From Bacteroidaceae bacterium (GTDB lineage Bacteria; Bacteroidota; Bacteroidia; Bacteroidales; Bacteroidaceae), in assembly GCA_017448965.1 (NCBI GenBank), contig JAFSKK010000042.1, forward strand, positions 21,561-85,560: DNA of 64,000 nucleotides, given 5' to 3'. The notes below the pieces were generated by a model. The model ran no database searches and was not told the origin of the DNA. It saw only the letters and a program-made list of their open reading frames with translations. Position 1 is the first letter of the stretch; each line of letters opens with the position of its first letter. Made by a program: the position numbers and the translations under genes. Below, one piece after another: positions 1 through 64,000 of this stretch.

Positions 1-480
1 CACATAGAGGTTGTGTTCGGCGGTGTAGGCGAGGGAACGGGAGTGCTTATCCCAATCTTCGTTGCTAACATCAGGAGTGAGAGAGGCTTTCCAAATGACC
101 TTCTGTTGATCCCAATCGACGAGTGTTTTCTCGCGGCCTCGGTTGATTAGCACATAGGGCATGTGGGACTCGGGGAAAGAGATGCTATAGAGATGGTCGA
201 TGGTTTTCCGTCCGTTAGCGGCGAGGATGCCATTGATGTTCTCCAGTGTGAGGGTGGCGAGTGCAGGGCTGATGACTTGTCCATCGATGTTCTTGCAACG
301 CTCTATGCCCAACTCCATGCAGGCATCTCCCCACCATGCGAGGTACTTGGTAGCAGGATAGGAATGGGCGTAGTAGGTGGAGCCACCAGGAATGAGGTCA
401 TCAATCGTGAAACTTTTCTTCTGTGCCATAAGTGGAAGTGTGAGTAAAGCTAAAAAGAATAGCAGGGGTGTCTTTTTCAT
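1..480 (-). CDS. dipeptidyl peptidase IV / S9-family prolyl peptidase, N-terminal part (cut by window edge)
   Basis: The gene starts at 480 and reads 160 codons to the window edge without a stop. Residues 1-19 form a signal peptide (KK, then a hydrophobic run ending LMAQ), so the product is exported. The mature start has DDLIPGGSTYY, and the segment ends SLAYTAEHNLYV; this matches the N-terminal beta-propeller of DPP IV-type serine peptidases in Bacteroidales, which cleave X-Pro dipeptides in the periplasm. The catalytic alpha/beta-hydrolase domain lies outside the window, so catalytic residues cannot be checked. The start codon overlaps the folK stop codon (ATGA), which suggests translational coupling. 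A different S9 subfamily is possible. Confidence 0.75.
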   Translation of the reverse strand, partial: MKKTPLLFFLALLTLPLMAQKKSFTIDDLIPGGSTYYAHSYPATKYLAWWGDACMELGIERCKNIDGQVISPALATLTLENINGILAANGRKTIDHLYSISFPESHMPYVLINRGREKTLVDWDQQKVIWKASLTPDVSNEDWDKHSRSLAYTAEHNLYV

Positions 481-884
481 ACAAGTATTTCTTTTAATGG
501 GATGAGCACAAAGTCGCGCTCGTACATAAGAGGATGGGGTATCGTCAGTTGGGGAGTGTTGATGTGCTGGTCATCGTAAAGGAGGATGTCAATGTCTATG
601 ATGCGGTCGTGGTACTTTCCTTTCACGGATTTCTGAGTGCGTCCCATGTCTCTTTCTATCTGTTGTGTCTCTTTCAGCAAGGCAAGAGGAGCCAGTTCCG
701 TCTCTACCCGTAAGGCTGCATTGAGGAATGTGTTTTCGCTCTCAAAACCCCATGGTTCAGTGGCATGAAAGGCGGATTGTGCTCTGATGGAGCCAATCCG
801 CCTTTCTATTTCTGTAATGGCGGACAGAAGATTCTGTTCTTTGTCGCCAAGATTGGTGCCAAGCGAAAGATAAACGGTGTGCAT
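477..884 (-). CDS. folK: 2-amino-4-hydroxy-6-hydroxymethyldihydropteridine diphosphokinase
   Basis: FolK transfers pyrophosphate from ATP to 6-hydroxymethyl-dihydropterin in folate synthesis (cytoplasm). The 135-residue product begins MHTVYLSLGTNLGD, the usual HPPK start, and has the metal-binding motif DRIIDIDILLY followed by PHPLMYERDFVLIPL. An in-frame upstream ATG at 941 would add 19 residues encoded by the 8-bp repeat array, so the start at 884 is chosen. The gene follows queA across that array and overlaps the next gene by 4 bp. Confidence 0.93.
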   Translation of the reverse strand: MHTVYLSLGTNLGDKEQNLLSAITEIERRIGSIRAQSAFHATEPWGFESENTFLNAALRVETELAPLALLKETQQIERDMGRTQKSVKGKYHDRIIDIDILLYDDQHINTPQLTIPHPLMYERDFVLIPLKEILV

Positions 885-989
885 GAGAAGGATTGAAGGA
901 TTGAAGAATTGAAGAATTGAAGTTTGGCTAACGCGATGCACGCATTCTGAATAGCTACTTCAATTTTTCAATTTTTCAATTCTTTAATT
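885..989. repeat. family 1 element, copy 1: 8-bp arrays around a GCTAACGCGATGCAC core
   Basis: On the plus strand about four units of the type AAGGATTG/AAGAATTG (889-922) precede a core with GGCTAACGCGATGCACGC (925-942). The core is followed by reverse-complement units of the type TTTCAATT (957-985). The two arrays can pair into a long hairpin. The element fills the entire space between the queA stop codon (990-992) and the folK start (884). The same core recurs at 38577-38682 and, in reverse, at 63665-63711. Confidence 0.85.
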
Positions 990-2072
990 TTAGTCAATGA
1001 TGAGCATCGCATCACCAAAGGTGCCAAACATGTAGTCACCCTTGATGGCTTCTTTGTAGGCCTCCATGATGAGGTCGTAGCCGCCAAAGGCTGTGACAAG
1101 CATGAGCATGGTGGAGAGAGGTGGTTGGAAGTTCACCACAAAGGCATCGGCCACCGTGAAGTCGTAAGGAGGGAAGATGAACTTGTTGGTCCATCCTTCA
1201 AATTCCTTGATGAAACCACCAGGTCCTACCGCCGTTTCGAGGGCACGAAGTGTGGTGGTACCTACGGCACAGACCTTATGTCCATTCTCTTTTGACTTGT
1301 TGACAATGTCGCAAGCCTCTTTGCCGATGAACATCTGCTCAGAGTCAGTCTTATGCTTCGTCAGGTCTTCCACGTCGATGCTGCGGAAGTTGCCGAGACC
1401 TGCATGCAAGGTGATGAAAGCCTGTTCAATTCCCTTGATTTCCATGCGCTTCATCAACTCGCGAGAGAAATGGAGTCCTGTGATAGGCACAGTGACAGCA
1501 CCTTCATGACGTGCGAAGATGTTCTGGAAACGTTCATGGTCTTCCTCTTCGGCAGGACGGCGTGTACGGATGTCATCGGGGATGGGTGCTTCACCAAGAT
1601 TGTAGAGAAGTTCTTTGAAGACATCGTGTGGGCCATCGTAGAGGAAGCGGAGGGTGCGTCCGCGCGAAGTAGTATTGTCAATGACTTCGGCCACCAGCGA
1701 CTCATCAGGACCGAAGTAGAGTTTATTACCGATACGAATCTTTCGGGCAGGATCGACGAGTACATCCCACAAGCGCAGTTCTTCGTTAAGTTCGCGAAGC
1801 AAGAAAACTTCGATGCGTGCTCCAGTCTTTTCCTTATTACCATAGAGACGGGCAGGGAACACCTTGGTGTCGTTGAAGACAAAGGAATCACCTTCATCAA
1901 AGTAATCGATGATGTCTTTGAAGAGACGGTGCTCGATTTCTCCTGTCTGCTTGTGTACAACCATGAGTTTGCATTCGTCGCGGTTGTAGAACTTGGTTTC
2001 GGGATTGTAGGTGCGAGGATAGAGGGCTATCTTCTCGTCTGGGAGTTTGAACTTGAATTGTGAAAGTTTCAT
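990..2072 (-). CDS. queA: S-adenosylmethionine:tRNA ribosyltransferase-isomerase
   Basis: QueA adds the ribosyl part of SAM to 7-aminomethyl-7-deazaguanine in tRNA, making epoxyqueuosine. The 360-residue protein has the family blocks [13 protein letters not shown] near residue 68, PITGLHFS near 196, [16 protein letters not shown] near 223, and the C-terminal [11 protein letters not shown]. The length is normal. It lies in a reverse-strand run with the tRNA-modifying genes truB and miaB. Both flanking spacers consist wholly of short-period repeat arrays: an 8-bp one downstream and a 7-bp one upstream. Confidence 0.96.
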
Positions 2073-2201
2073 ATTTTTATTTACTATTTGACCATTTACT
2101 ATTTACTATTTGGCTTTATTTGTCAATTTACTATTTGACCATTTACTATTTACTATTTGGCTTTATTTGTCAATTTGCTATTTGATAATTTGTTATTGAC
2201 T
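2073..2201. repeat. 7-bp-period array with a perfect 47-bp tandem duplication
   Basis: The whole truB-queA spacer is a low-complexity array of TTTACTA, TTTGACC and TTTGGCT-like units. A 47-bp block at 2080-2126 is repeated without change at 2127-2173. A decayed third copy follows (2174-2201) and runs into the truB stop codon. No promoter box is visible in it on the reverse strand. Confidence 0.9.
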
Positions 2202-2984
2202 TTATTCTTCTTTCTCCAGCGTCTGTTGTTCCAGCCATGCTGGAAATTCATTGATGTCCATGCAGTCTTGCAGGGTGTATTTCCCGATGCGTGTACGAAC
2301 TAATCCTGTCAGGTAGCCACCTGAACCGAGTGCTTGTCCGATGTCTCTTGCCAACGCGCGGATATAGGTGCCTTTGCTGCATACAACGCGGATGGTGAGT
2401 GAAAGGTGCTTCCCTTGCAGGTTGTCGCTTTGGTATTTGATGCGCTCTCGTGCATCGGCAACATCTTCCGTTTCGTTGTTTTCCACTTCACCGAAATGTA
2501 GGATTTCCAGTTCGTCGATGACCAGAATCTTGGGTTTCAGTTCCACCTCTTCCCCTTTCCGTGCATACTTGAAGGCGCGTTTGCCGTCAATCTTCACCGC
2601 AGAGAATGTAGGTGGCACTTGTTCGATGCGTCCCACAAACGTCTTGAGTTTCTCTTCGATTAGTTCACGCGTGATGTGTTCGGTAGGGTAGGTGGCATCT
2701 TCTGCTGTTTCCATATCGAAAGAGGGAGTGGTGGCGCCGAGTTTGATGGTGGCTACATACTCTTTCGTGTGGGCTTGCAGTTCGTCAATGAGTTTGGTGC
2801 TCTTTCCTGTGCAGATGATGAGCACTCCTGTGGCCAAAGGGTCAAGCGTGCCAGCATGTCCCACCTTCAGTTTTTTCACACCCAACCGATGTGAGAGTTC
2901 GCCTCTCACTTTCGCCACCACGTTGAAGGAAGTCCAGCGGTAGGGCTTGTTGAAGATGAGTATTTCGCCTGCTTGTGGATTCAT
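2202..2984 (-). CDS. truB: tRNA pseudouridine-55 synthase
   Basis: TruB isomerises U55 in the T-loop of tRNAs. The catalytic motif GHAGTLDPLATGVL carries the active-site Asp, and SKGTYIRALARDIG is the typical downstream block. Starting at 2984 gives 260 residues beginning MNPQAGEILIFNKPYRWTS, as in relatives. An upstream Met at 3041 would overlap uppP, so it is rejected. The gene follows uppP after 22 bp and is probably co-transcribed. Confidence 0.95.
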   Translation of the reverse strand: MNPQAGEILIFNKPYRWTSFNVVAKVRGELSHRLGVKKLKVGHAGTLDPLATGVLIICTGKSTKLIDELQAHTKEYVATIKLGATTPSFDMETAEDATYPTEHITRELIEEKLKTFVGRIEQVPPTFSAVKIDGKRAFKYARKGEEVELKPKILVIDELEILHFGEVENNETEDVADARERIKYQSDNLQGKHLSLTIRVVCSKGTYIRALARDIGQALGSGGYLTGLVRTRIGKYTLQDCMDINEFPAWLEQQTLEKEE

Positions 2985-3006
2985 CGATGAAACAGCAATC
3001 TTTCTT

Positions 3007-3822
3007 TTACAAGCAGATAGCCAAGATGCCGACGATGGCACAATAGATGGAGAAGTAGATGAGTTTACACTGCTTCACAAAGGAAATCATCCATTTGCAG
3101 GCAAAACATCCGCTGATGAACGCAGCAATGAATCCGACCACCAATGCGATGGTTGGGATTGATGTTGCTTCACCGTGTTCAGCGATGTATTCGGCGCTGG
3201 GTGCCACAATGTGCTTGAAGTCAAGCAGAGCCTCTCCCAAAATGGGTGGAATGACCATCAGGAAAGAGAATTGCGCCAGTTTCTGACGGCTGTTGCCCAG
3301 CAGCAGACCTGTTGCAATGGTGGAACCGCTTCGTGAGAGTCCTGGCAGTACGGCACATGCTTGTGCGACACCGATGATGAAGGCATGCAACGGAGAGATG
3401 CGCTCATGTTCCAGTGGCTTGTAGAAATGGGAGAGTGCCAAGAGGGCGGAAGTGACCAAGAGACAACAGCCCACAATGGTGAGGCTTCCCTGGAAGATTT
3501 CATCGATGTAGTCTTTGAAGAAAAGTCCGACGATACCGATGGGTATCATGGAGATGAGGATGTTGATGGCGTATTTCTGTGAGTCGTTCAATTGTCCATT
3601 CCATCTGAAGAGACCTCTGAAAATCCAAATCACTTCTTTCCAAAGAATAACGAGGGTGGAGAGAACGGTCGCCACATGGACAACGATATCGAACGTGAGG
3701 CCTCCCACTTCTTCCACACCCAACAAGTGCTGGCCAATCTGGAGATGGCCGCTGCTGCTGACGGGAAGATATTCAGTGAGTCCTTGTACAATGCCTAAGA
3801 TAAGTGCGTCAAGCCAATTCAT
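3007..3822 (-). CDS. uppP: undecaprenyl-diphosphatase
   Basis: This is an inner-membrane phosphatase that recycles undecaprenyl pyrophosphate for cell-wall and surface-glycan synthesis; it is also called BacA for the bacitracin resistance it can give. The 271-residue protein has [18 protein letters not shown] at residues 10-27 and [18 protein letters not shown] near 155, the two conserved active-site loops, plus about eight hydrophobic segments. It sits between DUF3098 and truB in a cluster common in Bacteroidales. Confidence 0.96.
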
Positions 3823-3864
3823 GTCTTTCTGTTTTTATGGTTGGATGAAGTTCAATTCGTTACA

Positions 3865-4092
3865 TCAGTTATTTTCCTTCTTGGCTGGCCAAAGGATGGC
3901 GACAATCTCAAAGAGGAAGCCGAACAGACATACCATCGGTGCCACCTTGATGCGCATATCGCTGAAAATGTCGGGGTTGAAAGCCTCCTCGGTGGTGGCA
4001 TCGCCCGACATCAGGATGAAGCCGATGATGATGATGAGAAATCCTATAGCGAGTAGGATGTAGTTGATGGTTGAAAATGCAAAGTTCTTCAT
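3865..4092 (-). CDS. DUF3098 family small membrane protein
   Basis: This 75-residue protein has two hydrophobic helices (about residues 11-29 and 50-68) joined by a loop with FNPDIFSDMRIKVAP, the hallmark of DUF3098. It lies 22 bp after ftsX and before uppP, its usual place in Bacteroidetes. The function is unknown; the context suggests a link to the cell envelope or to FtsX, but this is inference only. Confidence 0.85.
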   Translation of the reverse strand: MKNFAFSTINYILLAIGFLIIIIGFILMSGDATTEEAFNPDIFSDMRIKVAPMVCLFGFLFEIVAILWPAKKENN

Positions 4093-4114
4093 TATGATGT
4101 ATTTTTGAATGTTT

Positions 4115-4984
4115 CTAAATGTAGTAGAGTTCGTTGCTGCTCATTCTCAGATATTTATTGAGTGAGAAGAAGGTGCAGAGGAACGTGATGATGATGCCGA
4201 AAGTGAAGACTGCTGCCGTCACGATGATGATGGCTTGCAGGTCGATGACGGCTTGTATTTGTGGCTCGAAGGTGTGCAGCCAATACAGTCCTCCAATAAT
4301 CAAGGCGTCGGCAATGATGGCCGAAGCGACACCCAGTGTGAATGCTTGGGCAAGGAAGGGGCGGCGGATGAAGTTCCAACTGGCACCTACCAGTTTCATC
4401 GTATTGATGATGAAGCGTTTGGAGAAGATGGTGAGTCGAACGGTGTTGTTGATGAGGGCAAAAGAGATGTAGGTGAAGAGTGCCGCGATGATGAGCAGGA
4501 TAATGCTCACCTTGCGGATGTTGTCGTTCACCGACTTGATGAGGTCTTTGGAATAGATGACATCCACCACATCCGAGTTGCCTTTCAACTCCTTCACCGC
4601 AGCGTTGATGCTGTCGGGATTGGCGTGTGCCGCATTGATTTTGATCTCAAACGATGCTGTGTAGGGGTTCATACCGATAAATTCGGTGGGATCGACCCCT
4701 TGGGCTTTGATTTCTTCCACCAATGCATCCTCTTTGGAAATATACTCGACGCTTTTGGCGTAGGGAGCTTTCTTCAAGGCTTCCCCCATCTTGGCGATTT
4801 TGAGACTGTCCATCTCGTCGCTGATGAGTACACTTACGTTGATGTTCTCCCGCACGTAGTTGGAGAGGTTTTGTGCTGTGATGACAAACAGTACGATGAT
4901 GCCCAGCAACACCAGGACAAGCGTGGTGCTGATGGCAGCAGTGATAAACTGTGTGCTGAGGAATGAATGTCTTTTCTTACCCAT
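4115..4984 (-). CDS. ftsX: cell division protein FtsX
   Basis: FtsX is the membrane partner of the ABC ATPase FtsE and controls peptidoglycan hydrolases at the septum. The 289-residue protein has one N-terminal membrane helix (about 15-38), a periplasmic domain, and three C-terminal helices with NNTVRLTIFSKRFIINTMKLVGA, a typical FtsX stretch of which the core is RFIINTMKLVGA. Its start overlaps the end of miaB by 8 bp. ftsE is not in this cluster. An EnvC-like protein that could be its partner is encoded at 49736. Confidence 0.92.
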   Translation of the reverse strand: MGKKRHSFLSTQFITAAISTTLVLVLLGIIVLFVITAQNLSNYVRENINVSVLISDEMDSLKIAKMGEALKKAPYAKSVEYISKEDALVEEIKAQGVDPTEFIGMNPYTASFEIKINAAHANPDSINAAVKELKGNSDVVDVIYSKDLIKSVNDNIRKVSIILLIIAALFTYISFALINNTVRLTIFSKRFIINTMKLVGASWNFIRRPFLAQAFTLGVASAIIADALIIGGLYWLHTFEPQIQAVIDLQAIIIVTAAVFTFGIIITFLCTFFSLNKYLRMSSNELYYI

Positions 4985-6287
4985 TTACTTCTATGCCTTT
5001 AAGAGTTGCCGAACTGGATTCTGTCACTTTAACTGTCACGAAATCGCCGATGTGGTGAGTGCCTCTGTCGAACACGACTACCTTGTTTTGTGGGGTGCGT
5101 CCGAACAATTGTTGCTTGCTGCGTTTCGATACGCCTTCCACCAGCACCTCAAACGTCTTGCCGATATCTTTCTTGTAGCTCTCTGCTGAAAGATCGTTCT
5201 GCAAGGCGATCATCTCGTTCAGTCGCTGCAATTTGGTTTCTTCGGGCACATCATCTGGCAGATGCTTGGAGGCGTATGTGCCAGGACGTTCCGAGTATTT
5301 GAACATGAAAGCGGAGTCGTAGCCCACTTCCTTCATCAGCGAGAGAGAGAGTTGGTGGTCTTCCTCCGTTTCAGAATGATAACCTACGAAGATGTCGGTG
5401 GTCAAGCCGCAATCGGGAATGATGCGGCGGATAGCAGCCACACGGTCGAGATACCACTCGCGGGTGTACTTCCGGTTCATCAGTTTCAGGATGCGGTTGC
5501 TGCCACTCTGCACGGGCAGGTGGATGTGGCGGCAGATATTGGGGTGGGAAGCAATCACTTCCAGCGTTTCGTCGCTCATGTCCTTGGGATGAGAAGTGGT
5601 GAAACGGATGCGCATTGTGGGAACATTTTCTGCCACCATTGCCAACAGTTGTGGGAAACCGACTTCCCCGCATTGGTAGCTGTTCACGTTTTGCCCCAGC
5701 AGCGTCACCTCCTTGAATCCCTTGTTCTGCAGGTCTTTCACCTCGTTGAGGATGCTGTCCACCTCGCGGCTCCTTTCCCTGCCTCTTGTGTAGGGCACAA
5801 TGCAGTAGTGGCAGAAGTTGTTGCATCCACGCATGATGCTCACAAAGCCGCTCACGTGGCTGCCGCATACACGCTCAGGGATGACATCGCGGTAGGTCTC
5901 CGTCGTGCTGAGTTCCACGTTGATGGCCTTCTCACCCATCTCTGCCGATGCAAACAGTTCAGGCAGAGACAGATAGGAGTCTGGTCCAGCCACGAGATTC
6001 ACGTGGTGATGCTCAATGAGGTCTTCCTTCACACGTTCAGCCATACATCCCACCACACCGATGATGAGTTGCTTGCCCTTCTTCTGCAGCGCGTGAAGGG
6101 CTTCAAGCCGGTTGTATATTTTGTTTTCTGCGTTCTCACGCACAGAACATGTGTTGAGGAGAATGGCATCCGCTTCTTCGAGTGTATCGCACGTGTGATA
6201 GCCTGCCATCTTCATGATGGAGGCAATAACTTCACTGTCCGCCACATTCATCTGGCAGCCATACGTCTCAATAAAAAGTTTCTTCAT
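4977..6287 (-). CDS. miaB: tRNA-2-methylthio-N6-dimethylallyladenosine synthase
   Basis: MiaB is a radical-SAM methylthiotransferase acting on A37 of tRNAs. The N-terminal domain has ETYGCQMNVADSEV and further Cys residues in NTCSVRENA and GVVGCMAERV for the auxiliary cluster. The radical-SAM motif is MRGCNNFCHYCIVPYTRGRE, and a TRAM domain ends the 436-residue protein. It is the first gene of the long reverse run, about 35 nt after a TAnnTTTG promoter box. Confidence 0.96.
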   Translation of the reverse strand: MKKLFIETYGCQMNVADSEVIASIMKMAGYHTCDTLEEADAILLNTCSVRENAENKIYNRLEALHALQKKGKQLIIGVVGCMAERVKEDLIEHHHVNLVAGPDSYLSLPELFASAEMGEKAINVELSTTETYRDVIPERVCGSHVSGFVSIMRGCNNFCHYCIVPYTRGRERSREVDSILNEVKDLQNKGFKEVTLLGQNVNSYQCGEVGFPQLLAMVAENVPTMRIRFTTSHPKDMSDETLEVIASHPNICRHIHLPVQSGSNRILKLMNRKYTREWYLDRVAAIRRIIPDCGLTTDIFVGYHSETEEDHQLSLSLMKEVGYDSAFMFKYSERPGTYASKHLPDDVPEETKLQRLNEMIALQNDLSAESYKKDIGKTFEVLVEGVSKRSKQQLFGRTPQNKVVVFDRGTHHIGDFVTVKVTESSSATLKGIEVNG

Positions 6288-6328
6288 CCAACGATTGTGT
6301 ACAAAACCCTACTTTATGTAAAACGCTG

Positions 6329-6336
6329 CAAAGGTA
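6329..6336 (-). promoter_or_regulatory. -7 box of the miaB operon promoter
   Basis: The reverse strand reads TACCTTTG, a match to the Bacteroidetes -7 consensus TAnnTTTG. The expected transcript start is near 6322, giving a leader of about 35 nt for miaB. A TTTG at the reverse complement of 6351-6354 is only 14 nt upstream, closer than usual, so the -33 element is uncertain. Confidence 0.6.
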
Positions 6337-6342
6337 AGAATT

Positions 6343-6431
6343 TTAATTGACAAATGATGATGGAGCCTTGACAATTTTACCTTTCAGATGGTTAATTATC
6401 AGCGGTTCATGGTCAATTGTCAATTATTTCC
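6343..6431. repeat. 7-bp-period array between divergent promoters
   Basis: Units GGTTAAT, TATCAGC, GGTTCAT, GGTCAAT, TGTCAAT and TATTTCC follow each other in strict 7-bp phase from 6390 to 6431. At the other end AATTGACA (6345-6352) is the reverse complement of TGTCAATT (6418-6425). The array fills the space between the -7 boxes of miaB (reverse) and of the membrane-protein gene (forward). Confidence 0.7.
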
Positions 6432-6433
6432 AC

Positions 6434-6441
6434 TAACTTTG
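6434..6441 (+). promoter_or_regulatory. -7 box, forward
   Basis: TAACTTTG matches the Bacteroidetes -7 consensus. It lies inside the upstream part of the open frame that begins at a TTG at 6417, so translation must start downstream, at the GTG at 6471. No good -33 TTTG at standard spacing is seen; that position is occupied by the 7-bp array. Confidence 0.6.
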
Positions 6442-6470
6442 CAGCCGATTTTGAATTTTCCCATACAAAC

Positions 6471-7487
6471 GTGACACTTAATTTTCAAAGAAAAATAGCG
6501 GAAAGTCAGGCAGTTCTTCCTGTAACGGGCGTATTGATGTTGGTGTGTTGGTTCGTCTTTCCACCCATTCATTCGTTGCCGAACGGGATGGGGCTTGACT
6601 ATGGGTTGTGGAGTTCTCTGCCTTCCTTTCTGAGAGAGGGGTGGGGAGCCTTTTGGTTCAGTTTCGGTTGTGCTGGGTTGGCGGTTTATCTGCTGGCGGA
6701 GTTGAACAACACCAACGTGCTGCTGAGGGTCAGTGCTCGCACGCTGAGTGCTGCGATGGCCCTTTTGTTGGCGGTTTCTGTTCCCTGCCATCAGGCTCAA
6801 GGGCCAGGTTGTGTGTTGATGGTGTGTTCGTTGCTCTCGTTCTTTCCGCTCTTCACCACCTACCAGTTGGCAAGTCCGATGCATACGTTCGTGGCTTACC
6901 TGTTGCTCTCAGCGGCATCGCTTGTGTTCCCCAAGTTGCTTTGGCTGGTGCCCATCTATTTGCATATTCAGGGTTATTTCCGTGCGCTGTCTTTCCGCTG
7001 CTTTTTGGCCTCCATCATGGCGACGGTTCTGCCGTATTGGTTTTATGGGGGTGTGGCTGTTCTGACGGGCACGCTCGACGGCTTTGTCTCTCATGTGATG
7101 ACGGTAGTGAATGTGAGCGGTTATGAGGGCCTCTCGTTGGATGGACGTGATGTGCTCATGTTTATCTTTGTGGTGTTGACTTTCATTTTGGGAAGTGTGG
7201 ACTTTTATGTCAATCAATATTTAGATAAAACGCGAGTGCGCATCATCTATAACGCGCTGATCATACATGGGATAGCCTTGATTGTTGTCATTCTTTTGCA
7301 ACCTCAATATTTTTGGACTTTTTTACCCATATTGCTGGTCGATACCGCTGTGTTGTTTGGTCATTTCTTCACATTGACCCATACGCGGTTCTCTCACATC
7401 AGTTGCATCGTTTGGGCTTTGCTGGCTGTGGTGGTTGTGGCGGCTCAATATTTATGCAACGAGCATCTGGGATTCGTCCTTTTCTGA
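6471..7487 (+). CDS. multi-spanning membrane protein of unknown function
   Basis: I do not recognise a named family. The 338-residue product (GTG start) has roughly ten hydrophobic segments and little else, with a short basic N-terminus (TLNFQRKIAESQ). The start at 6471 is preferred because the only in-frame alternative lies upstream of the promoter -7 box. The protein is followed after 36 bp by a YqaA-type membrane protein, so the two may be co-transcribed. The length and topology resemble uncharacterised Bacteroidales inner-membrane proteins; a role cannot be assigned. Confidence 0.7.
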   Translation: MTLNFQRKIAESQAVLPVTGVLMLVCWFVFPPIHSLPNGMGLDYGLWSSLPSFLREGWGAFWFSFGCAGLAVYLLAELNNTNVLLRVSARTLSAAMALLLAVSVPCHQAQGPGCVLMVCSLLSFFPLFTTYQLASPMHTFVAYLLLSAASLVFPKLLWLVPIYLHIQGYFRALSFRCFLASIMATVLPYWFYGGVAVLTGTLDGFVSHVMTVVNVSGYEGLSLDGRDVLMFIFVVLTFILGSVDFYVNQYLDKTRVRIIYNALIIHGIALIVVILLQPQYFWTFLPILLVDTAVLFGHFFTLTHTRFSHISCIVWALLAVVVVAAQYLCNEHLGFVLF

Positions 7488-7523
7488 AAATAAATGCATC
7501 ATTTCTTGATCAATACCTAACGA

Positions 7524-7979
7524 ATGGATTCCATCAATCAGTTTTTCATAGAATACGGCTATTTGGGTATGGCGTTGGCCTCGTTTTTGGCAGGCACCTT
7601 TGTGCCGTTCAGTTCTGAAGCCGTGATGGGGGCGCTGTTGGCCACCACAGGGATGGATCCGCTGTTGACCATCATTAGCGGCACGATCGGCAATGTGCTG
7701 GGGTCGATGTTCAACTATTTTATTGGCCGTATCGGCAGCATCGAGCAGATTTCACATTGGATGCACATCAAGGAACGCCGGTTGCGCAAGACACGTGACT
7801 ATGTGGAGAAGAAAGGCTCGTGGATAGCCGCCTTTTCCTTCTTGCCCGTTTTTGGAACGGCTATCTCCATCTCTTTGGGCATTCTGCGTGCCAATGTGTG
7901 GGGCGTTATCTTCTGGTCGTTTGTCGGCAAGTTCCTCCGCTACATCATTGTGGGTTACTCGGCTGTGGCGATGAGGTAA
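7524..7979 (+). CDS. YqaA/DedA-type (SNARE-associated, VTT domain) membrane protein
   Basis: This 151-residue protein has the VTT/DedA pattern: a re-entrant N-terminal helix with ASFLAGTFVPFSSEAVMG, GNVLGSMFNYFIGR with the conserved glycines and Arg, then FSFLPVFGTAISISLGILR near residue 105. DedA relatives move phospholipids or undecaprenyl phosphate across the inner membrane. YqaA-type proteins are shorter, as here. Confidence in the family is high; the substrate is unknown. Confidence 0.85.
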   Translation: MDSINQFFIEYGYLGMALASFLAGTFVPFSSEAVMGALLATTGMDPLLTIISGTIGNVLGSMFNYFIGRIGSIEQISHWMHIKERRLRKTRDYVEKKGSWIAAFSFLPVFGTAISISLGILRANVWGVIFWSFVGKFLRYIIVGYSAVAMR

Positions 7980-8028
7980 TCTCCACTTCCTTTCTTCCAC
8001 TACTTCCAAATCGGCTTCGTCGATACCT

Positions 8029-8103
8029 CTAAACCGACGTCCCCGACATCGGTCGACCGACATCGGGGACATCGGTGAACCGACATCGGGGACGTCGGTT
8101 TAG
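8029..8103. repeat. GC-rich palindromic element, copy 1 (in a 372-bp gene-free stretch 7980-8351)
   Basis: The element opens CTAAACCGACGTCCCCGAC and closes with the reverse complement GTCGGTTTAG. Between them CCGACATCGGGGACATCGG-like units repeat around GGTCGACC. It is much more GC-rich than the flanks. Weaker outer arms are visible (CCACTTCC at 7983, GGAAGTGG at 8111). A near-identical copy lies at 40909-41003, and a short hairpin at 44507-44538 has the same outer arms. The rest of the stretch, 8104-8351, holds only the promoter at 8228 and a leader of about 90 nt. Confidence 0.9.
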
Positions 8104-8227
8104 GGGTTGTGGAAGTGGGGAAATGGGTGATGTGTCGATGGGGAGTTGGAGGCTCTTCGTTTTCCGTTGGATTTCTTTGCTTTATTCCCCTTTTTTGAAG
8201 GAAAGAGAGAAAAAGATGCCGAATTTG

Positions 8228-8258
8228 TTTGTGGGGGAAAGAATAATGTATAACTTTG
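8228..8258 (+). promoter_or_regulatory. Bacteroidetes-type promoter (TTTG-N19-TAACTTTG)
   Basis: TTTG at 8228-8231 and TAACTTTG at 8251-8258 are separated by 19 nt, the ideal spacing. The expected start near 8265 gives a leader of about 87 nt before the outer-membrane protein gene at 8352. Confidence 0.8.
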
Positions 8259-8351
8259 CAAACGGAGAAGCGTCCTTCAGCTTATAAGTAATAAGGAAGA
8301 AGAAACCGCTCGCTCATCAATGTTAATCGTTAAACCTTAAAAAGAAAATGT

Positions 8352-9083
8352 ATGAAAAGAATCTTCTATCTGCTGGGATTTGTTGTAGCAATGCTGACAA
8401 CAAATGTGTCTCATGCGCAAGACAAGAAACTCTTCAACCACTTGGCTGTAGGTGCTGAAGTGGGAACGACTGGATGGGGCTTTGAAGCAGCGATGCCTGT
8501 CACTCATTACGTCACTCTCAGGACGGGTTTCACCACACTCCCACGTTTCAATGTTGACTTCGATGTCAACTACAGATCCAGGGGTGAGAAGAAAAAAGTG
8601 GATGTGACGGGTCGTGTACACATGACTGACTACAAGTTCCTGTTTGATGTCTATCCTTTCAAGCATAGTTCCCTTCATGTGACGTCGGGTTTCTATGTGG
8701 GAATCCCCGATTTGGGCACGGTTCACAACACGGGACTGCTGGATGTGGATGAAGGAGAAGGACTTGAGATAGGTGGTGTGTTCGTCCGCCCCGACGATTA
8801 TGGTACGGTCAAACTGAAACTCCAGACAAAGAGTTTCAAGCCCTATGTGGGTATCGGTTTTGGACGTCCTGTTTCCAAGCATCGAATCGGAACGGCTTTC
8901 GACCTGGGTGTCATGTTTTGGGGAAAGCCTGCCCTGAAGGTGTACTCTACCGATGAGGAAGGATGGATACGGGTGCAGAAAGATGATGTGGATGATAAAG
9001 GCTTTCGTGATGCTGTCAAAATCACAGATAGGGTGAGGGTCTATCCTGTGCTCAACTTCCGCATCTATTATAATATCTTCTAA
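8352..9083 (+). CDS. outer-membrane beta-barrel protein, unknown function
   Basis: This 243-residue protein has a signal peptide ending NVSHAQ near residue 23, then alternating amphipathic strands (VGAEVGTTGWGFEAAMPV, HYVTLRTGFTTL, PYVGIGFGRPV) and a C-terminal strand ending in aromatic Phe (FRIYYNIF), as expected for an outer-membrane barrel of about ten strands. The specific function is not recognisable. It has its own strong promoter and is separated from the next lipoprotein gene by a family 2 repeat element. Confidence 0.75.
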   Translation: MKRIFYLLGFVVAMLTTNVSHAQDKKLFNHLAVGAEVGTTGWGFEAAMPVTHYVTLRTGFTTLPRFNVDFDVNYRSRGEKKKVDVTGRVHMTDYKFLFDVYPFKHSSLHVTSGFYVGIPDLGTVHNTGLLDVDEGEGLEIGGVFVRPDDYGTVKLKLQTKSFKPYVGIGFGRPVSKHRIGTAFDLGVMFWGKPALKVYSTDEEGWIRVQKDDVDDKGFRDAVKITDRVRVYPVLNFRIYYNIF

Positions 9084-9084
9084 A

Positions 9085-9194
9085 GTATCGCAAGCTCCAT
9101 TTGTTGGAAGTTAAAAGAAGTTAGAGAAGTTAAAGACAATACCTAAACAACAGTATAACATACGTCTTTAACTTCCGAGCGTAGCGATAACTTC
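9085..9194 (+). repeat. family 2 element, copy 1: 9-bp arrays with conserved ends
   Basis: The left end (about TATCGCAAGCTCCATTTG, 9088-9105) leads into GAAGTTAAA-type units (9107-9136). GAAGTTAAAGAC (9126-9137) is the perfect reverse complement of GTCTTTAACTTC (9164-9175). The right end CGAGCGTAGCGATAACTTC (9176-9194) closes it. Both ends and the unit sequence are shared with the reverse-strand copy at 63473-63632, although the loops differ. Confidence 0.8.
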
Positions 9195-9232
9195 TAAAAA
9201 TTAAAACAATTCAACCTAAAACAAAGTATAAC

Positions 9233-10168
9233 ATGAAAAAAGTATCTCTTTTCCTATCGATGTTGGCCATCAGCTTGGCTTTTGTGGCATGTAGCCCTGA
9301 TGGCAACGATGTGGGCACACCTAAAGCCCCTGAACTTTCTCCTGTCACTCAGGAACCGTTGAGCCTTGTCATCAGAGACAGTTCCTCTCCATTCCAATCT
9401 GTGGTGTTTGCAGAATCGGGAAGGGCAATCATTCGTCTCGCCAATTCGTCAATGCAAGCCAAAACGCGTGATGCGAGTGAGGAGGAAGGTGGTGATCAAT
9501 ATGTCATCGGCACATATCAGGTGAACGGCAACACCTATACTGTTTACGATGAGAAAAACTCCCCATACTGTACAGTGGAACTCGTCGACAAGACAGGCTC
9601 GAGAATCGCAGTGAAGATCAGAATGAAGAGCGGCTCAGAGGTGGATAATGTGGAGTATAATGGGCAGGCGGAAGTTGTAGAGAAAGTGGCATCCGATGAA
9701 ATCACGGTAAAACTTTGTCGCGAATGGGTCATCTCCTCCACTCGTCTGCGCCACAGAGGCGGTGTGATTGCCGGCAAGCATTTTGACAATCCTTTGGAGG
9801 CCGCCAGCTTTAACACCATTCTTCAATATGCCAAGACGATTGCCACTATCAATGAGGACTTTGCGGACGATATGACCGTCACCAGCATCGAATTTACGGC
9901 AGACGGAACCTTCTGTATCTTCTTTGCGAACGGGAAGCACTACATCGGCAAGTGGTCGTGGACAGACAGCAAGAACGGCTACCTCCATTATTCTTGGAAT
10001 GATAACAGCATGGGCAACAAGTTCGAGAATGGTGAGGCAGTCTTTGATGTGCGTCAGTATAAGACGGTGGGTTATTACACCCTCACGCTTGGTGCAGAGA
10101 TTGAAGATGGCGGCACGCTTTACAACGTGGAACTCTCATTCTTCATGAACGAGAAAGTGAACAAATAG
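9233..10168 (+). CDS. secreted lipoprotein, unknown function
   Basis: The 311-residue product has a lipoprotein signal peptide with LAFVACSPDG (Cys at residue 20), so it should be lipidated and anchored in the outer membrane. The mature part has no family I recognise. A central region (about 90-150) looks beta-rich and the C-terminal half (about 165-305) contains IEFTADGTFCIFFANGKHYIGKWSW, whose core resembles lipocalin-like strand repeats (FTADGTFCIFFANGKHYIGK). A bidirectional terminator follows. Confidence 0.75.
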   Translation: MKKVSLFLSMLAISLAFVACSPDGNDVGTPKAPELSPVTQEPLSLVIRDSSSPFQSVVFAESGRAIIRLANSSMQAKTRDASEEEGGDQYVIGTYQVNGNTYTVYDEKNSPYCTVELVDKTGSRIAVKIRMKSGSEVDNVEYNGQAEVVEKVASDEITVKLCREWVISSTRLRHRGGVIAGKHFDNPLEAASFNTILQYAKTIATINEDFADDMTVTSIEFTADGTFCIFFANGKHYIGKWSWTDSKNGYLHYSWNDNSMGNKFENGEAVFDVRQYKTVGYYTLTLGAEIEDGGTLYNVELSFFMNEKVNK

Positions 10169-10184
10169 AACTCGCATGAGGACA

Positions 10185-10220
10185 TAATAAAGGGGACGCA
10201 TCAAAACGTCCCCTTTATTA
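10185..10220. terminator. bidirectional terminator between convergent genes
   Basis: A perfect 14-bp stem (TAATAAAGGGGACG at 10185-10198 with CGTCCCCTTTATTA at 10207-10220) encloses an 8-nt loop. T-rich sequence follows on the plus strand and the lipoprotein gene and HU gene converge on it. Confidence 0.9.
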
Positions 10221-10242
10221 TTCTTTTGCACAGATTGGCGAA

Positions 10243-10515
10243 TTAGTTGATAGCGCCATCGAGGTCAGCACCAGCCTTGAACTTAGCAACCTTCTTAGCT
10301 GCGATAGTGATAGGAGCCTTTGTGAGAGGGTTGATGCCCTGACGTGCTGGACGCTCAGATACTGCAAATGTACCAAAGCCAATGAGTGAAACCTTGTCAC
10401 CTGCCTTGAGTGCATCTACGATTGATTCAACACATGCGTCGAGTGCCTTCTTTGCGTCGGCCTTGCTCAAACCAGCCTTTTCGGCGATAGAGCTAACGAG
10501 TTCAGTCTTGTTCAT
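10243..10515 (-). CDS. HU-family DNA-binding protein
   Basis: This 90-residue histone-like protein bends and packs DNA as a dimer. It has the family start MNKTELVSSIAEKAGLSK, the central GDKVSLIGFGTFAVSERPAR, and the DNA-binding arm motif RQGINPLTK, ending AKFKAGADLDGAIN. The length is typical. It has its own consensus promoter and a leader of about 100 nt that contains a 12-codon frame. Confidence 0.95.
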   Translation of the reverse strand: MNKTELVSSIAEKAGLSKADAKKALDACVESIVDALKAGDKVSLIGFGTFAVSERPARQGINPLTKAPITIAAKKVAKFKAGADLDGAIN

Positions 10516-10622
10516 AAGTACAAAAAAGAATTAGGTTTTATAAAAAAGTTGTTTAAGAGGTTTTTTTATGTTGGAACACGCTAAACTCCATGCAAGAGCA
10601 GGCGTTTGTTCGTAACTCGTTG

Positions 10623-10653
10623 CAAATATATGGGATAAATTTTCGTAAACAAA
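10623..10653 (-). promoter_or_regulatory. promoter of the HU gene (TTTG-N19-TATATTTG)
   Basis: On the reverse strand TTTG (10653-10650) and TATATTTG (10630-10623) are exactly 19 nt apart. The expected start near 10616 gives a leader of about 100 nt, long for this genome. Confidence 0.85.
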
Positions 10654-10735
10654 CATTTTTTGGAAAAAAGTGTTGAAAAAAGCAAAAAAAACTCTCATTT
10701 TCTGTTTTTTTGCCCTTTAATAGGAAGAAAAAGCC

Positions 10736-10743
10736 TAATTTTG
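10736..10743 (+). promoter_or_regulatory. -7 box for the rhomboid gene
   Basis: TAATTTTG fits TAnnTTTG and is followed by a leader of about 53 nt. A TTTG at 10709-10712 is 23 nt upstream, slightly too far, so the -33 element is weaker. Confidence 0.6.
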
Positions 10744-10802
10744 CACCTGAAAATCAAAAGTGAGAAGTTTTTACGCTTATTTACTCTAAATGTAAGGATT
10801 GT

Positions 10803-11711
10803 ATGAGAATGACTCCTGCCGTCAAGGTAATATTGATCATCAATGTCGTCTTTTATATACTGACTTATTGGATAACGCCGCTCTTCCCTTTGGGCGGATA
10901 TTCCGATTGGTTCCTGAACTTTAATGCGTTGCATCCGATAGGGTATGGGGGCTTTGCCATTTATCAATATATCACCTATATGTTCATGCACGGAGGATGG
11001 TTGCACTTGTTCTTCAACATGTGGTCGCTGATGATCTTCGGCAATGCGGTGGAGCAGCAGGTGGGAACAAAGCGATTTTGGCTGTATTACATATTGTGTG
11101 GTGTAGGTAGCGCATTGGTCAATCAGTTCTTCACATTTTTGGGTGTCATCGCTCCTTCCCAGTTGGTAGGTGCTTCAGGTGCCATTTATGGTGTGATGGC
11201 TGCAGCAGCCTTCTTCTTCCCCAATGCGAAATTGTTCATCATCCCGATTCCTTTCCCCATCAAGTTAAAGTATCTGGTGGGATTCTATACGTTGGTGGAG
11301 ATGTATTTGGGCATCACCTCGATTGATGGTGTGGCTCACTTTGCCCATTTGGGCGGCATTCTGGTGGGCATCATCATTCTGTTCATCTGGAAGATGCAGG
11401 ATAAGAGCCGTGCACAAAGAGGCGGCAACGGATGGAATACTTCCACCACTTACGACAATTATGAGAAAGGCGAAAGTGTCTGGAGCAAACTGAAGAAAGG
11501 CTTTGGCGGCACTCGTACTCCCAAGATGCGGGTCACCAATGTGAGGGAAGCGAACTACCAGGAACATCAGTATAACGAGAGGAGAAAGCAGGAGAGCGAG
11601 GAGATTGACCGTATTCTCGACAAGATTCGCAAGAATGGCTATCAGAATCTCTCAGAGAGCGAGAAGGCAACCCTGTTCGATGCCAGCAAGAAAATGAGGG
11701 GAGAAGCATGA
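10803..11711 (+). CDS. rhomboid-family intramembrane serine protease
   Basis: Rhomboids cleave membrane proteins within the bilayer. This 302-residue protein has six membrane segments in its first 200 residues: HGGWLHLFFNMWSL (helix 2), LVGASGAIYG with the catalytic Ser near residue 124, and VAHFAHLGGILVG with the catalytic His near 180. The C-terminal cytosolic tail (about 200-302) is charged and ends with IDRILDKIRKNGYQNLSESE, a DUF6576-like helical motif. The last 4 bp overlap the next gene. Confidence 0.92.
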   Translation: MRMTPAVKVILIINVVFYILTYWITPLFPLGGYSDWFLNFNALHPIGYGGFAIYQYITYMFMHGGWLHLFFNMWSLMIFGNAVEQQVGTKRFWLYYILCGVGSALVNQFFTFLGVIAPSQLVGASGAIYGVMAAAAFFFPNAKLFIIPIPFPIKLKYLVGFYTLVEMYLGITSIDGVAHFAHLGGILVGIIILFIWKMQDKSRAQRGGNGWNTSTTYDNYEKGESVWSKLKKGFGGTRTPKMRVTNVREANYQEHQYNERRKQESEEIDRILDKIRKNGYQNLSESEKATLFDASKKMRGEA

Positions 11712-12781
11712 AGTTGTTGAAGACGATACCGTTGGCCATATTCGTGGCACTCAATCTTTTGGTGGTTTTGGGCATGATTGCTTGTGCCTACACGTCTTGG
11801 CTGCCGCCGCAGGAGCATCCCCATTTGGCCTATTATGGCTTGATGTTCCCTGTTTTTATGGTGGCAGACATTATCTTTGTTTTCTTCTGGCTTATTTTCA
11901 AATGGAAAGTGACCCTTCTCCCTTTGGCTGGATTGCTGATTTGTGCCAGCAGCGTCAGAGCCTACTACCCCCTGAACATCCCTTCTGACCCTCCAGAGGG
12001 AAGCATCAAGATATTGTCTTACAATGTGATGGCATTTGGCGACGACAAGGGTTTATCGTGGAACGAGAACCCCATCTTGCTCTATCTGCTGCATAGTGGC
12101 GCAGACATCATCTGTCTGCAAGAGGCGAGGAAGAGCATCGTGGACAGCGCACTCGATAGCGTTTCCCTGTTTTATCCTTATCATCATTATCAACTGGAGT
12201 CAGACAACTACATTGCCTGTTTCTCCAAATTCCCGATTGATTCTGTTTCAGAGATTGAATACCCCTCTTCCAGCAATCACACCTTTGTTTATGAAATTTT
12301 GATGGGTAAAGACACGCTGCTGGTTCTCAACAACCACATGGAGTCGTACAAGCTTAGCCTCCAAGAAAAAGCCGACTACAAGTCCATCATCAAGAACTAT
12401 CAGCATCCAGAGGAGAATAATTCTGAAGAGAAGTATCAGGGATTGACGGAGAAGCTAGCGCGTCACGATTCCATACGTGGCATCCAAGCAGATTCTGTGG
12501 CATCTTTTCTGGCTCGCAACCAACATCGCAACATCATTGCTTGTGGCGACCTCAATTCCACGCCCATTTCCTATGTGCACCATCGTCTGACCGAATATCT
12601 CGACGACGCCTATACCCGTAGCGGCAATGGTGCTGGCACCAGCTACAACAGGTATGGGATGTATTTCCGCATTGACCACATTTTGGTGAGTCCGAACATC
12701 ACGGCGTATGGTGCTAAAGTGGACAAGTCTATCGTGCAGAGTGACCACTATCCCATCTCTTGTTTTGTCAAATTGAAGTAA
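11708..12781 (+). CDS. membrane-anchored endonuclease/exonuclease/phosphatase (EEP) family protein
   Basis: The 357-residue product starts with two or three membrane helices (residues 1-85), then an EEP domain: ILSYNVMAF (about 107), IICLQEAR (about 135), NNHMESYK, ACGDLNSTPISY (about 280), FRIDHILVS and SDHYPISCFV. All catalytic metal and His/Asp positions of the fold are present. Substrates in the family range from DNA to phospholipids and inositol phosphates; the membrane anchor makes a lipid or envelope substrate possible. It is coupled to the rhomboid gene by an ATGA overlap. Confidence 0.88.
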   Translation: MKLLKTIPLAIFVALNLLVVLGMIACAYTSWLPPQEHPHLAYYGLMFPVFMVADIIFVFFWLIFKWKVTLLPLAGLLICASSVRAYYPLNIPSDPPEGSIKILSYNVMAFGDDKGLSWNENPILLYLLHSGADIICLQEARKSIVDSALDSVSLFYPYHHYQLESDNYIACFSKFPIDSVSEIEYPSSSNHTFVYEILMGKDTLLVLNNHMESYKLSLQEKADYKSIIKNYQHPEENNSEEKYQGLTEKLARHDSIRGIQADSVASFLARNQHRNIIACGDLNSTPISYVHHRLTEYLDDAYTRSGNGAGTSYNRYGMYFRIDHILVSPNITAYGAKVDKSIVQSDHYPISCFVKLK

Positions 12782-12850
12782 AAGTGGCACTTAAACGCCC
12801 CTAATCAATAATTTTTAGAAGTTTTTTCTTCCTTTTTGTAAAAAAAGATA

Positions 12851-12858
12851 TAACTTTG
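12851..12858 (+). promoter_or_regulatory. -7 box of the secDF promoter
   Basis: TAACTTTG is a full match to the consensus. The likely start near 12865 gives a leader of about 136 nt that contains a hairpin. No TTTG is found at the usual distance; one at 12835-12838 is only 12 nt away. Confidence 0.65.
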
Positions 12859-12868
12859 CACCTTGAAT

Positions 12869-12927
12869 TGCCCCGAACTCTCTCGCACTATATATAAATA
12901 GATGTGTAGAAAGTGTGTTCTGGGGCA
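12869..12927 (+). promoter_or_regulatory. stem in the secDF leader
   Basis: TGCCCCGAAC (12869-12878) can pair with GTTCTGGGGCA (12917-12927), giving ten base pairs with one bulged T. It begins just after the expected transcript start and lies well upstream of the start codon. It may be a leader structure that tunes secDF expression or mRNA stability; no known riboswitch is recognised. Confidence 0.4.
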
Positions 12928-13000
12928 TTTTGTGGGCTGATAACGTGTGGTGATAGAAAACGAAACATAACAATCAATCATTTAATAATTATCAACAAAA

Positions 13001-16000
13001 ATGCAAAACAAAGGATTTGTAAAGTTTTTAGCAGTGGCGTTGACCCTCATCTGCCTCTTCTATCTGTCTTTCGGCTTTGTCACCAAGTATGTGGAGGACA
13101 AGGCTGCACAGATGGATAAGGAGGAAGCTGAGCATTACCTGGATTCGTTGAACACGACTCCGTTCTATCTGGGCAACTACACGCTGAAAGAATGTCGCGA
13201 AACGGGTATCGGCCTTGGTCTTGACCTGAAGGGCGGTATGAACGTCATTCTTGAAGTGAGTGTGCCAGAAGTGGTAAAGGCGTTGGCGGACCACAAGACT
13301 GACGAAGCCTTCCTCAAGTCTGTCAATGAGGCAGCCAAAGAGGCACAGGACAGTCAGAGCGATTTCATCACACTTTTTGTCAAGGCTTATAAAAAGAATG
13401 CTCCGGGTAAGCCGCTTGCGACGATTTTCGCCACCCAGCAGTTGAAGGGTCAGGTGAACACCAACAGTAGCGATGCCGATGTGGAGAAGGTTCTCCGCAA
13501 GAGTGTGGACGAGGCCGTTGACAATTCATTCCTCGTGCTCCGCACCCGTATCGACCGTTTCGGCGTTGTTCAGCCCAATATCCAGAAGATTGAGGGACAG
13601 ACAGGCCGCATCTTGGTCGAACTGCCAGGTATCAAGGAGCCAGAGCGTGTCCGCAAGCTGCTCCAGGGTAGCGCTAACCTTGAGTTCTGGGAGACTTACG
13701 ATGCTCCTCAGGTAACACCTTACCTCTCACAGCTCAATACCGCACTCCGTAATGGCGGCACTGTCAGCGAAGCCGCTGACTCTGTTGCTGCCGACACAAC
13801 TGCTGCCGCTCCTGCTGAGCAGGTGGCTGAGAAGGCCGATTCTGCCAAGAGCGGTGCCAGTGTGCTGGCTCAAGTAGGAAGCAAGGCTGAGGACAAGGCT
13901 ACAGCAGGTGCTGCTGCCAAGGTTTCAGAGGCTGCCAAGAAAGAGAATCCTCTCTTCGCTATCCTCGCTCCCACTCAGGCTCAGGCAGGTTGTATGGTCG
14001 GTGTGGCTATGGCGCTTGATACAGCCGAAGTCAATGCACTCCTCCAATCAGAAGTTGCTAAGCAGATATTCCCAGCAGACCTCTCGCTCAAGTGGGGCGT
14101 GAAGTCTTTGGATCCAGCAGGCAAGGAATTTGCTCTCTACGCCATCCGCACCACAGGTCAGAACGGCCGTGCTCCACTGGAAGGTGAAGTGGTGACAGAG
14201 GCAAAGGACGAGTTCGACCAGTATGGCAACCCAGTGGTGACCATGAAGATGAACACCGAAGGTGCCCGCAAGTGGGCTGCTCTTACTGAGGCTAACGTGA
14301 ACCACTGTGTGGCTGTTGTACTCGACAACCTCGTGTACAGTGCTCCTAACGTGAAGAATAAGATTGATGGTGGTAGCACTGAAATCTCAGGTAGCTTCAC
14401 CACATCAGAGACCAAAGACTTGGCCAATGTGCTCCAGTCTGGTAAGATGCCCGCTCCTGCCAGCATCATCCAGGAGGACATCGTAGGTCCTACCCTCGGT
14501 GCTCAGTCTATTCAGGCTGGTTTCATCTCTTGTATCGTCGCTTTCATCGTCCTGATGTTCTACATGGTGCTCATGTACGGTGTTCGCGAAGGTATGGTGG
14601 CCAACTGCGCTCTGATGCTGAACTTCTTCTTCTCATTCGGTATCCTCACCTCGCTGGGTGCAGCGTTGACGATGTCAGGTATCGCCGGTATGGTGCTCAC
14701 CTTGGGTATGGCGGTCGATGCCAACGTGCTTATCTATGAGCGCACGAAGGAAGAGATGCGTGGAGGCAAGAACATCAGCGCCGCTGTGGCTGCTGGTTAC
14801 AGTAATGCCTTCTCGGCCATCTTCGACTCGAACGTGACGACCATCCTCACGGGTGTCATCCTCTATAACTTCGGTACTGGCCCTATCAAGGGTTTCGCAA
14901 CCACGCTGATTATCGGTATCGTCTGCTCCTTCTTCACCGCAGTTTGGTTGACTCGTATCGCTTACGAGCACTTCCTCAACCGTGGTAAGTGGCAAAACCT
15001 GAAGTTCACCACCAAGTTCTCTCAGAACATGATGAAGGACACCAAGTTCAACTTCATGGGCAACTACAAGAAGTCGTTCATTGGTTTTGGCATCTTCCTC
15101 CTCATCTGTCTGGCAAGTTTCGGTGTTCGTGGTTTGAGCCAGTCCATCGACTTCACAGGTGGTCGCAACTATAAGGTGGAATTTGTGAAGCAGGTAGAAC
15201 CTGAAGCAGTGAAGGCTGCCATCGTGAAGCAGTTCGAGGCTAACAATCCTGATGGTGAGGCTATCAACGTGACCGTGATCGCTATCGGTACAGAAGGCAA
15301 CAACGTGCGCGTATCTACCAACTTCAACATCAACGACAACAGCTCTGCTGCCGATGCCAAGATTGAGTCACTGCTCTATCAGGCATTCGTTGATGGTGGT
15401 ATGGTTGACAAGGCAGTGTCTGAAGAAGCATTCCTCGACCGCGACAACCGCGACGGAGGTTCCATCGTTTCTTCTCAGAAGGTAGGTCCTGCCATTGCAT
15501 CCGACATTCTGCGCGGTGCTATCCTGTCAGTGCTCTTCGCCATCGCAGTCATCTTCGTGTACATTCTCGTTCGTTTCCGCAACGTGGCCTACTCAGTGGG
15601 TTCCATCGTGGCTTTGACGCTCGACACCGTGCTCGTGATCGGTATGTTCTCACTCTGCTACGGTTGGATTGGCTTCTCGCTCGAAGTTGACCAGACGTTC
15701 ATCGGTGCTATCCTGACGGTGATTGGTTACTCCATCAACGACAAGGTGGTTATCTTCGACCGTATCCGTGAAGTATTCAAGAACTATCCGAAGCGTGACC
15801 GTCAGCGCATCTTCAACGATGCCTTGAACAGCACTCTCGCACGTACCATCAACACCTCTGTGTCTACATTCATCGTGCTGTTGGTGATCTTCGTGCTGGG
15901 TGGTGACAGCATCCGTGCCTTCGCATTCGCTATGATGCTGGGTGTCATCATCGGAACCAGTTCATCTCTCTTCATCGCCGCTCCTACAGCATACCTCGTC

Positions 16001-16048
16001 ATGGGTGCTCGCATCAAGGAGGCTGAGGAAGAAGAACCTGCCAAATAA
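13001..16048 (+). CDS. secDF: fused protein translocase subunit SecDF
   Basis: SecDF uses the proton gradient to pull proteins through SecYEG. The 1015-residue protein joins SecD (GLDLKGGMNVILEV near residue 73, P1 head, LVLTLGMAVDANVLIYER near 565) and SecF (SIDFTGGRNYKVEF near 715, VIGYSINDKVVIFDRIRE near 910), with 12 membrane segments expected. Fusion is normal in Bacteroidetes. Residues about 251-320 are an Ala-rich, low-complexity insert in the periplasmic head. Confidence 0.96.
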   Translation: MQNKGFVKFLAVALTLICLFYLSFGFVTKYVEDKAAQMDKEEAEHYLDSLNTTPFYLGNYTLKECRETGIGLGLDLKGGMNVILEVSVPEVVKALADHKTDEAFLKSVNEAAKEAQDSQSDFITLFVKAYKKNAPGKPLATIFATQQLKGQVNTNSSDADVEKVLRKSVDEAVDNSFLVLRTRIDRFGVVQPNIQKIEGQTGRILVELPGIKEPERVRKLLQGSANLEFWETYDAPQVTPYLSQLNTALRNGGTVSEAADSVAADTTAAAPAEQVAEKADSAKSGASVLAQVGSKAEDKATAGAAAKVSEAAKKENPLFAILAPTQAQAGCMVGVAMALDTAEVNALLQSEVAKQIFPADLSLKWGVKSLDPAGKEFALYAIRTTGQNGRAPLEGEVVTEAKDEFDQYGNPVVTMKMNTEGARKWAALTEANVNHCVAVVLDNLVYSAPNVKNKIDGGSTEISGSFTTSETKDLANVLQSGKMPAPASIIQEDIVGPTLGAQSIQAGFISCIVAFIVLMFYMVLMYGVREGMVANCALMLNFFFSFGILTSLGAALTMSGIAGMVLTLGMAVDANVLIYERTKEEMRGGKNISAAVAAGYSNAFSAIFDSNVTTILTGVILYNFGTGPIKGFATTLIIGIVCSFFTAVWLTRIAYEHFLNRGKWQNLKFTTKFSQNMMKDTKFNFMGNYKKSFIGFGIFLLICLASFGVRGLSQSIDFTGGRNYKVEFVKQVEPEAVKAAIVKQFEANNPDGEAINVTVIAIGTEGNNVRVSTNFNINDNSSAADAKIESLLYQAFVDGGMVDKAVSEEAFLDRDNRDGGSIVSSQKVGPAIASDILRGAILSVLFAIAVIFVYILVRFRNVAYSVGSIVALTLDTVLVIGMFSLCYGWIGFSLEVDQTFIGAILTVIGYSINDKVVIFDRIREVFKNYPKRDRQRIFNDALNSTLARTINTSVSTFIVLLVIFVLGGDSIRAFAFAMMLGVIIGTSSSLFIAAPTAYLVMGARIKEAEEEEPAK

Positions 16049-16069
16049 AAAAAAATAATATTTGAAAGA

Positions 16070-16136
16070 TTCATGGCTAATTCATGGTAATTCGTGTTTC
16101 AATCTTTAACATAAATGACCATCAATTAGCCATGAA
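16070..16136. repeat. 13-bp inverted repeat with TTCATGG units
   Basis: TTCATGGCTAATT (16070-16082) is the perfect reverse complement of AATTAGCCATGAA (16124-16136). TTCATGG recurs at 16082 and TTCATGAA at 16139, at a period of about 10-11 bp. It fills the secDF-ddh spacer and resembles the other array-core-array spacers, but no second copy is seen here. Confidence 0.6.
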
Positions 16137-16176
16137 CTTTTCATGAATGTTAATGTTATAAATAAAAACACAAAAC

Positions 16177-17076
16177 ATGGCAAAAATTAGAGCAGCCATC
16201 GTTGGTTATGGCAACATCGGCAAGTATGCGCTCGAGGCCATAGAGGCTTCTGAGGACATGGAGTGCGTAGGTGTGGTTCGTCGCAACGGCGAAGCCAACA
16301 AGCCTGCAGAACTCGCAAACTATCCAGTGGTCAAGAACATTACCGAACTGAAGGACGTGCAGGTGGCCATCCTCGCCACTCCTACACGTAAGGTGGAAGA
16401 ATATGCCAAGCAGTGCCTTGCACTCGGCATCAATACGGTGGACTCTTTCGATATCCACACCCAGATTGTTGACCTCCGTCGTTCGCTCGACGCTGTGGCA
16501 AAGGCAAACAACGCAGTTTCCATCATCTCTGCAGGTTGGGATCCAGGTTCTGATTCTATCGTTCGTTCCCTGATGGAGAGCCTCGCTCCCAAGGGCGTCA
16601 GCTACACCAACTTCGGTCCTGGTCGTTCTATGGGTCACTCTGTGGCAGTACGTGCCATCGAGGGCGTGAAAGATGCGCTTTCTATGACCATTCCTGTAGG
16701 CACAGGCATCCATCGCCGTATGGTTTACGTGGAGTTGGAAGAAGGTGCCGACTTCAAGACTGTTGAGGCTGCCATCAAGGCTGATCCCTACTTCGTGAAC
16801 GACGAGACGCACGTGCAGCAGGTTCCTTGTGTAGATGCTCTCAACGATGTAGGTCATGGTGTTAACCTCGTTCGCAAGGGCGTGTCGGGTAAGACTCACA
16901 ACCAGCTCTTCGAGTTCGATATGAAGATTAACAACCCAGCTCTTACCGCTCAGGTGCTGGTTAACGTGGCTCGTGCCTCTCTCAAGCAGCAGCCAGGTGC
17001 CTACACCATGATTGAGATTCCTGTCATCGACATGCTCTGTGGCGACAAGGAGGAACTCATCCGTCACCTCGTGTAA
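16177..17076 (+). CDS. ddh: meso-diaminopimelate D-dehydrogenase
   Basis: This NADPH enzyme makes meso-diaminopimelate from tetrahydrodipicolinate and ammonia in one step, for lysine and peptidoglycan. The 299-residue protein starts with the Rossmann motif [17 protein letters not shown] and has [17 protein letters not shown] and [16 protein letters not shown], characteristic of the family. dapB, the preceding step, is encoded at 38683. A strong terminator follows. Confidence 0.93.
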
Positions 17077-17117
17077 GAAAAGAACGCTGATGACCTGAGT
17101 GTCATCCATTTCCTACC

Positions 17118-17166
17118 TCAAGAGGACGTTTCGTCGAAAGATGTAAACGTCCTCTTGACTCTTTTT
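17118..17166 (+). terminator. rho-independent terminator after ddh
   Basis: A 14-bp perfect stem (17118-17131 with 17145-17158, core AAGAGGACGTTT) is followed by CTCTTTTTC. Confidence 0.9.
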
Positions 17167-17232
17167 CAGAGGGAGAAGTCCTGCATTGGGCTTCCGCTTC
17201 TTCGTGTTTTTATTCTTTTCTCTCCTCTTTTG

Positions 17233-17264
17233 TTTGGAGGATTCGAAAGAAATCTCTAAATTTG
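17233..17264 (+). promoter_or_regulatory. promoter (TTTG-N20-TAAATTTG)
   Basis: TTTG at 17233-17236 and TAAATTTG at 17257-17264 lie 20 nt apart. An in-frame TTG at 17262 falls within the -7 box, so the ATG at 17292 must be the start of the next gene. Confidence 0.75.
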
Positions 17265-17291
17265 TGGCGCAAAACTAATTATAGGGAAATC

Positions 17292-17882
17292 ATGAGGAAA
17301 GCAAGTTTTATTCTGATGGCGTTGTCGATGCTGTTGTTCTTCTCCTGCGAAGAGAAGAAGCAGGGTACTGTCGAATTGCCCGTGAAAATAGTGCCGTTGG
17401 ATTCAATTCCAGGTATCTTTGAGGCACACGGAACCATTGGCGAGAACACGACCATGAATGTGCTGGAGTTCATCAATGATGATGGCGACACGCTCTACGT
17501 ACAGGTGAACAACCAGGCTGTGATGGGCGGTGTGAACGTGGGCGATGAGGTGGAACTCATCTACAATGTGACAATGGAAGAGAATGTCGCTTCGGTGGCT
17601 GTGAACTTGACGGCCTTGCAGCACATGTGGTCGCAACGGGGCGCTGATGGCAAGGAGCAGAGTCTGGAACTGGATGCCAAGGGACGCGCCACTACCTACG
17701 ACATGGCTGTTGACTACGAGACGTGGGAGGTGAAGGATGGCTTGCTGCTGCTCCGTTCGCCTAAGAAGTTGGGTGATGAGACCCCTGCTATTGTCGATAC
17801 GTTTGAGATTATGCAACTGACTGCTGATAGCCTGGTGCTGATGAATGGTAACCTCGTCACTGAGTTTGAACGCTACAACTAA
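17292..17882 (+). CDS. lipocalin-like lipoprotein, unknown function
   Basis: The 196-residue product has a lipoprotein signal with LLFFSCEEKK (Cys at about residue 19). The mature protein is beta-rich. An N-terminal part has SIPGIFEAHGTIGENTTMN, and a C-terminal part ends VDTFEIMQLTADSLVLM, which resembles the last strands of Bacteroidetes lipocalin-like lipoproteins. The role is unknown. It precedes a DUF2264 gene by 20 bp, so the two are probably an operon. Confidence 0.75.
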   Translation: MRKASFILMALSMLLFFSCEEKKQGTVELPVKIVPLDSIPGIFEAHGTIGENTTMNVLEFINDDGDTLYVQVNNQAVMGGVNVGDEVELIYNVTMEENVASVAVNLTALQHMWSQRGADGKEQSLELDAKGRATTYDMAVDYETWEVKDGLLLLRSPKKLGDETPAIVDTFEIMQLTADSLVLMNGNLVTEFERYN

Positions 17883-17902
17883 CCAACTTAATTATAACCT
17901 AT

Positions 17903-19249
17903 ATGAAGAAATTAACATCATTCCTATTGGTCTCCTGTGCTTTCCTGTGCGCGATGGCGGCTCCGAAGGGCAAACAGAAGACAGACCGCGAAGTGTGGGT
18001 GGACATCATGTATCAGATGGCCGAACCTGTGATGAAGAACATGGCTGAGGGTAAACTTCAGCAAGTGATGGACACTGCAGGCGGCAACAAGAACTTGGAA
18101 TTGTCGCCTACGTGGGACAACCGCGACAAGAAGGTGGCCTATATGGAAGCCTTTGGCCGTCTGTTGGCGGGTTTGGCTCCGTGGCTCAACCTGCCCGACG
18201 ATGAGACGCCTGAGAGTGCCAAGCGTAAGCAACTGAGAGAGTGGACTCGCAAGGCCATCATCAATGCAGTTGACCCGAACTCGCCCGACCGTCTCGGCTG
18301 GGAGAATGGTGGTCAGACACTGGTCGACGGTGCCTATGTGGTGGAAGGACTCTATCGTGGCTATGACTCACTTTGGGTGCCTCTTCCCAAGGAGACAAAA
18401 GACCGCTATATCAAGGAGATTCAGGGCTTGCGTCGTTATGATCCACCTTACACCAATTGGTTGCTCTTTGTAGCGATGGAAGAGAGTTTCCTCATGTATG
18501 TGGGTGCTCCCTACGATGCATACCGCATCAAGATGGGTTTGGCCAAGGTGGAAGAGTGGTACATTGGTGATGGCATCTACAGCGATGGCCCTTCATTCGC
18601 TTTCGACTACTACAACTCCTTTGTCATCCAGCCCATGTATGTGGAGTGCTTAGAGATGATTTCGGCCAAGCAACCTAACAACAGCTATCTCGTGTTCAGC
18701 AAGAACAACGAGAAGACACGTGGCGCGAAGAACCGTTTGCAGGAGGTGCGTAAGCGCATGCAGAAGTGGTCGGTCATTCTCGAACGCTTCATCTCTCCTG
18801 AAGGCACATTCCCTGTGGTGGGACGAAGCATCCCTTACCGCATGGCCACCCTTCAGCCATTGGCTCAGTTGGCTTGGCGCAAGCAGCTGCCACAGGAACT
18901 GCACAATGGACAAGTGCGTGCTGCCATCACTGCTGTAGCTAACCGTATGTTCTTTGGTCAGACGGAGAACCCAGCCAAGAATGCCAAGGCGCTCAGCAAG
19001 AACTACAATGCGGGTGGATTCCTCACCATCGGTTTCGTTGGGCCTCACCCTAATGTGGCCGACTGGTACACCAACAATGGTTCGCTCTATATGACCAGCC
19101 TTGCCTTCCTTCCGTTAGGCTTGCCAGAGACAGACCCCTTCTGGACAGATTCTGCCGAGAAGTGGACCAGCAAGAAGGCTTGGGAGGGCGATGACTTCCC
19201 GAAAGACCATAAGTGGGAAATCAACAGCCAAAAACTGTATTGGGAATAA
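17903..19249 (+). CDS. DUF2264 domain secreted protein
   Basis: The 448-residue product has a signal peptide ending CAMAAPKG. Blocks such as WVDIMYQMAEPVMKNMAEG, GRLLAGLAPWL, RYDPPYTNWLLFVAMEE and DGIYSDGPSFAFDYYNSFV are typical of DUF2264, an alpha/alpha-toroid fold related to glycan-acting lyases and hydrolases. A secreted role in polysaccharide processing is plausible but unproven. DUF2264 proteins often carry extra C-terminal sequence; this one is of the short type. Confidence 0.88.
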   Translation: MKKLTSFLLVSCAFLCAMAAPKGKQKTDREVWVDIMYQMAEPVMKNMAEGKLQQVMDTAGGNKNLELSPTWDNRDKKVAYMEAFGRLLAGLAPWLNLPDDETPESAKRKQLREWTRKAIINAVDPNSPDRLGWENGGQTLVDGAYVVEGLYRGYDSLWVPLPKETKDRYIKEIQGLRRYDPPYTNWLLFVAMEESFLMYVGAPYDAYRIKMGLAKVEEWYIGDGIYSDGPSFAFDYYNSFVIQPMYVECLEMISAKQPNNSYLVFSKNNEKTRGAKNRLQEVRKRMQKWSVILERFISPEGTFPVVGRSIPYRMATLQPLAQLAWRKQLPQELHNGQVRAAITAVANRMFFGQTENPAKNAKALSKNYNAGGFLTIGFVGPHPNVADWYTNNGSLYMTSLAFLPLGLPETDPFWTDSAEKWTSKKAWEGDDFPKDHKWEINSQKLYWE

Positions 19250-19283
19250 AAAAATTGCAGCATCTCCGTGGAGGTGCTGCAAT
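19247..19283 (-). terminator. terminator of the DUF3127 gene
   Basis: ATTGCAGCATCTCC (19254-19267) pairs with GGAGGTGCTGCAAT (19270-19283), 14 pairs with one G-T. On the reverse strand the stem is followed by seven T, so it mainly serves the reverse gene; it also closes the convergent DUF2264 gene. Confidence 0.88.
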
Positions 19284-19313
19284 GATTCTTGAGGGGGTGA
19301 TGTATGTCCTTTC

Positions 19314-19745
19314 TTAGAAGGGCAGGTCGCTCGATTCATCGGGCATGGCATCAAAACTGGTTTGTGCGGGTGCCGCTGTCTGCGCTGGTGCTGCGGGTTG
19401 TGCCTCTGCTGCTGGTGGGAATGGCACGGCAGGTTGTGCTGCAGGCTGAGCGCCTATGGGTTGTGCAGGTGCTGCAGGCATGACATTCCACACGCGTACA
19501 TCATTATACCAACGTCCGTTGTATTCACGTGCGTTGATGTCGAACGAAACGGTCAGTTCCTGACCCTCTTGGATGTTGAATCGCATGAGGTTCTCCTCGC
19601 CGAACACGTTAAACACCATTCTTTTTGGGAACTGTCCCATGGTCTCCTCAATGACGAAGTCTTGCATCTTCCACGGGTTGCCAGTTCTGCCCGACACACC
19701 ACTTCGTGGCTCCAGTGCTTTGATAATTTTTCCTGTAAATTCCAT
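19314..19745 (-). CDS. DUF3127 family SSB-like protein
   Basis: The 143-residue product has an OB-fold-like N-terminal domain (MEFTGKIIKAL to YNDVRVWNVMP, about 1-85), then an Ala/Pro/Gln-rich linker, and ends DESSDLPF. This layout and acidic tip ending PF closely mimic single-stranded DNA-binding protein, whose tip recruits repair and replication partners. A Met 8 codons upstream is closer to the transcript start and is disfavoured. Divergent from dnaN. Confidence 0.85.
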   Translation of the reverse strand: MEFTGKIIKALEPRSGVSGRTGNPWKMQDFVIEETMGQFPKRMVFNVFGEENLMRFNIQEGQELTVSFDINAREYNGRWYNDVRVWNVMPAAPAQPIGAQPAAQPAVPFPPAAEAQPAAPAQTAAPAQTSFDAMPDESSDLPF

Positions 19746-19786
19746 ATTTCTTGTTTGTTTGATGTTCAATTATACAAAATCAGCCA

Positions 19787-19817
19787 CAAAAGTACGCTTT
19801 TTTTTTGTATTGTCAAA
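19787..19817 (-). promoter_or_regulatory. promoter of the DUF3127 gene (TTTG-N19-TACTTTTG)
   Basis: On the reverse strand TTTG (19817-19814) and TACTTTTG (19794-19787) are 19 nt apart. The promoter physically overlaps the divergent dnaN promoter. Confidence 0.8.
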
Positions 19818-19834
19818 ACTTCTCCCTAACTTTG
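19804..19834 (+). promoter_or_regulatory. promoter of dnaN (TTTG-N19-TAACTTTG)
   Basis: TTTG at 19804-19807 and TAACTTTG at 19827-19834 are 19 nt apart. Its -33 end overlaps the -33 end of the opposite promoter by 14 bp, so both cannot easily be occupied at once. Confidence 0.85.
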
Positions 19835-19860
19835 TGTGCAAATAAATATTATTTCGCCCC

Positions 19861-20985
19861 ATGAGATTCAATGTTTCAAGTACCAGTCTCAGCAATCGTC
19901 TGCAGACTATCAGCCGTGTGCAGAACTCGAAGAGTGCTCTGCCCATTCTTGACTGTATATTGTTCGACCTCTCGGGAGGTGTGTTGAAGATGACCGCTTC
20001 CGACAGCGAGACCACAATGGTGACTATAATGGATGTGACAGACGCCGAGGGAGAAGGCAAATTTGCCATCGGTGCCAAGCAACTGATTAGTTCCATCAAG
20101 GAAATCTCCGAACAACCCATCACGTTCAACGTAGATTCCAACACTTTTGCCATCGAAATCAACTATCAGAACGGTAAGTATAATCTGATTGGTCAGAATG
20201 GCTATGAATATCCTCTGCCTATGGGCATGAACGAGGGTGCCCGCAATTTGACCATCGACTCGCAGGTGATGTTGGGTGGCATCAGCCGTTGCCTCTTTGC
20301 GGCTGCCGATGATGAACTCCGTCCGCAGATGAACGGTATCTACTTCGACATGACACCCGACAGTTTGACCTTTGTGGCCAGTGATGGTCACAAGCTGGTG
20401 CGTAACCGCATTTTCTCCATCCCAACAGATAATCCTTCAGCCTTTATTTTACCGAAGAAGCCGGCTCTGTTGCTCAAGACCGTGTTGCCTAAGGCTGATG
20501 GTGATGTGCAAGTGCGTTTTGATGACCGCAATGCGGAGATTCGTATGACTGACTATGTGATTAGTTGCCGTCTCATCGAGGGTCGCTATCCCAACTATAA
20601 CTCCGTCATTCCGACTGATAATCCTTTCCGTGTGATAGCCGACCGCTTGGCTTTTATCAGCGCATTGCGTCGTGTGAGTGTCTTTGCCAGCCAGAGCAGT
20701 TCGCTGATCAAACTACACGTGGATCAGGGTACGCTGACTGTGTCGGCACAGGATTTGGACTTCTCCACATCGGCAGAAGAGCACATCATGTGCGAATATG
20801 ACGGTACAGCCATGAGCATCGGCTTCAACGGGCCTTTCTTGCTCGATGTGCTCAACAGCATCACCAGCAACGACATTGTGCTTGAGTTGGCTGACCCAAG
20901 CCGTGCAGGTGTCATTACGCCAGCAGAGCAGGAGGAGAACGAAGACCTCATCATGCTGCTCATGCCTATGATGCTGAAAGACTAA
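19861..20985 (+). CDS. dnaN: DNA polymerase III beta subunit (sliding clamp)
   Basis: DnaN forms the ring that tethers DNA polymerase to its template. The 374-residue protein has the three clamp domains, with SALPILDCILFDLSGG, NGIYFDMTPDSLTFVASDGH (about 155-175) and RLIEGRYPNYNSVIP (about 238), ending LIMLLMPMMLKD. The length is normal. It starts about 20 nt after the expected transcript start and is followed by a terminator-like hairpin before coaBC. Confidence 0.97.
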   Translation: MRFNVSSTSLSNRLQTISRVQNSKSALPILDCILFDLSGGVLKMTASDSETTMVTIMDVTDAEGEGKFAIGAKQLISSIKEISEQPITFNVDSNTFAIEINYQNGKYNLIGQNGYEYPLPMGMNEGARNLTIDSQVMLGGISRCLFAAADDELRPQMNGIYFDMTPDSLTFVASDGHKLVRNRIFSIPTDNPSAFILPKKPALLLKTVLPKADGDVQVRFDDRNAEIRMTDYVISCRLIEGRYPNYNSVIPTDNPFRVIADRLAFISALRRVSVFASQSSSLIKLHVDQGTLTVSAQDLDFSTSAEEHIMCEYDGTAMSIGFNGPFLLDVLNSITSNDIVLELADPSRAGVITPAEQEENEDLIMLLMPMMLKD

Positions 20986-21004
20986 AGGAGAAAACCACAG
21001 AGAG

Positions 21005-21041
21005 GCTACCCTTCCAACATGGTGGAGGGGTGGCTCTTTTT
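21005..21041 (+). terminator. terminator or attenuator between dnaN and coaBC
   Basis: A 12-bp stem (21005-21016 with 21023-21034, two G-T pairs) is followed by CTCTTTTTA. It lies only about 17 nt before the coaBC start, so it may attenuate rather than stop transcription. Confidence 0.7.
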
Positions 21042-21057
21042 ATGTATAGAAGGTAAC

Positions 21058-22263
21058 ATGCTACAAGGAAAGAAAATCGTGCTCGGCATCACGGGCAGCA
21101 TCGCGGCCTATAAGTCGTGCCTCATCATTCGCCAACTCATCAAGAAAGGAGCGGAGGTGCAGGTGGTCATCACCCCTGCCGGCAAAGAGTTCATCACCCC
21201 CATCACATTGTCGGCACTGACCAGCAAGCCAGTCATCAGCGAGTTCTTCTCACAGCGTGATGGCACATGGCATTCGCATGTGGACTTAGGTTTGTGGGCT
21301 GATGCGATGCTGATAGCTCCTGCCACGGCTTCCACCATCGGGAAGATGGCGCATGGCGTTGCGGATAATATGCTCATCACGACTTATCTGTCGATGAAGG
21401 CTCCTGTTTTCATTGCTCCAGCCATGGACTTGGACATGTATGCCCATCCTTCCACACAGCAGAATCTGCAGACCTTGCAGTCGTATGGCAACCATATCAT
21501 TGAACCTGGCACAGGCTTCTTGGCTTCGAAACTGGAAGGGAAGGGACGCATGGAAGAGCCAGAAAACATTGTGGCTTGTCTGGAAAGTTTCTTCTCACAG
21601 CATGAGAGCATGAAGGGAAAGAAGGTGCTCATCACGGCGGGTCCTACGTATGAGAAGATAGACCCTGTGCGTTTCATCGGCAATTATTCATCGGGAAAGA
21701 TGGGTTTTGCCTTGGCCAATGAGTGTGCCAACCGTGGTGCAGAAGTGGAGTTGGTATGTGGCCCTGTTTCTACTTCCATGCAAGTGAAGCATCCGTTGAT
21801 TCATCGTGTTGATGTGGAAAGTGCCAAGGAGATGTATGAGGCTTGTATGTCTCTGTATCCTTCTATGGATTCCGCCATCTTGTGTGCTGCTGTGGCTGAC
21901 TATGCACCTGAAACGGTGGCAGAGCAGAAGGTGAAGCGGACGGGCGATGATCTTGTCATCCGTCTGAAGCCCAATCCAGACATTGCTGCCTCGCTGGGCC
22001 AAATCAAGCGTGATGGTCAGACACTCGTTGGTTTTGCGCTTGAGACTAATGATGAGGAAACTAATGCTCAGGCCAAACTGAAGAAGAAGAATTTTGATTT
22101 CATTGTGCTGAACAGTCTGAAAGATGAAGGGGCTGGTTTCCGTACCGACACCAACAAAATCACCATCCTCACGGCAGATGGCAAGCAGGAATACCCCCTC
22201 AAGATGAAAGCAGAGGTGGCAAAAGACATTGTGGATGCGTTGGAAAGAATGAGTGTGAAATGA
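21058..22263 (+). CDS. coaBC: bifunctional phosphopantothenoylcysteine decarboxylase / phosphopantothenate-cysteine ligase
   Basis: CoaBC carries out two steps of coenzyme A synthesis. The 401-residue protein begins MLQGKKIVLGITGSIAAYKS (FMN-binding CoaC part, with APATASTIGKMAHGVADN near 85 and PAMDLDMY near 122). The CoaB part starts near 187 with ITAGPTYEKIDPVRFIGNYS and SSGKMGFALA. The upstream in-frame ATG at 21019 lies inside the terminator hairpin and is rejected. Confidence 0.95.
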   Translation: MLQGKKIVLGITGSIAAYKSCLIIRQLIKKGAEVQVVITPAGKEFITPITLSALTSKPVISEFFSQRDGTWHSHVDLGLWADAMLIAPATASTIGKMAHGVADNMLITTYLSMKAPVFIAPAMDLDMYAHPSTQQNLQTLQSYGNHIIEPGTGFLASKLEGKGRMEEPENIVACLESFFSQHESMKGKKVLITAGPTYEKIDPVRFIGNYSSGKMGFALANECANRGAEVELVCGPVSTSMQVKHPLIHRVDVESAKEMYEACMSLYPSMDSAILCAAVADYAPETVAEQKVKRTGDDLVIRLKPNPDIAASLGQIKRDGQTLVGFALETNDEETNAQAKLKKKNFDFIVLNSLKDEGAGFRTDTNKITILTADGKQEYPLKMKAEVAKDIVDALERMSVK

Positions 22264-22276
22264 TGGTGTAAGTGTG

Positions 22277-22861
22277 TCACCCTTCTTTCAGAATCATGTC
22301 TATGGCAGCGGCAACCGATGCTATAGACATGCGTGTTTTTTCATCGGTCACTTGTGGGTTGATGTTCACAATGTACTTGTCGGCCGTGGTGAAGAGTTCT
22401 TTGGCGATACCGTTCCATTGTTTGTTCACCGACCCAATTGGTTGTTCCGTTTTGTCTGTGATGATGAACTTCCAGGCTTTCCAGTCTCCTTTGATGGTGG
22501 CGATGATTTGTCCCTTGTAGTTGAGAATGGAGAAATGGCTCTTCATGAGCGTAAACTTCTGCTTGACGGCGGCCAAGAAGCGATTGTTGGCATCGAAGAC
22601 CCTCACGATTGACGTGAAGAAAGTGATGTCGCGTTTCAGTTGGGCGATGCACTTGCCATCTTCGTTCAGGACATGCAGCTCGAACGGCATCATCTTGTCG
22701 GGCAAGAAGATGCCAAGCATGAAGTGGAGGAAGTTTTTGTGCTCTTGAATGGCACCAATATCTTCGCCTTTGTCGTTATAAACCCTGTATGTGTTAGATA
22801 GTTTGAAGGCGGCTATTTCCTCGTCAATGACAAAGGTGTTGTGCTGGAAGAATTTGTCCAT
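22277..22861 (-). CDS. LURP-one/scramblase-like family protein
   Basis: The 194-residue product is built of repeated short beta-hairpins (FVIDEEIAAFKLSNTYRVYN, IGAIQEHKNFLHFMLG, QKFTLMKSHFSILN, IATIKGDWKAWKFIITD) and ends with a hydrophobic helix, SVAAAIDMILKEG. This is the Tubby/LURP-one (scramblase-like) fold pattern. The bacterial role is unknown. It converges on coaBC with a 13-bp gap. Confidence 0.65.
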   Translation of the reverse strand: MDKFFQHNTFVIDEEIAAFKLSNTYRVYNDKGEDIGAIQEHKNFLHFMLGIFLPDKMMPFELHVLNEDGKCIAQLKRDITFFTSIVRVFDANNRFLAAVKQKFTLMKSHFSILNYKGQIIATIKGDWKAWKFIITDKTEQPIGSVNKQWNGIAKELFTTADKYIVNINPQVTDEKTRMSIASVAAAIDMILKEG

Positions 22862-22901
22862 GTTCCTACATCGAGGCGTTAGAAGGAGAGACTTTATATG
22901 G

Positions 22902-22952
22902 CTAAAAAAGAAACGGCCTGCCTGCCGTTTGTTGAGCAGTGCAAGCCGTTTC
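22902..22952 (-). terminator. terminator of the TM2 gene
   Basis: GAAACGGCCTGC (22910-22921) pairs with GCAAGCCGTTTC (22941-22952), 11 of 12 bases, and is followed on the reverse strand by TTTTTT. Confidence 0.8.
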
Positions 22953-22977
22953 GAGTCTTTTTGATTGGTGCTGTTGA

Positions 22978-23205
22978 TTACATGAAATCGAACACCTTGT
23001 TCTGGCTGATACGCTCCTGGAACTTCTCGTCAGTGTCCATGAGGTAAACGATACCGTCGATCAAACCAAGGATACCACCGATACCGCAGCAGATACCAAG
23101 GAGGAGGTAGATGAGACCGCCCTTGTTATTGCCAAGATAGAACTTGTGAACACCCAGGAAACCCAGGAAAATAGCAAGAAGACCTGCTGTCATTTTGTTC
23201 TTCAT
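22978..23205 (-). CDS. TM2 domain small membrane protein
   Basis: The 75-residue protein has the TM2 pattern: basic start MKNKMTAGLLAIFLGFLGVH, KFYLGNNKGGLIYLLLG, a short DG-containing turn, and ILGLIDGIVYLM. TM2 proteins are small two-helix membrane proteins of unclear role. It has its own promoter and terminator and so forms a single-gene unit, with a leader of about 115 nt. Confidence 0.9.
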   Translation of the reverse strand: MKNKMTAGLLAIFLGFLGVHKFYLGNNKGGLIYLLLGICCGIGGILGLIDGIVYLMDTDEKFQERISQNKVFDFM

Positions 23206-23326
23206 AAACTACTCTATTTTCTCGCGGTTGAGAAATGTTTTTAAGTTTTTATTTGGCGTGCGATTGAACCGCCAACCACAGCCTCGTTATTTATTATAAT
23301 CTTTGTATACACACAAATTTCTGTGG

Positions 23327-23334
23327 CAAAGTTA
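23327..23334 (-). promoter_or_regulatory. -7 box for the TM2 gene
   Basis: The reverse strand reads TAACTTTG. The -33 element is not clear. The start is expected near 23320. Confidence 0.6.
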
Positions 23335-23398
23335 CACTTTTTAATTGATACTTGTTATAAAAAATGTAAAAAAATATCGATTTCTGCCCGATAAGTAG

Positions 23399-23406
23399 TA
23401 ATTTTG
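23399..23406 (+). promoter_or_regulatory. -7 box for the DUF4835-recN operon
   Basis: TAATTTTG lies 37 nt before the DUF4835 start codon. The -33 element is not clear. Confidence 0.55.
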
Positions 23407-23443
23407 TCGAAAAATAAAGATAAAATCATCATCGTTTCTGATA

Positions 23444-24367
23444 ATGTTTCGTACAAATAAATACTTCCTTCATCTTTTTCTGTTCTTTTTCTCCTTTTTA
23501 GAGAGTGCTTTGACTGTGGAGGCGCAAGAACTGAATTGCACGGTCAAGGTGATACACTCGCAGATACAAGGAACCAACACAAGTGTGTTCAAGACATTGG
23601 AAACGGCTATCAGCGAGTTCATGAACAACCGCTCCTGGACAGACTTGCAGTATCAGAAGGCAGAGCGGATTGATTGTTCGATGAACATCACCCTAAGAAA
23701 GTACAATGAGAGCAGCAACACCTTTGAGGGTGAACTGCTGTTTCAGGTGTCGCGTCCCGTTTACAATTCGGCATACACTACGACCGTGTTCTCCATGCGC
23801 GATGGCAACTTCGTGTTCACCTATAAGGAATATGACAATCTGGAGTTCAACGTCAACAATCTCGACAACAACCTGACCGCCATGCTGGGCTATTATGCCT
23901 ATCTGTTCATCGGGATGGACTTGGATACCTTCTCGCCGTTGGGAGGAACGGAGGTGTTGCGCGTGGCTGAAAGCATTGTGAACAGTGCTCAGACGATGGG
24001 AGAGCCAGGCTGGAAGGCTTTCGACGATTCGAAAAACCGTCATGCCATCATCAACGACTATCTGGAGACTTCGCTGGAGCCTTTGCGGCAGATGCAATAC
24101 AAATATCATCGTGGAGGGCTTGACGAGATGGCTCAAAATGCTGACCGTGGTCGTGCTGCCATCAGTGAAGCCATGGAGATGCTGAAAGAGGCACACAGCA
24201 ACAAGCCCCTTTCGATGTTGCCACAGATATTCACAGACTTCAAGCGTGATGAGATTGTCAGCATTTATTCGGGCCATGGTACGGAGAAGGAGCGGAAGGC
24301 TGTTTACGACATTGTGTCCGACATCAATGCTGCCCAAAACAATTATTGGACTAAGATAACCAAATGA
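23444..24367 (+). CDS. DUF4835 family secreted protein
   Basis: The 307-residue protein has a signal peptide ending TVEAQ, then ELNCTVKV, the hallmark start of DUF4835, and LETAISEFMNNRSWTDLQYQ, FTYKEYDNLEFNVNNLDNNL and LGYYAYLFIGMDLDTFSPLG. It is periplasmic or outer-membrane associated. Its place just before recN and close to coaBC is conserved in Bacteroidetes. The function is unknown. It overlaps recN by 4 bp. Confidence 0.9.
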   Translation: MFRTNKYFLHLFLFFFSFLESALTVEAQELNCTVKVIHSQIQGTNTSVFKTLETAISEFMNNRSWTDLQYQKAERIDCSMNITLRKYNESSNTFEGELLFQVSRPVYNSAYTTTVFSMRDGNFVFTYKEYDNLEFNVNNLDNNLTAMLGYYAYLFIGMDLDTFSPLGGTEVLRVAESIVNSAQTMGEPGWKAFDDSKNRHAIINDYLETSLEPLRQMQYKYHRGGLDEMAQNADRGRAAISEAMEMLKEAHSNKPLSMLPQIFTDFKRDEIVSIYSGHGTEKERKAVYDIVSDINAAQNNYWTKITK

Positions 24368-26037
24368 TACGTCATCTGCATATAGAGAACTATGCTCTCA
24401 TTGAGCATCTTGACATCGACTTTCATTCGGGCTTTTCGGTCATCACCGGCGAAACAGGTGCGGGAAAGTCCATCATTATAGGTGCCATTGGTTTGCTGAT
24501 GGGTCAGAGGGCTGACACCCGTTCTATCAAGGCTGGTGCCACACGATGTGTGATAGAGATTACGTTCGATGTTTCCAACTATCAGTTAGACAGTTTTTTT
24601 GAAGAGAACGACCTTGATTTTGATGGGGCAGAGTGTGTGATTCGCCGTGAGTTGACCTCGGCTGGGAAATCCCGTGCGTTCATCAACGACACGCCTGCCT
24701 CTCTTTCCCAATTAAAGGAGATCGGGGAGCAGTTGATTGACATTCATTCTCAACATAAGAACCTGCTTTTGGGTAAGGAGGATTTCCAGTTGAGCACTTT
24801 GGACATTGTTGCCCAAAACAGCGAATTGTTGGCTGCCTATCGTGGGGAATATCAGACTTACAAGCAACTCTCCAAACAATTGGAAGAGGCTCTTGATGAG
24901 GCTCAGAAGAGTAAGGAAGATGAAGATTACCTCCGTTTTCAGGTGAATCAGTTGGCAGATGCTCAGCTGCAGGAAGGTGAACAGGAGGAACTGGAAGAGG
25001 AAAGCGAGACGTTGGAGCATGCAGAAGACATCAAGACCTCCTTGTTCAGTGCTGCCAATCGTCTTCAGTCGTCCCAAGAGGGTGTTGATGCTTTGAGTCT
25101 GGTTCGTCAGGGCGTGTCTGAATTGCAGTCCATCTCATCTGTGTTCCCGATGGCTGATGAGTTGGCAGAACGTCTGGAGTCTTGCTACATAGAGATGAAG
25201 GACGTGGCGAATGAACTGGAGAGTCAGGCTGAGGATGTGGAATATAATCCTCATCGTCTGGAACAGGTGAATGAACGTCTCAATGTTATTTACACCTTGC
25301 AGAAAAAACATGGAGTGGAGACCGTGGAGGAGTTGCTCAACCTGCAACATGACTTGGAAGAGCGACTCATGCGCATAGACAATGCCGATGGGTGGATTGA
25401 GGAACTTCGTGCCAAGACTGAAGCTCAAAAGGGAAAAGTGGTTGCTCTGGCTCAGCAATTGTCGAAGACAAGGTTGAAGGCTGCCAAACAGATGGAGGCC
25501 GAGATGGAGAAACGGCTGCTTCCGTTGGGGATGCCCAATGTGCAGTTCAAGTGTTCCGTCATTGCTCATCCGTCTGAGATTACTCCTACGGGTTACGATC
25601 AGGTGCAGTTCCTGTTCAATGCCAACAAGAGTGGTGAGCCCCAACCTGTCAGTCAGATTGCTTCGGGTGGTGAGATTGCCCGTGTGATGCTCTCGCTCAA
25701 AGCCCTCATTGCTGGTTCGGTCAAGTTGCCCACCATCATCTTCGACGAGATTGACACGGGTGTGAGTGGTTCCATTGCCGAGAAGATGGCTCGTATCATG
25801 AAGGAGATGGGAGACCAAGAGCGTCAGGTCATCTCCATCACCCACCTGCCGCAGATCGCCGCTTTGGGAAGTCACCATTACAAGGTGTATAAGGAAGATA
25901 CAGAAGACACCACGCTCAGCCACATCGTTCCTCTGTCTGACGAGGAGAGGGTGGAAGAGATAGCCCACATGCTGAGTGGCGAGAAACTGACCGATGCTGC
26001 TTTGGAAAATGCCAAGGCATTGCTGAAAAATGATTAA
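24364..26037 (+). CDS. recN: DNA repair protein RecN
   Basis: RecN is an SMC-like ATPase for double-strand break repair. Its 557 residues have Walker A GETGAGKSIIIGAIG near 29, a long coiled coil (about 150-380, rich in Glu/Gln/Lys heptads), the signature IASGGEIARVMLSLKAL, and Walker B PTIIFDEIDTGVSG. The length is normal. Coupled to DUF4835 by an ATGA overlap, and followed after 3 bp by the next gene. Confidence 0.96.
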   Translation: MIRHLHIENYALIEHLDIDFHSGFSVITGETGAGKSIIIGAIGLLMGQRADTRSIKAGATRCVIEITFDVSNYQLDSFFEENDLDFDGAECVIRRELTSAGKSRAFINDTPASLSQLKEIGEQLIDIHSQHKNLLLGKEDFQLSTLDIVAQNSELLAAYRGEYQTYKQLSKQLEEALDEAQKSKEDEDYLRFQVNQLADAQLQEGEQEELEEESETLEHAEDIKTSLFSAANRLQSSQEGVDALSLVRQGVSELQSISSVFPMADELAERLESCYIEMKDVANELESQAEDVEYNPHRLEQVNERLNVIYTLQKKHGVETVEELLNLQHDLEERLMRIDNADGWIEELRAKTEAQKGKVVALAQQLSKTRLKAAKQMEAEMEKRLLPLGMPNVQFKCSVIAHPSEITPTGYDQVQFLFNANKSGEPQPVSQIASGGEIARVMLSLKALIAGSVKLPTIIFDEIDTGVSGSIAEKMARIMKEMGDQERQVISITHLPQIAALGSHHYKVYKEDTEDTTLSHIVPLSDEERVEEIAHMLSGEKLTDAALENAKALLKND

Positions 26038-26040
26038 TAG

Positions 26041-27750
26041 ATGAAAAAAAGGAATATCATATTTGTGCTGTTGAGCCTTGTCGCGTTGGCAAGTTTTGCT
26101 CAGCCCAAGTTTGCCTCCAAGGTGATGAAGGGCATTGTTTCGGTGAACACCTACGACAAGCAGGGGGCGTTGCTCCATCAGGGCATAGGCTTCTACATCG
26201 GTGCCAATGGCGAGGCGGTGGCGAATTATAAGGTGTTCAAGGATGCTTACAAGGCAGTGGCGATTGATGCCAGCGGCAAGCAACTCCCTGTGGACTACAT
26301 CTTGGGTGCTGACGACACCTACTCGATGGCACGTTTTCAGGTGAACACCAAAGGGAATCTTCCACTTCCTCAAGTGGGCAAAAATGTGCCCCTCCATGCT
26401 CAGGTGTATATCTTGAATGGCTCCACCAAGGATGCCATGCAGAGCGAACAGGCGACAGTGGCTGACACCTCCATGATTCAGGGCAAATACGTCTATTATG
26501 GACTTGACAAGAAGGTGAACGACCAGCTGATGGGTGCGCCCGTCTTCAACGAGGCAGGTCAGTTGATGGGCATTCTCCATTCTACCATCGGTGGCAGGAG
26601 CTATGTGCTCGACATCCGTTTCTCCGAGGAACTCAAGATCGCCGCCATTCCCAACAGTTCCGCCTCCATAGCCCTGTCGGGCACGTTCATCCCCAAGGGA
26701 TTGCCCGAAACGGCAGAAGAAGCCCTGGTCTATGTCTATCTGAAGTCGAAGAGTGCCAGCAATGAGGAATACATCGACATCACCAACCGCTTTGTGGCCA
26801 CCTTCCCCAAGAATGCTGAAGGGTACCTGCGCCGTGCTACTCCGCTGATAGACCTGCTCCGTTTCGACGAGGCAGAGGCCGACATGCAGAAATACCTCAC
26901 GCTGGTGGAAGATAAAGCCTCAGGAAACTTCAATGTGGCTTCGCTGATTTACGACAAATTGCGTCTTCAGCCCGAACCAGCATACGACAAGTGGTCATAC
27001 GATGTGGCGATAGAATACCTCGACAAGGCCATTTCGCTCAATGCCTCCAAACCTGCGACTGACGACCAGAAGGCTGAGGGCATCAAATATCAGATATTGA
27101 AGGCACAGATGCTGGTGGCAAAAAAAGACTACGATGCCGCCATCCAGCTGTACGAGACCCTCAATCAGGGAGAACAAAGAACCCCCGCCTATCTCTTCGC
27201 CATCAGTCTGGCAAAGGAGGGCAGGGGAGACTCCCTCTCGGCAGTGATAGAGCCTCTCGACAGCGCCATCGCCATGATGGGAGAGCCTCTTCCGCAAGAA
27301 GCCGCCAACTATGTCATTCGGCGTGGGCAGCTTCTGGCCAACGGGGGAAAATACCGCGAGGCCGCGCAAGACTACAACCAATATGCCTATCTGATGAACA
27401 ATAAGGTCAGTGCCGTCTTCTACTACGAGCGTTCGCAGATAGAAGTCAATGCCCGTATGTTCCAGCAAGCACTGGACGACATCAACAAGGCACTTGAGAT
27501 GGCTCCCAGCAATCCCCTCTACCACATCGAGCGGGCAGCGCAGACCCTCCGTGTCAACATGATAGACGAGTGCATCCAGTCGTGCCAGACAGCCATCCAG
27601 ATCAATCCCTCCATCATCGACTCCTACCGCATCCTCGGCTACGCCCAGTTGCAGAAGGGGGAAAAAGAGAAAGCCCGCCTCAACCTCCAGAAGGCCGTTG
27701 ACCTTGGAGACGAGGGGGCAAAAAAGATTCTGGAGATGTACTTCAAGTGA
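26041..27750 (+). CDS. secreted TPR protein with a catalytically dead trypsin-like domain
   Basis: The 569-residue product has a signal peptide ending SFAQ. Residues about 25-210 resemble a trypsin/DegP-type fold (GIVSVNTYDKQGALLHQG, GFYIGANGEAVANYKVFKDA, then MGAPVFNEAGQLMGILHS). Where an active enzyme has a His there is Lys in ANYKVF, and the GNSGSPV serine loop is replaced by LMGAPVF, so it should not be a protease. Residues about 225-569 are TPR-like helical repeats (for example QALDDINKALEMAPSNPLYH). It probably acts as a periplasmic or outer-membrane binding scaffold. It is probably co-transcribed with recN. Confidence 0.78.
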   Translation: MKKRNIIFVLLSLVALASFAQPKFASKVMKGIVSVNTYDKQGALLHQGIGFYIGANGEAVANYKVFKDAYKAVAIDASGKQLPVDYILGADDTYSMARFQVNTKGNLPLPQVGKNVPLHAQVYILNGSTKDAMQSEQATVADTSMIQGKYVYYGLDKKVNDQLMGAPVFNEAGQLMGILHSTIGGRSYVLDIRFSEELKIAAIPNSSASIALSGTFIPKGLPETAEEALVYVYLKSKSASNEEYIDITNRFVATFPKNAEGYLRRATPLIDLLRFDEAEADMQKYLTLVEDKASGNFNVASLIYDKLRLQPEPAYDKWSYDVAIEYLDKAISLNASKPATDDQKAEGIKYQILKAQMLVAKKDYDAAIQLYETLNQGEQRTPAYLFAISLAKEGRGDSLSAVIEPLDSAIAMMGEPLPQEAANYVIRRGQLLANGGKYREAAQDYNQYAYLMNNKVSAVFYYERSQIEVNARMFQQALDDINKALEMAPSNPLYHIERAAQTLRVNMIDECIQSCQTAIQINPSIIDSYRILGYAQLQKGEKEKARLNLQKAVDLGDEGAKKILEMYFK

Positions 27751-27763
27751 TAGGGAACCTTTT

Positions 27764-28552
27764 TTACAGATTCACCTCTACCTCTACAGGGCAGTGGTCG
27801 CTGCCCATGATGTCTGTGTGGATCTTGGCAGACTGGAGTTGGGGCTGAAGACGGTTGGAGCAGAGCCAGTAGTCGATGCGCCAGCCTGTGTTCTTCTCGC
27901 GGGCGTGGAATCGGTAGGACCACCAGGAGTAGATGTCGCGCTGGTCGGGGAAGAAGTGGCGGAAGGTGTCGGTGAAGCCTGCATGGAGCAGGTCGGTGAA
28001 CTTGGCACGTTCCTCGTCAGTGAACCCGGCATTGAAGTGGTTGGTCTTGGGATTCTTGAGGTCTATCTCTTCGTGAGCCACATTCATGTCGCCGCAGACC
28101 AAGACGGGCTTCTGTTGGTCAAGCCTCTGGAGGTATAGCCTGAAGGCATCGTCCCACGTCATGCGCTGGTTGAGCCGCTTGAGCCCGTCTTGCGAATTGG
28201 GGGTATAGACGGTGACAACATAGAAGCCCTCGTATTCCAAGGTGATAACACGCCCCTCGGTGTTCATGTCCAGCCAGCCGTTGTCGGGAAGCATGTGGAT
28301 GATGTCTGCGGGTAAACCGCAGGCCACGGAGAGGGGTGTATGTTTGGTGTAGATGGCTGTGCCCGAATAACCCTTCTTCTCGGCATAGCTCCAGTAGGAC
28401 TGATAGCCCGGAAAAGCGAGGTCGAGCTGCCCTTCCTGCATCTTGGTCTCTTGCAGGCAGAAGAAATCCGCGTCGAGTGTAGTAAAGACTTCGGAAAAGC
28501 CCTTACCACACACGGCGCGGAGTCCGTTTACATTCCAAGAAATAAACTTCAT
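27764..28552 (-). CDS. xth: exodeoxyribonuclease III
   Basis: This AP endonuclease and 3'-exonuclease acts in base-excision repair. Its 262 residues carry all EEP catalytic blocks: FISWNVNGLRA, FFCLQETKM, TVYTPNS, CGDMNVAHEEIDL, GWRIDYWLCS and GSDHCPVE. The length is normal. It converges with the TPR gene (13-bp gap) and follows the CoA-transferase gene after 6 bp. Confidence 0.95.
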   Translation of the reverse strand: MKFISWNVNGLRAVCGKGFSEVFTTLDADFFCLQETKMQEGQLDLAFPGYQSYWSYAEKKGYSGTAIYTKHTPLSVACGLPADIIHMLPDNGWLDMNTEGRVITLEYEGFYVVTVYTPNSQDGLKRLNQRMTWDDAFRLYLQRLDQQKPVLVCGDMNVAHEEIDLKNPKTNHFNAGFTDEERAKFTDLLHAGFTDTFRHFFPDQRDIYSWWSYRFHAREKNTGWRIDYWLCSNRLQPQLQSAKIHTDIMGSDHCPVEVEVNL

Positions 28553-28558
28553 GGTGTA

Positions 28559-30055
28559 TTATGCAAATTTGCTGAAGTCCACCTTGTGCATGTCGCCTTC
28601 CTTGATGAATGTGTCATGGAATGCGTGGGTGGCAGCGAGGTTATGCCATGACTGACCCTTCTGGGAAATCTTGAGATAGTCCCAAAGGAGTTGCTTGTAG
28701 TCAGGATGGGCACAGTTCTCGATGATGGCATGTGCACGTTGGATAGGGCTCTTGCCGCGAAGGTCGGCTACACCTTGCTCGGTGACGATGATGTTGACAT
28801 CGTGCTCGGTATGGTCAACATGGCTGCAGAATGGCACGATGGCCGAGATGGCACCTCCCTTGGCTACGGATGAGCAGGTGAAGATGCTGAGGAAGGCATT
28901 GCGCTCGAAGTCGCCTGAGCCACCGATGCCGTTCATCATCTTGGTGCCGCAAATCTGGGTGGAGTTGGCATGTCCGTAGAGGTCCACCTCGATGGCTGTG
29001 TTGATGGCAATCAGACCGAGACGGCGAATGACCTCGGCGTTGTTGGAAATCTCGGATGGACGAAGCACGAGCTTGTCGCGGAAGAAGTCCATATTGTCGT
29101 AGATGCTCTGCAACTTGTCGTTGGTGACGGTGAGCGAGCAAGTGGATGCGCACTTCACTTTCTCTTGGAACATGAGGTCCACGATGGCATTCTGGAGCAC
29201 CTCGGTGTAAACCTCCATCTGTGGCATGTCGGGGTTGCTGCCCAATGCGAAGAGGATGGCATTGGCTGTTGTGCCCACACCGCTCTGGAAAGGAAGGAAG
29301 CTTGGAGGAATGATGCCACGCTTCTTCTCGTTCATGAGGAAGTTGGCCACGTTTTCGCCAATCTTGTCGGTGATGGGGTCTGCATCCTTGAAGGCACGGG
29401 CCTCGTCGGGGATGTTGCACTCCACGACACCCACAATCTTCTTGGGGTCAATCTGGAGATAGGGTGTACCGATGCGGTCGGTCACCTTCTCGATTGGAAT
29501 AGGCTTGCGACAAGGAGGGTCAAGGGGTTCGTACACGTCGTGCAGACCTTTTGACTCGGCGGGGTGATAAGCGTTCAGTTCGAGAATCACACCCTTCTTG
29601 GCCAAACGAGCCACAGTGGCGGAAATACCACCTGCTGCTGTGAGATAGACTTTGCCGTCTTCCTCGATAGCACACACTTCGATGATGGCCCAGTCAACAT
29701 CGCCAAGGAAACCGTAGCGGAGGTCTTGCGCCATCATGCCCAGATGGATGTCGTTGTAAGCAATCTCGCCAGCATTCACGTGCTTGCGGAAAGTGGAATT
29801 AGTGGTGTAGGGTGCACGGTAGCGGATGGCTTGCTCGTCGGACAAGACACCATCGCAGGACTGGCCTGTGGATGCACCTGTGAAAATACCGATTTGGAAA
29901 GGACGTCCAGCCTCATGCTCAGCATGTGCTATTTTTGCAATCTCTGCAGTTACTGCTTTAGGAGTTCCGGCTGGCGTGAAGCCTGAAAGACCGATGTTGT
30001 CACCATTCTTGATAAGTGCTGCAGCCTCTGCAGCAGTGATTCTTGTAAATGCCAT
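28559..30055 (-). CDS. succinate CoA-transferase (acetyl-CoA hydrolase/transferase family)
   Basis: Enzymes of this family move CoA between succinate, acetate and propionate, a step in the mixed-acid fermentation typical of Prevotella and Bacteroides. The 498 residues have the N-terminal SGFTPAGTPKAVT, FTGASTGQS, the glycine-rich FQSGVGTTANAI near 260, EVYTEVLQNAIVDL (active-site Glu region, near 288) and GIGGSGDFERNAFLS. It has a consensus promoter and a long leader-free start, suggesting strong expression. Confidence 0.92.
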   Translation of the reverse strand: MAFTRITAAEAAALIKNGDNIGLSGFTPAGTPKAVTAEIAKIAHAEHEAGRPFQIGIFTGASTGQSCDGVLSDEQAIRYRAPYTTNSTFRKHVNAGEIAYNDIHLGMMAQDLRYGFLGDVDWAIIEVCAIEEDGKVYLTAAGGISATVARLAKKGVILELNAYHPAESKGLHDVYEPLDPPCRKPIPIEKVTDRIGTPYLQIDPKKIVGVVECNIPDEARAFKDADPITDKIGENVANFLMNEKKRGIIPPSFLPFQSGVGTTANAILFALGSNPDMPQMEVYTEVLQNAIVDLMFQEKVKCASTCSLTVTNDKLQSIYDNMDFFRDKLVLRPSEISNNAEVIRRLGLIAINTAIEVDLYGHANSTQICGTKMMNGIGGSGDFERNAFLSIFTCSSVAKGGAISAIVPFCSHVDHTEHDVNIIVTEQGVADLRGKSPIQRAHAIIENCAHPDYKQLLWDYLKISQKGQSWHNLAATHAFHDTFIKEGDMHKVDFSKFA

Positions 30056-30094
30056 AAAGTGTTCTTAATTATACACAGTTTGATAAATTTTGTG

Positions 30095-30125
30095 CAAAAG
30101 TAGGCATTTTGGGTGAAATGACAAA
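30095..30125 (-). promoter_or_regulatory. promoter of the CoA-transferase gene (TTTG-N19-TACTTTTG)
   Basis: On the reverse strand TTTG (30125-30122) and TACTTTTG (30102-30095) are 19 nt apart. The -33 box touches the end of the upstream terminator. Confidence 0.85.
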
Positions 30126-30162
30126 GAAAGTGGCACAAAAACTGTTGTTCTGTGCCACTTTT
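30126..30162 (-). terminator. terminator after glsB
   Basis: AAAGTGGCACA (30127-30137) pairs with TGTGCCACTTT (30151-30161), an 11-bp stem with a 13-nt loop. The reverse transcript continues into TTTGTC, which is also the -33 box of the next promoter. Confidence 0.8.
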
Positions 30163-30230
30163 GTTCCTTTTATATATAAATATATGTGTTATAGAATCAT
30201 GTCTGACAAGTGGAGTTGCAAAAATGCGCG

Positions 30231-31259
30231 TTATTGCACGGGGTCAAAGTCGTCTTCCAGTTCCTGCTTGTTGGAGGGTTCGTAGATGACCTTGTTGGCT
30301 CCACTGGTGATGCGCACATATTCAGGGTGCTCCTTGGCAAAATTGTCGATGTAGCGGATGCGCTTCTGATCGTAAATCTCGCTGACAGCAATGAGGATGC
30401 CCGTTTCTTCCACATCGCCAAACCCGTCGTTGATGGCTGTGCCGAACATCTTCATGGTGGGCGAGAGGCTCATGTAGGCATTGACGAGTGGGGGAATGTT
30501 GTAGCCCAGGGCACGCACCTCGTGATTGAGAATCTTGTAGTCTTCGTGGAAAGAGTCTTCGCAGAAAAGTTTCTCAAACTCCTTGGGGTCATGTTCCAGT
30601 TCGAGCGGTTGGGTGGGAATGACCAGCCCGTCCTTGTCACCAAAGTGTTTGCGCAGGAAATAGAGAATCATGTCGCGGCCCTTGCGGTTGTAACTGGGAT
30701 ACATGGTCATCTTGCCGAAGAAGTATTTGCAGCCAGGCATGATGACAGCCAAGGCTCCCAGCCCGTCCCAGAGATTGTCGAGGGCAAAGATGGACTTGCC
30801 ATCAGAACGCGTGGACTGATATTCGATCGTGACAAAGGAACGTCCCAACTCGATGGTGTAAGGCAAGTAGTCCTTGATGAACTTCTCGGAGAAGTGGAAC
30901 ATGTGGCTTGTGGCCAAAATGGGTTGCCCTTTCTCGTCAAACCTGATGTCGGGACCCAGGATATAACGGTAACCACCAATGATTTCTTCCGATTCGGGAT
31001 TCCACACAATGAGTTGCTTGTAGGGGTTCTCCATCGTGTCGAACTCGTCGAGGTCACAATCCAAACCTGTGCCTCCACCTGCTGCACGGAAGGCAATCTC
31101 GCGGAGACGGCCTATCTCTCGTACAACATTGGGGGCATTCTGCCATGTGACCACATAGACTTCGTTGTTGCTTTTGCTGGTCATGCGCAAACGCCTCTCA
31201 TCGGTCAGTTCTGCTTTGAGCACCTCTTTGGGGATAGGTGCGATAATTTCTGCTTCCAT
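30231..31259 (-). CDS. glsB: glycine-lipid N-acyltransferase (GNAT/OlsB-like)
   Basis: GlsB N-acylates glycine in the synthesis of Bacteroides glycine lipids. The 342-residue product begins MEAEIIAPIPKEVLKAELT and has TWQNAPNVVREIGRLREIAF, RAAGGGTGLDCDLDEFDT and a GNAT core (EIIGGYRYILGP). These agree closely with what I know of B. thetaiotaomicron GlsB. An upstream Met at 31295 would overlap glsA. It lies 22 bp after glsA, so the two are one operon. Confidence 0.88.
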   Translation of the reverse strand: MEAEIIAPIPKEVLKAELTDERRLRMTSKSNNEVYVVTWQNAPNVVREIGRLREIAFRAAGGGTGLDCDLDEFDTMENPYKQLIVWNPESEEIIGGYRYILGPDIRFDEKGQPILATSHMFHFSEKFIKDYLPYTIELGRSFVTIEYQSTRSDGKSIFALDNLWDGLGALAVIMPGCKYFFGKMTMYPSYNRKGRDMILYFLRKHFGDKDGLVIPTQPLELEHDPKEFEKLFCEDSFHEDYKILNHEVRALGYNIPPLVNAYMSLSPTMKMFGTAINDGFGDVEETGILIAVSEIYDQKRIRYIDNFAKEHPEYVRITSGANKVIYEPSNKQELEDDFDPVQ

Positions 31260-31281
31260 ATCTTGTATTTCCTTATTCTTT

Positions 31282-32166
31282 TTATGCAGGCACACTGTTG
31301 GTGTCGAGTTGATAGACTTTTTCTTTCACCCATTGTGCCCACTCTGCAGGTGTCTTCGATTTGTCAAAAGTCTGCCACGGGATGGGTTCTCCGAAAGTGA
31401 CCGTGAAGGTCTTTCCCTGATTCTTGTACATCTCGTCGGCCAGATAGAGCTGGGCGAAGTTGAACTTGATGTGCAGTCGTTTGCACCATCGGGCGATATT
31501 GTAGAATCGGTCGGAGTTGTGCCCTGAGAAATGGACAGGGATGACGTCTCTCTTGTATTGTACAGACTTCGAAATGAAGGTCTTCTTCCACTCGATGTCG
31601 CGAATCACGTTGTCTTCGCCCTTGCGGGAACAAAGTCCAGCGGGAAACATCACCACATTCTTTGGCGACTGGAATGCTGCCTCCACCATCTTGGGAAAGT
31701 TTCGGCTGTTACGTCCCAACTTGTTGATAGGCACACAGAGGGGAGCAAGCCCCTTGAAGCTCATCAGGACATCGTTCACCAGATAAACCATCTGGCTGTC
31801 GTATTTGTGGCAGATGATGGATCCCAGTGCGATGCCGTCCAGACCCCCTAATGGATGATTGCTCACAATCGTGAAGAAGCGTCCATTTTCATTGGAAGGA
31901 AGCGCGTCTAACCCTTCTTGAAGGTGGCCTCCGATGTTGGTCTGCACTTTTGTTTTGCAGTTCAGGTAGTCGAGGCATCCGTCCAACCATTCCACGCCTA
32001 CTTGCCCCTTGCCTTTTCCGCACAGATGCACGTTCATCCAGTCTTGATGGATAATGTTCTTCAGCCACGTGACCAAAAATGAGGGAACAAACTTGGATTT
32101 CGTGCCGAGTTTGTCCTTCAATACTTTATCCACATCGACCCTAAATTCTTCTCCTTCTGTCGCCAT
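31282..32166 (-). CDS. glsA: glycine-lipid O-acyltransferase (PlsC-like)
   Basis: The partner of GlsB, which adds the second acyl chain. The 294-residue protein has the acyltransferase blocks SNHPLGGLDGIALG (His and Asp near 103-109), VMFPAGLCSRKG near 191 and VIPVHFSG. The spacing in the HxxxxxD motif (five residues rather than four) is what I know for this subfamily. A TAATTTTG box on the reverse strand (32191-32184) is likely its promoter, with a very short leader. Confidence 0.85.
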   Translation of the reverse strand: MATEGEEFRVDVDKVLKDKLGTKSKFVPSFLVTWLKNIIHQDWMNVHLCGKGKGQVGVEWLDGCLDYLNCKTKVQTNIGGHLQEGLDALPSNENGRFFTIVSNHPLGGLDGIALGSIICHKYDSQMVYLVNDVLMSFKGLAPLCVPINKLGRNSRNFPKMVEAAFQSPKNVVMFPAGLCSRKGEDNVIRDIEWKKTFISKSVQYKRDVIPVHFSGHNSDRFYNIARWCKRLHIKFNFAQLYLADEMYKNQGKTFTVTFGEPIPWQTFDKSKTPAEWAQWVKEKVYQLDTNSVPA

Positions 32167-32255
32167 ATTCTTGAAATGTCATGCAAAATTATTAAATATT
32201 TTTCGTTTTTTAGTAAAAAATAAGGATTTTTCATCAAATGGGTGAAAAAAAGTCG

Positions 32256-32263
32256 TAACTTTG
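32256..32263 (+). promoter_or_regulatory. -7 box of the polysaccharide-export operon
   Basis: TAACTTTG, with no clear -33 TTTG. It gives a leader of about 58 nt before the Wza-like gene. Confidence 0.6.
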
Positions 32264-32327
32264 CATCTCAAATGAAATGTCGTGTGGTTTTTGACGAAAA
32301 AACGCATGGCATAAATTCTGCAGAAAA

Positions 32328-33128
32328 ATGAAAAAAAATTTAATTTTACTTAGCGTGTGCATGCTCATCTTGAGTTCATGCGGTTCTATTAAAGACTTTC
32401 GTTATTTTCAAGACACATCCGCAGGGGATGTGAATCAAGTGACAAATGCTTTGCAAGCAGTCACAATCAAACCCTATGATAAGATTTCTATTGTGGTGAC
32501 ATGTCGTGACCCACAGTTGTCCACCATGTTCAACTTGGTTTCTACGAGCAATCGTGTGGGACAGACCGCTGCTCAAAGCACGGGCTATGGCTATGTTTCC
32601 TATTATACAGTTGACCCTCAGGGTTATATCGACTTCCCCGTGTTGGGCACTATTCAGGTGTCAGGTTTGACCCGGAGCGAAATTGCCCAGAAGGTGAAGC
32701 AACGTCTCATCACTTCTGAGCAGGGTGTGAAGGATGCCGCTGTGACAGTGGAATACGCAGACCTTCATGTAGGTGTGCTGGGAGAAGTGAAGACGGCTGG
32801 TGTCGTTCCGATTGACCGTGACCAGTTCACCATTCTTGATGCCATTGAACGTGCGGGCGACCTCACGCAGTATGGTAATAGAAAGAATGTGAAGGTCTTC
32901 CGCAAGGCAGGCACTCAGGTGGAAACTTACGAAGTGGACATGACCAACTTCAAGGGATTGGTTTCCTCGCCTGTCTATATGTTGCAGCAGGATGACGTTG
33001 TATATGTGGAGCCAAACAATGTGAAGGCACGTACTTCGACAGCTACGGGCAACACGCTCCTCACTCCATCCTTCTGGATGTCTGTGCTTTCGGTGGGCAT
33101 CTCCATCGCTGTGTTGCTGAAGAATTAA
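32328..33128 (+). CDS. polysaccharide export outer-membrane lipoprotein (Wza-like)
   Basis: The 266-residue lipoprotein (LSSCGSIKDFRYFQD, Cys at about 18) has the Poly_export domain (IKPYDKISIVVTCRDPQLS; YTVDPQGYIDFPVLGTIQVS) and a SLBB domain (VGVLGEVKTAGVVPIDRDQ), then a C-terminal hydrophobic helix. It should form the outer-membrane exit channel for capsule or exopolysaccharide, with the tyrosine kinase next to it as inner-membrane partner. Confidence 0.93.
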   Translation: MKKNLILLSVCMLILSSCGSIKDFRYFQDTSAGDVNQVTNALQAVTIKPYDKISIVVTCRDPQLSTMFNLVSTSNRVGQTAAQSTGYGYVSYYTVDPQGYIDFPVLGTIQVSGLTRSEIAQKVKQRLITSEQGVKDAAVTVEYADLHVGVLGEVKTAGVVPIDRDQFTILDAIERAGDLTQYGNRKNVKVFRKAGTQVETYEVDMTNFKGLVSSPVYMLQQDDVVYVEPNNVKARTSTATGNTLLTPSFWMSVLSVGISIAVLLKN

Positions 33129-33190
33129 GAGAACGTCAAGCATTTAAGATTATTGCGTTCAAGGATAAGAAAGATATAAAGATATAGAAT

Positions 33191-35695
33191 ATGTCAGAAG
33201 AGAATGTAAAGCAGGTGGAAGTGGTTTCCGCCGACCAAGAAAGTGAAGGATCGAACATCATTAATATTGTTGATATCTTTTTCCTCTGTCTCAACAAATG
33301 GCGTTGGATTGTGGCCTCAGTGATTGTATGTTTGCTGATCGCCTTCTTCTACATCAAGACAACCCCTCCTCGATACCAACGAATGGCAGCCGTGCTCATC
33401 AAGGAGGACTCCAAGAAGACCTCGGGTACCATCACTGAACTCTCGGAACTGGGTGGCCTCGGACTGCAATCGAATGTGTATAATGAGATTCTCACCGTCA
33501 AGTCACCTGCTGTGATGTCGGGTGTGGTTGAGAAACTCGGACTTGATGTCAACTACTACCAGAAAGGTTTCTTCTATGATAAACTTCTGTATGGAACAAA
33601 TCTCCCCTATCAGATAGAGTTTATCGGAATGGATAATGTGTCACTCACTGGTAAACTGACTGTTCAAGACAAGAAGTTTGCCCTTGAAGTCGCAAGCGTC
33701 GGCATCGAATCTGTGGATCAGACCATCAGTGGCACATTGCTCGACACCATCAAGACGGCTTGGGGAGGCTCTATTGTGGTGAGCAGCAATGCCAGCTATC
33801 TGCCCAACCCGACGGGAGAACCTTTTGAGGAAATCCAGGTGGTGAAGTATCGCACCAATGTGGCTGTGGAGATATGTCTTGCGAATATGGAAGCCGAACT
33901 GGCCGACAAGAACGCTGATGTGATTGACCTCTCTTACACCGATGTGTCCATCGAACGTGCCACTGACATTGTCAACACCATCATTCAGGTTTATAACGAG
34001 AACTGGTTGAAGGAGAAGAACCAAATCACCGTCAGCACTTCTCAGTTCATCGACGACCGTCTGGCAGTTATCGAAAAGGAACTGGGTTCGGTCGATAGCG
34101 ACATTTCATCTTACAAGAGCAGCAGCCGTATCCCTGATGCAGCACAGGCCGCAGGTGCTTATTTCGCTAAGTCGAACGATACCTTCGATGAGTTGATGGA
34201 CTTCAACAACAGGAAGACAATGGCCACCTATGTGCGCCAACAACTCAACAGCACCATTTCTAAAAACCAGTTGCTGCCAGCCAACTCAGGCATTGATAAT
34301 CCAAACATCGAGCGACAGATTTCGGAGTATAATACAGACCTCTTGCAGCGCAATAATTATGCTGCCAACACCAACGAACAAAACCCCTTGGTGGTGGAAC
34401 TTGACCAGAAGTTGGCCATGATGCGCAGGATGATTATTGCATCGCTTGACAACTACATCTATACGCTCAATAGCCAAATCAAGACTTTGGAGCGTAAAGA
34501 GTCCATCTCCAACTCTCAGTTGGCCACCAGCCCTACGCAGGAGAAATACATCCTCTCTGTTGAGCGTCAGCAGAAGGTGAAGGAAGCACTTTACCTCTTC
34601 TTGCTCCAGAAGCGTGAGGAGAACGAAATCAGTCAGACTTTTACCGCTTATAATACACGTATCATCAACTGGGCAGTAGGTTCTGACATTCCAGTTGCAC
34701 CATCCAGAAACAAGATATTGCTCATTGCTTTCGCCGTCGGACTTGCGCTTCCGATTGGTGTCATCTATCTCCTTGAGACGATGAACACTCGTGTGCGTGG
34801 ACGTAAGGATATTGAGCATCTCATCGTACCTTACGTGGGTGAGATTCCATTTGTGGGCAAGTTCAAGAGAAGTCGCTTCAAGGTTCTTCACAACCTGATG
34901 ACGATGTTGAAACTGAAGAGCGGTAAGGGCAGCAAGAAGAAGAAAGAAGAGGCCTATAAGCACGAAATCGTGGTGAAAGACCGCCGTCGCGACATCATCA
35001 ACGAGGCTTTCCGTGTGGTTCGTGCCAACCTCGAGTTCATGTTGGGTCACAATGGCGACAAGGTCGTGATGACTTCTTCCTTCAATCCAGGTTCAGGTAA
35101 GACCTTCTTGGCCATGAACCTTGCCATCAGTTACGCCATCAAGGGTAAGAAGACCGTAGTGGTTGACCTCGACCTCCGTAAGGCATCACTCAGTACGTAT
35201 GTGGAGAATCCAAAGAAGGGTGTCACAGGTTATCTGAATGGCGACATTAAAGATTTCCACGAAGTGATGGTGAGCGAGACCTTGCATACCAATCTTGACG
35301 TGTTGCCATGTGGTTCTCTGCCTCCTAACCCAGCGGAACTTCTTTATAGCCCACGTCTGGAAGAGATGATCAAGGCATTGCGCGAAGAGTATGACTTTGT
35401 ATTCCTTGACTGTCCTCCTGTTGAAATGTTGGCCGACTCCACCATCATCAACCGTTACGTGGACCTCACCCTCTTCATCGTTCGTGCAGAGTTGCTGGAA
35501 CGCAGCATGCTGCCTAAGGTCGATGAGATGTACAAGGAGAAGAAATACAAGAATATGGCACTCATGCTGAACGGTACAGTCTATGAAGGCGGTCGATATG
35601 GCTACCATAAGTACGGCTACTACAGCCGCTATGGATATGGCTACGGCTACGGTTATGGATATGGTTACGGTTCAGGCTACGGAAGCACGGAGTAA
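33191..35695 (+). CDS. polysaccharide co-polymerase / tyrosine autokinase (Wzc-like)
   Basis: This 834-residue protein couples chain-length control with a bacterial tyrosine kinase. A Wzz domain with a membrane helix near 38-58 is followed by coiled coil (about 270-420), a second helix near 512-530, and a kinase with Walker A NPGSGKTFLAMN near 634, VVVDLDLRKAS, and YDFVFLDCPPVEM. The C-terminus is a long Tyr/Gly run, with about 15 Tyr in the last 36 residues, which are the autophosphorylation sites. The phosphatase that reverses this is the next gene. Confidence 0.94.
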   Translation: MSEENVKQVEVVSADQESEGSNIINIVDIFFLCLNKWRWIVASVIVCLLIAFFYIKTTPPRYQRMAAVLIKEDSKKTSGTITELSELGGLGLQSNVYNEILTVKSPAVMSGVVEKLGLDVNYYQKGFFYDKLLYGTNLPYQIEFIGMDNVSLTGKLTVQDKKFALEVASVGIESVDQTISGTLLDTIKTAWGGSIVVSSNASYLPNPTGEPFEEIQVVKYRTNVAVEICLANMEAELADKNADVIDLSYTDVSIERATDIVNTIIQVYNENWLKEKNQITVSTSQFIDDRLAVIEKELGSVDSDISSYKSSSRIPDAAQAAGAYFAKSNDTFDELMDFNNRKTMATYVRQQLNSTISKNQLLPANSGIDNPNIERQISEYNTDLLQRNNYAANTNEQNPLVVELDQKLAMMRRMIIASLDNYIYTLNSQIKTLERKESISNSQLATSPTQEKYILSVERQQKVKEALYLFLLQKREENEISQTFTAYNTRIINWAVGSDIPVAPSRNKILLIAFAVGLALPIGVIYLLETMNTRVRGRKDIEHLIVPYVGEIPFVGKFKRSRFKVLHNLMTMLKLKSGKGSKKKKEEAYKHEIVVKDRRRDIINEAFRVVRANLEFMLGHNGDKVVMTSSFNPGSGKTFLAMNLAISYAIKGKKTVVVDLDLRKASLSTYVENPKKGVTGYLNGDIKDFHEVMVSETLHTNLDVLPCGSLPPNPAELLYSPRLEEMIKALREEYDFVFLDCPPVEMLADSTIINRYVDLTLFIVRAELLERSMLPKVDEMYKEKKYKNMALMLNGTVYEGGRYGYHKYGYYSRYGYGYGYGYGYGYGSGYGSTE

Positions 35696-35773
35696 TCCGT
35701 TGCTTTCGTCCTCCTCGGCAAAAGTAGCCTCCGATAACTAAATAAATGTGATGACCTAATAATGTGACGACCT

Positions 35774-36505
35774 ATGCTATCAATCTTTAGTGCTTTTAGT
35801 TCAAAAAAGAAACTCAAAGATACGGGTATCTTTCGTGGCGCAACTGACTGGCACAGCCACATCTTGCCAGGTGTTGATGACGGAATCCAGAAGATGGAGG
35901 ATTCTCTTGCCGTCCTTGCTTACTATGAAGAGATTGGCATAAGTGAAGTGTGGCTCACACCTCACATTATGGAGGATATGCCCAATACGCCTGATGAATT
36001 GCGTGCACGTTTCCAGGAACTGACGGAGGCTTATCAGGGACCTGTCAAGCTGCATCTGGCAGCAGAGAATATGCTTGACAACCTGTTCAACGACCGATTG
36101 GACAAGAAGGAATTGCTGCCCATCGGCCCACAAGGAGACCACCTGCTTGTGGAGACGTCCTATTTCCAGCCGCCCATCGACCTTCATGGGACATTGAAGC
36201 GCATACAGGAAATAGGTTACACTCCCATTTTGGCACATCCTGAGCGTTATCGCTACATGGAGGATTCTGATTATGATTATCTGGTGGGTCAGAACGTGAA
36301 ACTCCAGCTCAACATTGTTTCATTGGCTGGAGGTTACGGAAAGCCTGCTCAGGATAAGGCGCTCTATCTGCTTTCGAAGGGCTACTACAACTTCTTCGGT
36401 TCAGACCTCCATCATCTGAACCACTTCCAGCAGGCCATCACCGCGAAGGTATTGAAGAAAGACACGGTGGCGCAGTTGCCAGGCATACAGAACCTCATCA
36501 TGTGA
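35774..36505 (+). CDS. PHP-type protein-tyrosine phosphatase (CpsB/YwqE-like)
   Basis: This 243-residue enzyme removes phosphate from the tyrosine kinase. It has the PHP metal-binding motifs TDWHSHILPGVDDG (near 25-38), WLTPHIMED, HLAAENML, ILAHPERYRY (near 155) and NFFGSDLHH (near 213). It lies 78 bp after the kinase, the usual operon order, and ends 2 bp before the convergent wbqC stop codon. Confidence 0.93.
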   Translation: MLSIFSAFSSKKKLKDTGIFRGATDWHSHILPGVDDGIQKMEDSLAVLAYYEEIGISEVWLTPHIMEDMPNTPDELRARFQELTEAYQGPVKLHLAAENMLDNLFNDRLDKKELLPIGPQGDHLLVETSYFQPPIDLHGTLKRIQEIGYTPILAHPERYRYMEDSDYDYLVGQNVKLQLNIVSLAGGYGKPAQDKALYLLSKGYYNFFGSDLHHLNHFQQAITAKVLKKDTVAQLPGIQNLIM

Positions 36506-36507
36506 GT

Positions 36508-37083
36508 TCATGCCTGCTCTTGAAGGGTGAAAACACTTTCCTTGCCCATGTTGAAAATGAGGTCGATGATGCTGAGGTCGGGCAAGAAACCATGTTTTTG
36601 TTGGAAGACCTGATAATAAGGAGTGGGGCGGAAGTTGGTATCGTAGGAGGTAAGACCCATATACGTTTTTGTTTGCGAGATGTTTGGCTGAATGTCAAGC
36701 GTCTCGCAACATTTTTGTATCAGAGCTTCATTGAAGTCGGTGAGAAAAGTCCAAGGACGCTCATAGAGAGGGCGGAAGTCGTCTTGGAGATACTCAAAGA
36801 AAGGGGAGTTGAAGTAAGAGGTTTCAAGCGCATACCAGTGTTGCCGCTGCCAATCTGTGTGGGTGCTGATGCGGATGTCCTTCATGATGCATTTCCCCGC
36901 CACGAAAGTGCTGCGGTCGATAGGGATGGAGAGGTTCAGCGGGCCATTGGGCGAATCGATGGTACAACGGTTGCGGAAGGTCTGTTTTTGATAGTTCTCA
37001 TGCTGCTCAATGAAAATAGGTTCGCCCGTCAACAGATGAGCGAACCATGATATAGGGGGGAGATAAGCACTGGGCAGAATCAT
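36508..37083 (-). CDS. WbqC family protein
   Basis: The 191-residue product starts ILPSAYLPPISWFAHLL and has YQKQTFRNRCTI, LSIPI and YTHTDWQ-like blocks typical of WbqC proteins, which are linked to O-antigen or glycan synthesis but have no proven reaction. It follows lepB after 5 bp; dapB-lepB-wbqC is a common Bacteroidales arrangement. Confidence 0.88.
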   Translation of the reverse strand: MILPSAYLPPISWFAHLLTGEPIFIEQHENYQKQTFRNRCTIDSPNGPLNLSIPIDRSTFVAGKCIMKDIRISTHTDWQRQHWYALETSYFNSPFFEYLQDDFRPLYERPWTFLTDFNEALIQKCCETLDIQPNISQTKTYMGLTSYDTNFRPTPYYQVFQQKHGFLPDLSIIDLIFNMGKESVFTLQEQA

Positions 37084-37088
37084 GTGGT

Positions 37089-38576
37089 TTATTTGATATT
37101 ATCCACCCATGTGAACAATCGGCTCCAGCGCACTCCGTGTGATTGTCCGTTGCGGTCGGTGATGAGAGACAGCCAGATGAACAGTGGTTTGCCCACCACG
37201 TGGTCTTCAGGCACGAAGCCCCAGTAGCGGCTGTCGGCAGAGTTGTGGCGATTGTCACCCATCATCCAGTAGTAGTCCATCTTGAAGGTGTATTCGTTGG
37301 TCTGTTTGCCGTTGATGTAGATGTTGCCATTCTTCACCTCCAGTTGGTTGTTCTCATACACACGGATGGGACGCTCGTAGATGGCGAGATTGTCCAGAGT
37401 CAGTTTCACGCTCTGTCCCTTGGCAGGAATCCAGATGGGGCCATAGTTGTCGCGTGTCCAGCCATATTGGTGGTTGAGCGGGTAGAGGTTGCCCCAGTAG
37501 CCGTCTTTTATTTCCACGATGCTGTCGCAGAAGTCTTTATTGGCTCGCAAGGCCTCCACGGCCATGTGGGTGAGTGGAATACCACGTGTGCGGTCGAGAA
37601 TCTTGTCGCAGTCTTCGTCGCTGATGTTCAGTTCCTCACACATCTCAGGCGAGAGCACCTGGTTGTTGCGTGTGTACACCTTATAATTGAACTGAGCGAA
37701 CGTAGGTGTCTCCTGCTTCTTCCCGTCCACATAGATGATTTTATCTTTGATCTGAAGTGTCTGTCCAGGCAGACCCACACAGCGCTTCACATAGTTTTCG
37801 CGACGGTCGGCTGGTCGGGTGGTCACACTGCCATAGATGTTCGTCTTGGCAGCCACAATCTGCTTGCCTGCATTGTAGAGTTGGTCAAACATCTGCTGCT
37901 GTTCCTCGGTGGAGAGTGTTTCCATCTGCGGCACCTCATAACCCTGTTCCGCAGCAGCCATGCAGCCTTCTTCGTAGCAGAGGCTGTAGTAGTCGCCGTT
38001 GAAAGCCACCGCCACTGTGTCGCCAGCAGGATAGTTGAACACCACGATGTCACCATACTCCACCTTACCGAATCCCTTCACACGACGATATTCCCATTGA
38101 GGCCATTCGATGTAGGACTTGCAGTTCAGCATCGGGATGGTGTGTTGTGTCAATGGCAGCGTGAGTGGTGTCTGCGGAATGCGGGGACCGTAACTCATCT
38201 TGCTCACCAGGAGGAAGTCGCCTGTCATCAGCGTCTTTTCCAGCGATGAAGAGGGTATCTGATAGTTCTGGAAGAAGAAGTTGTTGACAAAATACACCGC
38301 CACCAGCGCAAACACGATGGCATCCACCCAACTCATCAGGGTGCGTGCGATGTCGCTTTCCAGTTCCTTCCACCATGTCCACTTGATTTTCTTGCTGATG
38401 TAGGCATCGTAGATGAAGGGCACCACAATCAGTCCCCACCATGATTCAACCCAGTAGAGGAAAGCCAGATAGCAGGCGGTGGCAACGCCAAATTTCACCC
38501 ATTTCCAACCAGCCCATTCAGGCTTTTCGCCCTTTCCCGAACGTGTTTTCTTGAAATTTTTATAATCGAAAGCCAT
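37089..38576 (-). CDS. lepB: signal peptidase I
   Basis: Removes signal peptides from exported proteins. The 495-residue protein has N-terminal helices (about 30-60 and 85-102), catalytic Ser in IPSSSLEKTLMTGD (Ser111), catalytic Lys in NYVKRCVGLPG (Lys264), and box E GDNRHNSADSRYWGFVPED near 455. It is far longer than E. coli LepB because of inserts between the Ser and Lys boxes (about 125-255) and after Lys (about 280-430), as usual for Bacteroidetes. Confidence 0.95.
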   Translation of the reverse strand: MAFDYKNFKKTRSGKGEKPEWAGWKWVKFGVATACYLAFLYWVESWWGLIVVPFIYDAYISKKIKWTWWKELESDIARTLMSWVDAIVFALVAVYFVNNFFFQNYQIPSSSLEKTLMTGDFLLVSKMSYGPRIPQTPLTLPLTQHTIPMLNCKSYIEWPQWEYRRVKGFGKVEYGDIVVFNYPAGDTVAVAFNGDYYSLCYEEGCMAAAEQGYEVPQMETLSTEEQQQMFDQLYNAGKQIVAAKTNIYGSVTTRPADRRENYVKRCVGLPGQTLQIKDKIIYVDGKKQETPTFAQFNYKVYTRNNQVLSPEMCEELNISDEDCDKILDRTRGIPLTHMAVEALRANKDFCDSIVEIKDGYWGNLYPLNHQYGWTRDNYGPIWIPAKGQSVKLTLDNLAIYERPIRVYENNQLEVKNGNIYINGKQTNEYTFKMDYYWMMGDNRHNSADSRYWGFVPEDHVVGKPLFIWLSLITDRNGQSHGVRWSRLFTWVDNIK

Positions 38577-38682
38577 ACAGATAGAATTGAAGAGTTGTAG
38601 AATTGAAGAGTTGAAGTTTGGCTAACGCGATGTACGCATTCTGAATAGAACATCAATTTTTCAATTCTTCAATTTTTTAATC
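38577..38682. repeat. family 1 element, copy 2
   Basis: Units GAATTGAA/GAGTTGAA in 8-bp phase (38586-38617) are followed by the core GTTTGGCTAACGCGATGTAC (38617-38636) and GCATTCTGAATAG, then reverse-complement units (38652-38677). The core differs from copy 1 by one base over about 33 bp. The array ends at the dapB stop codon, so it fills the dapB-lepB spacer. Confidence 0.85.
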
Positions 38683-39438
38683 TTAAAAACAGAAAAGGTC
38701 GTCTGTGCTCAGCAGTCCTTCGTGCTGTGCTGTGAACTCGGCAGCGATGACAGCACCTAAGGCGAAGCCCTGACGGGAGTGTGCATCGTGTGTAATCGTG
38801 ATCTGGTCGGCCTCGCTGTTCCACGTGATCGAGTGGATGCCAGGCACCTCGTCGCGACGGATGGAACTGATGGGCAGCAGGTCGGCAGCCACTTCGTCGC
38901 TTCCCTCCACAGTGCCGTCTGGCTGTTGCAGATAGCCCATTGTCCAGTCCTTCTTGCGGTCGAGTCGTTCCACAATCTGCTCTGCCAGTGTGATGCCCGT
39001 GCCAGAAGGGTGGTCGAGCTTGTGGATGTGGTGTGTCTCCACTTCCTTCACGTCATATTGTGGGAACTGGTTCATGATGTTGGCCAGATACTTGTTCACC
39101 GCGCTGAAAATAGCCACGCCAATCGAGTAGTTGCTCGCCCAGAAGAGTGTTTTGCCCCCTTCGGTGCAAGCCTTCTTCACGTCTTCGCCATGTTCCTTCA
39201 GCCAACCTGTGCTGCCGCTCACCACTTTCACGCCAGCCTTCCAGGCCTTCAGGTAGTTGCCGTATGCTGTCATTGGGGTGGTGAATTCGATGGCCACATC
39301 TGCGCTGGCAAATGCTTCGCTTTCAAACTCTTCTTGGTTGTCGATGTCGATGATGCTCACGATTTCGTGACCACGGCTCAGGGCAATCTGCTCAATCATC
39401 TTGCCCATCTTTCCGTATCCTATCAATGCTATTTTCAT
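38683..39438 (-). CDS. dapB: 4-hydroxy-tetrahydrodipicolinate reductase
   Basis: Makes tetrahydrodipicolinate for the lysine/diaminopimelate pathway. The 251-residue protein starts MKIALIGYGKMGKMIEQIAL (dinucleotide fold) and has the catalytic ETHHIHKLDHPSGTG near 143-157. The start at 39438 is the family start; a Met at 39480 lies too near the promoter -7 box. With ddh at 16177 the window encodes two consecutive steps to meso-DAP. Confidence 0.95.
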   Translation of the reverse strand: MKIALIGYGKMGKMIEQIALSRGHEIVSIIDIDNQEEFESEAFASADVAIEFTTPMTAYGNYLKAWKAGVKVVSGSTGWLKEHGEDVKKACTEGGKTLFWASNYSIGVAIFSAVNKYLANIMNQFPQYDVKEVETHHIHKLDHPSGTGITLAEQIVERLDRKKDWTMGYLQQPDGTVEGSDEVAADLLPISSIRRDEVPGIHSITWNSEADQITITHDAHSRQGFALGAVIAAEFTAQHEGLLSTDDLFCF

Positions 39439-39482
39439 CTTGGAATCCCTTGTTTTTAACTTAACATTCAATAAAAACACTG

Positions 39483-39490
39483 CAAAGTTA
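39483..39490 (-). promoter_or_regulatory. -7 box of the dapB promoter
   Basis: The reverse strand reads TAACTTTG; a leader of about 38 nt follows. The -33 position lies in a 7-bp repeat array. Confidence 0.65.
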
Positions 39491-39496
39491 GTGAAA

Positions 39497-39527
39497 AGTT
39501 AGGAGTTGGGAGTTAGGAGTTGGGAGT
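39497..39527. repeat. 7-bp array between the divergent dapB and DUF2851 promoters
   Basis: GTTAGGA GTTGGGA GTTAGGA GTTGGGA runs in strict 7-bp phase (an exact 14-bp duplication at 39498-39525), with one decayed unit on each side. It occupies the whole space between the two -7 boxes, including both -33 positions. Confidence 0.8.
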
Positions 39528-39534
39528 TTTTCAT

Positions 39535-39542
39535 TACCTTTG
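39535..39542 (+). promoter_or_regulatory. -7 box for the DUF2851 gene
   Basis: TACCTTTG lies 23 nt before the start codon, which implies a leader of about 15 nt. Confidence 0.6.
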
Positions 39543-39564
39543 AACAAATTTTAATAAAAAAGCG

Positions 39565-40869
39565 ATGGAAGAACTGCTGCACTACGTGTGGAAACACAAG
39601 ATATTCCCGTTGAGCCAACTCTGCACCACCGACGGAAGAGTGGTGGAAGTGCTCAATCCGGGTGTGCACAACACCGATGCGGGGCCTGACTTCATCGATG
39701 CTAAAGTGAAGTTGGACGGCACAGTGTGGGTGGGCAATGTGGAGATTCATCAGAAGACCAGCGATTGGTTCAGGCACCATCACGACACCGATGCCGCCTA
39801 CCAGAACATCATCCTGCATGTGGCGAGCGACATCGATCAGCCGCTTTTCTATCCGAACGGGGCGGAGATTCCGCAGTTGAGGCTCGAAGTGCCCCTTTAC
39901 GTGAAGGAGAACTATGCCACGCTGCGCCAAAATGATGCTCGACCCCGTTGCCGTGAGGTGGTGGGCACATTATCCACTTTCTTGATACACAATTGGATGA
40001 CCTCTCTCACCCTCGAACGCTTCGAGGAGCGCACACGACAAATCATGCAGCGTCGTGAGGCACTCGACAAGAACTGGGAGGACACCCTCTTCGTCACCCT
40101 TGCCCGCAACTTCGGTTTTGGCATCAATGGCGACGCTTTCGAGCAGTGGGCGCACTCCATCCCGATGAGTGCTGTGGCCAAGCATCGCGACGACCTCTTT
40201 CAGATAGAGGCCATCTTCTTCGGTCAGGCGGGATTGCTCGATGGCGAGGGTGAAGATGACTACTACTTGCGCTTGCAGAAGGAGTATCGCTACTTGCGCC
40301 AAAAGTTCACCCTCACCCCCATGTCGGCCAGCGCGTGGAAGTTCCTACGGCTACGCCCTCAAAACTTCCCCCACATCCGCATCGCACAACTGGCCATGCT
40401 CTACTATGAGCAGCGGCTCAATCTCTCCCGACTCCTCAACGCTGAGCATCTCGACGAGGTGAATGCCTTGCTGCTTACCCATGTGAGCGACTACTGGCGC
40501 ACCCACTACACCTTTGATTCTCAACCTACCAAGCCGATGGAAAAGCATCTTTCACCCGCTTCCATCGACCTCATCATCATCAACAGCGTCGCACCCATGC
40601 TCTTCACTTACGGCAAATACAAATCTGACCAGCACCTGTGCGATCGCGCTTTCTCCCTGTGGGAGCAACTGAAAGCCGAGAACAACGCCATCATCCGCGA
40701 CTGGGCAGCGGCTGGAGTGCCCTGCGAGAATGCTGCCGACAGCCAAGCCCTCCTGCAACTGCACCGCAACTACTGCATGCGTCGCGACTGCCTTCGCTGT
40801 AATTTCGGCTACGAATACTTGAAGCGCACTCCCGATTTTCTCCGCGAACGGGAAGAGGGCGATTCCTAA
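39565..40869 (+). CDS. DUF2851 family protein
   Basis: The 434-residue protein begins MEELLHYVWKHKIFPL and has NPGVHNTDAGPDFIDAKVK, WVGNVEIHQKTSDWFRH, and a C-terminal Cys cluster in NYCMRRDCLRCNFGYEYL; these blocks define DUF2851. The VHNTDAGPDF / VEIHQ segment resembles a metal-dependent nuclease core (Asp, Glu, and Gln/Lys), but no activity is established. It is probably monocistronic. Confidence 0.9.
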   Translation: MEELLHYVWKHKIFPLSQLCTTDGRVVEVLNPGVHNTDAGPDFIDAKVKLDGTVWVGNVEIHQKTSDWFRHHHDTDAAYQNIILHVASDIDQPLFYPNGAEIPQLRLEVPLYVKENYATLRQNDARPRCREVVGTLSTFLIHNWMTSLTLERFEERTRQIMQRREALDKNWEDTLFVTLARNFGFGINGDAFEQWAHSIPMSAVAKHRDDLFQIEAIFFGQAGLLDGEGEDDYYLRLQKEYRYLRQKFTLTPMSASAWKFLRLRPQNFPHIRIAQLAMLYYEQRLNLSRLLNAEHLDEVNALLLTHVSDYWRTHYTFDSQPTKPMEKHLSPASIDLIIINSVAPMLFTYGKYKSDQHLCDRAFSLWEQLKAENNAIIRDWAAAGVPCENAADSQALLQLHRNYCMRRDCLRCNFGYEYLKRTPDFLREREEGDS

Positions 40870-40908
40870 GCCTCCACTTCTTCACCGAGTGTGCCTCCGC
40901 CGAGGTGC

Positions 40909-41003
40909 TGTAACAGCCTCCAAACCGACGTCCCCGACGTCGGTCGACCGACATCGGGGACATCGGTGAACCGACATCGGGGACGTCGGTTTGGAGGCTG
41001 TGG
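40909..41003. repeat. GC-rich palindromic element, copy 2
   Basis: The same structure as at 8029: AAACCGACGTCCCCGACGTC at 40921 closes with GACGTCGGTTTGG at 40982. Here the outer arms are longer (ACAGCCTCC at 40909 and GGAGGCTGT at 40994). About 70 bp agree almost base for base with copy 1. It lies after DUF2851 and before the convergent tRNA terminator. Confidence 0.9.
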
Positions 41004-41027
41004 AGTAGCCGATTGAGAGGTAGTGGA

Positions 41028-41068
41028 GTTGTCGTCTTTGAGGCATTGACGTTGTCGTCTTTGAGGCA
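41028..41068. repeat. 18-bp direct repeat
   Basis: GTTGTCGTCTTTGAGGCA occurs at 41028-41045 and 41051-41068, a 23-bp period. No reading frame or RNA is recognised in this spacer. Confidence 0.75.
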
Positions 41069-41111
41069 ACGGCGTTGCCGCCCCTGCAATCCTGACGTAG
41101 CCCTTTCAGAA

Positions 41112-41151
41112 GGAAAAAAAAAGGTTGGCCTACGTGTGTAAGCCAACCTTT
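41112..41151 (-). terminator. terminator of the tRNA operon
   Basis: AAAGGTTGGCCTAC (41120-41133) pairs with GTAAGCCAACCTTT (41138-41151), 13 of 14 bases, and is followed on the reverse strand by a run of T. Confidence 0.9.
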
Positions 41152-41158
41152 CCCGTTG

Positions 41159-41231
41159 CACGGGGTGAGGGACTCGAACCCCCGACCCTCGGTTTTGGAG
41201 ACCGATATTCTACCAACTAAACTAACCCCGT
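41159..41231 (-). tRNA. tRNA-Trp (anticodon CCA)
   Basis: A full 73-nt cloverleaf on the reverse strand: acceptor ACGGGGT/ACCCCGT, anticodon loop CTCCAAA with CCA, T-arm GGGGG TTCGAGT CCCTC and discriminator G73, the tryptophan identity base. A full CCA end is not encoded (only CA follows). Confidence 0.95.
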
Positions 41232-41235
41232 GTGC

Positions 41236-41310
41236 TGGTAGCTCCACCGGGAATCGAACCCGGATCTAATCTTTAGGAGAGATTTGTTCTATCCATTGAA
41301 CTATGGGGCC
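41236..41310 (-). tRNA. tRNA-Arg (anticodon CCT)
   Basis: A 72-nt cloverleaf plus an encoded CCA end. The anticodon loop CTCCTAA gives CCT (reads AGG); the stem is AATCT/AGATT, and the T-arm CCGGG TTCGATT CCCGG. The acceptor stem GGCCCCA/TGGAGCT has a C4-A69 mismatch and a G1-T72 wobble. It lies 4 nt before tRNA-Trp, and both are on one transcript. Confidence 0.92.
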
Positions 41311-41327
41311 ATCGCGTTAAGCGGGTG

Positions 41328-41335
41328 CAAAGGTA
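41328..41335 (-). promoter_or_regulatory. -7 box of the tRNA-Arg/tRNA-Trp promoter
   Basis: The reverse strand reads TACCTTTG; the transcript would start about 10 nt before the mature tRNA end. Confidence 0.65.
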
Positions 41336-41356
41336 TGTAAAAATCTTCATTCTACG

Positions 41357-41516
41357 CAGAAAACTCGCAGAAAGTTGCTGGTTCACGCGAAGAAAGTTTT
41401 TATTTCACACAGAAATCACAGAAAACACAGAAAAGCGGAGCGTTCTCAACTGGTAATAGGGCTGAGGTTCATCCCTTTTTTCTGTGTTTTCTGTGATTTC
41501 CGTGTGAGCTTAAAAA
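41357..41516. repeat. 9-bp arrays in a 29-bp inverted repeat around a core
   Basis: CACAGAAAA-type units in 9-bp phase (about 41407-41436) are matched by a reverse-complement array TTTTCTGTGTTTTCTGTG and on (about 41478-41508). The core between has AGCGGAGCG near 41435. Weaker GCAGAAAG units extend left to 41357. It is single copy in this window but has the array-core-array layout of the other families. Confidence 0.75.
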
Positions 41517-41540
41517 AATTTTTCGGTGTGAAAAATCATC

Positions 41541-43271
41541 TCAGAGCACCTTGAATCCATTGGCTTTCTTCTCCTTGATGCCGCTTGCTTCGATGACATT
41601 GATGATGTAGTCGCCCAGTTTTTCGCACTCGGAGATGAGGTCCATGTAGTAGACGCCAATCTGGTAGTCGTAGAGCTGGTTGCTCACATCGACGATGTTC
41701 TGGCTCTTCAGCTGTGTGCGGTAGTTGTTGATTTCGTGCTCCGTGTTGTAGCTCTTGTTCAAGTCCACATACCGGTGCTCTCCATGCTGAATCACCACCG
41801 CCATTTGGCTCATTGCCACCTCTGTCAACTGCATCATGTTCTGGATGTGTTCATATTGCTTCGGAGTGAAGTCTTCCTGTGAGTGCTGGCGCTTGCGGCT
41901 GATGGTGCGGGCAATGTTATAGCATGAATCGCCCACCGATTCCAGTTCGTCGCACACGCGCATCATGTGCTGTATCTCTATCTTCGACTCCACAGAGAGC
42001 CTTCCTTCGCTCACCTTCGAGAGATAGTCGCAAATCTCCACCTCCATGTTGTCGGTGATGCTTTCGTACTTTTCCACACGGCTGAAGAGTTTGTTGAAGT
42101 CCTCGCCCTTCTTCGTGTTCAGCAGTTCTTCCACCATACCGTACATTCTGACGCATCGGTCCACAAACAAGTTGATTTCCTTCTTCGCCTCCAGTATGGA
42201 AAGTTCCGCAGTGGAGAGGATACCGCCGCTGATGAAGTGCAGACGACCTTCTTCTTCCTCCTCCGTTTCCTTCTGCTTGATGAGCACGCAAACGAGTTTC
42301 TCCATCGGCTTGATGAACCAGATGAGGATGAGCACGTTGCAGACGTTGAACGCTGTGTGGAATGTGGCCAAGATGGCACTGAGGTTGTCGCGGTTCACGT
42401 TCTTGTTCAGCACGCCTGGCTCATACTCCACGCCCCACATTCCGCAGATGAAATCGACAAAATAAGGGAAAATGGACAGCACCCAAATCACGCCGAAGAG
42501 GTTGAACACCAAGTGCGCCATAGCCGCTCTTCGGGCCTGTGTGGTAGCCGACATCGCCACGATGTTGGAAGTTACTGTGGTACCGATGTTCTCGCCCATC
42601 ACCAACGCAATACCCATATCGATGGGCAATACACCTGTGGAGCAGAGCGTCATCGTGATGGCCATGATGGCAGCCGAACTCTGCACGGCGCAGGTGAGCA
42701 ATCCACCAATCACCAGGAAGAGGAAGTAGGAGCCATAGCCCCACTCGCTGATTTGTGCAAAGAAGTTCGAGATGGCTGGTATCTCATCCAGATGCATGTC
42801 GTTGGCGTTGTTCTTCAGCGTGGTCAAACCTAACAGCATGAATGCCAAACCAATGATGAACTCACCGAGGTTGGTGTTCTTCTTGGTGTAGATGAGGATG
42901 ATGCTCGCCACGATGCCCAGATAGACAATGAGCCGCATGTCGAATGAACCGCCTCCCAACACCATGATCCACGCTGTGGCTGTGGTGCCGATGTTTGCAC
43001 CCATGATGACTGAGATGGCCTGTGCCAGCGAGAGCAATCCCGCGCTGACAAAACTGACAGTCATGACCGTTGTGGCTGTGGATGACTGAATGGCTGTGGT
43101 GATGAAGGCACCCGTCAACAAACCCGTGAATCGGTTTGTCGTCATCGTGCCCAACACGGTGCGCAGTTTGCTACCCGCCATCTTCTGCAAACCCTCACTC
43201 ATGACTTTCATACCGTACATGAGCATGGCTACAGAGCCGATAAGTACCAGAAATTGAGTTAATTCTTGCAT
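41541..43271 (-). CDS. Na/Pi cotransporter family protein with PhoU-like domain
   Basis: The 576-residue membrane protein has two NptA-type repeats with TTAIQSSTATTVMTVSFVSA (near 60) and LTCAVQSSAAIMAITMTLCS (near 200), the QSS motifs that bind sodium and phosphate. About nine helices end near 320. Residues about 350-565 form a PhoU-like helical domain (DELESVGDSCYNIARTISR; ISECEKLGDYIINVIEA). It imports phosphate or senses it. The gene is divergent from the kinase gene. Confidence 0.92.
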   Translation of the reverse strand: MQELTQFLVLIGSVAMLMYGMKVMSEGLQKMAGSKLRTVLGTMTTNRFTGLLTGAFITTAIQSSTATTVMTVSFVSAGLLSLAQAISVIMGANIGTTATAWIMVLGGGSFDMRLIVYLGIVASIILIYTKKNTNLGEFIIGLAFMLLGLTTLKNNANDMHLDEIPAISNFFAQISEWGYGSYFLFLVIGGLLTCAVQSSAAIMAITMTLCSTGVLPIDMGIALVMGENIGTTVTSNIVAMSATTQARRAAMAHLVFNLFGVIWVLSIFPYFVDFICGMWGVEYEPGVLNKNVNRDNLSAILATFHTAFNVCNVLILIWFIKPMEKLVCVLIKQKETEEEEEGRLHFISGGILSTAELSILEAKKEINLFVDRCVRMYGMVEELLNTKKGEDFNKLFSRVEKYESITDNMEVEICDYLSKVSEGRLSVESKIEIQHMMRVCDELESVGDSCYNIARTISRKRQHSQEDFTPKQYEHIQNMMQLTEVAMSQMAVVIQHGEHRYVDLNKSYNTEHEINNYRTQLKSQNIVDVSNQLYDYQIGVYYMDLISECEKLGDYIINVIEASGIKEKKANGFKVL

Positions 43272-43322
43272 GAAAAATGTTCTTTTATCTGTTAAGATGC
43301 ATGAAGTTTCAGAGATTTGTTG

Positions 43323-43330
43323 TAATTTTG
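43323..43330 (+). promoter_or_regulatory. -7 box for the nucleoside kinase gene
   Basis: TAATTTTG lies 37 nt before the ATG at 43367. A longer frame from 43277 would place it inside coding sequence, so the downstream start is preferred. Confidence 0.55.
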
Positions 43331-43366
43331 GGGCGAAAAATCCAAACCAAAACCAGTGAACGTTCC

Positions 43367-44488
43367 ATGAGCACTTCTACAAAAATCGGTTACAAAGGTA
43401 ATAAAAGTTCAGAAAAATTCGAAGTCAATGGTGCTTTTTTGAAGATTTCTGAGCAGATTAAGTCAGAATTGGAAGGAAAAACGCTTGATGAGGCCATTGA
43501 ATACCTCGTCAGTCGTGTGAAAGGTAAATATCTGTTCAGCAAACGACTCAAGACCGTCTGCCTCTCCATCGGCATGATGAATCGTGCCATCGACAATGGC
43601 GAAGCCGACAAGATGGTGAAGATGGCCGAGGCACTTCAGGCGCGTGGCATCGAACTGATAGGCAATGCTGTTGCAGCACGCCCGCAAGTGAAAGCTGTGC
43701 TCATAGCAGGTCCATCGTCTAGCGGAAAGACCACCTTCAGCAAGAAACTCTGCATGGCTCTGGAGCAGAATGGGTTAGTGGCACAGTGCCTTTCGCTGGA
43801 CGATTATTACGTAGATCGTCACCTCACGCCGCTTGACGAATCGGGCGAATACGACTACGAGAGTCTCTATGCCATCAACATCGAACTCTTTCAGCAGCAC
43901 CTCTCCCAACTCTTGGCAGGCGAAGAAGTGCAGTTGCCGCGCTATGACTTTCAAACGGGCAAGAGCCTCCAGAGCGACCAGCGTTTGCGCCTCACTCCCC
44001 AATCGGTGCTCATCATCGAAGGCATTCATGGGCTCAACCCCCAACTCACAGGCAGCATCCCCGAAGAAAGCCTCTTTCGCATCTACATCTCAGCCCTCAC
44101 TGTGGCCAAAAACGATGATGGCACCTATTATGCCACCACCGACAACCGCCTCATTCGCCGCATGGTGCGCGATGCCCAGTTCCGCAACACCACCGCTTCC
44201 CAGACGCTGGCTCGTTGGCCTTCTGTGCGTAGAGGCGAGGAGAAATGGATCACCCCCTTCCAGCAGAACGCTAACGTGAACTTCTGTACGGCTTTCCAAT
44301 ACGAATTGGCGCTGCTGAAACAGTTGGCCCTTCCTCTGTTAAATAATGTACCCGAGGATGACCCCAACTATGAAGAGGCACAACGCCTCAAGTGGATCTG
44401 CAATCGTTTCCACGACATACCCATCGATTTGTTGCCGCCCCATTCCCTGCTGAGAGAGTTCTTAGGTGGCAGTGCCTTTGAATATTGA
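43367..44488 (+). CDS. uridine kinase-like nucleoside kinase
   Basis: The 373-residue product has a P-loop, LIAGPSSSGKTTFSKKLC, near residues 112-129, LSLDDYYVDRHLTPLDESGE near 146 and VLIIEGIHGLNPQLT near 220, all typical of the uridine kinase / phosphoribulokinase fold. The first 105 residues are helical and family-specific. It lacks the TGS and tRNA-synthetase-like N-terminal domains of the longer nucleoside kinases of this phylum, and so is the short form. The exact nucleoside is unknown. Confidence 0.85.
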   Translation: MSTSTKIGYKGNKSSEKFEVNGAFLKISEQIKSELEGKTLDEAIEYLVSRVKGKYLFSKRLKTVCLSIGMMNRAIDNGEADKMVKMAEALQARGIELIGNAVAARPQVKAVLIAGPSSSGKTTFSKKLCMALEQNGLVAQCLSLDDYYVDRHLTPLDESGEYDYESLYAINIELFQQHLSQLLAGEEVQLPRYDFQTGKSLQSDQRLRLTPQSVLIIEGIHGLNPQLTGSIPEESLFRIYISALTVAKNDDGTYYATTDNRLIRRMVRDAQFRNTTASQTLARWPSVRRGEEKWITPFQQNANVNFCTAFQYELALLKQLALPLLNNVPEDDPNYEEAQRLKWICNRFHDIPIDLLPPHSLLREFLGGSAFEY

Positions 44489-44506
44489 AATAGAGAAAAA
44501 TAGAAT

Positions 44507-44538
44507 ACCCCCTAAACTGACACGTCGGTTTAGGGGGT
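44507..44538. terminator. bidirectional terminator with family resemblance to the GC-rich palindrome
   Basis: ACCCCCTAAACTGAC (44507-44521) pairs with GTCGGTTTAGGGGGT (44524-44538), 15 pairs with one G-T. The BASS stop codon (44530-44532) lies inside the right arm. The arms match the outer arms of the elements at 8029 and 40909. Confidence 0.85.
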
Positions 44539-45387
44539 GTTTGGTTTTGCTTTCACGATGGCCACATAAATGAGCAGCAGCACGTTCATCATCAGGGCAT
44601 AGATGATGGCAGGAATGGCAATGACTTCATTGTCAAACACCAATGGGCTGCAAGCCACCGTGATGGCTTGGGCAGCATTCTGCATACCCACCTCAATGAC
44701 GATGGTACGGCGCTCGGCTCCTTTCAGACGGAAGACATAAGAGAGAAGCGCACCTCCACCCATCGCTAACAGGATGAGCACAGTGATGCACAATCCGAGG
44801 GAGGGAAACTTTTCTATAATGGTATCCTTGTGTTGGATAAAGAAAACGGATGCCAGTAAGATGAGGGCAGGGAAGGCGATGCGTTTCAGCACATTGTGGA
44901 TGCGCTGGGCGGCTTGTTTCCACTTCATGCCGATGAAGAGTCCGATGAGGATAGGCACGGCCATGAGCACGATGTTCTGCATGAGTAGATTACCTACAGG
45001 CAGATGGACATCCGTGCCTGTGCCGATGGAGGCGGTGACCCATGCCATGATGAGTGGCACGGTGAACAGCGTGATGATGGAACTGCACGCGGTGAGGGTG
45101 ACGGAGAGGGCTACATCACCCCGTGCCAGCATTGAGAAGACATTGCTGGAACTGCCGCCAGGACTGCATGCGATGAGCATGATGCCCAAGAAGAAAAGTG
45201 CTTCAAGATGGAAGATGTAACCCACTCCCCAAGCGATGAGGGGCAGCAGCACAATCTGTCCGATGAGGCCTGCCAGCACGGGAAGGGGGCGTTGAAGAAT
45301 AAGTTGGAAGTCGTGGGGACGCAGCGTCAATCCGAGGTCGAACATCAGCAACGTGAGGATGGGGAGAACAATGAAAATGGTATTCAT
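44530..45387 (-). CDS. bile acid:sodium symporter (BASS) family transporter
   Basis: This 285-residue inner-membrane protein has about nine helices, LIACSPGGSSSNVFSMLARG near residue 72 (the conserved sodium-site crossover) and EVGMQNAAQAITVA near 232. BASS proteins take up organic anions such as bile acids, pantoate or keto acids with sodium; the substrate here is not clear. It lies downstream of dgt, across a 7-bp array. Confidence 0.93.
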   Translation of the reverse strand: MNTIFIVLPILTLLMFDLGLTLRPHDFQLILQRPLPVLAGLIGQIVLLPLIAWGVGYIFHLEALFFLGIMLIACSPGGSSSNVFSMLARGDVALSVTLTACSSIITLFTVPLIMAWVTASIGTGTDVHLPVGNLLMQNIVLMAVPILIGLFIGMKWKQAAQRIHNVLKRIAFPALILLASVFFIQHKDTIIEKFPSLGLCITVLILLAMGGGALLSYVFRLKGAERRTIVIEVGMQNAAQAITVACSPLVFDNEVIAIPAIIYALMMNVLLLIYVAIVKAKPNTP

Positions 45388-45429
45388 TCCTTCAATCTTT
45401 AACCCTTAAACTCTAAACTTTAAACTTTA
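45388..45429. repeat. 7-bp array filling the dgt-BASS spacer
   Basis: CTTTAAC CCTTAAA CTCTAAA CTTTAAA CTTTATA in strict 7-bp phase (45397-45431). It begins just after the BASS start codon on the reverse strand and includes the dgt stop codon. Confidence 0.75.
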
Positions 45430-46743
45430 TATCATCGGCAGGCTTTCCCCGTTAATCTTGCGATAGAGGTCGAGGGAGAAAACATCGGTCATGCCTGAGA
45501 GATAATCCAACACAGCCATGATGCGCACGTAGGTGTCGTTGCTATCTACTTCATATTGAGACGATACGCGGTCGAGCAACAGGCGGCTATACGCATGATT
45601 GGGATTCATGACAGCATGGATGAAGAGACCCATGAGCGTGTAGATTATTTTGTAACCAGCCAGTTCGGTGTCCACCACGTCGCGGCTACGGTAGATGCGG
45701 CTTTGTGCCACCTTCACACAGGCTTCGTAGGCATCGTGTACGAGGGGACAAGCATGACTGATGAGAGACCCTGTGAAAGTGCCTGCAAGGATGCTCTCCT
45801 CGTTCTCGATGAAGACACGGACACACTCGTGTTCCAAGGCTCCGATGGCACAGGAACGGAAGTAAGCCACTTGCTCGTTGATGTCGCTGACATCAGCGGA
45901 GGCACGTTGGATGATGTGTTCGCGGCGGTCGGGCGTGACAAAGCCGAGCATGAGGTCACGTGTCTGGTCGGTGGAAAGAATCTTCAGTTTGTGGGCATCT
46001 TCTATGTCCATGATTTCGTAGCAGATGTCGTCAGCGGCCTCCACCAAATAGGCAAGCGGATGACGATGCCAGCCGATAGTGGATTTCGTGATGCCGAGTT
46101 CAGCGGCGATGCACTCGTAGAGTGGTTGCTCTTGGGTGAAAAAACCGAACTTCTGCTTGGTGGCTTCGATGGCGGGGTAAGGATACTTCACGATGCTGGC
46201 AAGGGTGGAGTAAGTGAGTACGAAACCGCCCTTGCGGCGACCCTTGAACTGGTGGGTGAGCAGACGGAAAGCGTTGGCATTGCCATCGAAGTGGGTGATG
46301 TCAGCCCATTGCTCAGGAGTGAGTTGCCCTTTGTATTTGATGCCTTCACCTTCGCTGAAGTAGGAGGCGATGGCACGCTCGCCCGAATGGCCGAAAGGTG
46401 GGTTGCCCATGTCGTGTGCCAGACAGGCGGCAGAGACAATGGAACCTATCTCGGTGAAGAGGGTGCCGTTCAGTTCGGGATGCTTTTGAGCGAGTTGGTG
46501 TGCCACATCATCGCCCAAACTGCGGCCGACGCTGGCCACTTCGAGAGAGTGGGTGAGGCGGTTATGTACGAAAATGCTGCCTGGCAGAGGGAAAACCTGC
46601 GTCTTGTTCTGCATACGGCGGAAAGGAGCAGAGAAGATGAGACGGTCGTAGTCGCGCTTGAACTCCGTGCGGTCGTCGTTGCGGTTGATGTGCAGGTCTT
46701 CTTGCCCGAGTCGTTGGTTGGATATAAGTTGTAGCCAATTCAT
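45427..46743 (-). CDS. dgt: deoxyguanosinetriphosphate triphosphohydrolase
   Basis: Hydrolyses dGTP (or dNTPs) to the nucleoside and triphosphate. The 438-residue protein has the HD-domain metal ligands: NRLTHSLEVASVGR near 61, CLAHDMGNPPFGHSGE near 108 and LVEAADDICYEIMD near 228. The start MNWLQLISNQRLG is the family start. It is only 4 nt from the promoter -7 box, so the mRNA may be leaderless. The neighbour dut also acts on dNTP pools. Confidence 0.94.
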   Translation of the reverse strand: MNWLQLISNQRLGQEDLHINRNDDRTEFKRDYDRLIFSAPFRRMQNKTQVFPLPGSIFVHNRLTHSLEVASVGRSLGDDVAHQLAQKHPELNGTLFTEIGSIVSAACLAHDMGNPPFGHSGERAIASYFSEGEGIKYKGQLTPEQWADITHFDGNANAFRLLTHQFKGRRKGGFVLTYSTLASIVKYPYPAIEATKQKFGFFTQEQPLYECIAAELGITKSTIGWHRHPLAYLVEAADDICYEIMDIEDAHKLKILSTDQTRDLMLGFVTPDRREHIIQRASADVSDINEQVAYFRSCAIGALEHECVRVFIENEESILAGTFTGSLISHACPLVHDAYEACVKVAQSRIYRSRDVVDTELAGYKIIYTLMGLFIHAVMNPNHAYSRLLLDRVSSQYEVDSNDTYVRIMAVLDYLSGMTDVFSLDLYRKINGESLPMI

Positions 46744-46747
46744 GGTG

Positions 46748-46755
46748 CAAAGTTA
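46748..46755 (-). promoter_or_regulatory. -7 box of the dgt promoter
   Basis: The reverse strand reads TAACTTTG; the expected start coincides with the dgt start codon at 46743-46741. Confidence 0.65.
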
Positions 46756-46780
46756 AAGACTTTTCAGTGAAAAACGAGCA

Positions 46781-46870
46781 ACTAAAAACTAAAAGTTTGA
46801 GTCGCCTCTCCTTTTTACATGCCAACAACATACTTTAACTTTTAGTTTTTAGTTTTTAGTTTTTAGTTTT
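46781..46870. repeat. 7-bp arrays (inverted) between divergent dgt and dut promoters
   Basis: AACTAAA AACTAAA units at 46781-46794 face TTTTTAG-type units (ACTTTTA GTTTTTA GTTTTTA GTTTTTA GTTTTCG) at 46838-46872. The arrays are reverse complements of each other, and the right one ends at the dut -7 box. Confidence 0.85.
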
Positions 46871-46872
46871 CG

Positions 46873-46880
46873 TACCTTTG
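46873..46880 (+). promoter_or_regulatory. -7 box of the dut promoter
   Basis: TACCTTTG; leader of about 12 nt. An in-frame TTG at 46878 falls in the box, so the ATG at 46899 is the start. Confidence 0.65.
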
Positions 46881-46898
46881 CAACCAAATTTTAGGGAT

Positions 46899-47330
46899 AT
46901 GGAAGTAAAAATCATCAATAAGTCACATCACCCGCTACCACAGTATGCCACGCCCCAGTCGGCTGGTATGGATTTACGTGCCAATCTCGATGCACCCATC
47001 ACGTTGGCTCCTATGGCTCGGGTGCTTGTTCCTACGGGATTGTTCATGGCACTACCTGCTGGTTATGAGGCACAAGTGCGCCCACGTTCGGGTTTGGCCA
47101 TCAAGAAGGGGGTTACGGTGTTGAACACGCCAGGCACCATCGATGCGGATTATCGTGGCGAAGTGTGTGTCATTCTGGTCAACCTGTCCAACGAGCCTTT
47201 CGTCATCAATGATGGCGAGCGCATTGCTCAGATGGTCATTGCCAAGCATGAGCAGCCGACACTGGTGGAGGTTGAGGTGCTTGACGAGACGGAGCGTGGT
47301 GCAGGTGGTTTCGGACACACAGGTGTGTGA
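46899..47330 (+). CDS. dut: dUTP diphosphatase
   Basis: Converts dUTP to dUMP, which keeps uracil out of DNA. The 143-residue protein has all five trimeric dUTPase motifs: [43 protein letters not shown] and [11 protein letters not shown] (the last has His where many have Ser). It lies just upstream of a TPR-DUF4292-EnvC-like operon. Confidence 0.96.
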
Positions 47331-47363
47331 TGATTGGGATGGATTGAGATTTAAGGATTGCTT

Positions 47364-48980
47364 ATGCGGAAGATTCTTCTTACATTCATCATACTTTTCT
47401 CCTCTTTACTTTCGTGGGCACAATCGACGACGAAGTTCGACTACTTCTTCTATGAAGCGGAACGCCAAAAGCAGGCACAGAACTTTGATGCAGCCATCGA
47501 TTTGTTCGACTATTGCCATCGGCTCAACCCTGAGTCGGGAGCGGTACTGTATGAGTTGGCCGACCTTTACCGCTATGTGAAGAACGACAGTTTGGCGCTT
47601 GAGTCGTTGGAAAAGGCCTGCAAACTCTATCCCGACAACTATTGGTACAAGAACAGGTTGGTGGGGCTGTATCTGGAGAATCGCCGTAACGATGAGGCGT
47701 TGGCGATGGTGGAGGAAATGGCACAGCGATGGCCGACGAAGAGCGGGGTGCTGACGATGCTCTTGGAACTTTACGAGCAGAAGCAAGATTATGCCAATAT
47801 GGTGAAGGTGTTGGACAAGATAGAGGTGAAGGAGGGTAAGAGCGAACAACTCTCGATGGAGAAGTTCCGTCTGTTCCTCCAGATGAACGACGAGAAACGT
47901 GCCTTCAGCGAGATGCAGGCACTGGCAGAGGAATATCCTAACGACTTGCGCTATCAGGTGGTCATCGGTGACCTCTATCTTGATGCTGGCAAGAAGAAGG
48001 AGGCTTTGCAGCAGTTTGAGAGTGTGGAGGCTCGCGACCCTGAGAATGTGACGCTGCTCCTCTCTATGGTCAACTACTACAGGGAAGAGGGCGTTGACTC
48101 GCTTTATCAGTCGTACCTGACGAGATTGCTTACCCATAAGGATGTGGATGACGAGACACGGGTGAGGATGATGACGGTGCTGGTGCGTGAGAACCTGGCC
48201 AACGAGGGTGATTCCACCCAGTTGCTAAGCCTTTTTGACAAGGTCTTGGAAGCGCCTCAGGAGGATACCGACATGCTTGAACTGAAAGTGCGCTATATGG
48301 TGACAAAGCACATGTCGCCAGCCGAGGTGAAGCCCTACTTGCGGCAAATGCTCGACATCGACCCCGAAAACGAGATGGCACGTCAGCAGTTACTCTCCTA
48401 TGCCATTGCGGAGGACGACACCATAGGCGTGGTCAACATCTGCAAACCTGCTGTTGATTACAAGGCTGAAGACCCGATCTTCTATTATTATCTGGGAGTG
48501 GGCTATTTCCAACTGGACGAGAAGGAGAAAGCCGCTGAAGCCTTCCGAGGAGGACTGGAACGTGTGGAGAACAGTGACCTTTCCAATCGTCAGCAATTGC
48601 GTGTCAACATGTATGCGTTGCTGGGCGACATCTATCATAGCATGGGACAGGACGATAAGGCTTTTCAGGCCTACGACTCGTGTCTCATCTATAAGCAAGA
48701 TGATGCGAGGGTGCTCAACAACTATGCTTACTACCTCTCGTTGAAGAAGAAAGACCTGCAGCGGGCTGAGGAGATGAGCCGACGCTCCAACGAACTGGAG
48801 CCCGATAATGCCACCTACCTTGACACTTACGCTTGGGTGCTTTTCCAGATGAAGCGCTACGAGGAAGCCAAGCAGTATATGGACAGGGTTGTTGAACTCA
48901 TGGAGAAGGACGGCGAGGAGATGAGCGATGACGTGCAGCAGCACATCGAAGAAATCAACAAGAAAGTGAAAAAGCAATAA
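47364..48980 (+). CDS. secreted TPR-repeat protein
   Basis: The 538-residue product has a signal peptide ending SWAQ and then about ten TPR-like helix pairs, for example YFFYEAERQKQAQNFDAAID, LGVGYFQLDEKEKAAEAFRG and YAWVLFQMKRYEEAKQYMDR. It probably acts as a periplasmic or outer-membrane protein-protein scaffold. It is the first gene of an operon with DUF4292 and an EnvC-like factor, an arrangement conserved in Bacteroidales. Confidence 0.88.
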   Translation: MRKILLTFIILFSSLLSWAQSTTKFDYFFYEAERQKQAQNFDAAIDLFDYCHRLNPESGAVLYELADLYRYVKNDSLALESLEKACKLYPDNYWYKNRLVGLYLENRRNDEALAMVEEMAQRWPTKSGVLTMLLELYEQKQDYANMVKVLDKIEVKEGKSEQLSMEKFRLFLQMNDEKRAFSEMQALAEEYPNDLRYQVVIGDLYLDAGKKKEALQQFESVEARDPENVTLLLSMVNYYREEGVDSLYQSYLTRLLTHKDVDDETRVRMMTVLVRENLANEGDSTQLLSLFDKVLEAPQEDTDMLELKVRYMVTKHMSPAEVKPYLRQMLDIDPENEMARQQLLSYAIAEDDTIGVVNICKPAVDYKAEDPIFYYYLGVGYFQLDEKEKAAEAFRGGLERVENSDLSNRQQLRVNMYALLGDIYHSMGQDDKAFQAYDSCLIYKQDDARVLNNYAYYLSLKKKDLQRAEEMSRRSNELEPDNATYLDTYAWVLFQMKRYEEAKQYMDRVVELMEKDGEEMSDDVQQHIEEINKKVKKQ

Positions 48981-49006
48981 CCCCTTTGGGTATAACAACA
49001 ATAGAT

Positions 49007-49678
49007 ATGAAACTTAGCATCTTTCCATTTACCACCTTTCGGACCTTGGTTCCATTCCGTTTGTCACTGATGGCGGTTCTTCTGTTGGCACTTGTTTCGT
49101 GCCGTTCTTCCAAGAAAATGACCAAGGACAAGACTCAACCTACCACAACGGTGACAACGTCCACCAAACCATCGAAGGACAAAAAAGACCCCGACATCAC
49201 CAAGATGACGATACCGGTGGGCACCAACTTCACCTCGAAGGTGAGAGTGACCTTGGTGCAGGACGGCAAGAGCACTACCACCAATGGCACCCTGCGTATG
49301 CGCTACGATGATGTCATCCAACTCACGCTGGTTGACCCCGTGTTGGGCGTGATGGAGGTGGGACGTATGGAACTCTCTCCTGACAATGTGCTTATCATCG
49401 ACCGTGTCAACAAACGATATGTGAGCACAACCTATCAAGAGTTCACGGCCTTGAAGAGCCGCAACATCGACTTCGAAACCATTCAGGACTTCTTCTGGAA
49501 GGAGGCCAAGGGAGGCGACAGTTTCACCTACACCATTCCTGCCAAGAAGGACATCCGTCTTGACCTCCAACTCTCTGGCAAGGGCGATTCCTCCAACTGG
49601 TCGCCTCACACCAGTGTGTCGGGCAAATACACCAAGACCGATGCCAACAAGCTCTTTGGCAGCATCATCGGCAACTAA
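49007..49678 (+). CDS. DUF4292 family lipoprotein
   Basis: The 223-residue protein has a lipoprotein signal with LALVSCRSSKKM (Cys near residue 32). The mature part has a Thr/Lys/Ser-rich linker and a beta-rich domain with SKVRVTLVQDGKSTTTNGTL and RYDDVIQLTLVDPVLGVMEV, typical of DUF4292, which resembles LolB/LolA lipoprotein carriers. A role in outer-membrane lipoprotein handling is plausible but unproven. Confidence 0.85.
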   Translation: MKLSIFPFTTFRTLVPFRLSLMAVLLLALVSCRSSKKMTKDKTQPTTTVTTSTKPSKDKKDPDITKMTIPVGTNFTSKVRVTLVQDGKSTTTNGTLRMRYDDVIQLTLVDPVLGVMEVGRMELSPDNVLIIDRVNKRYVSTTYQEFTALKSRNIDFETIQDFFWKEAKGGDSFTYTIPAKKDIRLDLQLSGKGDSSNWSPHTSVSGKYTKTDANKLFGSIIGN

Positions 49679-49696
49679 AAGGTGTCATTCTCAATG

Positions 49697-49732
49697 GTCA
49701 AATCTCAGTTGTTAAATCTCAATAGTCAATCG
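49697..49732. repeat. 7-bp array between DUF4292 and EnvC-like genes
   Basis: GTCAAAT CTCAGTT GTTAAAT CTCAATA GTCAATC runs in 7-bp phase and fills the space up to the start codon at 49736. Confidence 0.7.
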
Positions 49733-49735
49733 TCC

Positions 49736-51334
49736 ATGCGGACACTCCTTTCCTTTCTGTTAGCCTTTTTGCTTGTGCTTCCCCTCTCAGCTCAGAGCAG
49801 GGGCAAGACCACTGTGCCAGCCAAGCGAACGACTACCACTCAATCGTCTCCGCAAAAGAAGCAGACCGCCACGAAAGCGGCAGGAACTGCGGGCAAGCAA
49901 GGCGCTAAACAAAATGCTGCAAGCAAGCAGAGTGCTCAGAAGAAACAGACGAAACCTGTCGATAAGAAGGCTCAGTTGCGTAGTCAGCAAGCCGCCACAC
50001 AACAGGCGCGCCAACGTTCTCAGGCACAGTTGGCTCAACTCAACAAGAATGTGAAGTCCAGCCTTGATAGCGTGCTCATTCTCGATCATCAGATCGGTCG
50101 CCAGCAACAGTCCATCGACAGTCTCAACCGCGACATCGTCGCATTGGGAACCACCATCGACACCCTGCAGCATCAACTGGGGGTGTTGCAGCGTGACCTT
50201 GAGGTGAAGAAGAAACGCTATGCCAAGGCGATGGTCTATATGCGCAAGAACCGCTCCGTGCAGAACAAACTCATGTTTATCTTTTCTGCAGACAACTTCA
50301 CCCAGATGCTGCGCCGTATGCGTTATGTGCGCGAATACTCCACCTTCCAGAGGGCACAGGGAGAACTCCTCAAGGAGAAACAAGCCGAAGTGCGTGCCAA
50401 ACAAAACGAACTCTTGGCTGCCAAGACACAGAAGCAACAGAACCTGCAGACGGTTGAGCAGCAGAAACGCTCGTTACAGGGCATGAAGACACAATGCCAG
50501 ACCAAGGTGACTTTCCTCAACCAGAACATTGCCACCGTGCAACGTCAGATTCAAGACTATCAGCGTCAGGAACAGGCTCTCAATGCTGAGATTGAGCGCA
50601 TCATTCAGGAAGAGATTGCTGCTGCCCGTCGTGCTGAGGCAGAACGTAAACGTAAGGCAGAGGAGGCACGTCGTCGTGCTGAAGCCGAGAAAGCCCGTCG
50701 ATTGGCTGAGGCCAAAGCCCAGGCAGAGAAAGCCCGTCGTGCAGCCGAAGCTGCTGAAGCCGCTCGTCGCAAGGCAAAGACAGCCCAAGAAAAAGCCCAG
50801 GCCAAGGCTGCCACAGAACGAGCCCAGGCCGACGTGAGGAATGCTGAGGCAACGGTGAAGAAAGTGACCAAGGAGGAAACGGCAAAGACTGAAACTTGGC
50901 ATGCCAATAGTGCCGATGCCAAACTCTCCAGCAACTTCGTCAGCAACAAGGGACGGCTTCCTATGCCCATCACAGGCAGCTACAGCGTGGTGGGTCACTA
51001 TGGCAACTACACCGTTGCCGGACTCAGCAATGTCACGCTCGACAATAAGGGTATAGACATCCGCGGTCAGCAAGGGTGTTCCGCACGAGCCGTGTTCGAC
51101 GGCACCGTCAGCTCCATCTTCCAGTATGGCGGCACCTACATTGTCATGATACGTCACGGTTCCTACATCTCCGTCTATTCGGGACTCTCCACTGTCTCTG
51201 TTCGCAAAGGCCAGACCGTGAGCACGCGTGCCACACTTGGTGCTGTAGGAAAAGACCCCGACGGACGATACATCCTCCATTTCCAACTGCGCAACGGAAG
51301 TTCCCGTCTCAACCCCGAACAATGGGTGCGCTAA
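49736..51334 (+). CDS. EnvC-like murein hydrolase activator (M23/LytM domain)
   Basis: The 532-residue product has a signal peptide ending LPLSAQ, a Lys/Thr/Ala/Gln-rich segment (20-100), long coiled coil (about 100-370, with an Arg/Ala/Glu-rich stretch) and a C-terminal LytM domain (about 410-532). The zinc ligands are lost: NKGIDIRG replaces the usual H-G-hydrophobic-D, and the last motif ILHFQLR has only one His. This is the pattern of EnvC, which activates amidases under FtsEX rather than cutting murein. ftsX lies at 4115. Confidence 0.88.
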   Translation: MRTLLSFLLAFLLVLPLSAQSRGKTTVPAKRTTTTQSSPQKKQTATKAAGTAGKQGAKQNAASKQSAQKKQTKPVDKKAQLRSQQAATQQARQRSQAQLAQLNKNVKSSLDSVLILDHQIGRQQQSIDSLNRDIVALGTTIDTLQHQLGVLQRDLEVKKKRYAKAMVYMRKNRSVQNKLMFIFSADNFTQMLRRMRYVREYSTFQRAQGELLKEKQAEVRAKQNELLAAKTQKQQNLQTVEQQKRSLQGMKTQCQTKVTFLNQNIATVQRQIQDYQRQEQALNAEIERIIQEEIAAARRAEAERKRKAEEARRRAEAEKARRLAEAKAQAEKARRAAEAAEAARRKAKTAQEKAQAKAATERAQADVRNAEATVKKVTKEETAKTETWHANSADAKLSSNFVSNKGRLPMPITGSYSVVGHYGNYTVAGLSNVTLDNKGIDIRGQQGCSARAVFDGTVSSIFQYGGTYIVMIRHGSYISVYSGLSTVSVRKGQTVSTRATLGAVGKDPDGRYILHFQLRNGSSRLNPEQWVR

Positions 51335-51347
51335 CCTCCCCCAAAAA

Positions 51348-51398
51348 ACTTTCAATTTTCAATTTTAATTGTCAACTTTCAACTTCCACATTTCCACC
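51348..51398. repeat. 7-bp array overlapping the start of cinA
   Basis: Units CTTTCAA TTTTCAA TTTTAAT TGTCAAC TTTCAAC TTCCACA TTTCCAC in 7-bp phase from 51349. The array lies across the 5' end of the next gene and supplies its TTG start codon. Confidence 0.75.
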
Positions 51399-51833
51399 GC
51401 TGAATCCTGCACAGGCGGACGCATCGCAGCCGCCATCACTGCACGAAGTGGCGCCAGCCGCTACTTCCGTGGAGGACTCGTCGCCTATCAGAACGATGTG
51501 AAGGAGCAGCTGCTCGGTGTGCCCCAGGAAATGATCGACACCTATGGTGTCGTCTCCTCTCAGGTGGCAGAGCAGATGGTGAAAGGAGCCTGCCGACTCT
51601 TCCATTCCGACTATGCTCTGGCCTCCACAGGCTATGCTGAACCGTGGGAAGGACACGACGTGGAGATATGGGTGGCATGGGGCAGCGAGGGCGATGTCCA
51701 TTCCCTTTGCCTTCGTGAGGACTTCGGACGGGTGAAGAACGTGGAGATTGCTACAGAATGCGTATTGGACGAATTCAATAAATATCTAAGAAATAAACGT
51801 GAGGTGTTCAAGCCTGAGGAGTATTTAGCTTAG
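51369..51833 (+). CDS. CinA C-terminal domain protein (nicotinamide-nucleotide amidase type), N-terminally shortened
   Basis: This 154-residue protein has the catalytic STAESCTGGRIAAAIT at residues 9-24, then YFRGGLVAYQNDVKEQLLGV, YGVVSSQVAEQM and ALASTGYAEPW. The family normally has a helix of about 17 residues before the TAESCTGG motif; here only eight residues precede it, and they are encoded by the 7-bp array with a TTG start. A stop codon at 51366-51368 rules out a longer frame. It overlaps the patatin gene by 9 bp at the 3' end. Whether it is functional is open. Confidence 0.72.
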   Translation: MSTFNFHISTAESCTGGRIAAAITARSGASRYFRGGLVAYQNDVKEQLLGVPQEMIDTYGVVSSQVAEQMVKGACRLFHSDYALASTGYAEPWEGHDVEIWVAWGSEGDVHSLCLREDFGRVKNVEIATECVLDEFNKYLRNKREVFKPEEYLA

Positions 51834-52670
51834 GAATTGGCGCACTTGCTCAAGCATAGCAAGTCCTTTTTCTCGTCCGTGCTGATAGATGGCACGTAAT
51901 TTGGGCTCATCCAGTTCGATGCGTCCGATGCTAAGCGGATGGTCGGGATAGATGACGAGTATATTTCCCTTTTGAGCCTGTTCTTCGATGTATTGTAGTT
52001 GGGCATTGTACATCTCGTGACGATGCTTCATGCATTCTGCGATCTTCGGATATTTGTGGTGGAACAGACGGAAAAACGGAACCATCTTGTTGGGTGTCTT
52101 CTGGTAGCCTTTAGGACGGGTGAGGATGACGATGTTTCGCTCGTAGCCGATGGACTGGAAATGTTGCAGGGGGATGCAGTCCACCAGTCCGCCGTCCAGG
52201 AGTTTCATCCCGTCTATTTCCACGGGAGTGGAGACGATGGGCATGGAGCCTGTTGCGCGGAACCACTCCAAGGTGGCATCTTCCACGTGGTCAATCTTCA
52301 TGTAAACGGGTTTCCCTGTCTCGATATTGCAGCACACGAGATAGAACTCGGTAGGGTCGGCTTCGAAGGTGGCAATGTCGAACACGTCGAGTTCGAGGGG
52401 CATGGTGTGGTAAGCGAACCGTGGGTTGACCAGGTTGCCTGTTGTGAAGAAAGAACGCCAACCCATGTAGCGAGGATCGTCCTTGAAGCGGATGTTGTAG
52501 CGCAAGCCGCGCCCCACTTGATGTGACTTGAAGTTGCAGCCGAACAAGGCTCCTGCTGACACGCCAATCATGCCGTCCACAGTGATGCCTTCTTCCTGCA
52601 TCACGTCGATAAATCCCTCGGAGAATAGGCCGCGCATGCCGCCGCCTTCGAGCACCAGTCCTCGTTTCAT
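51825..52670 (-). CDS. patatin-like phospholipase (YjjU type)
   Basis: The 281-residue protein begins RGLVLEGGGMRGLFSEGFID (oxyanion loop), has the nucleophile in MIGVSAGALFGCN (Ser near 39) and the catalytic Asp in KLLDGGLVDCIPL near 157. It lacks a signal peptide, so it is cytoplasmic. Patatins hydrolyse phospholipids or acyl esters. A TAACTTTG box on the reverse strand (52725-52718) is its likely promoter, and the 7-bp array forms its leader. Confidence 0.9.
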   Translation of the reverse strand: MKRGLVLEGGGMRGLFSEGFIDVMQEEGITVDGMIGVSAGALFGCNFKSHQVGRGLRYNIRFKDDPRYMGWRSFFTTGNLVNPRFAYHTMPLELDVFDIATFEADPTEFYLVCCNIETGKPVYMKIDHVEDATLEWFRATGSMPIVSTPVEIDGMKLLDGGLVDCIPLQHFQSIGYERNIVILTRPKGYQKTPNKMVPFFRLFHHKYPKIAECMKHRHEMYNAQLQYIEEQAQKGNILVIYPDHPLSIGRIELDEPKLRAIYQHGREKGLAMLEQVRQFLS

Positions 52671-52680
52671 TTTGTGTATA

Positions 52681-52712
52681 TGATAATAGGTTATGGGTAA
52701 TAGGTTTTAGTG
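52681..52712. repeat. 7-bp array in the patatin leader
   Basis: TAATAGG TTATGGG TAATAGG TTTTAGT in 7-bp phase (52684-52711). Transcribed as the untranslated leader of the reverse gene if the TAACTTTG box at 52718-52725 is used. Confidence 0.7.
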
Positions 52713-52844
52713 TGTTGCAAAGTTAATGACTTCGACACTTATGGCAAAACTTTACGAGGTTTTTCTGACGCTACAAAAGCTTTCCGTGGGGTAACACGGC
52801 GCTTTTTGAGGAAAGGTTGTGTGTGTTGTTTGGATGGAAATACT

Positions 52845-52852
52845 TATCTTTG
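52845..52852 (+). promoter_or_regulatory. -7 box for the sialate O-acetylesterase gene
   Basis: TATCTTTG; a leader of about 23 nt before the ATG at 52882. An in-frame ATG at 52819 lies upstream of the box and is rejected. Confidence 0.6.
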
Positions 52853-52881
52853 CACACAAAAATAACAATCTAAACGAAAAT

Positions 52882-54831
52882 ATGAAGAAGTATTTTGTAT
52901 TGACCATGATGTTGATGGTCTGCCTGATGGGGCAGGCACAAGAACGTGTGACCCTTCCTCGCTTTTTTGCTGACGGCATGGTGCTGCAGCGCGATGCCAA
53001 GATTCCCGTGTGGGGTAAAGGTTTGGCTGGCAGCCAAGTGATAGTGACTCTGAACGGCAAGACCGGCAAGACGAAGGTGCTGCCTGATGGCACTTGGAAG
53101 GTATATCTGCCTAAGATGAAGGCAGGTGGCCCCTACACGCTGACCGTGACACAGAAAACGTCGCTGAGCAATGCGACGGAGAGATTGGATACGAAGGTGA
53201 ACAATGTGCTTATCGGCGATGTTTTCCTCTGTTCCGGACAGTCCAACATGGAACTCCCCATCCGCCGCTGCATGGACGTGGTGGGCGACATGGTGAAGGA
53301 CTACTCCAACGACCAGATTCGCTACTTGAAGTTCCCTCATCAGTTCAACTATGTGCGTCCCAACGATGATGTGCAGTGTTTGCCGTGGCAGGACATCACC
53401 CCTCAGAATTGCGGTGAGGTGAGCGGCATCTGCTACTTCATGGCACGTGAGTTGCAGAAGAAGTACGGAGTGCCTATCGGCATTATCAACTCGGCAGTGG
53501 GTGGTACTCAAGTGCAGGCTTGGATGCCACGTGAGGTGCTTGCCACCTTTGCTGGTTACGACAAGGAGTTAGCGAAGCCGAAGTATCATCAGGTGAACTG
53601 GGTGGACTCCGTTCGCAGGGCTGAGAATCGGGCTGGTCGTGAATGGGAAGGGAAGATGTCGGCTTCGGACACCATTATGGGTAAGTGGAGAGCGGAAGGT
53701 TATGACTTCGGGACATGGCAGACGGTGGATATGTTCTCTAACTGGAGTCAGGGAAAGAACGGCTCCTATTGGTTTCACACCTCTTTGGATGTGCCGGCAG
53801 CATTGGCAGGACAGAAGGCTGTGTTGCGTTTCGGTGCCATGAAGGATGCCGACACCATCTTTGTGAACGGACAGTATGTGGGCAACACCACCTACGAGTA
53901 CCCACCTCGTGTCTATACGGTGAAGGAGGGTGTGCTCCGTGCTGGAAAAAACGACATTGTGGTACACCTCATGTCGCAGAGCGGAAGGCCCAATTTTACG
54001 AATGGAAAGCTTTATCAGTTGGAGGTGGGCAACCAGGTTTTTCCTATCGGTCAGCAGTTGCAGATGGCGGTGGGTTGCACGATGCCGCGCAAACCTGCCA
54101 GCACTTATTTCGTTGACACTCCGACGGGACTTTATAATGCCATGATTGCGCCCTTGCAGGATTTCCCCGTGAAGGGTATGCTGTGGTATCAGGGTGAGTC
54201 GAATCTAGGCAATGCGGACAACTATGCCGATTTTCTGGAGGCGATGGTGGCATCGTGGCGCAAGCAGTTCAAAAAGGACTTCCCAGTGGTCATCATGCAG
54301 TTGCCAGGATACATGAGCCATCACGAACAACCCGTTGAGACGGGATGGACGCAGATTCGCCATCAGCAGTATCTGGCGGCTCAACATATTGACAAGGCAG
54401 CCTTGGCTCCTACGCTTGACACGGGAGAATCGAACGATATCCATCCGCAGGACAAGAAGACAGCCGGCCAACGTGCCGCCCAGCAAATGAGCCGCCTGGC
54501 ATACGGCGATAATAGTGTTATCTGCCGGGTGGCGATGCCTGTTTCGGCTCGTCTCGTTCAGCCAGGACGTTGTCAAGTGCTTTTCCCGCAGGCACCTTCG
54601 TTGCAGGTGAAGGGTGCTCGCATCAGCGGTGTCGCCATCTTGGTGAATGGACGTTATCAGTGGGCAGAAGCCACTTTGGTCAACCCAAATACCTTGGAAA
54701 TTTCTTTGCCGGAAGGGGTGACCTCCACCACCATCCGTTACTGTTGGGATGACTATCCGAATCCAACGCTTTTCAGTACCGATGGCATAGAAACGGTTCC
54801 TGTTCCTCAGTTCCAGATAGAGATGCAATAA
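52882..54831 (+). CDS. sialate O-acetylesterase
   Basis: The 649-residue secreted enzyme (signal peptide ending MGQAQ) removes O-acetyl groups from sialic acids or other glycans. An SGNH esterase domain shows GDVFLCSGQSNMELPI (Ser near 113) and the catalytic Asp/His in GESNDIHPQDK near 525; MLWYQGESNLGNADNY is the third block. The inserted segment (about 230-370) has a carbohydrate-binding-like jelly-roll (VPAALAGQKAVLRFGAMKDA). The usual length. A secreted patatin follows. Confidence 0.92.
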   Translation: MKKYFVLTMMLMVCLMGQAQERVTLPRFFADGMVLQRDAKIPVWGKGLAGSQVIVTLNGKTGKTKVLPDGTWKVYLPKMKAGGPYTLTVTQKTSLSNATERLDTKVNNVLIGDVFLCSGQSNMELPIRRCMDVVGDMVKDYSNDQIRYLKFPHQFNYVRPNDDVQCLPWQDITPQNCGEVSGICYFMARELQKKYGVPIGIINSAVGGTQVQAWMPREVLATFAGYDKELAKPKYHQVNWVDSVRRAENRAGREWEGKMSASDTIMGKWRAEGYDFGTWQTVDMFSNWSQGKNGSYWFHTSLDVPAALAGQKAVLRFGAMKDADTIFVNGQYVGNTTYEYPPRVYTVKEGVLRAGKNDIVVHLMSQSGRPNFTNGKLYQLEVGNQVFPIGQQLQMAVGCTMPRKPASTYFVDTPTGLYNAMIAPLQDFPVKGMLWYQGESNLGNADNYADFLEAMVASWRKQFKKDFPVVIMQLPGYMSHHEQPVETGWTQIRHQQYLAAQHIDKAALAPTLDTGESNDIHPQDKKTAGQRAAQQMSRLAYGDNSVICRVAMPVSARLVQPGRCQVLFPQAPSLQVKGARISGVAILVNGRYQWAEATLVNPNTLEISLPEGVTSTTIRYCWDDYPNPTLFSTDGIETVPVPQFQIEMQ

Positions 54832-54856
54832 TGTGGAGTCTTTAGATGGTAGGAGT

Positions 54857-55684
54857 ATGAAGAGAATCCTCTTTCTTTTTCTTTTTGTCCTCACGGCGAT
54901 ATTGCCGTTGAACGCACAAAACGAAAGCCGTCCGAAAGTGGCGCTTGTTCTTGGTGGCGGTGGGGCGAAAGGTGCCGCCTCTGTGGGTGTGTTGAAGTAT
55001 ATTGAGAAGTCGGGTGTGCCCATCGATATGGTGGTGGGCACAAGCATTGGCTCTATTGTGGGCGGACTCTATTGTTTGGGTTACAACAGCGGGCAGTTGG
55101 ACTCGATGTTTCGTTCGCAAGAATGGGGCGAACTGTTTGCGGGTTCGCTCATGGGCGATAGCATCGTGCATTCGCTGCGGCAGATGACGGGAGAATGCTC
55201 CATGGGTAGTTTTGACGACCTTCCCATTCCGTTCCGTTGTGTGGCGGTGGACACGAAGAGTCTGCGTGAGGTGGTGCTCAGTCGGGGCGACTTGGCACAG
55301 GCGATGCGTGCCAGCATGGCTATTCCGTTGGTGTTCAAGCCTGTGAAGATGGGTGATATGCTGTTGGTGGACGGCGGTGTGCTGAACAACTTGCCTGTGG
55401 ATGTGGCAAAAAATATGGGGGCAGACATTGTGATTGCCGTAGATCTGACCGTGAACAAGCACGAAGATTTTAACCCCTCAAGCCTCTTGTCGCTGTTGCG
55501 CCCTGACTTGAGAAAGTATCGGCAGAACTGCGAGGATGTTGACATCTATATCAACCCCAACCTGCGTGGTTATGGGTCACAAGACTTTATGCCCGAGAAA
55601 ATCGCTAAGATGATTTCCTTGGGTGAAAAGGCGGGCAAATCCCATCTTAAAAAGCTGAAGAAATTGAAGAAACGGCTTCGTTGA
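54857..55684 (+). CDS. secreted patatin-like phospholipase (RssA-like)
   Basis: The 275-residue product has a signal peptide ending PLNAQ, then VALVLGGGGAKGAASVGVL (oxyanion loop), MVVGTSIGSIVGGLY (Ser near 68) and DMLLVDGGVLNNLPVDV (Asp near 176). All catalytic residues are present. It is exported, unlike the patatin at 51825. It lies 25 bp after the esterase and is probably co-transcribed. The start at 54857 has TAGGAG just upstream. Confidence 0.88.
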   Translation: MKRILFLFLFVLTAILPLNAQNESRPKVALVLGGGGAKGAASVGVLKYIEKSGVPIDMVVGTSIGSIVGGLYCLGYNSGQLDSMFRSQEWGELFAGSLMGDSIVHSLRQMTGECSMGSFDDLPIPFRCVAVDTKSLREVVLSRGDLAQAMRASMAIPLVFKPVKMGDMLLVDGGVLNNLPVDVAKNMGADIVIAVDLTVNKHEDFNPSSLLSLLRPDLRKYRQNCEDVDIYINPNLRGYGSQDFMPEKIAKMISLGEKAGKSHLKKLKKLKKRLR

Positions 55685-55691
55685 GCCTGTC

Positions 55692-56039
55692 TTATCGTCG
55701 GTTTTGTTGCTGCAAGTTGCGGCGATACATCCACACAAATCCTCCACAGAGTGTGAGTGCAGCCACCACCACCAGCGTAGTCATCATCATTGACGAGTGA
55801 TTGCTGCTGCCACCCCAGTCATTGAACATGTTGATGGCTGAACGAAGCGTGTCCAACACCTCTCCTTTGTTGGTGAGCGTGTCGATGATTTCTTGTGGAA
55901 TGATGGAGTCTGTGACTCCGCCAGGTACTGCCACTGAATCAGGGGCTGGTTGTAGAACTACGGTGTCGGGGTCGACAGTACGTATAATCCGTGGATGATG
56001 GATTCTGCCAGGATAGGCAATGTCTAAGAGTTGAAACAT
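55692..56039 (-). CDS. small single-pass membrane protein, unknown
   Basis: The 115-residue product has a Pro/Asp/Val-rich N-terminal part and one C-terminal hydrophobic segment (about 85-106, MMTTLVVVAALTLCGGFVWM) followed by basic RRNLQQQNRR, so the N-terminus is outside and the tail cytoplasmic. No family recognised. It follows two other membrane genes on the reverse strand at short distance. Confidence 0.6.
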   Translation of the reverse strand: MFQLLDIAYPGRIHHPRIIRTVDPDTVVLQPAPDSVAVPGGVTDSIIPQEIIDTLTNKGEVLDTLRSAINMFNDWGGSSNHSSMMMTTLVVVAALTLCGGFVWMYRRNLQQQNRR

Positions 56040-56060
56040 GTCAATAAATGTTTTATAGAG

Positions 56061-56399
56061 TTAATCAATGAATGTCTGGATGTAGATGAGTTGAACCAGC
56101 AGTCCGATGAGGAAACTGATGGCATTGCACAGAAGACTGTAGATGCAGGCTTGCCTGAGGTTTCGGGTAAAGCAGAAGTACCATGCTGCCTCCACCAGAA
56201 AAACCACCACTTCACCGATAAGGATGTGGCTCATGCTGTCGTTGACACAGAGCACGTAGAGGTTCAACGGTATGTTGGTCAGCACGTTGACGGCGATAGA
56301 CGAGAGGAGCACTTTCCTCCGCCGCTCCATCAGGAGCCACAGCACCCCAAACTCAATGAGGATGGTAGGGATGAGGGCTATGAGGAGGTTCTGTATCAT
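56061..56399 (-). CDS. small four-helix membrane protein, unknown
   Basis: The 112-residue product is almost wholly hydrophobic, with four helices (about 5-23, 30-50, 57-77, 85-108) and a basic turn ERRRKV. No family recognised. It lies between the MFS gene and a single-pass protein gene on the reverse strand, with 20-bp gaps. Confidence 0.65.
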   Translation of the reverse strand: MIQNLLIALIPTILIEFGVLWLLMERRRKVLLSSIAVNVLTNIPLNLYVLCVNDSMSHILIGEVVVFLVEAAWYFCFTRNLRQACIYSLLCNAISFLIGLLVQLIYIQTFID

Positions 56400-56419
56400 C
56401 TTTCTGCTTTTTTGTGGTT

Positions 56420-57397
56420 CTACAAGAGTGTCACCAACAGATAGCCAGGCATCAAGGCAGCGGCGAGCAGTCCAAATGCCAGCCCTTCGTACCCTTTCAG
56501 CACAACGTTAGCCCAGTAGAGCGTGACGGGCATGGTGCAGTTGACCAAGAATAGCCCTGTCAGTATCACGGCTATGTGTATGTCTTTGCCGATGAAGCAG
56601 AGGAGGGTTCCCACCACCATGAGCACTACGGCTTTCCACATGCCCATTCCTTTGACAAGCCATCCACCCGCCATCTTTCCGAACATCGACGTGGCACCCA
56701 GCATTAAGAGGATAGCGGGGCCTTTCGTGATGTCAGTGGTGAAGGCCTCTCCCACAAAGGAGCGTCCTGCCACGATGAGCATGATGAGAGGGATGATGAG
56801 TCCGACGCTTTTCCAATCTCCCATGAAAGGGACGCTATCATCTGCATAGGTGTGTTTCCTTTCGGGAAAGAAGAAGAGTGCCATGACCGCCAACACGCAG
56901 ATGCTCAGTAGGAACACATAGAGCAATAGCCACGAGGCGAACACCCCTCCGATGGCAAGTCCGAATGCGCCTGTAGAGACGAATACGCCCAGCGAACGGA
57001 TGTCATTCTTGGTACGGATAGCCGTCTGCTTGCCACCCCATACGTGAAAGAGCGAATTGCCCATGCCGAGACAAACGGTCATGCTTAGCAAGAGGGCTTG
57101 TGTTGCCTGAGATGTCTCACACATCGTCCGCATCGACGCCATCATCACAGCTAACGTCAGTAACACCACCGCACCCAGCAACATCCAATGTTTCTGCCTG
57201 AGCCTGTCTGCACCCCATCCTGTGAGGGGTTGTGTGAGGAACGCCAACACGTTGTAGGTCATAAACATCATCACCATGTTCGTGCTGTCGGCCGCGGTGA
57301 GATAGAGGCAACAGATGCACAAACCATCGACAAGGAAATGAAGCAGGGCGCTCACTCCCGTCAATCTCACACGCACTTGTTGGCTGGGTTGTGACAT
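56420..57397 (-). CDS. major facilitator superfamily transporter (short)
   Basis: The 325-residue product has about ten to eleven hydrophobic segments and MFS-type loops (LTQPLTGWGADRLRQKHWM, close to the classical GxxxDRxGRR loop, near residue 58). It is shorter than the usual 400 residues. The substrate is unknown. The upstream in-frame start at 57442 lies beyond the transcript start and is rejected. Confidence 0.75.
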   Translation of the reverse strand: MSQPSQQVRVRLTGVSALLHFLVDGLCICCLYLTAADSTNMVMMFMTYNVLAFLTQPLTGWGADRLRQKHWMLLGAVVLLTLAVMMASMRTMCETSQATQALLLSMTVCLGMGNSLFHVWGGKQTAIRTKNDIRSLGVFVSTGAFGLAIGGVFASWLLLYVFLLSICVLAVMALFFFPERKHTYADDSVPFMGDWKSVGLIIPLIMLIVAGRSFVGEAFTTDITKGPAILLMLGATSMFGKMAGGWLVKGMGMWKAVVLMVVGTLLCFIGKDIHIAVILTGLFLVNCTMPVTLYWANVVLKGYEGLAFGLLAAALMPGYLLVTLL

Positions 57398-57431
57398 CTC
57401 TGTTTGTTTTCTTTTCGTCTGTAATTGGTTG

Positions 57432-57439
57432 CAAAAGTA
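57432..57439 (-). promoter_or_regulatory. -7 box of the MFS operon
   Basis: The reverse strand reads TACTTTTG, giving a leader of about 28 nt. No clear -33 TTTG. Confidence 0.6.
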
Positions 57440-57478
57440 CATAAAAAAACATAGCTGTATATAAAAAGAAAGGTTCTT

Positions 57479-57510
57479 TTTGTCTTTTTTAGTTTTTTTA
57501 TATACCTTTG
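57479..57510 (+). promoter_or_regulatory. promoter of the porin gene (TTTG-N20-TACCTTTG)
   Basis: TTTG at 57479-57482 and TACCTTTG at 57503-57510 are 20 nt apart; the leader is about 50 nt. Confidence 0.75.
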
Positions 57511-57566
57511 CCCGATATTTCCCAACTTCAGGTAACTCGTTTCTGTGAGTTACTCATCATCAAGAT

Positions 57567-58760
57567 ATGAAAAAGATTTTTTTGACAGTTGTCGTGGCAA
57601 GTCTTGCCACGCTGCCGATGTGGGCAGAAATTGACGAGACGCAGGAAATCAACGTGCCTTCCGAAGAGAGTATTGAAGAGTCAGAGTTTGAGCCTAATGG
57701 AACACCTGGCTCTGGTTTTATCACGGAACTTGTGAATAACAGTTTGGAGAGCGCGATGGCCAATGCTCCCGCTCCTGAGGGCAAACCGCAGTTGGGCAGG
57801 AAGCTGACCGACTATGCCAGTGCACCCAAGTTTGGTGGTTACTTTATTGGCAAGTATGCCTACAGCGACCAGGACGGTGCGAAGGGTGGTACAGGCTTCA
57901 GCCAGCGACTCATCCGTGTGTATGTGGATGGCACCATCCTCACCGACTTCAAGTACCGCATTCAGGCACAGGTGAACAACTCCACTTTCCACATGAAGGA
58001 CTATTTCGTGGAGTGGTCGCATTGGAAGGAACTCGCCATCAAGGTGGGTCAGTACAAGCGTGCCTTCCTCTTCGAGAATCCTTACAATCCCTGGGATGTG
58101 GGCGCTGGAGACTATTCTCAGATTTCCAATTGCCTGGCGGGTATCAGCGACAAAGATGGCAACGTCGGCAATGGTGGACGTGACCAGGGTTTGCAAGTGC
58201 AGGGTGACCTCTTCCCTGCCAAGAAAGATGGACACCGCTTCATCCACTATCAGTTGCAGGTGATGAACGGTCAGGGCATCAATGGTGGTGATAAGAATGG
58301 TCACAAGGACTTCATCGGCTCGTTGCAGGTGCAGCCCATCAAAGATCTCTTCATCGGTGTGTTTGGCTGGACGGGCGACTATGTGAACAATGCAGGCGTG
58401 GAGACCGACCGCAACCGTTGGGCTGCCTCCGTGAAGTATGAACACAAGGATTGGACAATTCGTGCCGAATATGCTCATGCCCAGGGCATACTTGCCAATT
58501 ACCAGGGAGAAGGGAAGGCGGATGGCTGGTATGCCACAGTCGGTGTTCCTTGTACTCCTTGGCTCAAAGTGTATGGCAAGTATGATGCTTACCGTGCCAA
58601 CAAGAAGTGGGAGTCCACCAAAACCATCTATAGCATCATTCCTAACTTCCAGATTCACAAGAACCTCCTCATGCAGGTGCAGTACAACCACGTGCATGAC
58701 CGCAATCTCCCCTATAAGGACTACAACGAACTCTGGGCAGAGATGTACGTGCGATTCTGA
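57567..58760 (+). CDS. OprP/OprO-like porin
   Basis: The 397-residue protein has a signal peptide ending LPMWA, an acidic N-terminal segment, then a beta-barrel (YDFVGYFIG-like start at GGYFIGKYAYSDQD; FKYRIQAQVNNSTFHMKDYF; LAIKVGQYKRAFLFENP; last strand LWAEMYVRF). This matches the phosphate-selective porin O/P family. In Bacteroidetes members often take up phosphate or other anions. The Na/Pi transporter at 41541 may be functionally related, but is not linked. Confidence 0.85.
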   Translation: MKKIFLTVVVASLATLPMWAEIDETQEINVPSEESIEESEFEPNGTPGSGFITELVNNSLESAMANAPAPEGKPQLGRKLTDYASAPKFGGYFIGKYAYSDQDGAKGGTGFSQRLIRVYVDGTILTDFKYRIQAQVNNSTFHMKDYFVEWSHWKELAIKVGQYKRAFLFENPYNPWDVGAGDYSQISNCLAGISDKDGNVGNGGRDQGLQVQGDLFPAKKDGHRFIHYQLQVMNGQGINGGDKNGHKDFIGSLQVQPIKDLFIGVFGWTGDYVNNAGVETDRNRWAASVKYEHKDWTIRAEYAHAQGILANYQGEGKADGWYATVGVPCTPWLKVYGKYDAYRANKKWESTKTIYSIIPNFQIHKNLLMQVQYNHVHDRNLPYKDYNELWAEMYVRF

Positions 58761-58909
58761 TAAGAATAACAGGCACAAGCAAACATAAACGTGTGACGTG
58801 GAGTCATAAAGGGTGTTGCGTGGGAAACATAAACAGCCCATGCGATAAAGTGCATCACTCTGAAAACAAAAAAAGAGGTTCAAAATCGTTTTGTTTGAAG
58901 TTTTTTTAC

Positions 58910-58917
58910 TACTTTTG
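58910..58917 (+). promoter_or_regulatory. -7 box for the regulator gene
   Basis: TACTTTTG with a TTTG at 58890-58893 (spacing of 16, short). It gives a leader of about 45 nt. Confidence 0.5.
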
Positions 58918-58968
58918 CATCGTCATTTCTTCCAATATAGTAAGAAATGTTTCTAAACATAAAGAGAA

Positions 58969-60327
58969 ATGGTGATAGAATTGAGTAATGGAACCTTGTT
59001 CCAAGTGTCTGTCTGGGCAGTGTTGTTTGCCACTCTTCTGGTGTTGGTGTGTGCGTATGTGCTGTGCCGTCTGGTGGCACGGCGTGAGCGGTCAAAGCAT
59101 AGTGTGGAGATGGCTCGTGTGGAGCATGAACACAGGCAGACGCTGGAAGTGGTGAAACAGCAGACGCTGGCAAGGGTGAGCCAAGACTTGAGGGCACCCA
59201 TCATGTTGCTGATTGGTTCTTTGCAACAGATGGCAGAAGAACCCCTGGGCGACGATGTGGGCGGCCGTGTCCAGATGATGCTGCGTAGCGCACAGATGTT
59301 GCTGCATCAGGTCAATATACTTTCGGCAGGTATGGGGGCAGTTCCTGCTCCGTCGGCATTAACGAGCGTGGCTGGGGTGCAGCGGGGAACCGTCGCAACA
59401 CCCGCCCGTGAAACTTCTTCGGGAACACCTACAACCAGTACGGAAACGGCACAATTGGTAGGTATTGACGACCATAATGCTGCCATGGTGTCCAGCAAAG
59501 AGATGGAAGCGTATCAGGAAGAGGAGGAAACCAATGAAGGTCAGCGCATGACCTTGCTGATGGTGGACGATAGTGCTGACATGTGCCGCTTTGTGCGTGA
59601 TTATTTCCGGAAAGACTATAATGTGATTACCGCCAGCAATGGTGAACAGGCGTTGACCTGTCTGGAAGAGAACGACGGTATCGGCTTGGTGGTGAGCGAT
59701 GTGACCATGCCTAAGATGGATGGTTTGGAGTTGTGTCGTCGTGTCAAGACCGATTTGCGTTGGTCACACATTCCTGTGATTCTGCTGACAGGGCGTAGGA
59801 GTGAAGAAATCGAGGTGGAAGGCCTGAAACTTGGTGCCGACGACTACATCACGAAACCTTTCAATGTGGAAACGCTCCGTTTGCGTGTGAAGAAACTGAT
59901 AGAGAAGAAAGAGAGCCGCCAACGTCAGTTCCGTGAGAAGATGGATGTGGCACCCAGCGAAATTACCATCACCTCGGTGGACGAACAGTTCATCCAGCAG
60001 GCCATCAAGATCTGTGAAGAGCACATCTCCGACACGGAGTTCTCGGTGGAGGTGTTGGGACATGAATTGTCGCTCAGCCGCACCTATCTCTACAAGAAAC
60101 TCATCAACATCACGGGCAAGGGTCCTGCGGAGTTCATCCGCACCATCCGCATGAAGCGAGGCAAGCAGTATCTGGAGAAGACAGGCATGTCAATGTCGGA
60201 TATTGCGGCTGCTTTGGGTTATAGCAATCCGAAGCGTTTTACCGAGAATTTCAAGACAGAATATGGCATGTCACCCTCGGAGTATGCCAGGAAGATTCGC
60301 TCAGAGAAGACACCTCTGACGGTTTAG
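58969..60327 (+). CDS. degenerate hybrid two-component regulator (membrane helix, pseudo-kinase DHp, receiver, AraC output)
   Basis: The 452-residue protein has a membrane helix (10-35), a helical stretch with RVSQDLRAPIMLLIGSLQQM (69-88) that mirrors the phospho-accepting helix of hybrid kinases but has Gln72 in place of His, and no ATPase domain. A low-complexity linker (125-180) leads to a full receiver domain (VDDSADM, phospho-acceptor Asp234 in VVSDVTMPKMDG, Lys286 in ITKPF) and an AraC-type DNA-binding domain (about 345-445, LSRTYLYKKLINITGKGPAE, DIAAALGYSNPKRFTENFK). It looks like a hybrid regulator that lost its sensor and kinase core. Confidence 0.85.
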   Translation: MVIELSNGTLFQVSVWAVLFATLLVLVCAYVLCRLVARRERSKHSVEMARVEHEHRQTLEVVKQQTLARVSQDLRAPIMLLIGSLQQMAEEPLGDDVGGRVQMMLRSAQMLLHQVNILSAGMGAVPAPSALTSVAGVQRGTVATPARETSSGTPTTSTETAQLVGIDDHNAAMVSSKEMEAYQEEEETNEGQRMTLLMVDDSADMCRFVRDYFRKDYNVITASNGEQALTCLEENDGIGLVVSDVTMPKMDGLELCRRVKTDLRWSHIPVILLTGRRSEEIEVEGLKLGADDYITKPFNVETLRLRVKKLIEKKESRQRQFREKMDVAPSEITITSVDEQFIQQAIKICEEHISDTEFSVEVLGHELSLSRTYLYKKLINITGKGPAEFIRTIRMKRGKQYLEKTGMSMSDIAAALGYSNPKRFTENFKTEYGMSPSEYARKIRSEKTPLTV

Positions 60328-60363
60328 TTGATTCAACTGTTATTTAATTCATAAGAAAAGAAA

Positions 60364-61638
60364 ATGAGAGATTTTAAGGATGTGAAAGTGGCTGTGGCAG
60401 GTACAGGCTATGTGGGTCTTAGTATTGCTACGCTGCTGGCACAGCATCATCAGGTGAAGGCTGTGGATGTGATTCCTGAGAAGGTAGACCTCATCAACAA
60501 CAAGAAGTCACCCATTCAGGATGAGTATATTGAGAAGTTTTTGGCAGAGAAGGAACTGAACTTGACGGCCACGCTCGACGGTCGTAAAGCATACAGCGAT
60601 GCCGACTTTGTGGTCATTGCCGCGCCCACCAACTACGACCCTGTGAAGAACTATTTTGACACCTCTCATGTGGAGGAAGTCATCGACCTCGTGCTGGAGG
60701 TGAACCCCGATGCCGTCATGGTCATCAAGTCCACCATTCCCGTGGGATATACGGAAGGTTTGTACCGCAAGTACGGCTATACGCTCAAACTACTCTTCTC
60801 GCCCGAGTTCCTGCGCGAGAGCAAGGCACTCTACGATAACCTTTATCCTTCACGCATCATTGTTGGCTCACCCAAGCGCATTGAAGTGAAATATGCCGAC
60901 GAACTGCGCGAGGCAGCCAAGACCTTTGCGGAGCTGCTGAAGGAAGGTGCCATCAAGGAAGACATTGACGTGCTGCACATGGGCTTGACGGAGGCAGAAG
61001 CCGTGAAACTCTTTGCCAACACCTACCTTGCCCTGCGTGTATCTTACTTCAACGAACTCGACACCTATGCCGAGGTGAAGGGCTTGGATGCCCAGGCTAT
61101 TATTCAGGGCGTGGGTCTTGATCCACGTATCGGCACCCATTACAACAATCCATCCTTCGGTTATGGAGGCTACTGCCTGCCAAAGGACACGAAGCAGCTT
61201 CTGGCCAACTATCAGGATGTGCCGCAGCAGATGATGACCGCCATCGTGGAGAGCAACCGCACCCGCAAGGACTTCATTGCCGACCGTGTGTTGCAGATGG
61301 CAGGCTATTACAGTTACTCCAACCGCATCCGGTGGAGTCAGGATGTGGAGAAGGATGTGGTCATCGGTGTGTTCCGTCTCACCATGAAGAGCAACTCCGA
61401 CAACTTCCGTCAGTCCTCCATCCAAGGCATCATGAAGCGCATCAAGGCGAAGGGCGCTACCGTCATCATCTACGAACCGACATTGGCCGATGGTACTACT
61501 TTCTTTGGTTCCAAAGTGGTCAATGACCTCCAGAAGTTCAAGGAACTCTCCCAGGCCATCATCGCCAACCGCTACGACGCCTGTCTTGACGATGTGCAGG
61601 AGAAAGTGTACACCCGTGATATCTTCCGTCGTGACTGA
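60364..61638 (+). CDS. ugd: UDP-glucose 6-dehydrogenase
   Basis: Makes UDP-glucuronate, a donor for capsule and lipid sugars. The 424-residue protein has the NAD motif [19 protein letters not shown] at 9-27, [12 protein letters not shown] near 146, and the catalytic Cys in [14 protein letters not shown] near 267. C-terminal UDP-binding blocks include [16 protein letters not shown] and IYEPT. It lies 36 bp after the regulator gene and 26 bp before the glucuronidase gene. Confidence 0.95.
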
Positions 61639-61664
61639 TAACATCTTGAACACAAATCTTAAAG

Positions 61665-63449
61665 ATGAAAAAGACTATTCTCTCCTTCATTTTACTGACA
61701 GTCTGCCACCTTTCTTGGGGGCAGACTTTTGAATTGCGTTTGCTCAACCACTGGGACAACCCCAATGGCACCGTAGAGCGTGGCTATGCAGGCCGTTCCA
61801 TCTGGAAGTGGGACGAGATTCCCGCGAACAAGAAGTCGATGCCTCAAGCCTTGAAGGCACGGTATGAAGAGTATGGCCGCATCAATCAGCAGTATGGCAT
61901 CAACGGCACCGTGCTCAACAACGTGAATGCCAAGCCCATTGCGTTGTCCACCCCCATGTTGCTCAAGACGAAGAAGATTGCCGACATCCTCCGTCCTTAT
62001 GGCATCAAGGTGTATCTCTCTGTCAACTTCGCTTCCCCCAAGGCATTGGGCGACCTCAATACTGCCGACCCGTTCGACCCCAAGGTGCAGCAGTGGTGGA
62101 AGAAGAAGGCGGATGAAATCTACCGGCTCATTCCCGACTTCGGTGGTTTCTTGGTCAAGGCAAACAGCGAAGGTGAACCAGGCCCGATGGACTATGACCG
62201 TACTCATGTCGATGGTGCCAACATGCTGGCTGCCGCCCTTCAACCTCATGGCGGCATCGTCATGTGGCGCGCCTTTGTCTATTCTGCCAAGGGAGGCGAC
62301 CGCGCCAACCAGGCCTACGAAGAGTTCATCCACTTCGATGGGCAGTTTGCCGACAATGTCATCATCCAAATCAAGAATGGCCCTATTGACTTCCAGCCAC
62401 GTGAGCCTGTCTCGCCTCTTTTTTTCGGACTGAAGAAGACCAAGATGATGGTGGAGTTCCAGATCACCCAAGAATACACAGGCGAAAGCATCCACACCTG
62501 CTTCCTTGCCCCCATGTGGCAAGAGTTCTTCCAGACCCTGAAGATGGGGAACGCTTCTCACCCAGCTCTCGCCCAGAACGGTTCCCCCGTTCTGCCCAAC
62601 CTCATCGGCATAGCTGGTGTCGCCAACATCGGTGACACCCCCAACTGGACAGCCAACGATCTCGCCATGGCCAACTGGTATGCCTTCGGACGTGTCGCCA
62701 ACGACCCGACTACTTCCTCGCAAGAGATTGCTTCAGACTTTCTGCGTGAATACTATGGAACTACCGACGAAGGTTTCATCCGTCCCATGACCCAACTGCT
62801 CCTCAAGAGTCGCGAAGCCGTGGTTGACTACATGATGCCGCTTGGTCTTCACCACATCTTTGCTGCCGACCATCACTATGGGCCGGAGCCTTGGTGCGAC
62901 AGGAAAGGGTGGCGTGAAGACTGGTTGCCACGCTTCTACCATCGTGCCGACTCCATCGGTTTAGGCTTCAACCGTACCGACCACGACGAACCATGCTTGG
63001 CAGGCAATGCAGGCTCCAACAACGTGGGGCAATACCCAGAGCCTTTGCGTACATTATATAATAATAAGGAGACGTGTCCAGAAAACCTCATCCTCTGGTT
63101 CCACCATGTACCATGGGACTACACCATGCGCAATGGCCTCTCCCTTTGGGACAACCTCTGCTACACCTACGACCGTGGTGTACGGCAAGCCAGCGACTTC
63201 GTGAAGACGTGGGAGGAAATGAAGCCATACATCACTTCTGAACGCTACGAACAGCAGCTACGCCGTTTCCAGCGTCAAGCCAAAGACGCCCAGTGGTGGC
63301 GCGATGCCTGTCTGCTCTACTTCCAGCAGTTCTCCCGTCGTCCTTTGCCACCCGATAGTCCCGCCTTCCACTACACATGGGAACAGGTGAAGAACTATCA
63401 CCTCCGCATGGACAACTACACGGCAGCAGACATCGACAAACTGCCATAA
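61665..63449 (+). CDS. GH67 alpha-glucuronidase without the N-terminal domain
   Basis: Removes 4-O-methyl-glucuronic acid from xylo-oligosaccharides. After a 20-residue signal peptide (ending SWGQ) the 594-residue protein goes straight into the catalytic barrel: LRLLNHWDNPNGTVERGYAG (25-44). Catalytic residues are visible: Glu169 in KANSEGEPGP, Asp242 in NGPIDFQPREP, and Glu270 in FQITQEYTG; their spacings (73 and 28) equal those of Cellvibrio GlcA67A (292, 365, 393). The usual N-terminal domain of about 120 residues is absent. The C-terminal domain looks complete. Confidence 0.93.
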   Translation: MKKTILSFILLTVCHLSWGQTFELRLLNHWDNPNGTVERGYAGRSIWKWDEIPANKKSMPQALKARYEEYGRINQQYGINGTVLNNVNAKPIALSTPMLLKTKKIADILRPYGIKVYLSVNFASPKALGDLNTADPFDPKVQQWWKKKADEIYRLIPDFGGFLVKANSEGEPGPMDYDRTHVDGANMLAAALQPHGGIVMWRAFVYSAKGGDRANQAYEEFIHFDGQFADNVIIQIKNGPIDFQPREPVSPLFFGLKKTKMMVEFQITQEYTGESIHTCFLAPMWQEFFQTLKMGNASHPALAQNGSPVLPNLIGIAGVANIGDTPNWTANDLAMANWYAFGRVANDPTTSSQEIASDFLREYYGTTDEGFIRPMTQLLLKSREAVVDYMMPLGLHHIFAADHHYGPEPWCDRKGWREDWLPRFYHRADSIGLGFNRTDHDEPCLAGNAGSNNVGQYPEPLRTLYNNKETCPENLILWFHHVPWDYTMRNGLSLWDNLCYTYDRGVRQASDFVKTWEEMKPYITSERYEQQLRRFQRQAKDAQWWRDACLLYFQQFSRRPLPPDSPAFHYTWEQVKNYHLRMDNYTAADIDKLP

Positions 63450-63472
63450 AAAATTAAAGAATTCAACTTTCG

Positions 63473-63632
63473 GAAGTTACCGCTTCGCTCAGGAGTTAAG
63501 GGAGTTATAGTAGTTAAAGCCTATACACTGTCAACTGTGGAGAGGAGTTTTCACGCCAGCATTACATTCGGCTTTAACTCCTCTAACTCCTTTAACTTCT
63601 TTAACTCCAAGCAAGTGGAACTTGCGAAACTT
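63473..63632 (-). repeat. family 2 element, copy 2 (in a 336-bp gene-free stretch 63450-63785)
   Basis: Read on the reverse strand it has the same ends as the copy at 9085: GTTTCGCAAGTTCCACTTGC (63629-63610), 9-bp units GAGTTAAAG/GAAGTTAAAG, and the close CTGAGCGAAGCGGTAACTTC (63492-63473). AGTTAAAGCC (63512-63521) and GGCTTTAACT (63570-63579) pair. No gene is seen here; the remainder of the stretch is family 1 copy 3. Confidence 0.8.
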
Positions 63633-63637
63633 GAGTT

Positions 63638-63785
63638 AAAGAATTGAAGAATTGAAAAATTGAAGTTATTTATCCGATTGTTCCTCAATAGGTGCATCGC
63701 GTTAGCAAAAACTTCAATCTTTCAATTTTTCAATTCTTCAATTCTTCAATTCTTCAATCTTTCAATCCTTCAATTTTTCAATTCT
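63638..63785. repeat. family 1 element, copy 3, with a ten-unit 8-bp array
   Basis: Three AAGAATTG-type units (63638-63664) precede a core that, read in reverse, has GCTAACGCGATGCACC (63706-63691). Then comes an unbroken array of about ten units YTTCAATY (63711-63788). The core is only partly like copies 1 and 2, sharing about 16 bp. The array supplies the stop codon (TGA, 63786-63788) of the gene cut by the window edge. Confidence 0.85.
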
Positions 63786-64000
63786 TCAATTCTTCTTCAT
63801 CACCTTCTTCGTTGTTCCATCAGCATATTTCACAATGTTCACACCCTTCAGGAGTCCCTTCTGCTGTTGTACGGAGAGTGAGAAGTATTTGTTGGCCAAG
63901 GCCTTCTTGGTCGTCACATCGCTGATGTCATTGACAGGGCTTACGCCGTTGATTTTCACTGTGATGGTTCCATCCTCATGCTCCACAATGTCTGTGATAG
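63786..64000 (-). CDS. C-terminal end of a secreted protein (cut by window edge)
   Basis: The frame is open from the edge to a TGA at 63786-63788 and gives the last 71 residues. They include TITVKINGVSPVNDISDVTT and end KYFSLSVQQQKGLLKGVNIV then KYADGTTKKVMKKN. This resembles the C-terminal tail (YFxLxGQ...KGVNIV...DGTTKKV) shared by many secreted Prevotella proteins, thought to act in sorting to the surface or by the type IX route. The rest of the protein is outside the window, so no function can be given. Confidence 0.7.
   Translation of the reverse strand, partial: ITDIVEHEDGTITVKINGVSPVNDISDVTTKKALANKYFSLSVQQQKGLLKGVNIVKYADGTTKKVMKKN

Follow-up and report, generated by a model that had tools for sequence, protein, structure and literature searches.

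The spacers of this genome raise a simple question, namely, what the arrays of 7-, 8- and 9-bp tandem units that lie between its genes are and how they arise. The window analysed here, a stretch of 64,000 nucleotides of contig JAFSKK010000042.1, contains more than ten of them. We consider it probable that each array is an arm of a small hairpin element and that these elements form a large family, akin to the intervening sequences (IVS) found in rRNA genes, with most copies in mRNA operons. The full-length form would consist of an array (usually purine-rich), an inner end, an open reading frame for the 23S-rRNA intervening-sequence protein (IVP; PF05635, a four-helix bundle), a second inner end and the inverted array, and it would lie mostly in sense between the stop and start codons of protein operons. 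The elements of the window would be miniatures of this form that lack the ORF and relate to it as a MITE does to its parent, or else lone arms that have survived.

A first-pass annotation had described these arrays and proposed that an enrichment of the 7-, 8- and 9-bp periodicity in spacers over shuffled sequence would support its claim, and this enrichment is what we found. At a score of at least 13, the window spacers (8,252 bp) hold two, four and two arrays at lags 7, 8 and 9, while all 100 dinucleotide-preserving shuffles of these spacers and the coding DNA of the window (55,722 bp) hold none; the spacers also have none at lags 10 to 13, and a few at lags 14, 16 and 18, which are multiples, as well as at 15 and 22 to 24. 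Twenty more stretches of the genome, which are biased because they were selected for containing 8-mer hits, gave 5, 24 and 21 arrays at lags 7, 8 and 9 against 0.05 per shuffle, with 0.006, 0.003 and 0 arrays per kb in their coding DNA. Over the 160 bp starting at the given coordinate, the strongest lag was the named one at 12 of the 14 named sites; the scores at the named period were weak at 6343 (7) and 9085 (9) and marginal at 49697, where lag 7 came second with a score of 6, and 52681, named as a 7-bp site, has no lag-7 signal. Exact filling of a spacer from stop to start codon is seen in our own gene calls at 38577-38682, 45388-45426 and 51335-51368. These calls come from a home-made caller, so spacer edges may be off (the spacer of the element at 885, for instance, was called as 430-989). 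An Rfam scan of the window returned two tRNAs only, and the arrays match none of its RNA families.

The three 8-bp sites have one unit (AATTGAAG) and a core motif in common, and one unit is common to two of the three 9-bp sites, so the earlier statement that units differ between spacers was too strong. The element at 885..989 reads (GAAGAATT)n, core GTTTGGCTAACGCGATGCACGCATTCTGAATAG, (TTCAATTT)n, with an RNA fold z of -8.9 on the + strand. That at 38577..38682, which recurs in L009, fills the whole spacer between two genes that we take to be dapB and lepB, and that at 63638..63795 has a AAGAATTG array, a core with GCTAACGCGATGCAC and a 10.5-copy CTTCAATT array; in its place, the sister spacer carries a 9-bp element of the CGGATTGAA type. 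Among the 9-bp elements, 9085..9205 is built as (GAAGTTAAA)n, core, CTTTAACTTCCGAGCGTAGCGATAACTTC and is shorter in the sister; 41400..41510 is built as (ACACAGAAA)n, a core beginning GCGGAGCG, (TTTTCTGTG)n, and folding of 41357-41520 gave z of -6.9 / -8.3; 63473..63612 has GGAGTTAAA-type arms and the inner end CATTCGGCTTTAACTCC, features that the IVP elements L196 and L209 also have.

The 7-bp sites are more varied. At 2073..2201, a TATTTAC array with a 47-bp second-order duplication resembles the 5′ arm of the IVP element L200 (32/36 identity), and the shorter sister spacer had no scored array. A weak 7-bp-phased inverted repeat (AATTGACA / TGTCAATT) lies at 6343..6430, with a lag-7 score of 7, a fold z of -5.2 and no row from TRF, and an AACTAAA ... 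TTTTAGT element adjoins a TACCTTTGCA box at 46780..46870, where congeners have different units in the same spot. The array-core-reverse array layout held at about half of the sites, but the sites 39497, 45388, 49697 and 51348 have little or nothing on the second side. They comprise AGTTAGG/AGTTGGG units in a divergent spacer (39490..39530; the sister has a GTGAAAA element instead), a CTTTAAA array that fills its spacer (45388..45426; the sister spacer is 13 bp longer), a degenerate 7/14-bp array of TCTCAATGGTCAAA (49689..49729; TRF 77%, lag-7 score 6) and a TTTCAAT array (51347..51385; the sister array has TTATCAA units as well). Two-sided arrays without an ORF ran purine-array, core, pyrimidine-array in 25 of 25 cases, some orthologues being counted twice.

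The elements are dispersed. Within the genome, 84 rows match one element (a count that includes the element itself and places matched on both strands), and one core stands at 22 places, mostly with the same arms, against one place for the backwards-pattern control. One core was found with four kinds of arms, as sorted by eye. Relatives carry arrays at the same loci, whose absence would have spoken against the first-pass claim, and whole elements are present in one genome and absent from the other at orthologous sites; in stretches picked by 8-mer content, the filled and empty pairs showed by eye no convincing target-site duplication. At one orthologous site, the sister genome has an identical 29-bp core but 7-bp instead of 8-bp units in both arms, with only 6 differences across 776 flanking bases; in this family, arms can differ even where the rest of the DNA segment is about 99% identical. 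Cores can also be inverted between orthologues, judged by eye (L105 13024; G005/G006 44695). Of the two origins first suggested, an active element family gains from the dispersal, from presence and absence at orthologous sites and from ends common to IVP-coding elements, while hairpin-primed slippage could plausibly change lengths and match arms but cannot supply the new unit that stands around the same core in the sister.

To our knowledge, IVP/S23 proteins are a common family with no known function. The ORF of the full-length form belongs to PF05635/TIGR02436 (TIGR02436 E 2e-37, 127.7 bits, cut-off 24), and each of the five full-length PF05635 genes in the own genome is enclosed by arrays, with a different unit in every case. 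We scored flank inversion as the best local alignment between the 5′ flank and the reverse complement of the 3′ flank, with a threshold of 30; the five genes gave 69, 51, 69, 35 and, for L197, only 24. In the genus, 22/30 IVP loci reached 30 against 7/327 control genes, among which the own IVP genes were kept, and 14/200 mispaired genus flanks. These 30 remain of 34 loci scanned (L196-L200, L203-L231) after four without an ORF match to the five-sequence model were dropped, and L201 and L202 (about 220 aa, weak matches) were left out of the count. Inverted flanks were present at 10/30 loci in Bacteroidota at large (4/300 when mispaired); both this set and the genus set are best-scoring matches and not a random draw. 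Plasmid records, mostly cyanobacterial, gave 12/24 loci against 3/300 mispaired, the 24 being drawn from 34 matching records less six repeats of included relatives and four partial matches. Scores below 30 thus occurred at 8/30 genus, 12/24 plasmid and 20/30 phylum loci; that of L249 (Gemmatirosa) was 14, and the arrays of L238 are direct, not inverted.

Both neighbours are on the IVP strand at all 29 genus loci with called neighbours, orthologues included, against a base rate of 30/50 for small genes of the own genome, and on plasmids, this holds for 16 of the 21 genes annotated on both sides, the five with an opposite-strand neighbour being L237, L245, L250, L251 and L253. The usual array polarity was found in 23/24 IVP flanks on plasmids; it is reversed or absent at 8/30 genus loci, the own L200 included, and at 8/30 phylum loci. 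IVP elements and elements without an ORF have inner ends in common, namely, GAAGTTGCCATGCGGCGTGT (20/20), GTGAAAAATTTGCTACCGC (19/19), whose partner is a hairpin without an ORF, and GGCTTTAACTCCTATAACTCC (21/21); these make up three families of the own genome in which ORF-less copies have the ends of a coding parent, as in MITE-like derivatives. At L199, the arms around the ORF form one long stem (fold z -6.6). Of 34 pairs, 10 gave a usable dS, and in these the IVP ORF has a dN/dS of 0.04-0.28; judging from these ratios, the protein is under purifying selection. PF05635/IVP matches occur in 105 of 148 Bacteroidota genomes (E 1e-15). The low flank scores, the deviating polarity, the direct arrays of L238 and the opposite-strand neighbours on plasmids weigh against the proposed reading, and so does the presence of one array type in 6/9 congeners without a PF05635 match, many drafts being incomplete; the number of this array type does not follow IVP number.

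How close, then, are these elements to the IVS of rRNA genes? As in 23S rRNA IVS, terminal inverted repeats form a stem with a PF05635 ORF in its loop, and sense orientation is usual. Tandem heptamer arms are also found in both: passages of PMC4990558 describe tandem heptamers of strain-variable copy number before the S23p ORF in the rRNA IVS of Coxiella burnetii, together with a 28-bp terminal stem and excision by RNase III, and L242, on an Azospirillum plasmid, lies in sense inside a 23S rRNA gene with heptamer arms GAGGACGGATGACAGAGGACGGAGGACAG / CCGTCCTCTGTCTTCTGTCATCCGTC and a flank score of 46. The same paper concludes that S23p is probably not made in Coxiella and is decaying, which weighs against the IVS reading. 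In contrast to 23S rRNA IVS, nearly all present copies lie between protein genes, their arms comprise many different 7-9-bp units, and most copies have no ORF. Given that only one of 88 IVP loci is in an rRNA gene (Rfam found no rRNA at the other 87, all loci of the own genome included), the elements are IVS-like rather than rRNA IVS. In the titles, abstract openings and selected passages of papers from one open-licence library, tandem arrays are not linked to IVP genes outside rRNA, and the nearest case there is PMC4990558.

By analogy with rRNA IVS, the two arms may base-pair within the mRNA and create a substrate of the RNase III type, which would let the host operon tolerate the insert. 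Slippage could alter the number of units, template switching between inverted arms could keep the arms matched and flip the cores, and new arm types might come from exchange with other copies via shared cores. PMC8604942 names arm homogenisation and spacer inversion as outcomes of template switching. If these elements are what we think they are, they would explain the repeat richness of the spacers, offer a natural setting in which to study how inverted repeats undergo template switching and place tens to hundreds of IVS-like elements, on a rough estimate, in the mRNA operons of a genome. Joining the arrays and IVP would also give a testable frame for both.

An unlikely alternative is that an unrelated DNA transposase mobilises these elements as ordinary MITEs, with the IVP genes as passengers between the arms. 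Terminal inverted repeats, the lack of an ORF, dispersal and intergenic position all agree with it, and so does the fact that array number and IVP number are uncorrelated across 45 genomes (rho 0.22, p 0.15). However, such flanks, with unrelated units, also stand on IVP genes of Cyanobacteriota and Pseudomonadota, one of them inside 23S rRNA, the genus genes keep to the sense of both neighbours and are under purifying selection, and the own draft (85.6% complete) has no gene for a Y1 transposase (Y1_Tnp), the only family of mobilising enzyme searched; no recombinase was identified. The lack of Y1_Tnp in this draft also led us to reject an origin from REP/RAYT. REP/BIME with RAYT are likewise short dispersed intergenic palindromes, but here the arms are arrays. 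The BrickBuilt MITE of Porphyromonas gingivalis, as described in passages of PMC4596501, is similar in having a tandem repeat of strain-variable unit number within an intergenic inverted-repeat element. It differs in its 23-nt unit of unrelated sequence, its central array and its ends resembling IS5-family elements, and the units of 7-9 bp and the other layout rule out identity with the published consensus.

A bolder version of the hairpin-element reading, which we regard as quite unlikely, is that IVP elements are selfish at the RNA level and undergo active rewriting of their arms: with the hairpin held by an oligomer of the Avd-like IVP, a polymerase or reverse transcriptase would repeatedly copy a 7-9-nt stretch, in a telomerase-like manner or by slippage, and elements would exchange arms round a fixed core. 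If so, a single widespread process would have left the heptamer arrays of Cyanobacteria, Bacteroidota and others as its footprints. Avd, of diversity-generating retroelements, is a homologous four-helix-bundle protein, although the match of P0001 to the Avd model (3.5e-12) is below the cut-off. In contrast to Avd systems, no reverse transcriptase or variable repeat was seen beside the own IVP elements. The single PF00078 gene was rejected as a partner, no link to the arrays being seen; the cassette around it resembles a diversity-generating retroelement that includes an HRDC protein. The likeness of IVP to Avd is also stated in a passage of PMC10053308.

We find it improbable that the arrays are regulatory hairpins of the host, serving as attenuators, as mRNA-stability stems or as promoter-upstream boxes, which selection preserves while their sequence drifts. 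At site 46744, a clear array is kept beside a -7-like box in 16/21 congeners with differing units (by eye), and the two-sided elements fold beyond their shuffles. Nevertheless, the one-sided arrays gave no RNA fold signal in the same test, relatives have different elements or short spacers between dapB and lepB (21/37, sorted by eye, are short and without an element), and 38/51 array spacers are co-directional against a base rate of 192/264; this lack of operon enrichment also weighs against the IVS-like reading. Least probable of all is local slippage only, in which arrays grow in situ from chance seeds and hairpin-primed copying makes the inverted partners without a mobile family: length differences between orthologues (the 13 bp at 45388; L092 17145, where the sister copy is much longer) and a seed-like site in one genome with three extra units in the other (L095 4412) favour it, but the dispersed cores largely refute it, and the presence or absence of whole elements and the changed arms round an identical core also speak against it.

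The 7-bp arrays had been said to recall the heptamer repeats of some cyanobacteria, which are known as short tandemly repeated repetitive (STRR) sequences. Passages of PMC4679880 report 7-bp spacer arrays in Cyanobacteria, some Gammaproteobacteria and a few Bacteroidetes, with a mechanism that is not evident, and the terms "four helix", "S23" and "intervening" do not occur in that paper. Our arrays agree with STRR heptamers and with the TAACTGA repeats of Beggiatoaceae in being 7-bp tandem arrays in spacers, whereas those, in the published passages, are direct arrays with no IVP link. The proposed likeness nevertheless goes further than this, as inverted arrays of the same kind often flank IVP genes on cyanobacterial plasmids, and related elements may also account for unexplained repeats in cyanobacteria. 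Against the IVS-like reading, the cores of the present elements in co-directional spacers favoured one orientation by only 19 to 10, with orthologues counted.

The short tandem arrays in the spacers of the window are a real and strongly non-random feature. A lag test over 8,252 bp of window spacer gave 2 arrays at lag 7, 4 at lag 8 and 2 at lag 9. At these lags, 100 dinucleotide shuffles of the same spacers and 55,722 bp of coding DNA gave no array, and lags 10 to 13 gave none in the spacers themselves. The 7/8/9 periodicity proposed in the first-pass annotation is borne out. TRF gave rows at most of the sites named there, and the best lag equalled the named period at 12 of 14 coordinates, though not at the remaining two; the proposal that units differ between spacers was too strong, because the three 8-bp sites have a unit and a core motif in common. 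The window also holds a palindromic repeat of 23-bp period, CCGACATCGGTCAACCGACATCGG, at 8032-8099 and 40936-41008, which is unlike the 23-nt consensus of BrickBuilt; most of the eight relatives searched have many matches to the region 40902-41008.

In its own genome, a 3.03 Mb draft that, judged from one protein, comes closest among named relatives to rumen Prevotellaceae/Bacteroidaceae metagenome bins, one 8-bp element gave 84 matching rows (itself and both-strand matches counted). The core GGCTAACGCGATG occurs 22 times at no more than one mismatch, and the same pattern read backwards occurs once. Sorted by eye, these cores are flanked by AATTGAAG arrays in 12 cases, by GGGGGAGG-type arms in 5, by a AATGTATA array and an AGTTTAA array in 1 each, and by no clear arm in 3; in other species, related cores bear AATGTATA or GTGAATA arms. 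The order purine-rich arm, core, pyrimidine-rich arm was found in 25/25 two-sided pairs, some of which are orthologues. An RNA fold test found no folding of one-sided arrays.

These elements turn over between relatives. The spacer between two genes that we take to be dapB and lepB is short and empty in 21 of the 37 read by eye, carries the 8-bp element in the window and L009, 7-bp elements in five relatives (L014, L021, L022, L030 and L036), and other arrays or hairpins in further ones. At site 46744, a clear array is retained at one spot, adjoining a -7-like box, in 16 of 21 congeners read, with units that include ACTAAAA, AATTAGG, AGTTAGG, GTGAAAA, GAATGAA and GAGTGAA, among others. In a comparison of the own genome with its sister G001 (89-93% identity), one or both carry an array at 36 of 78 orthologous spacers, drawn from stretches picked for 8-mer content. 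Some of these match exactly, others have gained or lost units or have an array in just one of the two genomes, and roughly ten, judged by eye, have a different array or element. Core inversion between orthologues was also seen by eye (L105 13024; G005/G006 44695). The sharpest case of arm change round a fixed core is L095 versus L177, with two sites 0.5 kb apart and a total of 6 differences over 776 bases of flanking DNA: at the first site, an identical 29-bp core has AATTGAAG arrays on both sides in one genome and AGTTTAA arrays on both sides in the other, and the outer remnant TTTCAATTTTAC is present in both. The same kind of spacer also holds a second family of hairpins, which are about 140 bp long; their arms are CCCTCCCC/GGGGGAGG and their inner parts TAGAATC...CATTCTA (sister copies of L092 10971 and 12239; L025, L026 and L028, 3' of dapB). 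In divergent spacers (window 39439-39564 and 46744-46967; L102 6386-6553), arrays have TAnnTTTG-like boxes directly at either end and look as though they had taken the place of the upstream part of the promoters.

Some elements enclose a gene. In a GTGAAAA-armed copy of the own genome with TTTGCTACCGC/GCGGTAGCAAA ends, a PF05635 search identified the roughly 400 bp between the ends as a gene for the 23S-rRNA intervening-sequence protein (IVP, or S23p). The own draft has five full-length IVP genes, each between neighbour genes and between arrays, with a different unit at each locus (GGAGTTAAA, AAAATGT, AATTGAAG, GTGAAAA and TATTTAC), and two weak hits in longer proteins. Aligned against the reverse complement of the 3' flank, the 5' flank scored at least 30, our pass mark, at four of the five loci (L197 scored 24). 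Four of the five arm units also occur in ORF-less arrays of the window or other own stretches, and inner ends of 19-21 identical letters, in three families, are common to both kinds of element. At the own IVP locus L092 12239, the sister lacks the IVP and has a CCCTCCC-type hairpin instead.

This arrangement extends beyond one genome. Across the genus, 22/30 IVP loci passed, against 7/327 control genes (Fisher p 1e-22) and 14/200 mispaired flanks (p 5e-15), p-values that are too small because orthologous loci count separately. Passes numbered 10/30 versus 4/300 in Bacteroidota at large and 12/24 versus 3/300 on plasmids, with several cyanobacterial loci and those of Azospirillum and Riemerella among the passes; a Gemmatirosa plasmid locus fell below the mark. 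Flank polarity followed the usual order in 22/30 genus, 22/30 phylum and 23/24 plasmid loci, and so is not universal. IVP genes were co-directional with both neighbours in 29/29 genus loci with neighbours called, versus 30/50 small own genes, and in 16/21 on plasmids, where the genes on either side include the pairs cas10/cmr3 and cas6/cas4 as well as iron-sulfur genes. For pairs of IVP genes, dN/dS was 0.04-0.28 in the 10 of 34 with usable dS. In L238, a Pseudanabaena plasmid stretch, very long AAAAGCT arrays precede an IVP gene lying between cas6 and cas4 and AAAAGCC arrays follow it; the two sets are direct repeats and not inverted ones.

The Coxiella rRNA intervening sequence (IVS) is reported to have an S23p ORF with tandem heptamers 5' of it and a stem built from terminal inverted repeats, and to be excised by RNase III; its protein is, in the authors' view, not made (PMC4990558). 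The plan of ORF, inverted-repeat stem and tandem repeats matches, and we therefore read our elements as IVS-like ones that reside mostly in protein operons. This reading is well supported. One locus, L242:640-1115 on Azospirillum lipoferum plasmid AZO_p2, is a classical IVS with heptamer-array arms, its PF05635-like ORF lying inside a 23S rRNA gene; it is absent from the plasmid gene table used here. No rRNA was found at the remaining 87 of the 88 IVP loci scanned, and in one open-licence library, judged mostly from listings, we found no published link between IVP and arrays outside rRNA.

Several results weigh against the IVS-like reading. Of 9 congeners in which no IVP was detected, 6 carry one array type; array and IVP numbers do not correlate across genomes; and array spacers are co-directional no more often than other spacers. 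The lack of folding in one-sided arrays, the exceptions to flank polarity and the direct arrays of L238 count against it too. Nor was the array family linked to any transposase, reverse transcriptase or target duplication.

Unlike the element reading, the molecular steps are not well supported. The sense orientation of IVP genes and the stem round the ORF suggest action in RNA. Unit number would change through slippage, and matched arms and flipped cores could arise by template switching between inverted arms, for which PMC8604942 describes arm homogenisation and spacer inversion. New arms might come when two copies exchange arms across a core that they have in common, the reading we prefer, without proof, for the L095/L177 change.

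The weak PF05635 hits (L201 and L202) lie in proteins of about 220 aa, possibly a second, non-IVS branch of the family. At L131:4-2316, a formylglycine-enzyme-like protein, an HRDC-domain protein and a reverse transcriptase form a cassette that we take to resemble a diversity-generating retroelement.
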